Positions 1-64,000 of a DNA stretch of 64,000 bases are shown one piece after another (the stretch's first letter is position 1; each line of letters opens with the position of its first letter). The stretch covers positions 8,157,344 to 8,221,343 of the forward strand of contig OZ020487.1 of NCBI GenBank assembly GCA_963971405.1. The letters run 5' to 3'. Both the position numbers and the translations under genes were made by a program. Under the pieces are notes generated by a model. It ran no database searches. It saw only the letters and a program-made list of their open reading frames with translations, and had not been told where the DNA came from. Source of the stretch: Psococerastis gibbosa (taxonomy: Eukaryota > Arthropoda > Insecta > Psocodea > Psocidae).

Positions 1-701
1 AACGGATTTACACGTTTTGAGGTCCCAGGAACCCAAAAAAGTGGTTTTTACGAAATGTCTGACTGTCTGTGCGTCGATTTTCGGGCAAACTGATCTTGAT
101 GAAATTCGGCATGTAGGTTCACTAAAATCATACATCGGAACAATTTTTTTTATATGGGGCTAACTTAATTTGGGGGGGTTTTATTCTCAAAAACGGCTCC
201 AACGATTTCTTTTAAATTCACATATATTGTAGTCGTTATTAATATTACCGAAATGCGTGGGGTCGCTTGCCCCTTGATAGGGTACTTCTGGGGGTAAACA
301 AATAAAAATAACTAAATTTTAATGAAAAATGACTAAAAAATAATTTTTCTGCGAAACCTTTCTATCGCTGATTTCTACCTTCAGGCATGTTTTAGGTGTT
401 AAATTGAGTAACGAAACCGTTGGGTTGCTTTCCCAGAAAAGTATTTGATTTTGTAAAAAAAAAATGTTTTTTTGAAAAAATGATAGAAAATTCACGCTCA
501 AATGCATTGCGTGCCCTGCCAGTATTGCTGTGTGGTAATGTGTTGGTCTGACCTATCTAGAATTTACCTCACCTCCAGTGCCGTCAGGTGGACAACCCCC
601 CCCCCCCCCGAGATATCGGAAATTTAACCATAGGAAAATTATTTACCATGAAATTACTCATTTTCTCTATCTACTGTACTAATTTTGTTAAATTGGAAAG
701 C
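1..701 (-). mobile_element. Rep-A, non-autonomous TIR element (cut by window edge)
   Basis: This stretch is an inverted copy of 28222-29049. The complete copy ends in perfect 14-bp inverted repeats (GCTTTCCAATTTAT and its complement), and this copy ends at 701 with the same motif (TAAATTGGAAAGC); its other end lies outside the window. Shared internal marks are the GACAGACAGACA-like tract, a C/G homopolymer (here near 595-609) and the AACCCAAAAAAGTGG region. No coding capacity is visible, so it is a repeat and not a gene. The superfamily is not assigned. Confidence 0.75.
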
Positions 702-1309
702 ATGTTCGAGTAAAGTCGGACCGGTTCTTTTGTATTTAGTATTATTAGTTCTTGGCTGCAATGTCAGTCACCTTACCTGATAGTAAGACTATAGAGTATA
801 GACATAGAGCCCATAGAGGGGGGGAGGGGGCTCACCAATTTCATTGCCTAGGGGCCCAGAGAAGGCCCTGGAAAAAACCGCTGTCATTCTATTTTTAATG
901 TTTATTTCCTGTAACAAGCTGTAGAAAACTTCCCCTTCCTATCGCAAACTACCTTCCGTAGTGGCTTAAGGGAGGAAAGAGGGCTGTTTCATCCCCTTCC
1001 TTTGGTAATTAGTGCAAAAACTTGGCTATTTTTTATCGTAAAAACAGGCAGTAAAAATAATTTACTGAATAACCCAGAACCTTCACATTATCACCGCAGT
1101 TAAATTGCAGACCGGAAACCCGCGTGCAACTTTATTACCACTGTATAGTTCTTTCTGTTTTGTTTTAGATAATTTTATTTTTTAGCATTCTATTTCAAGC
1201 TGCAAGCATAAACCAACCTAGGACTTATTCATAACTGATTAATGTCATACCTGTCTCTCTTTTATTCTGAGCAATTTCAGGAGTCATAAAGAGTGAATAA
1301 GATTGGTGT
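702..1309. other. non-coding stretch, nothing recognised
   Basis: I see no credible coding region or known repeat here. It lies in the intron (or upstream region) of the gene whose last exon starts at 1619. Short A/T-rich and G-rich runs only. Confidence 0.4.
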
Positions 1310-1567
1310 AGAGGTCAGGACACCACACCGAGCACAAATTCCGTTTGTCATTTCTATGTCGAGTCCTGGCCCCTTCCGAATTAATTGTGTGACTTTACTA
1401 CGTTCCCCAGGTGGTTCAGAATGCACCCTATCAGGCAACTCCCTGATGTGAAGGAGTGTCTGCTGTTAGAGTGCCTCAAGTTAATAAACAGACTCACTCC
1501 CACCGCTAAGCTGACAGGGTTGCTTAAACCAGAAGTACGGAAAGCAGGCATTTGAAAACCAATAAAC
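1310..1567 (+). repeat. Rep-B, SINE-like interspersed repeat
   Basis: This copy shares long similarity with 23530-23890 (+), 46385-46750 (-), a second diverged copy at 46760-46985 (-) and 54105-54300 (+). Common landmarks are TGTGACTTTAC, a CCCCAGGTGGTTC-type motif, GTGCCTCAAGTTAA and a terminal AGCAGGC followed by an AACAAA-rich tail. A TGTCGAGTCC motif near the 5' part resembles a tRNA B box, so a tRNA-derived SINE is possible. It ends about 50 bp before the exon acceptor at 1618. Confidence 0.65.
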
Positions 1568-1618
1568 AAACGTTTTTTATTTCTTGTTTTCTCTTACGAC
1601 AAGTATTTTCTGTTGCAG

Positions 1619-2128
1619 GCTCACCTCCGACAATCCCGGGAAGGAGCTCTAAATGCGGCGGGCGCAAAAGGCAGCCAGAAGATACCCCTACCCATCATCC
1701 GAGCTAGGTCCCACTCGAACGCCTCATCGGTAGCGAGCGTGCCAGTAGCAGAAATCCGGAAGGATGGCAGCATCCCCGTCGAATGCTACGTCCCCAGCAG
1801 CGAACTTGTATCCATCTTCGATCCGAGGAGGGGCGACGAGGAGGAACCCATGCCAGAAATGCGCGACACCGAGTGCCAAACCCGGGAAAGCCTCTTCGCA
1901 ACGCAGCCCATTGACCCCAGCTCAGAACACAGCCCAACGCCACCGCCACTCCCGGCAGCGAGGATCCCCAAGTCCCCGCCGAACTTCTCGACGTTTGGGT
2001 ACCCGAAACCGGAGAAGTATAGAGCCGAGGCAGTAATTGAAATGACAAAGAAGGAATCTTCATCGGAGAGTCGGCCCTTTTCGATACAGTCGACTAAGTC
2101 GGCGCCGGATGTGATAGTGACGCATTGA
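1619..2128 (+). CDS. last coding exon of an unidentified gene (C-terminal 169 residues)
   Basis: An acceptor TTTTCTGTTGCAG ends at 1618 and the exon then stays open, in phase 0, to a TGA at 2126-2128. The encoded tail is Pro/Ser-rich and probably disordered. It includes a PIRARSHSN stretch, an acidic RRGDEEEPMPEMRDTE block, a TPPPLP motif of SH3-ligand type, and ends in SAPDVIVTH. Base composition is clearly more G/C-rich than the surrounding DNA, as expected for coding sequence. I do not recognise the protein and no folded domain is present. Its N-terminal exons would lie left of the window. It runs towards OPLAH, tail to tail. Confidence 0.8.
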   Translation, partial: AHLRQSREGALNAAGAKGSQKIPLPIIRARSHSNASSVASVPVAEIRKDGSIPVECYVPSSELVSIFDPRRGDEEEPMPEMRDTECQTRESLFATQPIDPSSEHSPTPPPLPAARIPKSPPNFSTFGYPKPEKYRAEAVIEMTKKESSSESRPFSIQSTKSAPDVIVTH

Positions 2129-2441
2129 CGTCGGTGATACGAGGGCGGGGTCTGTACTTGGGAGCCTTACCGACGTAGACATCCCCGCCCTCGATCTATT
2201 CCGGATATACCAGAGACTGACCCGTTGGAGCCGCTATGTGAGGATAGGGCCTTGCAGTGTGAGATAGATGTAATGGAACGGTTGAGCTTTTAAAGGGTTC
2301 ACGCAGATATCCGATAAACACCACCACACCCATTACTAGGTGAAGAACGGCGCAGAAAAGGTGATTGTCATAGTAATCCTACAGAGTTCAACTTCAGTCT
2401 CCAGAAGTAGCGACGAGGAAGAATGTATTTCTCGTTTTAGA

Positions 2442-2648
2442 CCTGGTACACACGGACCATTTGATGGCCAGTGATGCGCTGAGAAATGTTTTGATGGGAG
2501 CGAAACCATAGTCTCCTGTTGTACTGAAGCAGATTTTAGTAGATGGGATAAACCGCAGTAGACTGGGGTTTTGAACTATTTCCCATTAGCTCCCATAGCA
2601 AATTTCTCACCTGATCACTGGCGACTGAATCGTCCGTGTGTGCCAAGG
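2442..2648. mobile_element. short TIR element (MITE) with CACACGGAC termini
   Basis: The left end CCTGGTACACACGGACC and the right end, read in complement as CCTTGGCACACACGGACG, form imperfect inverted repeats; the internal GAGAAATTTGC/GGGAGC motifs also pair. Related fragments appear near 14300-14455, 18320-18490, 22290-22450 and 51200-51860, sharing AACCACAGAGTC and GCACCAACC motifs. It lies in the 3' flank of the 1619-2128 exon. Confidence 0.55.
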
Positions 2649-2728
2649 ACAGATGGTTATTACAGCTCAGCAGTCGTAGCTATAACGTAAAAGAATAACT
2701 TGTCCGGGAATAAGTGTAAATAATACTA

Positions 2729-2734
2729 AATAAA
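2729..2734 (+). terminator. candidate polyadenylation signal AATAAA
   Basis: First clear AATAAA downstream of the stop at 2128. If used, the 3' UTR would be about 600 nt and would contain the small TIR element at 2442-2648. This is position-based inference only. Confidence 0.3.
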
Positions 2735-3192
2735 TCCCAATTAATCAATTAAATAGGGATGGCCATTTGTAACGGGACCGATACAAATGTGTCGAAAGGA
2801 ATGATTCAGTATCGGTCAACATTGCCCGCCATTAGATATAGGCCTACTGTAATGAGAATCGGCCTCCGAGCCGAAATGAACGAACAATATATTTCTGAAC
2901 GATTCTAACGAATGGCGTCTGCTTTGTTTTCACTATTTTTTTAACGTGCAGTTTTGTTTTAACACCGTATTAGAATGATCCAAATATTCCCCAGGGTAAG
3001 TTATTATTTTACGTTCATGCTATGACGGCAGAAACTCTACACAACAGGCAACACTTCCAGAAATGAGAATTTTGAAGTGAAATTTGATAATAGCTTTGGA
3101 AATTTACGATGCTCCCATGGGTATAATGAAAATCTTCACGGAATCACTGTGGTGGGAAAAACGGCGCAGCAAGGCATGCTGCTATTTGTGGG

Positions 3193-3345
3193 CAGGGACG
3201 GATCCAGCCAATTTTTGAGGGGGTAGTAAAAAATAGAATAAACTCATTTAGTATCAAATAAATTGTAACGTAATAAATTGACTTACAACAGACTTACTAA
3301 ATCTAAATTTGAGCTAACCCCCTGCCTCCCTCTGTATCCGCCCTT
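3193..3345. mobile_element. short TIR element (MITE), GGACGGATCCAGCC family
   Basis: The ends CAGGGACGGATCCAGCC and TGTATCCGCCCTTG are inverted repeats of each other. The same family is at 51872-52036, and part of it at 11075-11175, where the ATTACGCTCCAATTTA interior is shared. The interior is AT-rich with G or C runs near each end and has no coding capacity. Confidence 0.55.
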
Positions 3346-4100
3346 GGTTGAGAAGCTGGCCAAGGCCGTATATGGGCTGTAGCCATAGTTACCGCAGTTT
3401 TTAGGCCATTGTTTTCATACTTTTTATATTGTATACCTGCGGTGAATACATGGACCCTTGTTGTACCAAAAAGAATGCTGCATTGGAAAGAATTAAAAAT
3501 AATTTCAGTTAAACTGACATTTTGCGTACTGTACTTACAATACACCAGGTACACATTATTCTCAGCTTATGGGCAACCTACGGCTCGAGCCAAGTTCTCT
3601 TCTTAGCCTAATAACTGCCAAAACCAGACACCGGTCGTTGGTGATCTACAGTAGGCCTATACAATGCCTACCGGCCTCCTCGGTAGCCAATTAAAAGACC
3701 ATAACAAATTAACGATTTTTTATCATGAAAACATTTTGTACAGTTTCTTTTAATTTTGTAAGTGCCTTAAAATGTATAATAGCTAAAAAATTAGACAAAA
3801 TTGTCCAAAACGGATTGAATATGTGGATTTTGTAAATAAATTTTAGTTATATTTTGTATTTTGATTTTGCTCCCTTTTCCTGAGACAGATTATGCACGAA
3901 TAACTTAGAATTTATGGCATTCTGCACCAAACTGGGGCAACTCTGGGTTTGTATTTTTCACTGCTTTAACGGTAGGTAATTGGCAGCCCGACATTTAGCC
4001 TTTCTTATTTTTTATTTAATTAACTCAGCAAGTTAAAGATTTGGATCATTTACGTAAGTTGTAAAAGACTACATCATGCACCACATAGGCCCTAATGACT
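3346..4100. other. intergenic; partial MITE arm near 3985-4090
   Basis: No gene is visible. The segment 3985-4090 resembles one arm of the foldback at 41565-41945 (shared ATTGGCAG, TTATTTAATTAACT and AAGACTAC motifs), so it is a decayed half copy. The rest shows nothing I can name. Confidence 0.4.
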
Positions 4101-4109
4101 TTTACATTT

Positions 4110-4510
4110 AAGGCTCAACCCCAGGGATTGGCTATGGGGCCACGCCAGGGGGTAGCCAAGGGGAGGGTCAGCGGGGTCCTGACCCCCCAATTTTTTTTTT
4201 TTTTTAGCAAAACACAATTTTTCAGATATTTATTTTTTTTAAAAAATCCCCGGGGGGACCCCGTTCCCCCTGTTTCCAGTTTTTTTAAATAATGTTATCG
4301 TCTGCAAAATTAATTTTTTTTTGCCGACAAACTATTTCAGGCCTATCTTTAAAAAAACATTCCCCACGGTAGCCCCCGGGCCCCCTTGTTAGCTGTGATA
4401 TTCATCATATGTGAAATATGAGCATAACTGCTTTCAAAGTGCGTAAATTCCACTATTTTGGGCCTATTCTTTTTCAATTAATTCCCCCGGGCGAGACCCC
4501 GTACGTACGT
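4110..4510. repeat. Rep-C, G/C-run-rich interspersed repeat
   Basis: This region is an inverted, diverged copy of 50515-50880. Shared blocks include CCCCGGGGGGACCCCG-type runs, TTTGCCGACAAACTATTT, ACATTCCCCACGGTAG and the TTAGCTGTGATATTC segment. No coding capacity. The outer ends resemble GGCTACGCC motifs, so it may be a transposon remnant, but I could not fix its boundaries. Confidence 0.55.
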
Positions 4511-5384
4511 ACGTACATGAGGACTGCTTTCCTATTTTCTACTATTTTACGAAAATACGGGGGGGGGGCGCCAAATGAAACACCACCCCATTCGAAAACC
4601 TATCGTAAACGGGCAAACGTTATGTATTGATTTTGCATGAAAACTGGACCCCCCCCCCCAACAAGGCCAAACCCGGCACTGCTTGACCCCTCCGATTGTC
4701 TCTAAAATAATATTAAAAGCTATACACTTTTTAGTCAACAGTGAACTTTACAGCCTCTACTTCGAGCATTTTTGTCACAACACGGGCCTAGCCACAGAAT
4801 AAATGCATTAGATACGGTACTGAACAGTAATATTTTTTTAGAATGATAGGTTCATTTTCCCCAATAGATAATTTATTGCGCGATGCCACTAATAACAAGT
4901 CAGGGGAATTTGAAATATTATGAATAAATGTACAATTCCCCCATCATCCAGCTGCAGCTTTTAATTAAATTCTGCACGCACTGCAATTTTAGTTCAGTTA
5001 ATGCGATACATATTGTAAAATGAAGAGACAACAATAGAATATGAGGTTTATAGGTGGCCGTAAATCAGCCCATTCCCCTCACTTAAAAAAAGGACTTTTT
5101 CTGGTTTCATCCCACATAGCTTTTTTGGGGTTTTTACTTAATACGTATATAAAGAAAGTGAGTGTCGTGAATCCCCTAAGTGTGAGTGTGAGCGGGTGAT
5201 TGAGTGAGTGAATGAGTTGGAATGGCTCTTTGTCTGTTAAAAAATACGTTGTCTAAAGGCGTAGTAAAAATCTCAATTTTTAGCCGAAGGCGGCTAGTGC
5301 TAAAAACATTGGAATAGTGCAATGTTGCATAGCCACATAATTGCAAAAATTAAATAAATAAATACTAAATACTACTCTACAGGT

Positions 5385-5465
5385 CCTAACTTCATTTTAG
5401 AACATAAAAATTCCATGTTTGGTAAAAATTCTGTGTTTGACTTTGGAATTAGTCCTCTACATGAC
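5385..5465 (+). pseudogene. non-LTR retrotransposon 3' fragment
   Basis: The sequence matches, at nucleotide level, the better-preserved fragment at 27560-27735 (shared CATGTTTGGTAAAAATTCTG and TGACTTTGGAATTAGTC). Here the frame has stops, so it is dead. It represents the C-terminal end of a CR1/Jockey-like reverse transcriptase ORF. Confidence 0.5.
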
Positions 5466-5479
5466 CGAATTCTTGTTAG

Positions 5480-5640
5480 GCATCATATTCGTCGAACTTC
5501 TTCTCCTAATGCCTCTTCCATCGAAGATTGGCGATCATCATGGCAATTTGGGCATAGGAGACTGTTGCTCTAAAAAGGGAAGTCTTGCCAAAACACTGCC
5601 TCAGCCTTTTCAACCAGGATGTTGTTCTTCTGCCGGGAGC
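5480..5640 (-). pseudogene. non-LTR retrotransposon C-terminal fragment
   Basis: On the minus strand the translation contains TSWLKRLRQCFGKTS and TVSYAQIAMMIANLRWKRH, ending in a stop. This is the usual Arg/Trp-rich tail after the reverse transcriptase domain of a non-LTR element. The same family is at 56560-57300 (+) and about 23990-24130 (+). Confidence 0.65.
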
Positions 5641-6126
5641 CCTCTATCCTGCTATCTTCCATTGGCTTATACACACAGAAGGCTAAATTTTTTATTCCTC
5701 ATCACATGGCCGAAGTCGAACATATAGGCCCAAATGCTGTTTCTATGGCTCAACAAAGAGAACCATCAGAGAAAGTACGGTATATAAAGGCTTTTCTCAA
5801 AATAACAAAAATACCAGGACAGTCGTAAAAAAAATATAAGAAAGAATGAGAGGGGGCACAAACAAAGAATTTGGTATTGGTAGGTATTGGAAAACAAGAC
5901 AGGCAATTTTATAAATGCGGAGGAAAAGGAAATACAGGGACACAGACGGTGTTGTTTATCACAATAAGACTTCATCATGCGGTTCGAGAGAGGCGGCGTG
6001 GGGGGGGGGGGGGGGGGGGGGAGGCTTTGCTACCTATGTATGCTGTAGATGCTGTCGAACCACCTCCATGCCTGAACACCATTATTTCATATCTCCCTTT
6101 GGACTATTAATTGTACTTTACAGTAA

Positions 6127-6447
6127 GGCGGGGTTTCCACCGACCTCTCATTGCAGAATGCACATGACATTGACGGAAATTTTTGTTTTACTCTATGCCA
6201 TAGTTAAAATTGATCAATGATCATAGAGTAAAATCACAAACAAACTAAAATTAAAAAATGGCGTCATGGGATATATTAAGTACAAACATTTTAATAGATT
6301 TCTATAAAAAGAAAAAGTTCAAATTTCCGTCAATGTCATTTGCATTCTGCAATGAGAGGTCGGTGGAAACCCCACCTAAGTCTTGAATGTCTGCTACCAC
6401 GTCAACGTATGTGCATTCTGCAATGAGAGGTCGGTGGAAACCCCGCC
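6127..6447. mobile_element. foldback MITE F1 (asymmetric composite)
   Basis: The inner hairpin runs from GGCGGGGTTTCCACCGACC to its complement ending near 6376. It is followed by TAAGTCTTGAATGTCTGCTACCACG and a second GGTCGGTGGAAACCCCGCC end at 6447. The left outer arm is missing, so the composite is lopsided. The central part (GATCAATGATCATAGAGTAAA, then a GGCGTCATGGGATAT segment) is shared with most larger family members. Confidence 0.8.
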
Positions 6448-6539
6448 TACGGCAATGTTCTGCCTCTGCTTTCCTCCCTATACAATAGTATACTTAAGCA
6501 CATGTCCGGTACCGTAATAATATACAATATATTATAAAT

Positions 6540-6785
6540 AAGGCCGGTAACAGTGAAAAGTAAGGGGAAATGCGGGGTTCAGGGACAAAGATTTTAAAAA
6601 AAATGTACAATTCAGCAGGCAGGCATGACAACAGAACCGGCGCAGTAAGCTTCTGCGCACTTGACCTGGCAATCTTAATAGCTTTATTGTGACTGTAATT
6701 AGCTTTTGACAAGATCCTCCAACCTTCGTCACCACTTTTAGCCGCTTCATTGTTTACACTGAGGACGCTCATCTTACCGGCTTGA
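6540..6785 (+). repeat. Rep-D, interspersed repeat
   Basis: Similar to 42390-42575 in the same orientation: both contain AGCAGGCAGG, AATAGCTTTAT, GTGATTAGCTT-like and TTTGCCGCTTCATTG-type segments. Non-coding; class not determined. Confidence 0.5.
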
Positions 6786-9153
6786 TTGAGCGTACCCTAG
6801 AGTCCGGTTCTCGCGGATGATCATGTGGGAAATTCGCCATTGGAGCAAATGGTTTGATGCAAAACCCTACATAGAAGATTTTTGACGCTGGCTTGAGGCA
6901 ATGTCCCATCTCTCCTGTTTCTTCATCGAAAATTCTAATACTTCGGGATCAAGAAGTAGGTACTTACTTTCTAGCCAACGCTTGGCAAGGCCAGGTTAGC
7001 CATTTGGTGACGTGCTGACCAGTATCTCCTTGCTGTCTCCCGGAAGATTCCGTCCGTTTGGTCTTCCCTGTCTTATACCAGGGCTGGACACTCGGGTAGA
7101 TGTTCTGCATTCGTTTCGCCTTCGTTACACAGGGGAGAGATGTCCTAAGCAAGGACCCCGATGCGATGCAGGTGGGAAAGAAGATAGTCGTTGCCGGTGG
7201 TGGTCCTGAAGACAGGAACCCTGACTGCCCTCGGCCGGGACCGAGGTATTGGCGAGGCAATAAGGGTGGCCCAATTTTTTCCTGTGCTTGTATGCCTATG
7301 GCGGTTTCAGGTCCATGCCCTAACAGCTCTGCCTATGGTGGATTTAGCGGAGATGTACGACAGTGTACTGGTCTGCTGCTCCAATGTAGTGGGATCAAGA
7401 AGTCGTGGCATTAGACAATAATTTGTTGAGACGATATTTGCCATAGATGTTCAGTAGGCCAGGAAGTATCTTACAAACAGCTCTAGCCCTACAACCCTGA
7501 AGTTCAGGTAATAGGCTACGCACCAAAACGCAGAAATAGGTTGATTGGAAGAGTGAGAAATGCCTCTAAATAGCTGAAAGGGGGGTAAGCAAATTGCTGA
7601 GTATCGGAGAGGAGTTAATTAACCAAGACGGCTTTCTCCTGCTTAATTACTTTCTTTCAACCGCGACGCCCCCCCCCCCTCTTTTTGTTTAGCCTAGCCG
7701 ATCTTTTGTCACTTTCCCTCAGGCAAACTGATTTTATGTAAATATTATTTGCATTAATTGTTTTCAAATGGCAATTTAATTACTTCTTTGAAGCTTTTCA
7801 GCGGTTTGCTAAAATTGGATCCTGACCTGGGGTGGATGTAGCTTTTCATAAAAAACGAAGTGTTCAAATATGCAGTCTTTTCTTTTAAAAATAAAGCTTT
7901 ATTGGGATAGGCTATAACAAACAAATAAAACAACTCGTATCTACTGTGAATTGGTATGATCAACAAGAATAGCCCATACTGTAACTTTCGTAGGCTGGCA
8001 TAAAATTAAAAAAAAAAAACTTAAGTAACCAGCAGCCCTATTATGTCGATTTGGGATTAACATAACACCGGGGTTTATTCAATTGTTTTAAACAAATGAG
8101 TGCAAAATGCGCGGGAAATTCATTCATAAATTAATCCTCGGCTATATTTTTGGTGAGTTTAAAATTTTCTCTTCCGTAGATGTAAACACATAAATAATTA
8201 AAACTCTTCTTATGTTACAAAATTCTACCTGTACATTTTAATGAATATTAGTATTCCCTTTAATTATTATACAATGCAACCATTCTCTTGTATTCCAATA
8301 ATTTATTTATTTTAATTTCCCGAGCATATTTTAACACCCCGGCATTATGTTACTCCCAAATCGCCCGCAGATATAATTAGAAACCTTGGGCGGGAAACCA
8401 TCCGACCCTAACTAACAGATATCTATAATCATACTTGTAACCAATCACACAGTCTCACAACTTCACCGCATTTGCTGAAATTCGAGACTTCACTAGCCAA
8501 TATTAGAATGGTTAATATAAAGACACTATTGCAAACAGGATTGAACAGGCCTAGATTTACATCCTACATCCAATCTTAGACATGAAAATCCTTGCGTTTA
8601 AAGCAAAAATATCTCAGATTATGCCAGTATTTCCCATTACACAAATAAAAATTATTCATCAAACATAATATGGAGAAACTTCCAATTGAATGAATTGCCT
8701 GTCAAACATGTAATAGGACGTTTAGTGGGATGTTTATCAACAGAGGAAAACAATATAAAACAACCTTTAGTAGCTGAAGCGGTTCCAAACTATAGGTCTC
8801 GAGTAACTCTTTTCAAAAACTTGGATGTAGGCTTATTTGTATGGCATGATTGTATAAAAGAAAAATACATTAAGGGGGAGATTTTAAATTATTTTGTAAA
8901 CCTTTTGACGAAATTAATTTAGAGGAAGGCACCCCTGGATAATCCAAAAATAGATTGGTTTAGCTTTTTGATTTAATTATAAAGTTTTGGTCCACTCCAA
9001 TGGTAGAGGACTATTTCATACACCCTACTATAAGGGGTTCCATCTAGGAGCTAGGTATTTTTAACTAGTAAGTTCTCTTTGGTGTGTAGCGTTATGAAAA
9101 AGGTTGGAAACCGCTGCTAAACTGTACGTACCTATCAAAACTTCTGGCATAAG
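6786..9153. other. intergenic stretch between the upstream exon's gene and OPLAH
   Basis: No convincing gene. 7010-7410 is richer in G/C and has overlapping open frames on both strands, possibly an old retrotransposon remnant, but I see no diagnostic motif. The remainder is AT-rich. The OPLAH 3' UTR probably occupies the right end. Confidence 0.35.
8972..8977 (-). terminator. candidate OPLAH polyadenylation signal (ATTAAA on minus strand)
   Basis: ATTAAA in the minus sense about 180 nt after the OPLAH stop at 9154. No AATAAA was noticed closer. Tentative. Confidence 0.3.
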
Positions 9154-9303
9154 CTAGACAGATTCCTGAGCTCGAAGGTACTCAAAGTATGAGCCTCTTT
9201 CCAGAAATGTTTCTTTTCTGTTTTTCTCTTGCACGTTGGTAGCAGCTTCATTTTCGAGTGCCCCATAGCCACCTCCTCCAGGTGTTTCCAGACGAAATAC
9301 GTC
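9154..9303 (-). CDS. OPLAH: OPLAH exon 20 (residues 1263-1311 and stop)
   Basis: Acceptor ATTTGTTGCAG; stops with TAG at 9154-9156. Begins [14 protein letters not shown], the conserved glycine run, and ends [12 protein letters not shown] as the family does. Confidence 0.94.
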   Translation of the reverse strand, partial: DVFRLETPGGGGYGALENEAATNVQEKNRKETFLERGSYFEYLRAQESV

Positions 9304-12300
9304 CTGCAACAAATTCCAAACTAGTTAAGAGAAGGATCAGAAGGAAATGAAAGCAAAACAATGTTTTATAGTTAAGACATTGAAATGACCGGTGCATGGT
9401 GATTGGATGAGCTTATGACATACGTTCGGCCAATAGCAAATTCCAGCAAAATTGTCCCGGATAGGCCTACAACAGGAATTTAGCTTATTAATTTTCTACA
9501 GTTCGTTGATGTTTTCTCTCCAAAAATCCTTACCCCGGGCTTGACGTTAACTGCAGTCTTGGGACCGAGATAAATGGTCCTTCCGTCCCGACATAAGAGT
9601 AAATTTGTGCCTTTTTCACCAGGTTCCCCTCCTAAAACAATTTAAAAAATCATTAACCTGCATAATACACAGATTGAAGAGCCTAGAAGCCAAGGGATGC
9701 ATGTGTTATTTTTTGCGTTTTTGAGCTAAGCCCACCATGCTGTTACTCTAGCTGTTTTTTATCCTATAAACCAACAGGAACATCGGTATCGGTAATTTTG
9801 GAATTCATCAAAAATCTATAAATCTATACCTATACATTTGAGTTACATACTTTATTTTTATCACTTTCTCCCCTTGGGCCTTCAATTGACATAAGATTAT
9901 AATATACTAATTTATTATAACCTTCCGCTGAGCCCAACGATGTCTATTGTCTACTGTAATCTCAGAGATGAATTAAGAATAGACTAGGGCTTCCAAGAAT
10001 TTTCTGCGGAATCCCTTCAAGAAACAATGACCACATCAATATGTTACTCCCTAGGCCTAACACAAGAGCATTCGCTCCTCATGCCCTAGGCTGAAGACAA
10101 ACAACAAGCCTGTATTTCGTAAATATTATATGTCCTTAGCCATAAATAAATAAATAAATATTGACTTTTTTGTTCTATTACTAAGCCAATCTAGCGGAGT
10201 CAGGGCTATAAGCCCTCTCTTACACTCAACTATAAGCCATAAGGTATAAAACACGAACCTTGGGTTCGAAGAGGCAGAGCTGATTACACCGTGCAAGTTC
10301 GAGTAGCCCCCTAACAAAGAATGAGTAAGTACGTTATCACGCAGCCCCTTAAGTTACTAAGTCAAGTCATTATGATGTCCCCGAACCGAAGCTACTATGT
10401 TGTCCCTTTAGTTACGGTACGAATGTTCATTATAAGCTATTTACCGTCTTACAAGCTAATATTTCCCCTCACTGAACCAACCAACAACCTCCCGGGTAAA
10501 AGTGAAACCCCTTACCACTACACTATTGCGGCTTCCAAAGTAAGGTACTCACCCTTGAGTCCGTAGGGCCTGAAGACCCTACGTTCAGTAATGACAGAAA
10601 GCAGGATTGGCCTTCTAAACAGTATTTCTCTAACAACGCCACAGCCCCCTTCATTGCGACCACGGCCTCCGGAACCGGATCTCAGCTGAAACGAGCGCAA
10701 AATAACCGGATATCTCTTCTCTAGAACTTCCGGGTCTGTTATTCTTGTGTTGGTCATGTGGGTGTGCACGCCAGAGCGGCCTTTCCATGAAGGACCCTGC
10801 AACAGGATAAATGAGGGGAATGAGAAGGACCTAAGGAGTTATTTGGTTATGACACTTCAGAATGGCATTCAAAGTCAGGACTATTAAAGTTGTCCCAAAC
10901 TTTAGGGTCAGGTAAAACGCCAACCAATAGTAAGCTCTAGGAAATTTTAGCCTGTAACGTCAATACGAAAGATTTGATCAGATCGACTGGTGTTTGTAGT
11001 GTGCTAGATCGGTTCAATGTTCATAGGATGCCACCACTATTTCTTGAAATTGCGTTGTAAGAGTTAGTCTAGTTAATTTATTACGCTCCAATTTAATCGA
11101 TACTCATATGTTGGTTCTCTTTTTTGGACTTACAACACCCCCCCCCCCCCCCCAAATGGGCTCAACCCGTCCATGAAATAAACCTTAAATACTTACAGCG
11201 CCAGCACCCCCTGCAACAGTTTCGTAGTAGCCCCAAGTCTCCTCACCGAACGTAATATTGTTCATACAGCCCTGACTTGCAGCGCACGCTTCGAACGCCT
11301 TCAGAACTACGTCTACAATCCTTTGAGACGTCTGCACGTTTCCTCCCACAACAGCTGCCGTGTCAGACGGGTCCAGAATACTTCCCTTGGGGATAATTAC
11401 TCGAACGGGCACGAGGCAGCCCTAAAAGCAAAGGAAAAATAATGACAGGCATTTCAAAGACAATTACAATATCAAATTAATCCAAAGGTCATAAATCCAA
11501 AATCGTCATTTTTCTGGAGAGATAAAAAACGGTTTTAAAAAATCCTCCATTTTGGGATATTTTTTAGTAATTTTCACGTTTTTATCCGAATATGTTTTAA
11601 GTAGAACAATTTGGCACCCTAAAAAAGGATAGAATTATTATATTTTGGACTTAAGACCTTTTCACACAGAGTTTGGTTTGGTAAGGAGGATTTATGTGGT
11701 TTTCTATCCACTTTAGCTCTTCATACGATTTTATTCAGGATTTGAGTGCATTGCCACTGGAAGGAGTATTTCTTTCTGCATCCAACGATAATCGATATCG
11801 ATATGTAATCGCGTATTCTATGAATATTTATGATATTTTGCCTCTTCTTCTCCAAGGGCCTCTTCTATCGAAGAATGGCGAGTATCATGGATAATACTAG
11901 GGAATTGTCATGCAGTAGTTTCCCATTGTTTCTGCACTCTTCATTGAGTTCCTCCACCTTCAGGGCCAGTTTTCTCACCCCAAGACAAAAGAGAGCCCTG
12001 CACATAAAAGACTGTTTTACTCGCATGCTTATCCTCGGTTTCCTATTTGTTCAGTCGCCATTATGCGCTTCCATTTTCACCATGAGGTACAGTTTAGGGA
12101 TTTTCGCGTCTTTGCCTCTGAGACCATAAGGCATTACTCAGAATTTAGCAGTCACTAGCAAATCATACAAATTAATGGCAAATCAGTTTGTTAACATCTG
12201 CCTCTTGGATTTTTTGTGAGCATTACAAGGTACCGTTGTGAATGATATTAACGCGAGTCATATTAGCGCACGGCAGCTATAAGCTTACAGTACCTGATTA

Positions 12301-15300
12301 AGAGGAACATCGTGCCCAACAAGGCATCGTAGACAGTAAATAAGAGCCGACAGCGTAATGGCTCGCGGGGCATTGCAGTTCCCCCAAACTTCATGTCCGG
12401 TTCCACTGAAAGTAAAATGAAAAAGAAATTAAAAATAATGTAATGTATAATATACTTTAGTATAAGAACATAGCGAATATCTTTGAAAGTCCGTTTTCAG
12501 GTCACAACCGTGTGCTACAAATGCTACAAACTGGTTTCCAAATGGGGAATATGCTGCCAATTCGTTTTAAACTATAAGCTCTAAATAGCCTCGATACGAC
12601 TCTTCCCCGTATGCAGGTATATCAGAATCACTTATGCCTCTCTGTTGACTCAACATGGGACAAGTCAATACTGTAACTTATATGAAATCTACCAAAGCAG
12701 AACCTGTGTCCAAGTCAATATCAATAACCAGCTTAATCCGGCTACCGTCGTCCATAAAGTCCTCAGCCTCACTGCGACTCTTGAGTCTTCCCACTGTCTG
12801 TCAGAGTCACTTATGCCTCTCTGTTGACTCAATATGGGACAAGACAATACTGTAACTTATATGAAATCTACCAAAGCAGAACCTGTGTCCAAGTCAATGT
12901 CAATAACCAGCTTAATCCGGCTACCGTCGTCCATAAAGTCCTCAGCCTCACTGCGACTCTTGAGTCTTCCCACTGTCTGTCAGAGTCACTTATGTCTCTC
13001 TGTTGACTCAATATGGGAAAAGACAATACTGTAACTTACGTGAAATCAACCAAAGCAGAACCCGTGTCCAAGTCAATATCAATAACCAGCTTAATCCGGC
13101 TACCGTCATCCATAAAGTCCTCAGCCTCAATGCGACTCTTCCCCGTGTCTGTCAGAGCGCGCTGCCCGATTTCCCTCAGCATATTCCTGACTGCTGACTC
13201 AGCGTTGTGCTGAATATGGGACATATACGCCTGGACTACGTCAAGCCCATATTGCGCTATCAGCTCCTGGACTAGTATTATTCCCTGAAGAAAAATCAAC
13301 AAACTTCATAATAATAATTTTTATTATTATTCTACTTACTTATCACACTTAACGTGTCCGGGCCTATGACAAGTTGCTCCAAAAAGTTGCGTCCTGGATG
13401 ACCTTGCCACTGGCTTCGAGAAGATCCAGGTGGTACATTTCTTCACGCCTCGAGCCTTCGAGCCTACCTTCTAAAATGTGTTTAGTTTTGCTTAGACTAT
13501 TCACAATTTTTTAATGTTTCAGAATTGGTATTAGTATCTTCTCACCTGCAGCCCTAGCAAGATCAATAGTAGTTGACTCACCCAGTGGCTTACTTACTGT
13601 ATATAAGAAATAAACAAACGGTTATGTTACCGATTTTTGATAGGATAGGGTAAGACGTGGCCGTGGCAGCAGTCAGATTAAACTTTTATTAGTTGTTCGA
13701 AGTTAAGTCAAAACGTTTACCATCCACAATATCCGCACGCAACTGATTTATGTTCAATTTTACATACTAGGCAGGTTAAACATTACCACTGGCTTCCAAT
13801 ATAAATTGATCAAAAAAACCCTTTGCTTACAAATAATTCAAACCTAATTCTACCTTTAAACCATGGTGGAGCATTAGAAAGGTATCTTATAGGTATAACC
13901 TAATGGTTTATGTTAATTATGTCATTGTTTGTATTTACCCTTTGGTTTGCAGCAATTTGTGCCTTCAAATCCGACAGGTTATCAGCCAGATTTCTGGTCC
14001 CTGAACAACCTGGTACTTGTCCTGGGCTCATCAATGCCGCCACAAGAGCCTCTTCCTGAAAAACGCCTCTGGAAACTATCTTGAAGCTCCAAAACGCAGC
14101 TCCCTCTTCGGCCAAAGTCTTGCTGTGAGGGGGCATAGAGCCAGGGGTGCTGCCGCCTATGTCTGCGTGATGTCCACGACTTGCGACGAAAAATACGGGC
14201 TTGTCTATGCCACTGCAACAGTAGAATATACACATGAACGTTCGATGCAGGTGTCAGCAGCTGAGAACTTTGTCATTATATATGAGTTTGGTGAATGATT
14301 GGTGCAAAACCACAGAGTCTGCTTCAGAAGGTTTATCTGCGTGAGGTCAGTGACGAAAATCTGTTAAAGTAGACTCTGGGGTATCGCACCAACCCATTTG
14401 CTCCCACAGCTCTCACAGCAAATCGCCGGCGTTCGAATCGTCCGAGTGTACTAGGCCTAACAATTAGAGCAGCACTAGCCTGCTTTGCTGGAACGAGCAT
14501 TTCGAAGATAATCTTAAATTCTAGAATACTTTATTGAGAGTGTCTACAATCTTGTCTTGAATGCTAGCGATGTCAATCACTTTACCACACAGCTTATGCA
14601 TAGCCAATCTGAAGTGAAGTTGGGTTTGGGTCTCAACAGATAGATAGGTAACGTTTCAAAAAGCTTCACCATAGCTTGTGAAAACACAGTGCATCTTGTT
14701 GGAATCTCTGACTTCCAGCAACTAGTCAAAGAGAACAATCTGTATCCTGCTGTTGTTATGATCGACGACCTCAATGACCGTGTACATGATAGAGACTGCC
14801 AAGAACCTGTCAGAATGAGCAAACACTTGCAGGGCTGTTGAGTGGCTACGGTTTGGGAACAAATGATACCGAACTAAGCAAACTAACTAAGTAAAAAAAG
14901 AACTAAATCAAGGGTATGGAGGATCGTTGAACCCCTATGCGAAGGCAGAGAGTGACGTACAAGAAACCGCCTAAATAGACACAATACTCAACGGAGAAGA
15001 GATAGTCCGGTTTATAAAAGCGCAACGCATAAGATGGCTGGGATACGTCGTAGGAATGCCAAACGACCGCATGCTGAACAAGATGTACAAAGCAAGCATG
15101 ACAGGAAGACGACTTGCGGGACGTCCTCGAAAACGCTGGAAGCATGAATTGGAATCTGACCTTCGCGAGTTGGGAGTCCACAGGTGGTGGAGCGTTGTAC
15201 ATAACCGAGATGACTGGAGGAGTGTTCTCTAGCAGGCCAAAGCTCATCAGCCAGAAGAAGAAATCCAGGGGCTACCACAGCAGATACCTGAACTACCCAT

Positions 15301-18300
15301 CTTTGACGGTTTCCATCACATTCTATCTCATTTTGTTTTCAGCACGCATTTTAATGTTATATATTACCTTAAAAACACGGGAGTAATAACTGTAAGGTCA
15401 GGTAAATGCGAGCCTCCGGCGCAAGGGTGGTTCGAAAGAATTACATCTCCTTCATAGATCTCACCCTTTAAATTTTTCATCTGAAATAGCAACAAATTGG
15501 TTTAAGAATGATTTAATAACAACCTGGGTAAAGCAGTCTCTAATAATTAATGCAAGGCCCCGAGATATTATTTATCGTACCTGAAATTGAACAGTCTCTT
15601 GCATGGCACCCAAATGGACTGGAATGTGAGGTGCGTTTGATACCAAGCCACCGTCAGGTCCAAACAAGGCACACGAAAAGTCAAGTCTTTCCTTGATATT
15701 CGTTGAAATGGACGTTCTTTGCAGAATGCTAGAAATTATTTTAGGAGTGATTGTTATTTCATAAACGTTGCAGGCTGCGTCGGCTAAAATAGTCGGCATT
15801 TGCATGAAACTACAATATTATTTAATATCCTTATCAGAGTCATCGTTAATGCTTGAGGAGCATGTGTACAAAAGGCGATTTGTCATTTGAAACTGTAAAT
15901 GCAGGGGAGACAAAAAAACTAGTGGAATCTAAATGCGTCTACAGTATGGGTTGTAATATTTTAATTAATATTCTATGATACTATACGCGCTTTGCACAAA
16001 CTAACATTTGCATTTTTATAGCAGTCAATGCGACGATTCCAGTGATACCACCAACTCAAAAAATATTTTTTTTTGTGACAAATCGCCTTTTGCATACATG
16101 CACCTCATAATTATATATCCTACTAAAATAAAACCCCACCTACCGTCCCATTTGTTCAGCAATGCTCATAAACCTATGAGAAAATATACTGAGCTGAATG
16201 GCATCAAGTTCAGTGCCAACTTTATTGATTTTTCCAGCTCCCACTGTTATTTTTATGTTGCCCACCCTGGAGATGGCAGCTCTGCAGTCTGGCTCCACGA
16301 GAATTGTAGACAACTGGTCCATTATTATGGCGGGCCCTTCTATGACATGGCCGAACTTTAGATTTTTCATTAGGTAGATTTGCGTTTTGTGGTAGCCATC
16401 TTCAAAATACACCATTGCTTCCTGTAAATATGTAACATAGATCAAAATGCTTTGGTAGGTTATTATTTAAAGTTAGAACAGGATCAGAACAACGGATTCT
16501 ATAATACCATAGCAACTAGTTCTCAAAGTCATTTGCCATAGCTAGTGGAAACAGTGCTTCTTAAGGCCCGTTCATAGCAGGCGGTTGCGGGAGCAGGTCT
16601 GACATAAAATAAACATAGGATAATCTTGTCATTCCACGTTGGAATATTGGAATATTGGACATAGTGTCTCCTTCTTATAAGACTACTTTGTAAATACACC
16701 AACTGCAAGCTCTACTTGTGTGTATTTTACGCCAGACTCGTTCCCGCAACCGTAATAAACGGACCCTTAACGGTAATCGTGACTTGCAGCAATTTGCAGT
16801 CCGACCAATTTTAAAACACTGTGCATCCAATATCGCTATGTTCGTTGGCCTCAATAACCGTGTGCATGATAGATGATGCCAGTAACCTTTCAGACTTGTC
16901 ACACTTTCTGCTCTGATAGGATGGGATGGGTAAAGGAAATATGTACATTTAGGCTGCAGTGATAACAGCATACAGTACTGAATCACTGAATCACATAGCA
17001 GGCCAATAAATGGCCATTCATGTATATACCTTATCAACGGTGGGCTGACTGGAACTTTCTTCAATTGGTTCTTCGAAGTCACTGACAGCTCGGCCGACGC
17101 CACGAACTCTAACGTCGTCAACAAAAATGCACCGGTTTTGCAAGGTGAACCCGAATTCGGATTGATATCTGAAAGTCATAAAATAAACTAAGCCAACTGT
17201 TAGTAATATGCTTTTATACCTGATGAAGCACCATCACAGGCAAAATTGGTGAGAGCTAAATTAAAACTTGCGTCTTTTCCATTCAGGGGCAATGGGTTAA
17301 CCCAGGGGTCGGGAACCCCTTGCTCGGAAGGACTTCTGGTGTGGCTCCACTCGGCCAAGGCTAGATGCGCCCGTCCTCACCAATTATTGTTAGTGTTGTA
17401 TTCATTCCGACTGCTACTATGTTTTGCCTCATCTCGGTAGCATGGGATAATTATCGTTTCCATTTAGAAGTTCAGGCGAACTAATTACTGACATAGCGGT
17501 CAACCCTCAACCAACAGCGGACTGGCGTCGCTCCTACTAGGAAAAACCGAGCTAGATGGAGCCAACTAGCCTCGGGCGACACCAAGTTAGTTAGTTAGTA
17601 TGCAAAAAGGTTAATCGCTTACAAAGAATTTGATTAATGTATCCGACTAACCTCTTCAATCGCCTCACTAAGTAATCTTATAGGTACTTATGTCGAGTTA
17701 CGACCCGTCTCCGATCGCAAGGTGTTTAGACAGATGTGTTGCGACCCAAGACGACAATCATCTGCTTCAATGCACCCTCTGCCCCACTACCTGCACTTTG
17801 GACGATCTTAGGGAGTGCATAGACAATGACGTCAAGAATGGCAGAATACTGGGCCCAAATACATTAATGAGTTTCAACCTCAGACACGAAAAAGTAAAGT
17901 AAGTACTTACCTAGTTATAAATGTCTGCAAAAAATCCCCGTGCTTCATAGAAGTCAGTCTATTTTCAGAAGGAACAGGCCCACACATCAATGCACAGTCG
18001 GTACCGTCATACCTTAGGTGCAGGAAAGGTTCCAATAAAATTTGTTCAGGTGAAAACCCCTGGCGGGTCAACTCCTGCCGGCAACTTTCTCCTAAGGCGT
18101 CCAGTCGTTCCTCGAGAAATATGAATGACTCTGAAAATAATAATTACGAATGAGCCATGCTTTCAAATGTGTTTTTCTTCACTTGTCTTTGACGCGACAC
18201 AGTGGTAAATAAAGAAAATAAACGAACAGGGAATTAAGAGCGCAAATTTTAAAATTATCGACGATCATGACGCCAACTAGTCCATATGTATATATATATA

Positions 18301-21300
18301 GTTGTTCTGTGAACTAGTCGTTGTAGCAAATGGGTAGTTGGAAAACCACAGAGTCAACTTCTGAAGATTTCTAGGACTGGCGTGACGCGGACGGCACAGT
18401 TCTCCCCTCGACACGCCAGCTCACATAAATCTGCTGAAGAAGACTCTGTGATTATGCACCAGCCATTCACCAAGCCCATTTGCTCCAATGACTTCCTAGC
18501 GCGTTACCTCTGTGACTAATTTATTGCCCAATACCTTGTTCGTATTTCTTGGCACAAGGTTCCTGAGCTTCATGCACCACATCAGCGAGAGCCATGCCGT
18601 AAGCGCTCAAAATTCCAGCGTACTTGTGCACTAACACTTGGCTCATCCCCAATGATCGGGCTATAGCGCATGCGTGTTGGGCTCCTGCGCCTCCGAAGCA
18701 AGCAAGAGCGTGTCGTGAAGTATCGTAACCCTTCGCCTGAAAAAAATACAAATAATTCAAGCAGAAGATAAAGAATTTGACACCAACAAGACGATGCCCC
18801 CGATAGGCGTAGATCGTGGGTTCTAATCCCGCTATGTCCAGTTTTTTCCTAAATCCTCTAATTTCGGTTTTAAAAAAAGCTCGCTTAGTGTCTGTGTTAT
18901 TTACCATATAATACTACAATCTGTTAGGTAAGAAGAAAGTAAGTAGTAAGTCGTTACGTAGTCGTAAGTTCATAAAAAAGCCCTTCTATAAATAGGTTAT
19001 GGTCGACGTCACCTTTATATCAAGGGATCTCACCTGAGTCAAAGCTCTTCAATAAATAGGTTATGGCCAAAGTCACCTTTACATCAAGAGCTAATAAAAT
19101 CATCGTCTCACCTGAGTCAAAGCTCTTATAGGCCGACACATTGCTTCATTGGCCACCCTGACAAACCCCATCGCAATCTCCTCCACCGACAACGCCTTCA
19201 ATCCATGCTGCGCCTGATAATCATTAATCTCAACACGAAGGTTTTCGAACAACGCCAGCGACGCCACCCGGTCCAAAGGCTCGTTCTCGGCAGGTCCGAA
19301 AATGCGCGGGAAATAATCCGGTATGATCCGGTTCAGCGTTAGGTTGGCATCAGTGACTGTCAGAGGGCCGCCTTTCCGGTAGCACGCGGGACCCGGGTGT
19401 GCGCCTGCGCTCTCTGGCCCTGCAGCGAACAGCCCACTACGGTAGAATAACATGGAGCCACCGCCTGCTGCCACTGTGTTTACGTCAAGCTGAAAAATAA
19501 ATTGTGACAATTTAATAATAATTTATAGTTTAGCGGTAGGAGGTATCTCTTTAACAAAAGGTTGTAGGTTCAAAACTCTCACTAGCTAGATTTTGTGCCA
19601 CAGAGGACTTTGCGGGAAACAAACATATAACCTCTGCGATTACGCCTAGCGGTAAAATTAATTACTAAGCTCGCTATATCCACTACTATTGTTCTCGCCA
19701 AGAACGCGACCAGAGACGTCTGGAAAGTGAGAGCAGCTGGCAAACGATGGGAATGGCTCCTATCAAAAACCATCCCCAAGTTGCAACTTGCGCTGGGACA
19801 TCGCTGTGGCAGCGTTCCGAATGGCCACCTGCACATAATAGGTATCGCTGGGTCATCCGAATGCCCCTTCTGCTTCCAAGGGGAGGGGAATGCCGATCAC
19901 CTATTCAGCTGCACTGGCATTGAGGTAGAAAAGCGAACTGAGACACAGGAGGGACTGGCCCAGCTCTATTACGCGGCACGGCGTCAAATGGCCTACCAGC
20001 CAAGGACGGGCGTTGGCTGAAGAAGAAGAAGGTTATTCTCGGAGTTTTCCTAATAAGCACTTGCGGTAATGCTTTCCAGGCAACATGATACTATTTTGAA
20101 TACTCTTCTGAAGAAATCAACGTTGTTTCCACAACGGAGGAATAACTTATCTCCTGAACAACAACAACAAGAAATGCCCTAGAAATATTTTCCTGGCGAG
20201 TGCAAAGGCTTCACTCACTGACACCATCGAACACATAACTTACTTTGATCTCTAGCTCTAAATGTCTGGATTTTTTTCTTTATAACCCAGACACACAGTA
20301 TATTTATTTATCGACTGCATTTCTTGCACTAGTTTTTTTTAACTTCTTTGTATTTGGAATTAAGTTTACACTCAGTTTTGGGGGACAATGTTGCTCGCTG
20401 TGTGTGTTGGTGCCCTCAGTGTAATGCAAAATGAGCAACCGTCACCCCGGATGGACGCAGAACACCTCGCGTCGTGCCCGGTGATCGACCACACACCAAA
20501 ATATGAAGACGAGTTCCAAAACATCGCACGTCACTACTGGTCAGCGCGTCACCAAATGGCCGACATGCCAAGGGTGGGCGTTGGCTAGTAAGTAAGTGTT
20601 ACAAAAGCAGTAGCTCTTTCATACTCTTAACGTCTTGTAATGTCTTCCAATAACATATAGGAAGAACAATTTTCCACCTGTCCAGAATTGAGCCCACAAT
20701 CTATCATCATATAGATTTATTACAGCTCAGTTCTCTACCAATTCGATTGAAACAACATAATTAAATTCATACCTGCGGCGCCTGTATGGTAATACCAGCC
20801 GTGGTAGTTTCGAAGACATGCTCATATGTGCCGGCAAACCTGCTGACGTCAGTGGAAGTGCCACCCATGTCAAAACCGATGACTGGCAAGTCAGTTTCTT
20901 TCTGAAAAGACGTCATTGCGTATCCTACGACCCCACCCGCAGGTCCTGACAGTATGGCGCGTGATCCAATGAAACTGAAAAGAGTATAAGCAATTAGCAT
21001 TGTTTTGCTGACAATTGTCCTAAATGGCATAATAATGATTCACTCTGGGCAGGTAGGTCTAAAGGTGTGTGCCAAGTGTACCTATAGCCTACTGTCATTA
21101 TTGGCCAATCAGAGCGCTAGTTACCTGTCTTTTAGACTACTGATGGGTAGGCTCCCTGAAGTGATAAGACTTGTAACGTCGACTTACAGGACAATTCGCA
21201 GTTCCCAGACGAAAAAAGAAAGAACTCCCAAGAAAAATAGTAAGAGAGCAACTACAAGAATGCGATTAGGGTAAGTGTATAAGTGTATTATAATATATTT

Positions 21301-24300
21301 AATATTTAATCATTATAATAATAATTTAAAGTTATATTGTGAGTACAGCCTCCTACATTGTGAAATAAGACCATAATGTGTGATATATACGCAATGCAGA
21401 ATACAACGAGCACACAACATTTGTGCCGTTAGGAGGGGGGGGGATAGGTGTTGTTTTGGTTAACTGCTATCAGGGCCCGTCTGTTAACGTATTAAAAAGG
21501 GGCGTTTTAATTTATAGGGAATATATTGTAATCTATGTGCTTACGATTCCATGGGAGTGAGTCCACCGTCACTTTGCATAAATAAAACATTAATGCCTTC
21601 CAAATTATTCTTAAAGCCAGAAGAGAATCCCTGTAACAAAATGTAAGCAGCTATTAAAATTTTTCTAGAAGTTATTAAAATACTAACTTCTAAAATCGAA
21701 ATATTCCGCATCATAAACACAATCACAAATTGTAGATTGCACTTACATTGTGTACAATGGTAAGAGTTGCACTCAGGCTAGCCTTTCTGACCCCTCTGCG
21801 GGCGCTAGATAATGGTTTGCTTAGGCGCGGTTTCCACCAAACTCTAAGTGCAAAATACACATACGGTGACGTGGTAGCAGTTATCATTAACAAAGACCTC
21901 TCATTGCAGAATGCAAATGACATTGACGGAAATTTTTGTTTTACTCTATGCCATAGTTAAAATTGATCAATGATCATAGAGTAAAATCACAAAGAAACAA
22001 ACTAAAATTAAAAAATGGCGTCATGGGATATGTTAAGTAAAAACATTTTAATAGATTTCTATAAAAAGAAACATTCAAATTTCCGTCAATGTCATGTGCA
22101 TTCTGCAATGAGAGGTCGTCGGAAACCCCGCCTAAGTATTGAAAGTTTGCTACCACGTCACCGTATGTGTATTTTGCACTTAGAGGCCGGTGGAAACCGC
22201 GGCTTTACACACGGTACAGACGTCTTCTTTCCTTACGTTTCCTCGACGATTTCGCCAGCTGTCGTGTAGCTGACCGGACAAAACTGCACGGATTTCCCTC
22301 GTAGACACGCACCAAACACGCGTCAACGTCACAAATTTTTCGTAAGTGCGTTCAGAAATTAACTCTTTGCACCAACCTATCACCAGCCCATATTTTGTTC
22401 CCTTGATAAATTTCTCAGCGTCTCACGTCGCGTGGAACGTTCGTGTGCACCGGGCCTATACTAAACATTGGCTGTATCGTTCTCTACTGTGGCGATTACG
22501 TTTAAACTTATTCTGAGGTTGGGATTGTGAACGGGACAATACTGAAAAACAAAGTGATACCCTATAATTGTTCCGTTTACATTTTAGGCCCCGAGTGGGT
22601 TGGGAGCATAGAATAAATATTTACTGTTAGGGAGTGATCGCCATACCCTTGGTATATACATTACGTAAAAGGACATTGTCCTGTTGTAATATAGTACTTT
22701 TCCAAAATAAATAAATAAATAAATAATTCCATGGCATGGAACAACAATAGCCTATGTGCCCTCCAGATTTTAATGGTCAAAACGATTGTCGTAACAAAAA
22801 ATGCCCCATAAACAGAGCAAGCTTAATTGCAGCATTATATGATATAACTGAATATTACTGAAACCACCTTAGGCTGAAGAGACAACATCCTCGTTATAAC
22901 CGAAATTAGAGAATCTAGAAGAAAAAAATGATTTTTCTAAATCCCCTAATTTCAGCTAGAGGCGGCTTACTTTTGTCTTTATAGCGTAGGTCAGCAGGTC
23001 GGTCAAGAATATAAAAAAAAGGCAGACGAAAATGGGAGGATAATTTCTGCAAGTCATACCTGTAAATATTTCTTAATGTGTGGAGTAAGATAAGCATCGG
23101 CGGTAGCAGTGAACCCCCGTGGCACAATGCGCAGCATAGGCATCACCTGATGCGAAAGCGAAACATGCGCGAAACCCACTTCTTCGGCAATCTGGCCCAC
23201 TTTGACTTCATCATCAGCATAGGCGTAGCTGTGCATTAGAACGACGGCCAGAGAGTTTATCCCTGTAGTCTTCAATTCCTTTAATTGCTGTCTTAGCTTC
23301 TCTTCGTCCAATGGTTTGGCACAGAGAAGAGTTTCTTGGGTGACTGCCTTGACCTGCAATAAATAAATAGGTATCCTCCTTGCAGCTGTAGTGGTTTCAT
23401 AGGAAAGAATAGGTATCCCAATTGTTCTATATGGTATGGAGGGATGGACATTGATCGAAGCTATGGAGAACAGAATCATTGCATTTGAATTGTGGATAAA
23501 TAGACGAATGCTGCGCATAAGGCCAACGGCCATACCATGTTGAATCCATTAGAGCAGAGCACGTTTCAAACTGCGGCAAACTTGGTGGTGTGTACAAAGT
23601 TGGCAGGGACACATGGTGGGACATGATAACGCGCTGAGATTATACCAGTCAGTCTACACTCAACGTGCGTGTCGAGTCCACGTCACCTCCGATTAAATAG
23701 TGTGACTTTACCATGTTCCCCAAGTGGTTCGGAATCAACTATAATCAGGAGGTCCACCCTGTCAGTCAACTCCCCTTTCCCCGAGGTGAAAGAGTCTGCC
23801 CTTAGGGTGCCTCAAGTTAACAAACAGACTGACTCCCCCGACAGGCTGACAGGATTGTTTAAAGCAGAAATGCTGAAACAGGCGTAGGAAACAATAACAA
23901 CAAAACAACAATAGTGGATATCTTGGAAAGATCGCGTCTCTTATGCCGAGGTTTTGAGGCGCATGGATACAAATCCCGAGTAGCTGCTGTTGGATAAGAA
24001 ACGGATGTGATGAGGAACGCAGAACATCATCTTCTGCATTGTATAATTTAAGGGAAGACAGAAAGAGTGACGGCTCCCAGCAGAAGAACATCCTGGTAGA
24101 AAAACCTGCGGTTGTGGTTTAGCAAGAGTACGACGAACGAACAAGAGTACGACGAACGACGACAAATGACATTGACGTGGTAGCAGACATTCAAGACTTA
24201 TTAATGATATCAGCTCCACGTCAATGTCATTTGCATTCTGCAATGAGAGGTCGGTGGAAACCCCGCCTTAGGAGAAGCTGTATATAAGAATGATGACCAG

Positions 24301-27149
24301 AGAGTTTAACACTCTTATAGTCTCCAACTTCTTCAGCCGCTGTATAAGCTCATCATAGTCCAATAATTTGGCAGCTATGAGAGTTTCTAAGATGACTATC
24401 TTCCTCTTCAATAAATAAATAAACACAAGTCTTTTAATATTAACATACATACCTGTTTCCATGGACGAGTCCCGGAGAAGTTTCCCTCGAAAACTTCACT
24501 GCCGGTCGCTGGAGCGTCGGTTGCAATGTCTGCGAATAGGAGATCATCCGGACGGAAAGGCACTACGCGACAGTCAACTTCTAATACAGCTGAATATAGA
24601 ACTTCTGGGGTTTCTACAGCCTGAAAAATATTTATTAATTACCAAAGAGTAAGGGATTTCTTATGTAAAAAACCTAAATAATGAGAAATGTTGTGGAAAG
24701 GGCTAAACATCGAAACATTAACGACTAATGGGGTTCATTTGTGACGTCATTTTGTAGATGGCACTGATGGCAGCACCAGTTGCAATGATATCAAAGCGTT
24801 GATTTTTCCATAAGCCTCAATACTATTTTAAAATTATTTTTAATTACGTATTATTTTAAAGCGATATTTTTCTATAAATCATGGAAAATATATATATTAA
24901 ATTATATGCAGCGAAATAAGGTCCAGGCATAGTAAAAATATTATAAAAAATATTAAAAGAATTAATTAGATACTAAGAGCTTAGTTTTCACATGCAAACG
25001 GCGGCCATTTTGAATAATATGGATATCGGTTTGTCGTCAGCGAACCTAGTTTTGGTTATAATTCAGCTGCGGGACTACTATGCCGCTTAGTATTAACTTA
25101 TTCTTCGGGTTAACAATGTAAACAAAACAATTTGGAATAGAAATTGTCCGTTCTAAAATTATCTTGTTTACATTTTTAATCCCAGGTTAGGTTTCAAATA
25201 ATCGCCATAGTAGGCCCGCTGAAGGCACTTTCTATGGTGACTATTCCTTTGATAAGCACAGCTTACAGCAGCTGTAATCTATAATTTTACTAACAATTAC
25301 GAATTACTATAGCCAAGTCATACAGTCCCACAATCAATTTTATAGGGTTTCTTACGACCTCCGCAACAACTAGTTTACTTACCAAGTCAAAAATTTTAGG
25401 TCTTGCTTGGTTCCCTATGTACAGCAAATCCCTGAAGCCCTTTGTTATCAACAGAGCTATTTTTTCACCTTTTCTTTCCAGCAACGCATTTGTAGCCACT
25501 GTAGTGCCCATCCTTATCCAGTCGATGTCTTTCCCATCAATGGGATCTTCAGCAGGATAGTTGGTACCGGTTTCCTGCACATAAAAACTAGTTAGGTGCC
25601 CATTCCATTGACCGGCTAGGGCTATTTCCAAAAACGGTGACGTGGTAGCAGACATTCAAGACTTAGGTGGCGTTTCCAATGACCTCGCATTGCAGAATTG
25701 ACGGAAATGTTTATTTTCCTCTATGCCATAGTTAAAATTGATCAATGATCATACAGTAAAATCACAAACAAACAAACTAAAATTAAAAAATGGCGTCATG
25801 GTATATGTTAAGTACAAACATTTTAATATATTTCTATAAAAAGAAAAATTCTAATTTCCGTCAATGTCATTTGCATTCTGTAATGGGAGATCGGTGGAAA
25901 CGCAACCTAAGTCTTGAATGTCTGCTACCACGTCACTGTTTTTGGAAATAGCCCTAGCCGGTCAATGGAATGGGCGCCTAATGATTACATGGGCAACGTG
26001 GGGTACAATTTTAATGATACGAATTGGCGCTCTGACAATAGCTATTTATTGTCAGGACATGTAGAGTAATGGTAGCCTACGGCTTTTCATCCGAAAGACT
26101 GTTGGCTCGAGTCCCACACTTGGCCAATTTTCTGGCCACACTCTGGGGAGGACAATGCTGGCCAGTGATCCCGGGCCTTCCTAGTGTAAGACAGGGCGTT
26201 ATAACTTATAGTCGTACCAAAATTCATTACTTATTAATTTATTCGTTAATAAACCATTCATTAATGGTTTAATAGCTGAGTGGAGCTTACAATGGCTGAT
26301 CTGCGGTTTTTGCATGCATAGCATACAAGAATACAGGACAGTATTACATTGGCAAAAATAGTATCTAGCAGGTAGGGTGGATCCACCCCTATTGGGGGGG
26401 AATAACTGACGACCCATCAATAGATTTGATTTAAAAAAATTTGGAGGGGCTACCTGCAACCGTCCTTGCTCGTAGACCATAGAATAGAATAGAATAGGCC
26501 TATCTCTGTATTGAGTCATAATATGAAACAATAGGTGTTCTAAAACCTAAGACACAATAACAATTAGTCAATAAATTGATAAATAAATGAAGCACTTAAA
26601 AATAGCCTAGAGCAATATATTGTACCTATAGAATCATGAATACCAATATACCTATAGAATCATGAATACCAATATACCTATAGAATCATGAAAAGAACAC
26701 CAGCTGTCTAGTTCCACATTATGTCCTCCACATATAAACATTGCTCTACGAGGTGCCTCTTTAGCTTACTTTCTTCCACCTCCCTAATGTTCCTAGGCAG
26801 CCCTTGTAAGTATCTAGCACCTGCATAAGCTAGTTTACGCTCATACCTACTGGTTCTAGGCATAGGGATCACGAGATCATCCCTGCCCTTACTACCATAG
26901 GCATGAGTGTCACCGAGCCTAGGCAAGGTGCCATACACCATTGCTACTGCTTCCTCCTTAGCACAGTTCCCTGGAACTTACCAGTTCCAATATGCGGCGA
27001 ATGCCTTCTCTGGGCGCGTCGGGATAGTTACTCGGATCCACAGACAGCAATTTCATTACGCGGATTTTGCCAGAAGGACAACGAGCGTAAACATCGGTGA
27101 AGGTACCTCCCCGATCTATTGCAAACTGGAATTTTTGGTTGGGCGTCAT
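9154..27149 (-). CDS. OPLAH: 5-oxoprolinase (ATP-hydrolysing), complete 20-exon gene
   Basis: The enzyme hydrolyses 5-oxo-L-proline to L-glutamate with ATP, in the cytosolic gamma-glutamyl (glutathione) cycle. Twenty coding exons with GT-AG junctions and compatible phases join into 3936 nt (1311 residues plus stop); the human protein is about 1288. The N-terminal HydA-like half carries [11 protein letters not shown] (residues about 10-20) and a second [10 protein letters not shown] phosphate-binding type motif (about 337-347). The [19 protein letters not shown] and [16 protein letters not shown] blocks follow. The HydB-like half begins around [19 protein letters not shown] and contains [31 protein letters not shown] and [13 protein letters not shown]. 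It ends YLRAQESV. The ATG at 27149 gives the family's usual short N-terminus. Exons, 5' to 3': 27149-26982, 25574-25383, 24620-24453, 23353-23060, 21630-21545, 20974-20773, 19489-19112, 18736-18535, 18130-17911, 17168-17030, 16421-16144, 15728-15581, 15480-15368, 14212-13939, 13284-13040, 12405-12294, 11421-11197, 10796-10553, 9631-9534, 9303-9154. No frame break was found. Introns hold MITEs, LINE pieces and exon duplicates. Confidence 0.96.
9534..9631 (-). CDS. OPLAH: OPLAH exon 19 (residues 1230-1262)
   Basis: Acceptor AATTGTTTTAG, donor GGG|GTAAGG. Encodes [20 protein letters not shown] followed by [11 protein letters not shown]. Confidence 0.92.
10141..10228 (-). repeat. SINE family S1, 3' part
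   Basis: Minus-strand match to the 3' part of the full copy at 54650-54845: AGGGCTTATAGCCCTGACTC, GCTAGATTGGCTTAGTAATA and an AATATTTATT tail. Lies in OPLAH intron 18. Confidence 0.6.
10553..10796 (-). CDS. OPLAH: OPLAH exon 18 (residues 1149-1230)
   Basis: Acceptor TCCTGTTGCAG, donor AGG|GTGAGT, phase 1 out. Contains [20 protein letters not shown] and [14 protein letters not shown]. Confidence 0.95.
11075..11175. mobile_element. partial GGACGGATCCAGCC-family MITE
   Basis: Shares ATTACGCTCCAATTTAATCGA with 51872-52036 and a C-run followed by AAATGGGCT. One end only. In OPLAH intron 17, 22 bp from the exon 17 donor. Confidence 0.4.
11197..11421 (-). CDS. OPLAH: OPLAH exon 17 (residues 1074-1148)
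   Basis: Acceptor TGCTTTTAG, donor GCT|GTAAGT, phase 0. Contains [17 protein letters not shown] and [12 protein letters not shown]. Confidence 0.95.
12294..12405 (-). CDS. OPLAH: OPLAH exon 16 (residues 1036-1073)
   Basis: Acceptor TTTACTTTCAG, donor CAG|GTACTG. Encodes [20 protein letters not shown] and [16 protein letters not shown]. Confidence 0.93.
12597..13012. repeat. tandem 179-bp units copied from OPLAH exon 15 3' end
   Basis: Units at 12655-12833 and 12834-13012 repeat the sequence starting at 13013, which is the end of exon 15 plus the first bases of intron 15; a further partial unit precedes them from 12597. The last ~95 exon nucleotides are recognisable. In both extra units the splice donor reads ATAAGT where the working copy has GTAAGT, and the last exon base is also changed. 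The array lies wholly in intron 15. Confidence 0.85.
13040..13284 (-). CDS. OPLAH: OPLAH exon 15 (residues 955-1036)
   Basis: Acceptor TTTTTCTTCAG, donor CAC|GTAAGT, ends phase 2. Encodes [19 protein letters not shown] and [18 protein letters not shown]. Its 3' part plus donor is repeated in tandem downstream (12597-13012), where the donor is mutated. Confidence 0.95.
13939..14212 (-). CDS. OPLAH: OPLAH exon 14 (residues 863-954)
   Basis: Acceptor ACTGTTGCAG, donor AGG|GTAAAT. Contains [20 protein letters not shown] and [20 protein letters not shown]. Confidence 0.95.
14918..15250 (+). pseudogene. non-LTR (RTE-like) retrotransposon C-terminal fragment
   Basis: In the + frame it reads [40 protein letters not shown] and [20 protein letters not shown]. 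This is the conserved tail after the reverse transcriptase domain of RTE/BovB-like and related LINEs. A stop interrupts the beginning. It sits in OPLAH intron 13, antisense to the gene. A shorter piece of the same family is at 55430-55510. Confidence 0.75.
15368..15480 (-). CDS. OPLAH: OPLAH exon 13 (residues 826-863)
   Basis: Acceptor CTATTTCAG, donor AAG|GTAATA, phase 2 out. Encodes [20 protein letters not shown], a signature of hydantoinase B-type domains. Confidence 0.94.
15581..15728 (-). CDS. OPLAH: OPLAH exon 12 (residues 776-825)
   Basis: Acceptor TAATTTCTAG, donor CAG|GTACGA. Encodes [20 protein letters not shown] and [16 protein letters not shown]. Confidence 0.95.
15861..16101. 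repeat. small foldback in OPLAH intron 11
   Basis: The arms CAAAAGGCGATTTGTCA (about 15868-15885) and TGACAAATCGCCTTTTGC (about 16076-16093) are inverted, with about 190 bp between them. Probably a diverged MITE. Confidence 0.45.
16144..16421 (-). CDS. OPLAH: OPLAH exon 11 (residues 684-776)
   Basis: Acceptor ATATTTACAG, donor ACG|GTAGGT, phase 0 in, phase 2 out. Contains [18 protein letters not shown] and [20 protein letters not shown], the start of the HydB-like half. Confidence 0.95.
17030..17168 (-). CDS. OPLAH: OPLAH exon 10 (residues 637-683)
   Basis: Acceptor TGACTTTCAG, donor AAG|GTATAT. Encodes [20 protein letters not shown], then an acidic Ser-rich linker between the two enzyme halves. 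Confidence 0.92.
17608..17735 (-). repeat. SINE family S2 (partial)
   Basis: Matches 41150-41312, 47937-48098, 61650-61775 (all -) and 27240-27435 (+): GAGGCGATTGAAGAGGTTAG then GCGATTAACC in the minus sense. In OPLAH intron 9. Confidence 0.6.
17911..18130 (-). CDS. OPLAH: OPLAH exon 9 (residues 564-637)
   Basis: Acceptor TATTATTTTCAG, donor TAG|GTAAGT, phase 1 in and phase 2 out. Encodes [16 protein letters not shown], a strongly conserved family block, which fixes the frame. Confidence 0.92.
18535..18736 (-). CDS. OPLAH: OPLAH exon 8 (residues 497-564)
   Basis: Acceptor TATTTTTTTCAG, donor AAG|GTATTG, ends phase 1. Contains [18 protein letters not shown] and [14 protein letters not shown]. 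Confidence 0.93.
18785..18870 (+). repeat. SINE family S3, tRNA-derived
   Basis: Contains GGCGTAGATCGTGGGTTCTA, a B-box-like promoter segment, followed by ATCCCGCT and a tail AAATCCTCTAATTTCGG shared with 49632-49770 and (tail only) 22930-22965. Not a functional tRNA: no cloverleaf with acceptor stem. Confidence 0.55.
18985..19111. repeat. local duplication of the OPLAH exon 7 end and donor
   Basis: TCTCACCTGAGTCAAAGCTC occurs at 19106, where it is the end of exon 7 with its donor, and again at 19028. ATAAATAGGTTATGG occurs at 18988 and 19052. The extra donor copy is intact (CAG|GTGAGA), but extending exon 7 to it would hit an in-frame TGA three codons after the normal end. Confidence 0.8.
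19112..19489 (-). CDS. OPLAH: OPLAH exon 7 (residues 371-496)
   Basis: Acceptor TATTTTTCAG, donor CAG|GTGAGA, phase 0. Contains [37 protein letters not shown] and [10 protein letters not shown]. Its 3' end with the donor is duplicated 78 bp downstream. Confidence 0.95.
19718..20020 (+). pseudogene. non-LTR retrotransposon 3' end fragment
   Basis: Open on the + strand and ending in [43 protein letters not shown] and [14 protein letters not shown]. The Cys-His arrangement (CPFC...HLFSC) is the zinc-binding tail found after the RNase H or RT region in many LINEs. In OPLAH intron 6, antisense to the gene. Confidence 0.65.
20380..20588 (+). pseudogene. related non-LTR retrotransposon tail fragment
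   Basis: Ends in [14 protein letters not shown] then TAG, matching the terminus of 19718-20020 ([14 protein letters not shown]). EHLASCP recalls the zinc tail. The 5' part has drifted. Also in OPLAH intron 6. Confidence 0.55.
20773..20974 (-). CDS. OPLAH: OPLAH exon 6 (residues 303-370)
   Basis: Acceptor CTTTTCAG, donor CAG|GTATGA. Contains [16 protein letters not shown] and [16 protein letters not shown], the second nucleotide-binding type motif. Confidence 0.95.
21545..21630 (-). CDS. OPLAH: OPLAH exon 5 (residues 275-303)
   Basis: Acceptor TTGTTACAG, donor TC|GTAAGC, ends in phase 2. Encodes [14 protein letters not shown], the conserved FMxSDGG block. Confidence 0.93.
21824..22204. mobile_element. 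foldback MITE F2 (composite, distinct outer arms)
   Basis: Outer arms GGCGCGGTTTCCACCAA... and ...TGGAAACCGCGGCT continue through CTAAGTGCAAAATACACATA and ACGGTGACGTGGTAGCA on both sides. Inside is the GACCTCTCATTGCAGAATGC hairpin with the common core. The inner left end has lost its GGCGGGGTTTCC tip. TTA flanks both ends. In OPLAH intron 4. Confidence 0.8.
23060..23353 (-). CDS. OPLAH: OPLAH exon 4 (residues 177-274)
   Basis: Acceptor TTTATTGCAG, donor CAG|GTATGA, phase 0. Contains [14 protein letters not shown] and [18 protein letters not shown] decayed duplicate of its first 45 codons lies upstream in intron 3 (24271-24405). Confidence 0.95.
23530..23890 (+). repeat. Rep-B, SINE-like repeat (longest copy)
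   Basis: Includes the 5' section (CATACCATGTTGAATCCATT, GCGGCAAACTTGGT, GACATGATAACGCGCTGAG) and the 3' section shared with 1310-1567, ending in an AACAATAACAACAAAA tail. In OPLAH intron 3... boundaries with exon 4 leave about 175 bp of unrelated sequence. Confidence 0.65.
23990..24130 (+). pseudogene. non-LTR retrotransposon fragment
   Basis: Shares AGAAGAACATCCTGG and AAAAACCT...GGTTTAGCA-type sequence with 56635-56690, i.e. the RRTSWLKNLRQWF region of that LINE family. Broken by stops. In OPLAH intron 3. Confidence 0.5.
24165..24267. mobile_element. foldback MITE F3, left-truncated
   Basis: Contains CGTGGTAGCAGACATTCAAG and the right end GAGAGGTCGGTGGAAACCCC-GCC at 24267, followed by TTA. 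The left outer arm is missing. Its right end abuts the decayed exon 4 copy at 24271. Confidence 0.7.
24271..24405 (-). pseudogene. decayed duplicate of OPLAH exon 4 (first 45 codons)
   Basis: On the minus strand, after a TTTATTTATTGAAG acceptor-like sequence, 45 codons stay open: [20 protein letters not shown] then [12 protein letters not shown]. Aligned to exon 4 ([31 protein letters not shown]) about 20 of 45 residues agree, and the ATAAATAAATA intron tract before it is shared. It has no donor: it stops where MITE F3 begins. I infer an old tandem duplication of intron plus exon 4, later cut by the MITE. Confidence 0.8.
24453..24620 (-). CDS. OPLAH: OPLAH exon 3 (residues 121-176)
   Basis: Acceptor TATTTTTCAG, donor CAG|GTATGT, phase 0. 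Encodes [16 protein letters not shown], matching the family's PEVLYEEVLEVDERV-type block, then a variable acidic segment. Confidence 0.93.
25383..25574 (-). CDS. OPLAH: OPLAH exon 2 (residues 57-120)
   Basis: Acceptor TTTATGTGCAG, donor TTG|GTAAGT, phase 0 at both ends. Contains [19 protein letters not shown], a family hallmark. A composite MITE ends only 20 bp upstream of this exon in intron 1. Confidence 0.95.
25595..25978. mobile_element. foldback MITE F4 (full nested composite)
   Basis: Outer arms GGTGCCCATTCCATTGACCG and CGGTCAATGGAATGGGCGCC, then CTAGGGCTATTTCCAAAAAC, GGTGACGTGGTAGCAGACAT and TCAAGACTTA. Inside is a second hairpin, GGTGGCGTTTCC (target altered) to GGTGGAAACGCAACC, with the common core. 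Same architecture at 37475-37858, 43099-43478, 53452-53838 and 54936-55315. It ends 20 bp upstream of OPLAH exon 2. Confidence 0.88.
26050..26235 (+). repeat. SINE family S1 copy
   Basis: GTCAGGACATGTAGAGTAAT, CCGAAAGACTGTTGGCTCGA and CCGGGCCTTCCTAGT match the copy at 54650-54845. GGCTCGAGTCC is a B-box-like motif. In OPLAH intron 1. Confidence 0.6.
26622..26695. repeat. short tandem repeat, 27-bp unit
   Basis: AATATACCTATAGAATCATG repeated about 2.7 times in OPLAH intron 1. Confidence 0.75.
26708..26941 (-). pseudogene. non-LTR retrotransposon RT C-terminal fragment
   Basis: Minus-strand open frame of 77 codons: [20 protein letters not shown] then [20 protein letters not shown]. This resembles the end of CR1/Jockey-type reverse transcriptases (PLPRT...G.K.WNSLP...R). 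In OPLAH intron 1, ending 40 bp from the exon 1 donor, same strand as the gene. Confidence 0.6.
26982..27149 (-). CDS. OPLAH: OPLAH exon 1 (residues 1-56)
   Basis: Starts at ATG and carries the [18 protein letters not shown] motif region. It ends CTG|GTAAGT in phase 0. A possible 5' UTR exon cannot be excluded. A SINE lies 90-290 bp upstream. Confidence 0.95.
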
Positions 27150-27239
27150 TGTATCTGAAAGTTTTAAAGACCGGTTAAGCATAATAGCAAACAAACCAAC
27201 CCTTCCACCCTATATTAAAGCCAATAAAGTATGCTTGGG

Positions 27240-27435
27240 CAGTCAGTGGATGTTGTCTGCCTACTTCGACTGCGGTGTCAAATGTGGTATCGTGCATGTC
27301 CTTGTGCCAGTATCTACACACCTTGCGTAACTCGCAACTCGACATAATAAGTACCTATAAGGTGACTTAATTAGTGAGGCGATTGAAGCGGTTAATGGGA
27401 TACATTCATTAAGAATGTTTGTAAGCGATTTACCT
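27240..27435 (+). repeat. SINE family S2 copy
   Basis: Plus-strand copy: GTGGTATCGTGCATGTCCTT, TAACTCGCAACTCGACATAA, GTGAGGCGATTGAAGCGGTT and GTAAGCGATTTACC. Lies just upstream of the OPLAH start codon, so it may fall in the promoter or a 5' intron. Confidence 0.6.
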
Positions 27436-27559
27436 TTAAAAAAAAAATTAGAGCGAAGTCTTGTAGGGATGTTGTTGTTGATAATAGTAGCATGTAATGC
27501 TAATGATTGCCAATAATCCATCGATCACAGTAAAGTTGATTTAGTGGTACCACAAAAAC

Positions 27560-27735
27560 CCACAATTAACTATTCCGCATAATTTTAATCAAAGCACTCC
27601 TGAAGGTGTCCAACTTGTCGATCCTCTTGATTTCATCCGGGAGTTTATTATATAGTCTAACGACTAATTCCAAAGTCAAACACAGAATTTTTACCAAACA
27701 TGGAATTTTTATGTTCTAAAATGAAGTTATCAGCA
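27560..27735 (-). pseudogene. non-LTR retrotransposon RT C-terminal fragment
   Basis: Minus strand: FHFRTKNIPCLVKILCLTLE then LYNKLPDEIKRIDKLDTFRS and a stop after KIMRNS. This is the typical CR1/L2/Jockey end (WNSLPxxI...F...L). A second piece is at 5385-5465. Confidence 0.65.
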
Positions 27736-28221
27736 TTCCTGTTTTAACTATTATATGAACAACGTTAATTTTTTTTTGTCTTCAAATATGCCGGGAGAAG
27801 ATTGTTTTCTATCTTGTAGGCCTATATAAAAGTCATAACATCCAGAAATACGTGGTCTTCAAAATTTAATATAGTCCAAGCCCTAAAATTGGAACGCCAT
27901 AATGACAAGTAATGCCGATTCATAATGGTAAAATTCAGTTAATTTACTCTAGGGGAGTGGGTGATGTCACCTTGGCCTGGGTAGGAACAGGTCGGCCGGT
28001 CGGCGAGGATCTTAGCGGTACCTAACAAAGGAATTTTGAAGAAAAAAACAATATCCAAGGACCACCAAGTATGCCCCTAGAATCAAAAGGCAGAGAGGAC
28101 CTCAGCGCCCATGGCCGGTCGCTTGAGGTTACACAAGAACGGAAACCTGTAATCCGTACCGCCGACCCCGCGGAAATGATAGGGAGCCACCATTAAAAGA
28201 ACCGGTCCGGTACTCGAACAT

Positions 28222-29049
28222 GCTTTCCAATTTATCATAATTAGTAGCTAGAGAAATGAGTAATTTCATGGTAAATAATTTTCCTATGGTTAAATTTCCG
28301 ATATCTCGGGGGAGGGGGGGGGGGGGGGGGGGTTGTCCACCTGACGTCATTGGAGGTGAGGTAAATTCTAGATAGGTCAGACCAACACATTACCACACAG
28401 CAATACTGGCAGGGCACGCAATGCATTTGAGCGTGAATTTTCTATCATTTATTCAAAAAAACATTTTTTCAAAAAAACATTTTTTTTACAAAACCAAATA
28501 CTTTTCTGGGAAAGCAACCTGTCCGGTTTCGTTACTCAATTTAACACCTAAAACATACCTGAAGGTAGAAATCATCGATAGAAAGGTTTCGCAGAAAAAT
28601 TATTTTTTAGTAATTTTTCATTAAAATTTATTTATTTTTATTTTTTTACCCCCAGAAGCAACCTATCAAGGGGCAAGCGACCCCCCCGCATTTCGTTAAC
28701 ATTAATAACGACCACAATATCTCTGAATTTAAAAGAAATCGTTGGAGCCGTTTTTGAGAAATAATTTTTTAGGCGTTTTTTGAGAATAAAACACCCCAAA
28801 TTAAGTTAGCCCCCCCCCCAAAAAAAATTGTTCCGAGGTATGATTTTTGTGAACCTACATGCCGAATTTCATCAAAATCGACCGAGTAGTTTGCCCGGAA
28901 ATCGACGCTCAGACAGACAGACATTTTGTAAAATCCACTTTTTTGGGTTCCTGGGACCTTAAAACGCGTAAATCCGTTGAAATCTCGGGATCGAAAATTT
29001 CGACCGTCACAAAGCTTTCGTTATAGGTACTACGTATAAATTGGAAAGC
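28222..29049 (+). mobile_element. Rep-A, complete non-autonomous TIR element
   Basis: Perfect 14-bp terminal inverted repeats GCTTTCCAATTTAT (28222-28235) and ATAAATTGGAAAGC (29036-29049), 828 bp. A long G run (about 28309-28331) and a CAGACAGACAGACA tract lie inside. No ORF of note. Copies: 1-701 (inverted), 42055-42386 (partial), about 63450-63690 (diverged), and a scrap at 59718-59765. Confidence 0.75.
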
Positions 29050-29412
29050 GATAAAAGAAGTGCAGTGTTCATTCCTTAAGAGGCTATACGATATTTAATA
29101 TAACATGTAAGGCTTATATTATTACAAGTGGTGCAAGGAATGTATGCCTATATTTCGCAAGGAAAACAGTCCGAAGCTGACGTAAGTGGTAATGTGTGGT
29201 ATATCTATTATATACAATATATATATATATTTGAATTACTTAGGATCACGCGGGAAAGCTACAGCAGAAGACATGGCTACGTAATGTTATTACTTATTAT
29301 TATTATTTTCAGTTTTAGTCTTTTAGTGCACATGGCACTAATTATTAATTTGTACTTTAATCCTCCATAATGTACCTTGATAAAAACCTAAAGCTCTAAT
29401 TACTAAGTCTAC

Positions 29413-31144
29413 AACACTGGCGCAGTCGGTAAGAGAAAAAAATTTCAGTGAGTGGTGTAATTTACAGCCAGGATTTCGATTTGAGTTCAAGTATAACCAA
29501 ACCTGGATACATTAATACATAATGAACCAGGAAACGAAGGATGCCTTAAAGGCAATGGCGAAAGCTATAGCAAATTTAGCTGCCACCAGTTCTAAAAGTT
29601 CAAATACATCCAATATACCAAATTTCGAGACGACGCGAAAAAGAGTGCTTCATTTTTGGCACTTTTGCTAACAGCGACTATAAAACATTGCGTTCCACTT
29701 TGGAGACGCATTTGAAACTGTCACCTATAAAAATTCCCTCTCGTCATTCGCTATTTACAAGAAGGCAGAAGGAAGGGGAAAGCGTTGCTGAATACATGGC
29801 CTCTTTAAGAGCACTTGCGATACCGTGCGATTACACAAGCACAGTTCTTGCAGAATTGCTTAAAGATATTTTTGTGGCTGGCATTAGGAGTAAAACTATT
29901 TTAGATCGGTTATTTACAGAGCCGGATTCATCAAAGTTAGAAGATTTATACAAAGTTGCTGTTGCTATAGAAAAGGCTGAACAGTCTACATTACAAATGC
30001 TTGGAAGTCAGGGAACGCAGGTACATAAGTTTAATAATAACCATAGAGCGTCTACTTCTAATAAGAAAACCTACAATTATTTAAAAAAGAAGAAATGTCA
30101 CCAAAATAAGCCGAAACAGTCGGGTTACAATGAAACAACGGTGAAACCTCAATGTTATGCGTCTTCTAAATATTTTCATACAGCTAAGGAATGCCACATC
30201 AAAGACAAGCTCCGCTGTACTTATTGCAATGCATCGCAGCACGTAGAATCTGTTTACTTTAAAAAAGCCAAAGACGCTAAGTTGAACAGTAGAGCAGTAC
30301 ATAAAATAAAGTCAGATACAGACTTTAAAACGCCTTTACTGTAAATATTTGTGGGAAGAATATACAATTTGAATTAGATACAGGAGTTTCAGTTTCGATT
30401 TTACCCAGAAAAATTTACGAATCACTTGTGAATGCTCCAAAATTACAGCCTACCACAGAAGTGCTTACACCCTATGGAGATACGCCTACAGTTATACGCC
30501 CCTTGGGTTTTGCTAACGGTACAGTTAAATATAAAGAAAAAGTGGAAGAACTATCATTATACATAGTGGATTGTGACCAAATTGCCCTGATGGGACGCCA
30601 TTGGCTTCTGGCATTACAAATATTCAGTCCTATTCATGCTATACACAATATTGAAGAGTACAAAAATACATACCCGTCCATTTTCAAAGAAAGCATTGGA
30701 TGTGCTCCGGATACCGTTTCCATACAACTTAAAGAAGGAGCCAAGCCTGTATTACATAAACCAAGGCCAGTTCCATTTGCATTGAAACCCATGATAAAAG
30801 AAGAAATAAGAAGTTGGGTTAAGGATGGTATACTAATACCGGTTGAACACACCGTGTGGAGTTCTCCAATTGTACCCGTGCTACAGAAAAATAAGGTACG
30901 TTTGTGTATAGACTATTCTTGTGGTGTAAATCAGAACTTAGTTGTATCACAAATACAAATCGATTCTGTTAATGATCTACTGAGTGAAGCTGCTAAAGGG
31001 AAGATATTTGCTAAACTCGATATACGTAAGGCTTACTTATGCTTAAAACTGGATGAAGAATCTTCAAAAATACTTACGATTGCTACACATTTAGGTTATT
31101 ACAGGCCTACAAGACTTATATTTGGTTTGTATAATGATGCGTAA
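29413..31144 (+). pseudogene. truncated Ty3/gypsy LTR retrotransposon (gag, protease, part of RT)
   Basis: A primer-binding-site-like TGGCGCAGTCGG near 29419 is followed by a gag-like frame from ATG 29522. It shifts frame around 29640-29690 and then runs 29688-30344 with VAEYMASLRALAIPCDY and a degenerate zinc-knuckle region (CYASSKYFHTAKECHI, CTYCNASQHV). A protease motif ELDTGVSVSILP lies at about 30371-30406. The pol frame continues to 31144 with KPRPVPFALKPMIKEEIRSW, VRLCIDYS and AKLDIRKAYLCLKLD, but stops before the YxDD box, RNase H and integrase. No 3' LTR was found, so the element is dead. It belongs to a lineage different from the one at 31636-36917. Confidence 0.85.
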
Positions 31145-31339
31145 ATTACGTACCTAATTAGTTCCAACGTCTTCTATCTAATGAATGTGACACGAAGCCA
31201 CCCGCTTGAATATTCAGCTACCATAAATCACAACACTATTTGCATTAATGATAAAAATAATTAAAATTAATCTTCAGCAAATAGTGATATTGTGATAAAT
31301 TTTGTTTATAAAACAATAAAACATGGCGTCCGCGTCTTT

Positions 31340-31530
31340 TTAGGACTGCCACGAGTCGGTCAGCGTAACATCTGTGTTTGCACCATTCGTTGCACTGCGC
31401 ATGCTCATGGACTCAAACCACAGAACATCGTATAATTATATATTAGGGCTGCCACATTCCGTGGTTTAACTCAGAATTCCGTGGGAAATAATTCTATTCC
31501 GAGAAATTTCCGGGATCAACAATTTTTGAG
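31340..31530. repeat. left arm of a ~190-bp inverted repeat
   Basis: Inverted match to 37906-38090 with few differences: CACGAGTCGGTCAGCGTAAC, TGCGCATGCTC, TAGGGCTGCCACATTCCGTG and GGGATCAACAATTTTTGAG. The arms now bracket the full gypsy element and a composite MITE. Confidence 0.8.
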
Positions 31531-31635
31531 GTTTTTCTATGGACTTTTGGGGAAATACCTATGCATACCAATATTTGTATGCCAATTTATGGAATCATGT
31601 CAATTTGTGATGGTTGAATCTGAAGCTGATGGGTA

Positions 31636-32022
31636 TGTAGCTTGTCGAAGGACGATGCAATTGAATAGGCAGTGTAGACTTGAATTGGTTTGTATTGCAG
31701 TGCTTCGACTCAAGTTAGAGTAATTTAACACACAGTGGTTACAATATGAGCTGTGAGACGAGAACGATACATGCTTACAATTAATATTGAATTTGATCCA
31801 GCCTGCTTCCATATAGAAAAACCAACTCTGTGTCCACAGCTAAAGGAGCTGATGAGACACAGAGGGTAGATTAAAGATATTATTGAATAAGAGAAATAAA
31901 TACGTAAAAGGAAGATTGAGGAATATTGAATTATCTGAATGTGAACAGCGCCATCTACCGGGAAAAAGGTGAAGCTGGAAGCAGACTGGTTATTACACAT
32001 GTGGGACTAAGTGGTCCCCACA
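31636..32022 (-). repeat. 3' LTR of the full gypsy element
   Basis: 387 bp. In element sense it begins TGTGGGGACC and ends GACAAGCTACA. A polypurine tract AGGAGGGGGG lies just inside it (about 32024-32036), overlapping the end of pol. No difference from the other LTR was noticed. Confidence 0.93.
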
Positions 32023-32033
32023 TTACCCCCCTC

Positions 32034-35000
32034 CTAAGACTGGAAGTCGGAGAAATGTCGTGGAACGTGGACGTGACGACCTGAGCGAGTGGTGCGAGTC
32101 GGTGGTGTCGGCACGACGTCAGTGGCAGGAAGTGGTGAGGAGACCTTCTCCTGAGGTTTATCTTGAGCAGGATGCTGATGCGGGGGGTTGATCGTAGACT
32201 GGTGAGACGGTTTGTCTGTACTGGCATTAATGTAGGCCGGCTTGACCCTGTCCATTGACACAGTAACCGCACGACCGCGGCTTGAAATCGTAACTGTTTT
32301 GTCGGTGCGACTTAACACAGGGAATGGTCCCGCATAAGGACGTTCGAGGGAAGCACGGACGTGGTCTTGTCTCACGAAAACGTGCGTGGCCTTGGCAAGG
32401 TCTTGTGGGATGAATGTTTGATGAGCCCCGTGTCTCTTGACGCGAGTGGGGCGTAGTGAGTCGAATTTCCTTCGAAGTGAGATGAGAGTGTCCGCCGGAC
32501 TCTGATTTGAAGGAGGAGTTGTCAGCATCTGTCCTGGTAGTTTTAATGGTTCACCATAGACCAGATCTGCTGGAGAAGCTTGAAGATCTTTCTTAAGAGT
32601 GGCGCGCATGCCCAGTAAAACTAGCGGAAGGGCTTCCGTCCATTTGTCATTGGCATGACACATAATGGAGGCTTTGAGTGAGCGGTGCATACGCTCTACC
32701 ATGCCGTTGGATGCAGGGTGGTAACTGGTAGTCCGTGCATGGTGAAATCCGCATAATCGGGCCAGGTCAGCAAACAAATGGCTCTCAAACTGTCGGCCGC
32801 GATCTGTAGTAATTGTCTCCGGGCACCCAAACCGGCTGATCCAGCAGGAAATGAGGGTTCTGGCGACGTTTTCGGCGGTGATGTTCACCATAGGAGCGGC
32901 TTCCGGCCATCGCGTGAAACGGTCAACGAGTGTTAACAAATACGTGTAGCCTTCCGACGGTGGTAATGGGCCTACAATGTCGAGGTGTATGTGCTGAAAC
33001 CGTCGGTCAGGCTGAGTAAAGGTTCCAATCGCAGTGAGGGTGTGTCGATGTATCTTGGACAATTGACAGTTGACACACAGACGAGCCCAAGCGCGGCAAT
33101 CCTTACGGATAGAAGGCCATATGTAGCGTTGGGCAACCAGGTTAGCAGACGCTGCTATTCCTGGGTGATGTAGGCTGTGTAGGTGCTCGAAAAGTTGTCG
33201 ACGTAATGGTTTGGGCACAAATGGGCGTTGTATGTCTTGACTAGAATCGCACGTAAGGACTGAATCAGAGCCCGGAATGGGAACATCAACGAGGATGAGG
33301 GACGTCTTTCTACTGGACCGAAGCTCTTTGAGTTCTCTGTCGTCTTTCTGAGCAGAAGAAAGTTGCTCAGGAGACACGGGAGTAGAGATTGCTTCGATTC
33401 TTGAGAATGCATCAGCGGCCATGTTGTCCTGCCCAGCGATGTATTGGATGTCCGTGGTGAATTGAGAGACGAATTCCATTTGCCGCATTTGGCGAGGTGA
33501 GCAACTTGTTTTTGGATTCTGAAAAGCGTGCGTCAACGGTTTGTGATCGGTATACACGACAAAAGCGCGCGCTTCTAGCAGGTAACGGAAATGACGAATG
33601 GCGTCGTGTACCGCAAGCAATTCGCGATCGTAGGCGGACCATGTTCGTTGGTTTTCTTTAAGTTTCTGCGAGAAGAATGCTAATGGCTGCCAATGATCGT
33701 TGATCCGTTGTTGGACTGTAGCTCCGATACTGGTGTCTGATGCATCTGTGACTAGTGCAATCGGAGCCGTATGATCTGGATGCGCGAGTAGGGTGATGCG
33801 TGCCAGACTGTGTTTGCATGAGCTGAAAGCTTCGGTAAGCTTTGTTGTCCATGGTATCGTAGCGTTCCCTTTTACCTTGTCTCCAGATAACAACGTGTTG
33901 AGTGGTGCTTGTTCGTTGGCTGCACTTGGTAGGAACCGGCGGTAGTAGTTAATCATGCCAAGGAAACGGCGTAGATCTTTGAATGTCTTTGGAAGAGGGT
34001 ATTCAGTGAGTGCCTTTACCCTGTCTGGTAGGGCTTGTGTGCCTTCTGCTGACACGAGGTAACCAAGAAAGCTGATTGACCCAACGCCGAGGGTACACTT
34101 GCTAGGATTAATGACTAGGCCATATTCTCGGAATCGTTGGAAGAGTTGACGTAGGTGTGATTCGTGCTCCTGCTTATCACTCGATGCAACCAGTACGTCG
34201 TCGATGTATGAATATGCCCACGGGAGGTCGCGTAGGATGTTATCCATGAAGCGTTGGAAGGTTTGAGCAGCATTGCGAAGACCGAATGTCATGAATGGGA
34301 ATTCGAAAAGGCCGAACGGAGTATTTATTGCTGTCTTTGGAATGTCACCATTGGAAACTGGTATCTGGGTGAATGCTTTGACCAGGTCTATTTTGCTGAA
34401 TACGGTTTTTCCTCGCAATTCTGCACTGAAATCTGCGATGTGGCGGACTGGGTACGCGTCAGGAATTGTTCGAGCATTGAGCCGTCTGTAGTCCCCGCAT
34501 GGGCGCCATGAATGGTCGCTTTTAGGTACTAGGTGTAATGGTGAGGCCCATGGGCTGTCGGACGGACGACATACGCCGGTCTGGATCATGTCGTTGAACT
34601 CCTTTTTGGCGATAATAAACTTGTCCGGGGCCAACCGGCGTGGGCGAGCGGAGACGGGAGGTCCGTCTGTCGTTCTAATGTAGTGGACCGTGGAGTGTTT
34701 GACCTGGTCTGTGGGTTGTCTCGGCCGCGTGAGGTCGCTAAACTCCTCAATTATTACTTTTAGACTGGCCGGGGTACTGTGCGGTATTGTTAAGGTAGAA
34801 ACGCTAGGTTGCTTGGAGGGGCTTTGACACAGGTTCGCCTTGCGATGCGTTGTCCCGTCGATCAGCTTTGAGTTCTGGAGATCCACCAGCAAATTAGAGG
34901 CTGCGAGAAAGTCTGCACCGATGATGGGTTGCGTGACATCGGCAATGATGAAATTCCAACGGAAACTGCGTCGTAATCCCAGGTCCAGTTGTTGAGCTGT

Positions 35001-35297
35001 TGTTCCGTACGTATTGATGATTGTGCCATTGGCGGCAGTCAGCTCGAGTTGAGTACGACGGAGCGGTAGGTTGAGACGGGCACGTGGAAAAACGCAGATG
35101 TCGGACCCTGTGTCAATGAGATAACGTATCTTGGTGCAAGGGTCCGTGATAAGAAGGCGATGTGAGGTTTTAAGCAGGTGTGTAGTGGCGCAGGCAGGCC
35201 CTGCCTTTACTGGCTGCGATCGTCGTTTTTCGGAAATCTGCATGGCTGCTGGCACTTTCTGGCCTTCCTCCCATAGGTTTGGTGGTAAAAACACCAA
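32034..35297 (-). CDS. pol: gypsy Pol polyprotein (protease, RT, RNase H, integrase)
   Basis: 1087 codons without a stop. Order: aspartic protease [17 protein letters not shown] (about residues 60-76); reverse transcriptase with [15 protein letters not shown] and the YIDDVLVAS catalytic box; RNase H starting [12 protein letters not shown] and including TDHKPL; integrase with an HHCC zinc region ([11 protein letters not shown]...CVNCQLSK), then the acidic residues of the D,D35E core in [21 protein letters not shown] and [10 protein letters not shown]; and a GPF-type C-terminal module ([15 protein letters not shown]). The reading frame overlaps gag by 91 nt in the -1 frame, so Pol is probably made by frameshifting, not from its own ATG. 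All catalytic motifs look intact. Confidence 0.94.
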
Positions 35298-36112
35298 GTT
35301 GGGTCTTGTTTAGGCGCTGGTGAACGGAACTGGCGCTGGAACCGTGGCTGTGTGGCACGTTGTCCGTATCTGTCGGCGAACTGTGCCTGTAGAGCCGCGA
35401 CGTTCTCTGTTAACGTCTTCAATAGGTCCACAGGGGCCATTGTGCACTCAAGAATCCGGTCACGTGTTGCTGAATTGATGGTGGCCATCTTGTCGGCGAG
35501 GTTCGCGACGTCACCTAGTGACAGGTGATCATGACCGATGATTGCCAATTGTATAGCGTGCGGGAGGCGTGACGTCCAAATGGTGCGTAAAACCGAGTCT
35601 GATATGGCTTTCTCTGCGAGGGCCCGCAGTCTCCGGAGAAAAGAGCTGGGAGTTTTGTCCCCTATGTCTTCCGACATTAGTAGCTGAATGCGACTGCTTG
35701 CTGGAAGACTCATTCGTTGGATTAACTGCGTTTTTAGCTCAGTGTATGGGTTTACTGGTACTGGGGCAGCTAACAAATCTGAGATCTCGCTGAGGGTACT
35801 TTGGTCGAGCGCTGAAAGGACGTGGTAATATTTCGTCGTTTCCATTGTGACCCCAGCAAGTGCGAACTGAGCCTCCGCTTGAGTGAACCACAGTGCCGGT
35901 GACAGGTTGGCCGACTGTGTCCAGAAGGGTGGAAGCTTGACCGAGACTGCCATCGTACTAGCAGGGCCTGTCATCTGGGTTGTAGCCGTGGGTGTCGGTG
36001 TTGTGGCTGTAGCAGTTGTAGCTGTAGCGGCTGTAGCTGTAGCGGTCGTAGCTGTAGCGGTTGTAGCTGTAGCGGTCGTAGCTGTAGGGGTTGTGGCTGT
36101 GGTCTGCGGCAT
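35207..36112 (-). CDS. gag: gypsy Gag protein
   Basis: 301 codons. Residues about 4-45 are a Thr/Ala tandem repeat (TTATATTATAT type), then the capsid-like part starting [20 protein letters not shown] with [12 protein letters not shown], which is typical of insect gypsy gags. Near the C-terminus is a CFYH...CQQPC zinc-knuckle-like motif. The stop at 35207 lies 91 nt inside pol. A near-canonical slippery stretch GAAAAAC sits shortly before the stop. Translation may really begin at the internal Met before the capsid core, since the repeat is unusual. Confidence 0.88.
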
Positions 36113-36189
36113 CTTGCAGGTTGTGGCTGTGCTGCTGCGGTGAATGTAGCTGCTCCGGGGTGGTTTCCACCGCCTATGGCCGGATGAGA

Positions 36190-36500
36190 CGTTCTGGAGG
36201 CTGGAACTGGAACTGGAACTGGCTGGAAGCTGGAACTGGAACTGGAACTGGAACGGGCTGGAACTGGCTGGAAGCTGGAACTGGAACTGGCTGGAAGCTG
36301 GAAGCTGGAACTGGCTGGAACTGGAACTGGCTGGAACTGGAACTGGCTGGAACTGGAGCTGGCTGGAACTGGAGCTGGCAGGAACTGGAGCTGGCTGGAA
36401 CTGGAGCTGGCTGGAACTGGAACTGGCTGGAATTGGCTGGAACTGGAATTGGCTGGAACTGGAACTGGCTGGAACTGGAGCTGGAACTGGAATCTGGAAG
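36190..36500. repeat. GGAACT/GGCTGGAACT minisatellite in the gypsy leader
   Basis: About 310 bp built of GGAACTGGAACTGGCTGGAA variants, between the 5' LTR and gag. In five of six frames it makes long meaningless open frames rich in Trp-Asn or Gln-Phe, which should not be annotated as proteins. Confidence 0.9.
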
Positions 36501-36530
36501 GCTGCTTGTTCCGTTGTCGAGGGTCACCAA

Positions 36531-36917
36531 TGTAGCTTGTCGAAGGACGATGCAATTGAATAGGCAGTGTAGACTTGAATTGGTTTGTATTGCAGTGCTT
36601 CGACTCAAGTTAGAGTAATTTAACACACAGTGGTTACAATATGAGCTGTGAGACGAGAACGATACATGCTTACAATTAATATTGAATTTGATCCAGCCTG
36701 CTTCCATATAGAAAAACCAACTCTGTGTCCACAGCTAAAGGAGCTGATGAGACACAGAGGGTAGATTAAAGATATTATTGAATAAGAGAAATAAATACGT
36801 AAAAGGAAGATTGAGGAATATTGAATTATCTGAATGTGAACAGCGCCATCTACCGGGAAAAAGGTGAAGCTGGAAGCAGACTGGTTATTACACATGTGGG
36901 ACTAAGTGGTCCCCACA
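36531..36917 (-). repeat. 5' LTR of the full gypsy element
   Basis: 387 bp, same sequence as 31636-32022. In element sense the primer binding site follows immediately. Right flank starts GGTA, the target duplication. Confidence 0.93.
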
Positions 36918-37474
36918 GGTATTTTTTATCGGCTGCAATTTAAAGTTACAATTAAAATTTAAAATAACCAGATAAGGTTAGGAACCAGGGCCCATGGACA
37001 GTTGAGAGTTCAAAAAAATCATATCATAGGCCCTATAAAGGGGACCAACATTTTAAAAAATTCCGGAGTATTCCGTATTCCGTGAATTATTTAAAAATAG
37101 TTAGGAATACGGCTGAAGTCGTTTGGCTGCCCAGCCTGGTACTCATCGTAGCCTACCATCATTAGTATTTAGTGCATTTAGTTTTTTTTCTACTACTGCA
37201 CCTAATAAGCTAAATGATGAAGCAGTGACACACCTAAATTTCAAATTATGTAAATAGACTTAAAGAAGCTTGTGTTTTGATATTACTAAATAATTAACGG
37301 AAAAATTAAAATTCCACGATTAAAAATTAATTAGACTTATATAGTGTTTGCAATTGAAAACTTCACTGCACTTTACAGAATAGTCAGCAGCACAGAACAC
37401 CAAAATAGCATGCAGTACCGTAGGCCAAAAGTAAATTACAGCATTACAACCCTTCACATTGAACTGTAGACTAA

Positions 37475-37858
37475 GGCGCCCATTCCATTGACCGGCTAGG
37501 GCTATTTCCAAAAGCAGTGACGTGGTAGCAGACATTCAAGACTTAGGTTGCGTTTCCACCGATCTCGCATTGTTGAATGCAAATGACATTGACGGAAATT
37601 AGAATTTTTCTTTTTATAGACATCTATTAAAATGTTTGTACTTAACATATCCCATGACGCCATATTTTAATTTTAGTTTGTTTGTTTGTGATTTTACTGT
37701 ATGATCATTGATCAATTTTAACTATGGCATTGAGGAAAATAAACATTTCCGTCAATTCTGCAATGCGAGGTCGGTGGAAACGCCACCTAAGTCTTGAATG
37801 TCTGCTACCACGTCACCGTTTTTGGAAATAGCCCTAGCCGGTCAATGGAATGGGCACC
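37475..37858. mobile_element. foldback MITE F5 (full nested composite)
   Basis: Same structure as F4: GGCGCCCATTCCATTGACCG outer arm, GCAGACATTCAAGACTTA, inner GGTTGCGTTTCCACCGATCT to GGTCGGTGGAAACGCCACC, core in the orientation opposite to F4. Flanks TAA and TAC. Confidence 0.88.
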
Positions 37859-37905
37859 TACGTACCTACAGTACCCACTGTTCTTGTGTTCTTAGCCCTT
37901 AGGTA

Positions 37906-38090
37906 CTCAAAAATTGTTGATCCCGGAATAGAATTATTTCCCACGGAATTCTGAGGTAAACCACGGAATGTGGCAGCCCTAATATATAATTATACGATGT
38001 TCTGTGGTTGGAGTCCACGAGCATGCGCAGTGCAAACGAATGGTGCAAACACAGGTGTTACGCTGACCGACTCGTGTCCTGTCTTTTTTT
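37906..38090. repeat. right arm of the ~190-bp inverted repeat
   Basis: Inverted partner of 31340-31530. Removing the gypsy element and MITE F5 leaves roughly 0.7 kb between the arms, so the original was a foldback of about 1 kb. Confidence 0.8.
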
Positions 38091-38215
38091 CTGCTTTGGC
38101 AGTGGCATTAGTGGCAATGAATCTGCCGACACTACTAGATTAATTATTCCCGCGTAAAATTTAAAACAGTTCACTATTGTCGTTCTACGTTTAAATAGGA
38201 GAAGGCTATATATAA

Positions 38216-38841
38216 TAGAGGTGGGGCGTTCCATCTGTCACTGATTTATAGCCGTGACTACGATGGTCACTGCAACCACCCTTTCGTACCCCAAAAAATA
38301 TTGGTGATTTGAGTCACACTGTCACCGATTTAGGCTATATTTTAAATAGCTTTGTTTCTAATACTCTGATAGTCGCATGGAAGAGCAAGGAACTCGCTCA
38401 GATTTAGCCTATGCACTAGGCAGTCTTAAGCGAAATTTCCCGAAATGCTTTCCGATCGTCTCACGTAAGCTAAACATAAGGTATACCCGAGACTGTCACC
38501 GTGACTGCTCCATAACTGGCTAGCTTTTAGTTTATATACAATATCTATATTACTACTTCTTACATTTCTTATTTTCTTAGCATAACGAAACAAAAGAATA
38601 ACCGACTTTAATTGTTAAGCGAAACGAATAAGTCTATGTAACTTATATAAGTCACTGTCAAGTAAGAGAAGTGACAGTGACTTTTGATTACTCATACCAA
38701 GATGTACCAAGATCTCTTAGATAGCAGGAACAAAAGCAGTCACTCCAGTGACAAAAATCACCAGTATTTGTATCAGTTACTGGCGAGTCACTGTCACCGG
38801 CCACTGTTGCTCCTGGAAATATTTGTCACGCCCCACCTCTA
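38216..38841. mobile_element. hAT-like non-autonomous TIR element
   Basis: The termini TAGAGGTGGGGCG and CGCCCCACCTCTA are perfect inverted repeats of the hAT type. The interior repeats GTCACTG/CAGTGAC motifs. No transposase frame. A target duplication is unclear because both flanks are TA-rich. Confidence 0.7.
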
Positions 38842-40242
38842 ATATATACTTAGGGTGCGTAAAAGTACCATCGCGTCGCTGCAGACCGTTATCAATAGGG
38901 CAATATGGTGGCTAAGGAGCAAACACAAAATAAGAAATTGCACTGGTTGAGGAGCGTACACAAGCTAATTACGCAGTTTTGACCAGGTCAAGGTCTCCAT
39001 TTTGCTATGCTGCAATAGTCATAGACAGTTAATAACTGTACAGCTGCAGTGTTTAAGAAATATTCCAGATAGTTCGCTTATGGCTAACGGGTGCCGCGTA
39101 AGGAATATTATGGGTCCGATCTTTTTAGCTAATTTAATAATTAGCAATGACACGTACATAGAGTTCTATACAAAAGTCGAACAAGTAGGTTGGTACAGCA
39201 GACATAATATGTCTATTTTACGCTATAGCCTGACTATGAAGTACTTATTATAAATTGTATCCATAATTCGACTTTTGGCTATTTATGAAGACTTCTGGTC
39301 TCGGTCTCGCAGCAAAGTTCCATGTTAAAAATACAAACACATGTAATGCACAATTTGCCAGAGCTAATAGATTCTCGGGTCAACAGTGAGTGCTAAGAAG
39401 TTTGATGGTAGGTAGAAGGCAATCTGGTCCGATTTTTCCATTTTTTTTTATATATCTGCATGAACCAAATTACAATATTATTACCACAAATTTTTTATTA
39501 AAATTAGCTGAAGTAACTAAATATATATCACCCAAGGCTATAATAATAGTTAATAGCGTAATGAAACAAATGCAGGAATGGAATAAATGAACAATAGACT
39601 ACTTGACAATTTTGAAAAACCATTTAAATAAAATAATTTAAACTATTTAAATACCGGTAGTAGTTTTATTTTATGCCCCTTAATTATTGCCTTAAAAAAA
39701 TCAAATTTAGTAGGCCCTACGACCAAAAATTATTTTTTTCCATCAATTTAAATTTGATGGTTAAAAAGGGGTCAAAGGGGCCCTTCCAAATGTAATTAAA
39801 TGGAGTACTTGCGTAGTGACGTCACATGATCACAGTTACTTTTTTTGTCCGAAAGTTACATAAGGAAAACATAAGCAGCAACCAATAGTTGTCCGATGAC
39901 GTCTACATTGACTCCATGTATAGCATCCCTGTTGGATTTACCTGCGCAAGAACTCCATTGTAACTGTTGTACTAAGAAAAAAATACAAATTATTATTATA
40001 ATTGATTACAGAATGCGACGGCCGCGGTTCAGCCGCCAGTAGTCTAGGGGAATGTGACGTCATTTACTTGTTAGTTGTTACCCTCTGATTTATTTATTTT
40101 ATTTTTTCAATTTTCATGCAAAAAAACGTGATTACGTTATTTTTTGTTAACTCCTTTACCTAGCTTATTACTCATTTAATGATTATATTTTTATAGCCTA
40201 TATATTTTAATTACTCTCAAGCAGCCTATTATGGTTCCTTAA
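38842..40242. other. intergenic stretch, nothing recognised
   Basis: AT-rich, with only short open frames lacking motifs. No splice-compatible conserved peptide was seen. Confidence 0.35.
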
Positions 40243-40667
40243 GGTGCCCATTCCACATACGTACAACGTCAATGAAAATTATGAAATTGAAGGACATTTC
40301 AATTTCTCATTGATGGGGGCCATTCCATATGTTTCTTCAAAAATTGACAATTTTCAATTGAAGCGTATACGCCAAATTTTTGAAATTTGTTTGCATTTGT
40401 TTCTTGAAATTGTATTTGCTTTCTTCGTCGCCTTATTATAATTTTTAAACAGAAATGCTTTCTTTTTAGAGAAATCAATTAAAATGGTTGTACTTGTCAT
40501 ATCCCACGACGCCATTTCTTAATTTTAGATTGTTTGTTTCATTGTTTGTGATTTTACTCTATGATCAATTGATCATTGATCAATTTTAACAATGGCATAG
40601 AGTAAAATTGAAATGTCCTTCAATTTCATAATTTTCATTGACGTTGTACGTATGTGGAATGGGCGGC
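40243..40667. mobile_element. foldback MITE F6 (different arms, common core)
   Basis: Arms GGTGCCCATTCCACATACGT / ACGTATGTGGAATGGGCGGC continue into CAACGTCAATGAAAATTATG. The core keeps the CATATCCCACGACGCCATTT and GATCATTGATCAATTTTAAC segments of F4/F5, but the arms differ. Flanks TTAA on both sides. Confidence 0.85.
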
Positions 40668-41149
40668 TTAAGGGTAGATAATAATAATAATAAACTTGGG
40701 CATACTATTATTCGCTTGGACTTGGAGAATATTTCTTAATGTAAAGTCTGCAAGTTTACAATAAGCATAAGGCCTACTCAATCTTAAATGTCAACAATAG
40801 GCGTTCAAACCCATAGAGCCATATGTAGAACAATAGTTTCACTAAAAATAAGTACTTTGTAGCCGAGAGGCTAATTGCACAAACTATTGCGAGGCGGATG
40901 CTTCTTGTGGTACAACGGAAAACTACTAACTTGACGAATTATTTACGGTACCGGAGAACTGACCTGGTAAACGTTCAGATTTTGAAATTTGTTTAGAGGA
41001 AGCAGACTATTGGCCAACCCCTGGATCACTCCAAAATCAGTTGGATTATATTTTGTATTTAAACAATCCTTACAGTAGGTAATAAAAATTTGGGCTATTT
41101 AAGTAGGAAGGCTATTTCATGTATAAAAGTTTTATTTTTATAAAAAAGA

Positions 41150-41312
41150 TTAATCGCATACAAACAATTTAATGAACGTATCCGTTTGACCTCTTCAGTC
41201 GCCTCTATAGGTTAGTACCCGTGTTGAGTTACGACACGTCTCCGATTGCATGGCGTGTAAAGACTCGCACAAGTGCAAGTACGCTACCACCTGGCCATCG
41301 AAGTCGATTAGT
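41150..41312 (-). repeat. SINE family S2, good copy
   Basis: Minus strand: TGGCCAGGTGGTAGCGTACT resembles a tRNA A box region, then TGTGCGAGTC, CAATCGGAGACGTGTCGTAA and a GAGGCGACTGAAGAGGTCAA 3' part. Likely tRNA-derived. Confidence 0.6.
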
Positions 41313-41564
41313 AGTAGCCTACTATAAGGGATTTTTTAGTTTTGATACAGTGATTTTTCCATGAAGCCTCGACAGAAACATACCTAATTATCAAATTTAT
41401 GGAAAACTTACAACATCAAAATTTAATACCTTATAATGGTGTATGAAATAGATATTTACTATTTGAATAGACCAAATCTTTTTAACACACGTATTAAATA
41501 AAATAAAAAATTTAAGCCCAATGTTTTTGGCGGGATCCAAGGGTGACCAGCTTCCTCTTTTATA

Positions 41565-41945
41565 AGTGTACAGCCCGAGGGAAATTGGCAGTCCGAAATT
41601 TATTACTTTTTATTTTTTATTTAATTAACTAAGCATGTTATTAAAGATTTGGCTCATCAAAGTTGTAGAAGACTACTTCATGCATTATATAATAAGGTAT
41701 TTTTAGTTTTCGAAATTGTAGTTTTTTCATAACCATGCAAATATTTTATAAACAATAACTTTTCACGTATAATAGATTTAATAAAAAAAACTACAATTTC
41801 GAAACTAAAAATACCTTATTATATGATGCATGAAGTAGTCGTATGCAACTTTGATGAGCCAAATCTTTAATAACATGCTTAGTTAATTAAATAAAAAATA
41901 AAAAGTATTAAATTCCGGCTTCCACTTTCCTACGGGCTGTACACT
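41565..41945. mobile_element. foldback MITE, AGTGTACAGCCCG arms
   Basis: Arms of about 165 bp start AGTGTACAGCCCG and end CGGGCTGTACACT, continuing through TATTTAATTAACTAAGCATG and ACTTCATGCATTATATAATA. The loop is about 60 bp. Half copies are at 3985-4090 and 57850-58660. Confidence 0.8.
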
Positions 41946-42054
41946 CTTAATATACAGTATATTCAACCTTAAGTTTCAATACAAATTATGCCTGCTGGGC
42001 TAATAACGTTGATCCCAGGCCTTGATGCCAGTCTTTTAAAGGACCTGCATCAAT

Positions 42055-42386
42055 ACTACAATACATGTGAATTTAAAAGAAATCGTTGGAGCCGTTTTTG
42101 AGAAATAATTTTTTAGACGTTTCTTTTGGAGTTTTTTGAGAATAAAAGCCCCCCAAATTAAGTTAGCCCCAAATAAAAAAAAATTGTTCCGAGGTATGAT
42201 TTTTGTAAACCTACATGCAAAATCAACCGAGTAGTTTGCCCGGAAATCGACGCACAGACAGACATTTCGTAAAAAACACTTTTTTTGGTTCCTGGGACCT
42301 CAAAACGTGTAAATCCGTTGAGATCCCGGAATAGAAAATTTCGACCATCACAAAGTTTTCCTTATACTACGTATAAATTGGAAAGC
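42055..42386 (+). mobile_element. Rep-A, truncated copy
   Basis: Matches the right part of 28222-29049, ending with the terminal ATAAATTGGAAAGC at 42386. Confidence 0.7.
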
Positions 42387-42389
42387 AAA

Positions 42390-42575
42390 AAGGACAATGC
42401 GGCAAATTAAAACAAGCAGGCAGGGCTGACAGAAAGTTTCTCTGCATTTAACATGCTATTTAAATAGCTTTATCATGAAAGTGATTAGCTTATGGCGTGG
42501 CGAGAACCTCAGTCACAATTTTTTGCCGCTTCATTGCTTACTCTGTGGATGCTCATATGAATTACCCGCCTGGTG
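42390..42575 (+). repeat. Rep-D copy
   Basis: Same family as 6540-6785. Directly follows the Rep-A copy. Confidence 0.45.
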
Positions 42576-43098
42576 CTACATAGTACTAGGTGTAAACAAT
42601 TCTAAACAGTTCTTAAAATTTTCAAAAAAGTAGCATTTACTTAAGCATTAAGGGATAAACTAAAATAAACCTAACCATGTTTTACAATTAGCCTAATGAG
42701 GGTTGCAAATACCTCTTCTGTCTGTCTGTCTGTCTGTCCGACCATCAACGCTTCCAGAATAGCGACAGGAAAAACGTAGAATTAGAGAAAATAAAGCCTT
42801 TTGGCATTAATTTACTTCGTTTGGTCTGAGCTACCTTAATTTCTTACGTGCTAAGCTATAAAAAACATTCTAAGTTCCTAATTAAAACAAAAATTAAGGC
42901 ACTTTCACTTCTACATGGGTACATTTTTTTAAATTTTTTTTAAGCACAGTAGTATAAAAATAATACAATTTAAAAAAATAATAATAATAAAATAACACTA
43001 TTAACTAATGAAGATATTTTTTAATGCGCAATTAAAACATAAGTAAACGGTGCCACTAGAACAATCATAAGGTCTTATACGGTGGTACGATCATGTAT

Positions 43099-43478
43099 GG
43101 TGCCCATTCCATTGACCGGCTAGGGCTATTTCCAAAAACGGTGACGTGGTAGCAGACATTCAAGACTTAGGTGGCGTTTCCACCGACCTCGCATTGCAGA
43201 ATTGACGGAAATGTTTATTTTCCTCTATGCCATAGTTAAAATTGATCAATGATCATACAGTAAAATCACAAACAAACTAAAATTAAAAAATGGCGTCATG
43301 GGATATGTTAAGTACAAACATTTTAATAGATTTCTATAAAAAGAAAAATTCTAATTTCCGTCAATGTCATTTGCATTCTGCAATGCGAGATCGGTGGAAA
43401 CGCAACCTAAGTCTTGAATGTCTGCTACCACGTCACTGTTTTTGGAAATAGCCCTAGCCGGTCAATGGAATGGGCGCC
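43099..43478. mobile_element. foldback MITE F7 (full nested composite)
   Basis: Near twin of F4, arms GGTGCCCATTCCATTGACCG to GGTCAATGGAATGGGCGCC, inner hairpin GGTGGCGTTTCCACCGACCT. Confidence 0.88.
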
Positions 43479-43534
43479 TAAAGACGGTTGGATGAGAGGA
43501 GACAGGGGTAGGTATGGTTTCAGAAAGAAGGCTA

Positions 43535-43655
43535 AGGAGGGCGGTTTCGGGCCTTCCTAGATGAGTGTAAGACATGGCTTTATAGCTAAACTTCGCTAGC
43601 TTGGCTTAGTAATAGAAAAAAGTCAATATTTATTCATTTATTTATTAATTTTTAA
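43535..43655 (+). repeat. SINE family S1, 3' part
   Basis: GGGCCTTCCTAGATGAGTGT and GCTTAGTAATAGAA then an AATATTTATTCATT tail. Confidence 0.55.
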
Positions 43656-44436
43656 ACCCACACAACTAAGAGTGAGATCAAGAATGGGACGAAGCGCGAC
43701 GGGGGGATCAAATTAATTTAGAAAGTGGAAGAGAGGAATGGAAGGGAAAAAAGCGTGGAAAGGAGTGGAAGTGTTTGGAGGTTTGAATGTTGAATAATCA
43801 CAATTAAAAAAAAAAAACTTATAACATCGAGTTCTTAGTCAAGTTAGAATTTGGCTGCAACCTTACTATCGTAACTCTGGGCTCGGTTTTATCATTAATT
43901 TTATAGTCAACCTTAGTCTTAAACTACATTAAACAGTAGAAAACACGAATTAAAACGATATTTTACTAGCCTAGTTGGAATAAAATAACAGGCATGATCC
44001 TACAAACAATTTATGCAGTACGCTATGTAAAATAAACATGATTCTGAGAAAAGGCAAAAAAGAAGTGTTCAGCAAACGGAACATCAGTCCTTTCTCTACT
44101 TAAGTCCATTACTGTATTCTACCGCAATGGAAAAAGAAGGGAAATGACATTCATAATTTTCCCGCAGAGACTGCAAAAAATGTAAAACAAGCTCCCACCG
44201 CCATTTTTAAAATATATGACTGATTTAGCACTTTGTCGTAGTTAATAAAATAAAATAACCCAATGTTGTCAAGGGACACATGAATTAAAATTCATTACCA
44301 TTCAACCGATTACGATGGGCTGGTGCCAGAACCGGTAGCGAATTAAATTTTTTTATTACTGCTCGACAAATTGTGAGTTGTTATTTAATTAACATGTTCT
44401 TAGGACCTGCAGTTCTATGTCATTACAAAGAGACCA

Positions 44437-44442
44437 TTTATT
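44437..44442 (-). terminator. candidate BRI3 polyadenylation signal (AATAAA on minus strand)
   Basis: AATAAA in the minus sense about 340 nt after the stop codon at 44781; first one noticed. Confidence 0.4.
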
Positions 44443-44620
44443 TTTTCTCATGCTGCTTACACATAGTCTACATATGTACGTCTGCCAATCTATACTACAT
44501 TAAACAATTATGCGGGAAAAATTTCTAGGAATGACCCTTCCTTTTCTCCTTAACAGTTCTCTCATAATTTTAATAGTCCTCAAGTCATTAATACTATGGA
44601 AGATCAAAACATCGGTCTTA

Positions 44621-44748
44621 GGCGGGGTTTCCACATACGTCAATGGTAAATGTGGTATTGACGTTTTAGCAGACATTAAAGACATACTAAAAATGTCTGC
44701 TACCACGTCAAAACAATATTTACCATTGACGTATGTGGAAACCCCGCC
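44621..44748. mobile_element. foldback MITE F8 in the BRI3 3' UTR
   Basis: 128 bp, almost all hairpin: GGCGGGGTTTCCACATACGT, CAATGGTAAAT(G)T, then TTTTAGCAGACATT, and the complement. It starts 33 bp after the BRI3 stop, so it is likely transcribed in the 3' UTR. Confidence 0.85.
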
Positions 44749-44780
44749 TTTTCAGTTAGGCACAAAGTCGGCGAGTTCTT

Positions 44781-44909
44781 TTAAAACGTGGACCCGCAGT
44801 TACCACATCTGCGGTCGCGCATAGCCAGGCAGCACAGGATGCCGATGGGGAAGAAAAAGATGGCACAGAAAATACCCAAACAGGAAAACTCGTCACGTAA
44901 GTAGCCTAC
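44781..44909 (-). CDS. BRI3: BRI3 exon 3
   Basis: Acceptor TTTCTTTGCAG, stop TAA at 44781-44783. Encodes the hydrophobic segment and the final CGNCGSTF. Confidence 0.94.
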
Positions 44910-47900
44910 CTGCAAAGAAATAATATACAAATTGTCAGTAAATTTAAATTGAAGGGTTAGATTTAGTCATCATCAATAATCAGCACTATTTTCTCGGGTG
45001 TGATATGTGAGCCTCCTCTACTCCCTCTTGTATCTCTACTTCGGATTATTATACACTTCTTCTGGTACCAGATCGACGTTTCCGAGATTGATCTCAGTCT
45101 GGTTTCTGTATTACATCGTCTTCCTTTTCGTGTTCCCTCTATACTTCCTTCAGCCGTTTCCTCGCGTTGCCCATTTGCTTTACGAGTATCATTGGCGGTT
45201 TTCTCGGGTGTGATATGTGAGCCTCCTCTACTTCTGTCTCTCTACTTCGGATTATTATACACTTCTTCTGGTACCAGATCTACTTTTCAGAGATTGTTCT
45301 CAGTCTAGTTTCTGTATTACATCCTTTTTCTTCCTTTTCGTGTTCCCTCTATACTTCCTCCAGCCGTTTCCTCGCGATATCCATTTCCTTTACGTGTATC
45401 ATTGGCTGTATCAGTGGCTATGCTTCGGAGGGCATGTAAAGCAGGCGGTCCCGGGTCCTCCTAGTTGAGTGTTAGAGAGGGCTTAGCCCCGCTAAGTTGG
45501 CTTAGTAATAGAACAAAAATTCAATATTTATTCATCCCCTCTACCAATGGTTCTTTCTCCCCAAACTCTCTTCTCATCACTTCATTTCTAATCCTGTCCC
45601 TTCATGTTCTCAGTTTTCTTGTCTGCTGTTCGTAACCACTGTCGCGAAACTGAAGGTTATAAATAACGTTTGCTTAGTTGATTTGGGTACTTTGTCATCC
45701 CAGAGGAGAAATTTTACTTGATGTACCTGTAGTGATTATTAAAAGAAGTAGTCATTCAACAGTGCCAGAATGGGGGGACACTTTTAAATAATATGGTTAC
45801 TGTTCGCCTAATTAATATCTTGTACAGTTGCCAGATTCAACTTGCCCCGTTTCCCACTTGCAATTGCCGTGCACGTGGGCTCAGGCGGCTATTCCACCGA
45901 CCTAGTTTTGCAGCGTGACATTGACGTGGTAGCAGACATTAAAGACCACGTCAATGTCACGCTCACGCTGCAAAACGAGGTCGGTGGAATAGCCGCCTCA
46001 CTTCTGAGATACTTGAACACATCCTCCGGTACTGCTCAGCCGCTTGCACGCAACGGGACATATGACGCCATCAGGATGGACTCAATGATGGCGGGTTCCA
46101 CAGGATCCTATCTACTCCAAGGATGTGGGCTATAGCAGAAAGGACATTTCAGTAGTAACATAGTAAGGGTTTTACTATTGTATTATATTATCAATTGTTT
46201 ACCTTGAGAATGTTGATAGAATAATCCTCAAGGGTTATACTAGATCAAAATTTTCAAGGTCAAAAATTGATGGTATAACCGCTATTCTGTTACTACAGTT
46301 AATTTCTGAGACAAGGCAGTCGGAATCATCTGAGCTGGAAGTCATATACTGTGAAGTAAGTGAGGGGTTTGTTTGTTTGTTTCCAACGCCTGCTTTCAGC
46401 ATTTCTGCATTAAGCAACCCTTTCAGCCTGGCGGGGGGAGTGAGTCTGTTTGTAAACTTTAGGCACCCTAAGAGCAGACTCTTTCACCTCGGGGGAAGGG
46501 GAGTTGACTGACAGGGTGGATCTCTTAATTATAGTGGATTGCAAACCACTTAGAGAACATGGTAAAGTCACACGATTAAATCGGAGGTGACCAGGACTTG
46601 ACACGCACGTAGACTGACTGGTATAGTCTCAGCGCGTTATCATGTCCCACCATGTTACCCTGCCAACGCTTTGCACACTACCAAGTTTGCCGCAGTTTGA
46701 AACATGCTCTGCTCTCATGGATTCAACATGGTAAGGTCGTTGGCGAGTAGTAGTATGGTTGGACACAGTCCCAGGCCACGGTGTGGGCCCATAGGACAGC
46801 GGACCTCCTATATAGTGGACTCCGAACCACTTGGGAAACACAGTGAAGTCACACGATTAGTTCGGAGGTGACCAGGACAAGTCCTACCATGTTTCCCTAC
46901 CGGCACAACCAAGTTATCTGCATTTTTGAACCGGCTCTGGTCCGCTGGATTCAACTTGGTAAGGCGGCCGGCCCGTTGGCGAGTAAGTAAGTGATGTTAC
47001 CTTGTGAAAAACGGAACAGTTAATTATGCCCAAAACAACAGACTCCAACCCGGTGCGAGTTTTCAAATAGGTTATTAGATACTTACACGACAATTGGGAC
47101 ATCCACCAACAACAACGACGGTTGGATCGGTCACATCATGAGGAATAATCACAGTGGTAGCTCCATAGTATCGTCCGTTCTGTGGTGGCACGTAGGGTTG
47201 TCCAGAGGGTGGCACGTACGGTCCATATCCAGGAGGAACTTGTGACGGATAACCGGAGGCTGGTTGATGAACGTATGGGGGCGGCCCTAAAATAAAAGAA
47301 CCCCGGTATTAGGCAGGTAACCGTATTCTATGGAGTCACGCACGCAACCCTTAGGCTCAATATCCTGGAAGAGATGAAAGATACCTAAACCTTAATTAAA
47401 ACACTTAGTCTTACTCCCTTACCCATTACACATAGGCTGCATTACTAACCCAGCTACTAACATAACTTAAGCTAACTGACATGACCTACCTAACTAATAA
47501 TATAGAATAACTGACTAATGACGATCCCTGTAATTAAGTCACACATGGCAAATGCCCGTGGTTATAGAATTTTCTTTTTATAGTATATACCTAGTATAAT
47601 ACTAAAAAACAATTAAAGAACTTGAGAACGGGGGCTGCTTGATGAAAGAACAGGGGCGGCCCTGAAATAAAACCTCCCCAGCATTAGGTAGATTACCGTA
47701 GGTCAGATTAAGGCATGAGTTCCCGTGTGGTGACACGCACGGTGGCCCAGACAGTACTAAGGTTATTACTCTGGTAAAACTTGTGAACGGGTAACCAGGC
47801 TGGTTGATGGAATTTCCACACTCCTTCTCACCGCAAATTCTGGGTGGGGCGGCAAATAGGCTGTAGCCTAAATGCGGTTAATATAGACCCTGCCTATTAT

Positions 47901-48721
47901 GTTTATATTATATATTTTTTTTTATTATTCATAAGAAGGTTAATCGCATACAAAGGAATGTGTCACTTTTACCTCTTTAATCGCCTCACTAAGCAACTTA
48001 ATAGGTACTTGTGTCGAGTTACGACATGTTGCCGATCGCAAGGTGTGTATAGACTCGCACAAGTACAAGCACGATACCACATTGCCACCAAAGTCGTTTG
48101 CCTAGTGCATTGCGTTAATATCCATGGTGTTATACCCGGCGAGAATTCCGGTATTTTATAGTACATGTTATTTGTTACCATGCAGAGATGACTCATGCCC
48201 AATGACTAATAGCGGGTGCATCTGGCAGGCTGATTGCAACAGCTCAGACTGTTTCCTGTACTATTTACTACTTGTATTGCTTAATAATGGGAACTCTCAG
48301 TTTCCGAAAATAGTTATAAAAAGAAATCACCGTGAACAATTTTTTGTTGTTAATGTATAACCGGACAACTGGCTTGTGGCTAAAGAAATTTGCCGTCAAA
48401 TCAATACACATATTGTCGCCCAGTCTTTTACAAAAACTAACGACTAATAGAATTATAAAAAAGGCACGGGGTAGGGGCGCAAAGCTTTCTTACTGTAGGT
48501 TTACATTATAATTTCCAATTTAGGTTGATATTTCAAGGAAGACAGTAACAAGACCCGTTCAGATAAGAGTCGCTACTCGCTAACCCCGAGGAATACAGTC
48601 CTATTATGGGATGGCATTGCTAAGTTTATGTCACGCAACAATAATTACCTTGAACCGGGTAGGGCGAATACGGTGGTGGAACGGGTTCTTTAAAACCAAT
48701 TGGTTCACTTGGTGCACTCAT
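44781..48721 (-). CDS. BRI3: brain protein I3-like protein, complete 3-exon gene
   Basis: Exons 48721-48649, 47286-47087 and 44909-44781 join to 402 nt (133 residues). The N-terminal half is Pro/Tyr/Gly-rich with PPPY motifs at about residues 16-19 and 26-29 (ligands of WW-domain proteins such as Nedd4-type ubiquitin ligases). The C-terminal half has [15 protein letters not shown], a hydrophobic segment [19 protein letters not shown] and CGNCGSTF. The two Cys pairs flanking a membrane-inserting hydrophobic stretch are as in BRI3 and the wider LITAF-like group, known on endosomes and lysosomes. The GGCPxC...CxNCG(A/S)TF pattern favours BRI3 over LITAF. All junctions are GT-AG. Divergent from the UBALD gene. 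Confidence 0.93.
44991..45410. repeat. tandem duplication, two 210-bp units
   Basis: TTCTCGGGTGTGATATGTGA begins units at 44991 and 45201; both then contain TCTCTACTTCGGATTATTAT and CTCTATACTTCC. The units differ by a few per cent. In BRI3 intron 2. No function seen. Confidence 0.85.
45418..45535 (+). repeat. SINE family S1, 3' part
   Basis: GCTTCGGAGGGCATGTAAAG, GGTCCCGGGTCCTCCTAGTT and GGCTTAGTAATAGAAC, as in 54650-54845. In BRI3 intron 2. Confidence 0.6.
45884..45997. mobile_element. foldback MITE F9
   Basis: 114 bp: GGCGGCTATTCCACCGACCT, GACATTGACGTGGTAGCAGA, then the complement. TCA flanks both ends as a 3-bp duplication. In BRI3 intron 2. Confidence 0.88.
46385..46985 (-). repeat. Rep-B, two copies in tandem orientation
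   Basis: 46385-46750 is a long copy; 46760-46985 is a second, more diverged one with TTCGGAGGTGACCAGGAC and GATTCAACTTGGTAAGGCGG. In BRI3 intron 2. Confidence 0.6.
47087..47286 (-). CDS. BRI3: BRI3 exon 2
   Basis: Acceptor TTTTATTTTAG, donor CGT|GTAAGT. Encodes the Pro/Tyr-rich linker and [11 protein letters not shown]. Confidence 0.93.
47937..48098 (-). repeat. SINE family S2 copy
   Basis: Minus strand: GTGGTATCGTGCTTGTACTT, GTGCGAGTC and GAGGCGATTAAAGAGGTAAA. In BRI3 intron 1. Confidence 0.6.
48649..48721 (-). CDS. BRI3: BRI3 exon 1
   Basis: ATG at 48721; encodes [20 protein letters not shown] and ends CAAG|GTAATT in phase 1. Confidence 0.9.
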
Positions 48722-57605
<8,884 letters not shown>

Positions 57606-57849
57606 GCATATACTTAGGCGTATGCTCGAAATGGTTTCCCTTCAAACATAATATGTTTAGTTGAGCCTTGGTAAAAACCATGGGGTAGTGTGTTTTACCT
57701 ATAGTCGAAGGCATTAATTGTAGTCGTAGCCATTTAAAGGGCCCTTTACTCTAAATTGGGACTTGAGGTTTTCAGTACTGTGTAATAATTACTCGTTAAA
57801 TCCGAGTTTGCCTTGATCTCAATGCTTATTCCGTATGCTGATTCAGAAA

Positions 57850-58660
57850 GCACTTAAGAGTGTGTGTCCCGTAGGAAATTGGCAGCCCAAAATTTATTTA
57901 TTTTAATTTTTATTAACTCAACAAGTTATTAAAAGTTGCCACATTAAGACTACTACGTTAATAAACAAAAAATAACAAAAACTTAGAGTTTTAGAAAAAC
58001 TTGTTATAACAACCCGAATTAGTAAAACCCAAATAATCGTTAAGAAATTAACTTTGTCTAAGAAACCCACTTGTGTTAGTATAAAACCCTGAGCGCTTTC
58101 GGCAAGAAGTGCCATCTACAGAGGGAAACCCACTTGCACAGTTACACCTTATCTGCGATTTGAGACTTGCTCAACTCGAGAAGATGCAAATGTGACTAGG
58201 GAGAGAAAACCTTGGTTTATATAGGACTGGTAGCGGGGGGAGGGGGTGGAATCTGTAGATGGCAGTTCTTGCAGAAAGCGCTCAGGGTTTTATACTAACA
58301 CAAGTGGGTTTCTTAGACAAAGTTAATTTCTTAACGATTATTTGGGTTATACTAATTCGGGTTGTTATAACAAGTTTTTCTAAAACAATAAGTTTTATTT
58401 TTATTTTTTGTTTATTAAAATGAAATACCACGAAGTCACGAGTAATCTAATTATTTCTGCTGTTAAGACTACTTTATGCATCATTATAATAGGGTATTAT
58501 TAATTTTTGGTTTTGTAGTTTTTTTCATTGTAGTACCTATTTACTTGAAATTTTATTGTTTATAGGCCCTAAATTATTATATTTGTTATGAAAGAGCTAC
58601 GGTACCAAAAATTAAAAATAACCTATTATATGTATTATAGTAGGTCTACTATGACCATTA
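57850..58660. mobile_element. foldback inserted into a decayed AGTGTACAGCCCG-family MITE
   Basis: 57850-57954 and 58463-58660 resemble the arms of 41565-41945. Between them, 57958-58422 is a hairpin with ~160-bp arms (AATAAACAAAAAATAAC, GAAACCCACTTGTGTTAGTA). TTAAGACTACT occurs on both sides (57944-57954, 58463-58473), consistent with a target duplication. Confidence 0.65.
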
Positions 58661-58679
58661 TTCTTAATTAATATGGAGT

Positions 58680-59890
58680 TAAAAATGTAAACAGGATAAT
58701 TTTTGAATGGAAACTGATATTCAAAATTGGTTTGTTTACATTTTTAACCCCCCCGATTAAGTTAATACTAAACGCTCCATCTACCGTTTAAGCTTACGTA
58801 CTTATAATTTGTCTAGCTGCCATATCCTTTTAAGAACTTAACTACATTCTAACAAAATAGTCCTATGTGTTTTCTTGTGTCAGCATAGGGCATTCGCATT
58901 GGGAAAGGCAAACTAGGATTAAACATGTTATTGTTACACTGTACTGAAAAACCCAAGTCCCAATTTAGAGTGAATTCCCCTTTAAAGTGAGGCGACTGTA
59001 TGCAGTGATGCCTACATTTGTTACGGTTTAAACTACGCTACATGAACTTGCTTTCAAAATAATATTAAGAGGAATCTTGCCATTTTTTTAACATGGGATA
59101 AGAACTAATTAATTAATTTCTAGGTCCAGAGAACTTATATTGACAAAAATGCAGTAAATATTTATTCTACATAAACTGCGATAATACACAATAGATTTTC
59201 TCTTGTGGACTATCGTTAATCCTTATAAATTGATGAAGTAAGTCCTATTTCTGCAATGCGTCGGCTGCATCTTCCTTTTAGATTATCATATTTGATAGAT
59301 TAACAATAAATAGTTCTTGTAAATAAATATATTGTGTATTATCAAGGTTTACATATACTTCAGGAGGTGTTCAAAGAGAGATTTTGCCAATATAGCAACT
59401 ACGGAATGAGACTTTAATTAATTAGCTCTCTCCCAAAATTTTAAAAGATTCTCCATTATACAGTATTAGTCAAATTATCCCAATCACTCCAAAAGATAAA
59501 TTTTAAAGGAAAGGTACTTTATAAATTTGACCCAAAAGAACTTGTCCTCGATAATTGAATGCATTTTCATTATTAATTGAATGAGTAGTAGACTAGTATT
59601 GAGCAATACTGTACGTAAAAGAAAACCATTGTTTAGTAAGAATCTCGGTCAAAATAAGCTGTCTCTACTGGCAGTGGGGAGTGAAAATGTGTCCAATAAA
59701 TTTGTAAATCTTAATAAACATTTCGACCATCGCCAAGCTTTCATTCTGTGGCGTATATAAGGAGGCCTCTCCCCCCCCCCCCCCCCACCTAAATGGGAAA
59801 ATGTAATACGAAATTAACTAATATGAGTTTTTGTAATTTACAATTTCCTGCTATTAATAGATGTTCGGGTTAACAGTGAGCGGTATAGTA
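58680..59890. other. AT-rich intergenic stretch
   Basis: A small inverted repeat AAAAATGTAAACA / TGTTTACATTTTT at 58682-58755 recurs at about 25115-25185. A C run lies at 59770-59787, with a Rep-A scrap just before it. No gene. Confidence 0.4.
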
Positions 59891-59891
59891 A

Positions 59892-60031
59892 GGCGGCTAT
59901 TCCACCGACCTCGTTTTGCAGCGTTAGCGTGACATTGACGTGGTAGCAGACATTATTAATAAGTCTTTAATGTCTGCTACCACGTCAATGTCACGCTCAC
60001 GCTACAAAACGAGGTCGTTGTAATAGCCGCC
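59892..60031. mobile_element. foldback MITE F15
   Basis: GGCGGCTATTCCACCGACCT, CGTGACATTGACGTGGTAGC, complement. TAA on both sides. Confidence 0.88.
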
Positions 60032-60439
60032 TAAGCTATTTGGTTCGTGTAAATCAACGCCTTCGGCAAGAAGTTGATAGCAGGATGTGATCTAGTTTTG
60101 ATGGCGATGAATATTACCCCAAACAAGGGCAATTGTGTTTTACATGGAAACTATAATATTAGAAAAGAAAAAGAAATCATGTATGCAAAAAAATACTGTA
60201 AAAACAGGTGAATACTGGATATATACAAATGGGAGAATCGGGACCAAACTTTGCTGTTAGATTTTCGGCCGAAATGCAGTTTTCATAGATGTGAAACTTT
60301 ATTGATTATTCCTTTGTTTTAGTTTCGTTTTATTCACCTGTTTTTACGGTTTCATATGTTTAATTCTTATAACACAACAAAACTTATAAATCGCGATATG
60401 GGGCGAAAAGAAGTTTATAGTCTTACCAAACTAGTCTAA

Positions 60440-60580
60440 GGCGGGGTTTCCACATACGTCAATCGTCAACGAAAAATATGGTTTTGACGTGGTAGCAGAA
60501 TTTTTAGTATTTCTTTAATGTATGCTAAACCTTCAATTTCATAATTTTCATTGACGATTGACGTATGTGGAAACCCCGCC
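60440..60580. mobile_element. foldback MITE F16 (mosaic arms)
   Basis: Left half has GGCGGGGTTTCCACATACGT then GACGTGGTAGCAGA; right half has CTTCAATTTCATAATTTTCA, the arm of F6, before ACGTATGTGGAAACCCCGCC. The middle therefore does not pair with itself. TAA on both sides. Confidence 0.85.
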
Positions 60581-60591
60581 TAAACCAAACC

Positions 60592-61640
60592 ACCTCATAG
60601 CCCCCATGACGTATGGCTGCGAAACGCAAATTGATGTCCGCTATGTATAGACCAATAAACAAACGTCAATTTTTAAATGTTTGATTGGTAATTTCACTTT
60701 TTCTGTGCACAACAAACATGAATCAAGTTTATTGCAGTGCAAAGTACGAATTTGTTTTTTCGTTGTGTTGAATCGATACTACCTATTGCAAATACCACTC
60801 ATAAGGCACAAATGGCGGATGCCTGATGACACTTCTTTGTATTTGAAACTTTATTTCAGCTAAATAATAAATAAATGTATGTAGACCATATCTTCAGAAA
60901 CTCAATAAGATTAAATTTAACAGTAAATGTTATGCATCGTTAGACGATTTCATTAGGTTTTGCATTCACTAGTCGCCATTTATAGCAGTCATTAAACTAT
61001 TAGCAAATTTGTTATGCATTTGACTTATATTCAATGTATTGACTCGCTGGTTAAGTCATGCTTTCGCCTGTTACACTGCGCCAATGGTAAGCTTGTCTCA
61101 GCTTGCCCATTATCGCTTGTAGCCGGTGTAAGTAGACTTACCAGTGGGCCAATGGCCAAAAATTCATTTGGAAACATTACAAATCATGTCGGAAATCCAT
61201 GGGGTCGTTGGCATTGGACGAGGGACCAATGGCCTAGGTCTAGGTCCATAAAAAGCCCTTCAGGACATTGTTATATGTGTACACACCGTTTATTGTTCAT
61301 GTTCATTTAATTGTACCTATCATTGTATTTTCATCATTGTAAACAATCTTTAATTTCATGGGAAATTTTAGTTGGTTTCTGTTCATAATGAGATCATAAT
61401 CGCACATGTATTAAGTTACGATCTCTTAAGGTTTTATGTAAAATTATGTATATAATTCTGCTTCTTTAATAAATTGAATGACAATTCTTTGTTTTGGAAT
61501 ACTTTTCCTTCGCCTAGAGTAGGCTACGGAAGCATGTGGTCTGCACCTAGCCAATGAAGCATAAGATAACAGTTGGAAGTGGGAAAGGTACAGTCTAGTC
61601 TTAGGAAATCGTTGTCAAAAGCAATTAGACTACTTTTTTT
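60592..61640. other. AT-rich intergenic stretch
   Basis: No conserved peptide or repeat recognised. Short open frames only. Confidence 0.35.
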
Positions 61641-61649
61641 TTAATTAAA

Positions 61650-61775
61650 GGTAATTAATTGCATACCAACAACTGAATGTATGTATCCGGGTGACATCTT
61701 CGGTAGGCCCACCCGTGTTGAATTACCACACGCCTCCGATCACTTGGCGAGTTGAAACTCGCATAATCCAAGCAC
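61650..61775 (-). repeat. SINE family S2 copy (diverged)
   Basis: Minus-sense AATCGGAGGCGTGTGG-like and ATTAATTACC ends correspond to the other copies. Confidence 0.5.
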
Positions 61776-61788
61776 GCTTCTACTTTTA

Positions 61789-62004
61789 GGCGGCTATTCC
61801 ACCGACGTCGTTTTTCAATGTGCATGTGCCACGACGTGGTAGCAGACATAATAAGTCTCTACCATATTATAACCTAATTTACAACAGATAAGTTATGTAT
61901 CTACATAATAGTCTCCTTAAAATATGGCAGAGACTTATTAATGATGTCTGCTACCACGTCATGACACATGCACATTGAAAAACGACGTCGGTGGAATAGC
62001 CACC
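61789..62004. mobile_element. foldback MITE F17
   Basis: GGCGGCTATTCCACCGACGT, CACGACGTGGTAGCAGACAT, loop with ATCTACATAATAGTCTCCTT as in F11. TTTA flanks both ends. Confidence 0.86.
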
Positions 62005-62129
62005 TTTAGGGAGTTTCTAGGATCTACCTATTGAGACGGCGACCAATGTTTGACTTCCGGGAAATTTCTTCGCAACTTTACATTTCATGACCTCCAGATC
62101 CTAAAACCAACCACCGTTGAAAGTGTTTT

Positions 62130-63130
62130 TGTATATGTACTAGTGGACCCGGCGAACTTCGTAGGCTACCGCATAACAGTCAATGAATGTCGTGTCAGGG
62201 ATTCCGTCAATTTTCCACATTCTCCGTTGTCTGCATTACATTTTTCATTGGGCATGTTTTTCACCCATCCCGTCCCGTGTACTGCTCCGCAGCAGGGTTT
62301 ATGAAAATCGCGATCTTTTTACATTTTTCCTGTGAATTTGCGATTATGCAACCATGTAATGCAAAAATGCATATATAATAAAATAATATTGCGACTATAA
62401 ATTGAAATGTAAGCTATCCTATCTTTCAAGTTGGGTCGAACAGCACACCGTGTGTAAATCAAATTTAAAATCGGTTCTGTAGTTTAGGAGTCCATCCCGA
62501 ACAAACATGTGACACTTAATTTTTATGTATTAAGATATACTGTATATACCTATATTTAAGTTATATACTATCTCTATATATTAAAATAAATCCCTATTTA
62601 TTTCCCTTGGTCACGCGTGAACGGCTGGACCGATTTCACTTTTTTTTTTGTTGTTGTTGTGGTTGTTATTGTCAGGAGAAGGTTCTTATGACAGAAAACA
62701 TTGAAAAAATTGCGCAGAAAATTAGAAAATTCTGGAAATTGAAGTTGATAATCGTTGGGTTGTTCCGTTGGAGACTTCCATGTCCATAAAGAAGAATAAA
62801 GAATTATTATTATTGTTACTGTTCTAGAGGGGTCACGAGTTGTGGAGTGCCGCTGTGCCGGTACCTGAGTTGCCCCTTATGAATGGGGGTTGTGTGCAAC
62901 GCCAGATTTTCATATTATTTTGTTAGGTAACTGCTTGGTGAAGCTAAGTGCAGGGGACTGTTGTGGAGTGCCGGTTTGCCGGTTTTCTTGGTTTGGGTTC
63001 AACAACTAAATAGGGCCACTACGACTATTCTCACGTGTCATGCGAGCCCCGAAGGGGTGAGCTGCGTAATGCCCAACGGAACCACGTTAATGCGTGGCCC
63101 CGAAGGGACGAACTGAAGCCCCGCTTGTAT
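62130..63130. other. probable old repeat DNA, family not assigned
   Basis: Segments look like common arthropod transposon tails: AGTGGACCCGGCGAACTTCG (62141), TAGTTTAGGAGTCCATCCCG (62471), GTCACGCGTGAACGGCTGGA (62610), and paired GCCCCGAAGGG motifs at 63045 and 63100. No second copy in the window, so this rests on general familiarity. Confidence 0.3.
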
Positions 63131-63449
63131 ATAATATGTAAGTTAATATTAATATTATAAAATGTGACTGAAAGCTCCCGTATTATTATCTACGATACTG
63201 GTAATCGCCAGTTAAACTCAAAAGTGAAAATAATGTGATACCTACTTGTAATACAAGGCCATTCCTTCTGTGCAAAATATTTTGTAATCTCTGTGACTTT
63301 TTGGCACATGCCATTCCTGCAAAAATATGGATATGCAACTATGAGATACTTAAAAAAGATGGCGCGCCAGAAAACGTAGAAAGTATCGGACTCGAACGTG
63401 AAAGTCGGAGTCTGTACCACTAGGTATACTCTACATGTCCTATTCCGTG

Positions 63450-63690
63450 GAAAAATAATGAAATCGTTAGCGCCATTAATAAGAAATAATTTTTTTAGCC
63501 TGTTTTTTTGTTTTTGGAGGGTGAAATCTCCCAAAATTGAGTTAGCCCAAACATTTTTCCTGAGGTAGCCTATGTTTTTTGTGAACCTATTGGCTATTTC
63601 CATGCCATAAAAGAAAGACTGACAGACCGAAATGTCTCAAAAACCACCATTTTGGTGTCCTTGGGTCTAGGAAAGTCCGGGACCGTTTGC
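63450..63690 (-). repeat. Rep-A, diverged copy
   Basis: AATTGAGTTAGCCC, TTTTGTGAACCTA and GACTGACAGACCGAAATGTC in the same order as in 1-701 read in complement. Confidence 0.5.
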
Positions 63691-63815
63691 TTTACATGCC
63701 CTCCGAAGAATGGCCAGAGAATGTAGCAAGTGTGGGACTGAAACCAACAACCTTTTGGGTGAAAGTCAGAGTCTGTACCGCACTACTCCGCCGCATGTCC
63801 TGACACATAAATAGG
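63690..63815 (-). repeat. SINE family S1, 5' part
   Basis: Minus-strand match: TGTCAGGACATG, GACTCTGACTTTCACCCAAA, GGTTGTTGGTTTCAGTCC. A long T run follows at about 63930-63960. Confidence 0.6.
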
Positions 63816-64000
63816 AAAGCAAAAATGTAAACCAACCTATATTGGGGTGATTCAGGTTATTGTTATTATGAAGCTTCCTCTTAAGGGCCATGCTTAGAAA
63901 AGTCTCCGTGAGGAATACTGAAGCGGCCCTGTTTTTTTTTTTTTTTTTTTTTTTTTTTTTGACGTTTCAGTCTCAAAGATATGATATTTAAACTTATAGA

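Follow-up and report, generated by a model that had tools for sequence, protein, structure and literature searches.

Hairpin elements in the window

The window, a stretch of 64,000 nucleotides from Psococerastis gibbosa, contains 17 elements (F1-F17, Table 1), in agreement with a preliminary description of about 17 hairpin MITEs, and the four terminus types named there are all present exactly. Five simple elements (F8, F9, F10, F15 and F16), folded as single-stranded DNA, gave z-scores between -12.5 and -22.3. F3 was described as a further hairpin element; its right arm is there, but on the left a 19-bp tandem repeat has taken the place of the element's end, so that only one arm is retained.

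Table 1. Positions and main features of the elements in the window.
Element	Description	Positions	Flanks, divergence or basis
F1	Inner element with core and right outer shell, without left outer shell	6127..6447	TAA|TAC flanks; terminal identity 13/13
F2	Composite, CGGT-type shell	21824..22203	17.6% from majority consensus of aligned composites
F3	Truncated simple element	24130..24267	Sequence
F4	Composite, 384 bp, CCCA shell	25595..25978	TTA|TAA; divergence 2.1%
F4, inner element	Own termini	25666..25907	Flanked by GACTTA|TAAGTC
F5	Composite, CCCA shell, orientation opposite to F4	37475..37858	Sequence
F6	Core inside ARM1 (CATACGTACAACG) shell, without module	40243..40667	TAA|TTA, i.e., TTAA each side
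F7	Composite	43099..43478	Divergence 0.5%, yet flanks TAT|TAA
F8	Simple hairpin, GGGT terminus, ARM1	44621..44748	Sequence, fold, arm clustering
F9	Simple hairpin, GCTA terminus	45884..45997	TCA duplication; fold
F10	Simple hairpin, GGGA terminus, ARM2	52037..52173	Flanks CCT|TTA; fold
F11	S2 interior, GCTA terminus, ARM6	52209..52495	Flanks TCA|CCA
F12	Composite	53452..53838	Divergence 1.0%; TAA|TTA, i.e., TTAA each side
F13	Composite, TTTAC shell	54936..55315	TTA|TAA; divergence 2.9%
F14	Composite, GGGA shell	55951..56348	TTA|TAA
F15	Simple hairpin, GCTA	59892..60031	TAA duplication; fold
F16	Apparent chimera, simple hairpin	60440..60580	TAA duplication; fold; by-eye comparison
F17	S2 interior, GCTA terminus	61789..62004	Arm clustering, sequence

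The inner module GTGGTAGCAGACATT, said earlier to be common to nearly all elements, has 27 matches in the window at up to 3 mismatches, against 1.62 expected, a count reached in 0 of 100 shuffles; all 27 lie inside F1-F17 and are spread over 16 of the 17 elements, F6 being the exception. In the whole genome (409 Mb, 68 contigs) the module occurs exactly 26,337 times (13,090 + 13,247), compared with 3 (1 + 2) for a reversed control. The common core ascribed to the larger elements was likewise recovered, with CATGACGCCATTTTT (up to 2 mismatches) in 9 of the 17 (F1, F2, F4, F5, F6, F7, F12, F13 and F14), the identical nine being found with the 12-mer GATCAATGATCA when no more than 1 mismatch was allowed; two other window matches to GATCAATGATCA, with 1-2 mismatches and outside these nine, were set aside. 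An open frame of 53 codons lies on the minus strand of the F6 core, and its 53-aa translation had no credible Pfam match, RE_HaeII (E 0.045) being taken as chance. Rfam at gathering scores and ARAGORN both returned 0 matches on the window, and an exact search of viral_contigs for TGACGTGGTAGCAGACATT also gave 0.

Nested composites

The common form, 384 bp long, can be read as a MITE that sits in the apex of a second MITE, the two having amplified as a unit, and the large elements appear to be mainly nested composites in which the inner part has its own termini. Among the 28 inner elements listed, 20 have junctions that are exactly GACTTA|TAAGTC; seven overlapping loci were dropped from this and later sets, and a composite without the core (L039:6718) was left out of the comparison of shells. 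Both the genome-wide module counts and the termini and junctions of the inner elements led us to reject the view that the copies are parts of one long known element. Locus L024, considered as a longer F6-type element, appears instead to be an F6-type element interrupted by another repeat.

Length and sequence of the target-site duplication

Flank identity was scored in 58 elements, a set from which the inner-only L032:4043 was dropped and to which the full F2, F6 and L024 were added. Identity at three adjacent offsets was 53, 40 and 46 of 58, falling to 23 and 24 of 58 just outside, and a perfect 3-bp target-site duplication (TSD) occurred in 31 of 58, with L020, whose right end is unverified, counted as a mismatch (shuffled mean 15.5, maximum 28 in 10,000). 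The flank logo was drawn from the same set except for L020, giving 114 flanks with T in 87%, W in 95% and A in 87%, then G in 40%; in 26 of these 57 elements the duplication is imperfect. The TSD is 3 bp long and mostly TWA, and any extended target preference would be limited to the G after the TSD, short of a full 9-bp motif. The flanks quoted in the preliminary description as short AT-rich duplications (TCA at F9, TAA at F15 and F16, TTAA at F6 and F12, TTTA at F17) were all confirmed as letters, but the duplications are mostly of the 3-bp TWA type. Locus L048, kept in both sets, is a hairpin probably belonging to another family and has a perfect TTA duplication.

Superfamily and candidate transposases

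On the strength of their GGYGNNNWTTCC ends, their TWA-type duplication of 3 bp and their very high copy number, the elements look like non-autonomous hairpin MITEs of the Tourist/PIF-Harbinger type. Autonomous PIF/Harbinger elements are expected to have, besides the DDE_Tnp_4 transposase, a second ORF that is Myb/SANT-like. The motif G(N)5GTT, which serves to define the termini of PIF/Harbinger members in Medicago (PMC2213677), is fitted by the GGCGGGGTT termini, not by the GCTA or CCCA termini. At least 150 DDE_Tnp_4 transposase matches were scored among 220 candidate loci in the genome, many in open frames; these loci are candidates for the mobilizing transposase. The motif of maize PIF is CWCTTAGWG, and a literature search for this string found nothing.

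Mirrored change of the arms

In a clustering of 56 elements (112 arms; L048 dropped), both arms fell into one cluster in 55 of 56, ARM0 being a broad single-linkage cluster with 85 of the 112 arms, and the terminal NNNW was equal in both arms in 48 of 56. The arm distance was 0.056 within elements and 0.206 between them (0 of 20,000 permutations); two groups showed no excess of arm similarity, TTTCC (n=17; 2009 of 20,000 permutations) and TTTAC (n=10; 4192 of 20,000). Column 34 of the aligned arms was mixed in 0 of 38 elements. Arm variants were scored by eye in 50 listed elements, all of them TTA|TAA copies, with a few mutated arms given the nearest state and three unscorable elements dropped; they agreed in 41 of 47, against 13.8 expected. 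Differences between subfamilies are mirrored, both arms being changed.

Modules are also reused across shells: two arm clusters (ARM0 and ARM1) contained the core and four contained the second interior, S2, and each of the terminal tetranucleotides CCCA and GGGT was seen with ARM0 as well as with ARM1. By eye, F16 has a left inner arm like that of F8 and a right inner arm like those of F6 and L045, with matched outer ends, and so looks like a one-armed chimera; the coverage library of that analysis took in the sampled elements along with L048.

The preliminary description suggested that the family evolves by arm swapping through recombination or template switching, not only by point mutation. 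The part about MITEs built of reusable modules stands, and the two arm clusters sharing the core, the four carrying S2, the chimera-like F16 and the 6 of 47 scored elements with different variants in their two arms all speak for such exchange. As a general rule, however, one-at-a-time swapping would be expected to leave many mixed elements, and neither the cluster membership of the arms nor column 34 shows them, so that we regard it as possible but on balance doubtful; one-armed chimeras exist but are rare. Since a shell type shows its changes in both arms, as mirror images, a replaced arm was probably copied to the other side of the hairpin, or else interiors acquired new shells. Most likely, one arm would be altered or exchanged first, the changed arm would then be copied across the hairpin by fold-back or gap-repair synthesis, and the new palindrome would afterwards amplify.

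Mismatched duplications

Composites with exact ends, whose counts are lower bounds, were flanked genome-wide by TTA|TTA in 1300 cases, TAA|TAA in 1250, TTA|TAA in 429 and TAA|TTA in 693. The central W therefore does not match in 1122 of the 3672 with TWA on both sides (31%), a share of 30.6% against the 50.2% expected if the sides were independent (chi-square 574). The mismatch is also seen in copies diverged by only 1-2%, such as F12 and F4, and flanks of the kinds TAT|TAA and TAA|TAC occur as well. The only clean empty-site pair places the insertion L042:6096-6472, flanked by TAA|TTA, beside a paralogous empty site in L033 with TTA; alignments for L038, L045 and L037:1615 were ambiguous, and the flanks of L038:611 hold 4 extra bases that a 3-bp reading does not explain.

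We put a probability of roughly 60% on the explanation as a whole, namely that these are PIF/Harbinger-like MITEs mobilized by a transposase cutting at a 3-bp TWA, with nested amplification, mirrored arm copying and a carried overhang. The last component, that the element takes its donor's 3-nt overhang along and has it joined to the DNA where it lands, is more tentative, and we hold it at somewhat short of even odds. On excision, the element would leave with the 3-nt overhang from its former site still attached, and this overhang would be ligated opposite the target's 3 nt, not removed and filled, with no gap-filling. Donor and target would differ at W in about half of the moves, giving a heteroduplex start, and random repair of the A:A or T:T mismatches would leave TTA|TAA or TAA|TTA flanks on 25-33% of insertions; with unbiased repair the share is 25% for a single move and 33% once equilibrium is reached. 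This range is the sole prediction, since with q, a and b free the model has 3 parameters for 3 degrees of freedom, which leaves it saturated, and its perfect fit proves nothing; to produce the asymmetry of 429 to 693, repair would have to treat A:A and T:T unequally, or some other process would have to act.

Published work on mPing bears on this proposal from both sides. PMC4561436 describes a staggered cut inside the TSD, and PMC11254759 reports that mPing carries donor TTA/TAA into Cas9 cuts, data that concern end-joining. With TCA/TCA-flanked mPing in yeast, TTA or TAA was the target of 45 of 46 insertions and TCA that of the remaining one (PMC4561436), and we therefore take it that overhangs are not generally carried over in that system. 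Non-matching TSDs constructed on purpose also appear in that paper; our literature search found no report of bulk natural W-mismatched TSDs or of mirrored MITE arm replacement, which does not prove their absence.

Alternatively, no donor bases would be carried and the TSD would vary in length, being usually 3 bp but sometimes, where the target is TTAA, 2 bp (TTA|TAA) or 4 bp (TTAA|TTAA, read as TAA|TTA). The TTAA on each side of F6 and F12 and the unequal mismatched classes would fit, as would the inner junction CTTA|TAAG of the composites, readable as a 2-bp TA duplication in CTTAAG. TTAA on each side, however, was found only in F6 and F12 among the six TAA|TTA elements examined, and not in L005, L018, L030 or L042; the TAT|TAA and TAA|TAC flanks cannot be derived from TTAA; and the L033 empty site, C-TTA-AAT, fits a 3-bp duplication with a single changed base. 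We consider length variation unlikely, though more probable than the two readings that follow.

TSDs of old copies decay, and a high copy number offers much substrate for recombination, so that mismatched TSDs could in principle be old mutated duplications or flanks shuffled between copies. Mutation would require A/T flips at 18.8% per central base, as against a total divergence of 0.5-5% in the aligned CCCA composites, and was rejected as the source; shuffling would require a flank exchange in about 60% of all copies (the ratio of 30.6% to 50.2%). Both are very improbable. That the elements are TTAA-specific MITEs of the piggyBac or Kolobok type, as the TTAA at F6 and F12 might suggest, we reject as highly implausible, since identity drops just outside the three offsets and the duplication is 3 bp, not a 4-bp TTAA.

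Implications

If overhangs are indeed carried, past donor sites would be partly readable from the genome through the non-matching duplications, and more than 1000 natural insertions would record a transposition step that, in the literature sampled, is otherwise deduced from assays of excision and from work with Cas9. Surveys demanding perfect TSDs would discard such copies: a no-mismatch TSD filter, such as that of one transposon survey (PMC2213677), would hide them. The mirrored arms provide a large natural data set on how palindromic MITEs re-emerge with fresh termini, a question relevant to the origin of MITE subfamilies.

Comparison with known systems

The closest likeness is to Tourist-like PIF/Harbinger MITEs, such as mPing with Ping/Pong, which share the 3-bp TWA duplication, short terminal repeats beginning with GG and MITE amplification; as for those MITEs, DDE_Tnp_4 is presumably the transposase. 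In contrast, the elements studied here are nearly complete hairpins and form nested composites, their terminal tetranucleotide varies in mirrored fashion, and about 31% of the exact-ended, TWA-flanked composites have non-matching TSDs.

Foldback elements have a hairpin architecture and mirrored arms, as here, whereas the present elements are short, come in a few fixed sizes and have a 3-bp duplication. In piggyBac the overhang is retained and joining is synthesis-free, which resembles the use of the donor overhang proposed above; however, the 3-bp TWA, in place of a 4-bp TTAA, and the different termini set our elements apart, and they are not members. The NuwaII group of the PHIS superfamily has the TSD C|TNA|G (PMC4482050). 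Its 3-bp TNA duplication is shared, and the G following the TSD in outward-read flanks and the nested junction C-TTA|TAA-G recall its context, although the flanking C/G is here a weak preference and no rule.

Abundance and anatomy of the elements

The 17 hairpin MITEs of the window (F1-F17) were re-extracted together with their flanks. The inner module that the preliminary description had noticed in nearly all of them was recovered, with 27 matches (1.62 expected), all inside 16 of the 17 elements, as was the common core of the larger ones (9 of 17). Across the genome, comprising 409,210,807 bases in 68 contigs, of which the window takes up positions 8157344-8221343 of contig 12, exact module matches amounted to 26,337, against 3 for the reversed control. 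Such elements cover 7.4% of the window, and 8,577 of 200,000 bases (4.3%) in a sample of contig 1 made up of twenty 10-kb stretches spaced at 2-Mb steps.

The elements end in GGYGNNNWTTCCA. The simple ones in hand are hairpins of 114-155 bp whose apex consists of the module and a short loop, and folding of five of them as single-stranded DNA gave z-scores of -12.5 to -22.3. The commonest large form, of about 384 bp, is a composite with an outer shell, a complete inner element and the mirrored shell, in that order; the arms of the outer shell terminate in the module plus CAAGACTTA, and the inner element has its own termini and the core. Junctions were exactly GACTTA|TAAGTC in 20 of the 28 inner elements listed, and this site, C-TTA|TAA-G, is of the same type as that preferred by the family (TWA, with G next in 40% of flanks). 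The sequence is most simply explained by insertion of one MITE in the apex of another, after which the composite would have been amplified as such. F1 is devoid of the left shell, its left end being an inner end and its right end an outer one. The core of F6 harbors a 53-codon open frame, for which a Pfam search gave no credible match, and which could have been left over from a gene of a transposon.

Target-site duplication and superfamily

Flanks were compared in 58 elements, in one of which an end was not verified. The two flanks agreed in 53, 40 and 46 of them at three consecutive offsets, falling to 23 and 24 directly outside; therefore the target-site duplication (TSD) is 3 bp long. Perfect pairs numbered 31 of 58 (shuffled mean 15.5, maximum 28 in 10,000 shuffles), and the logo of 114 flanks from 57 elements reads T (87%), W (95%), A (87%), G (40%). 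A 3-bp TWA duplication is given, in the excerpt cited, as a mark of PIF/Harbinger within the PHIS superfamily (PMC4482050), and F1-F17 look like non-autonomous MITEs of this type, with the DDE_Tnp_4 copies of the genome as candidate transposases. At least 150 matches to DDE_Tnp_4 were scored from 220 candidates, those listed being above the cut-off and five of them containing one internal stop; this family also gave matches in 1 of 14 control genomes. Groups with identical scores and frame lengths (e.g., 384, 375, 382 and 328 aa) occur, as expected for recently copied elements, which suggests recent PIF/Harbinger-type activity in this genome.

Recombined parts and mirrored arms

Clustering of 56 elements yielded 8 arm clusters, ARM0 being broad. 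The core was present in both ARM0 and ARM1 shells, and the second interior (S2) with ARM0, ARM3, ARM5 and ARM6. Of the terminal tetranucleotides, CCCA was seen with ARM0 as well as ARM1, and so was GGGT; thus, parts have been recombined. The proposed interchangeability of modules holds to this extent, but not for the two arms of an element, which as a rule are matched: 55 of 56 elements have the same arm cluster on both sides, and 48 of 56 the same tetranucleotide at both ends. Among 38 composites, arm distance was 0.056 within elements vs 0.206 between them, a value reached in 0 of 20,000 permutations, also in the CCCA shell type alone (n=28); this excess similarity was absent within the TTTCC (n=17; 2009/20,000) and TTTAC (n=10; 4192/20,000) types. 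At column 34, the arm pairs were A/A in 17 composites, C/C in 17, G/G in 3 and gap/gap in 1, with no mixed pairs. When variants were scored by eye in 50 listed TTA|TAA elements (47 scorable), the two arms agreed in 41 (13.8 expected), including 23 of 27 TTTCC shells (9.9 expected). The other 6, whose arms differ, represent one-armed intermediates or chimeras. F16 of the window is an apparent chimera. From this concordance, it would seem that a new shell starts out with its two arms altered together; the most direct route, we infer, would be for one arm to serve as template for the other across the hairpin, in the course of gap repair or of fold-back synthesis.

Mismatched duplications

In the 57-element set, 26 flank pairs were imperfect, 12 of them pure central A/T differences, and mismatches were also seen in low-divergence copies (F4, F7 and F12; see table). 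For composites whose 13-bp ends match the CCCA type exactly and lie 361-391 bp from each other, the genome-wide counts, which are lower bounds, were 1300 for TTA|TTA and 1250 for TAA|TAA, vs 429 for TTA|TAA and 693 for TAA|TTA, with 0 in reversed controls. The mismatched share of 1122/3672 (30.6%), vs 50.2% under independent sides (chi-square 574), indicates that the duplication is real but not faithful. At the single clean paralogous empty site, a TAA|TTA element has an empty counterpart reading TTA in another sampled stretch (L033), which makes the left copy foreign to the site.

According to excerpts of two reports, mPing transposase is thought to cut staggered inside the TSD, leaving overhangs (PMC4561436), and excised mPing carries donor TTA/TAA into Cas9 cuts (PMC11254759). 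We propose that the donor overhang would stay on the element and be ligated in at normal integration, a donor/target difference at W giving a heteroduplex at each junction. Under unbiased repair, this carry-over predicts 25% mismatched flanks following a single move, and 33% once equilibrium is reached, for the 30.6% observed; the 429/693 asymmetry could be absorbed by unequal A:A vs T:T repair, but such a fit is saturated. An observation from yeast speaks against carry-over: of 46 insertions made there by TCA-flanked mPing, 45 were in TTA or TAA (PMC4561436). The main rival, still plausible, is a TSD whose length varies at TTAA targets; however, TTAA stands on both sides in only 2 of the 6 TAA|TTA elements of our sample. 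Mutation alone was rejected, needing 18.8% flips per central base.

Other features of the window and genome

The window is eukaryotic in character: no more than 30 ORFs in its 64 kb reach 100 aa, and it contains a Ty3-type LTR retrotransposon and two separate ORFs matching hydantoinase/oxoprolinase families. The matching repeats of the Ty3-type element suggest a recent insertion, and two hydantoinase/oxoprolinase-family ORFs are probably exons of one gene. An F6-type MITE in L024 seems to be interrupted by a copy of the ACGTCACTACGCAAGAACTC-ended repeat. The window and L031-L050 are rich in poly-G/poly-C runs, each about 10-20 bases long, several of which lie within dispersed repeats.

Features located in the window and in other sampled stretches (L-numbers, local positions)
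Feature	Location	Strand	Remarks
F2	window 21824-22203		between the ORFs at 18521-18907 and 23054-23533
F4	window 25595-25978		divergence 2.1%, TTA|TAA
F7	window 43099-43478		divergence 0.5%, TAT|TAA
F12	window 53452-53838		divergence 1.0%, TAA|TTA
Element with empty counterpart	L042 6096-6472
Ty3-type LTR retrotransposon	window 31635-36829	minus (pol)	open pol frame; identical 300-nt repeats, 31635-31934 and 36530-36829
Hydantoinase/oxoprolinase-family ORF	window 18521-18907	minus	family match
Hydantoinase/oxoprolinase-family ORF	window 23054-23533	minus	family match
ORF	window 25290-25655	minus	related to the two preceding by eye; extends into F4
Repeat family ending in ACGTCACTACGCAAGAACTC	window 39802-39956; L024 1049-1068; L036, L037, L044		separate family
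Other hairpin	L048 1106-1368		unrelated termini GGCCCGTATTACACTGTC, TTA duplication
Other hairpin	L035 3978-4094		unrelated termini GGCGCTGCGTAGACTTCG
Tandem array	window 12617-13153		179-bp unit, about 2.9 copies
Tandem array	window 44989-45406		210-bp unit, 2 copies

Comparison with known elements

A Medicago survey, in the excerpt cited, demanded mismatch-free TSDs (PMC2213677), a rule under which mismatched copies can escape notice. Hairpin MITEs of PIF/Harbinger type are an already known kind; what seems new is the composite and mirrored modular structure at such a scale and, above all, the W-mismatched duplications in one of three copies, which are worth testing because the counts are large.
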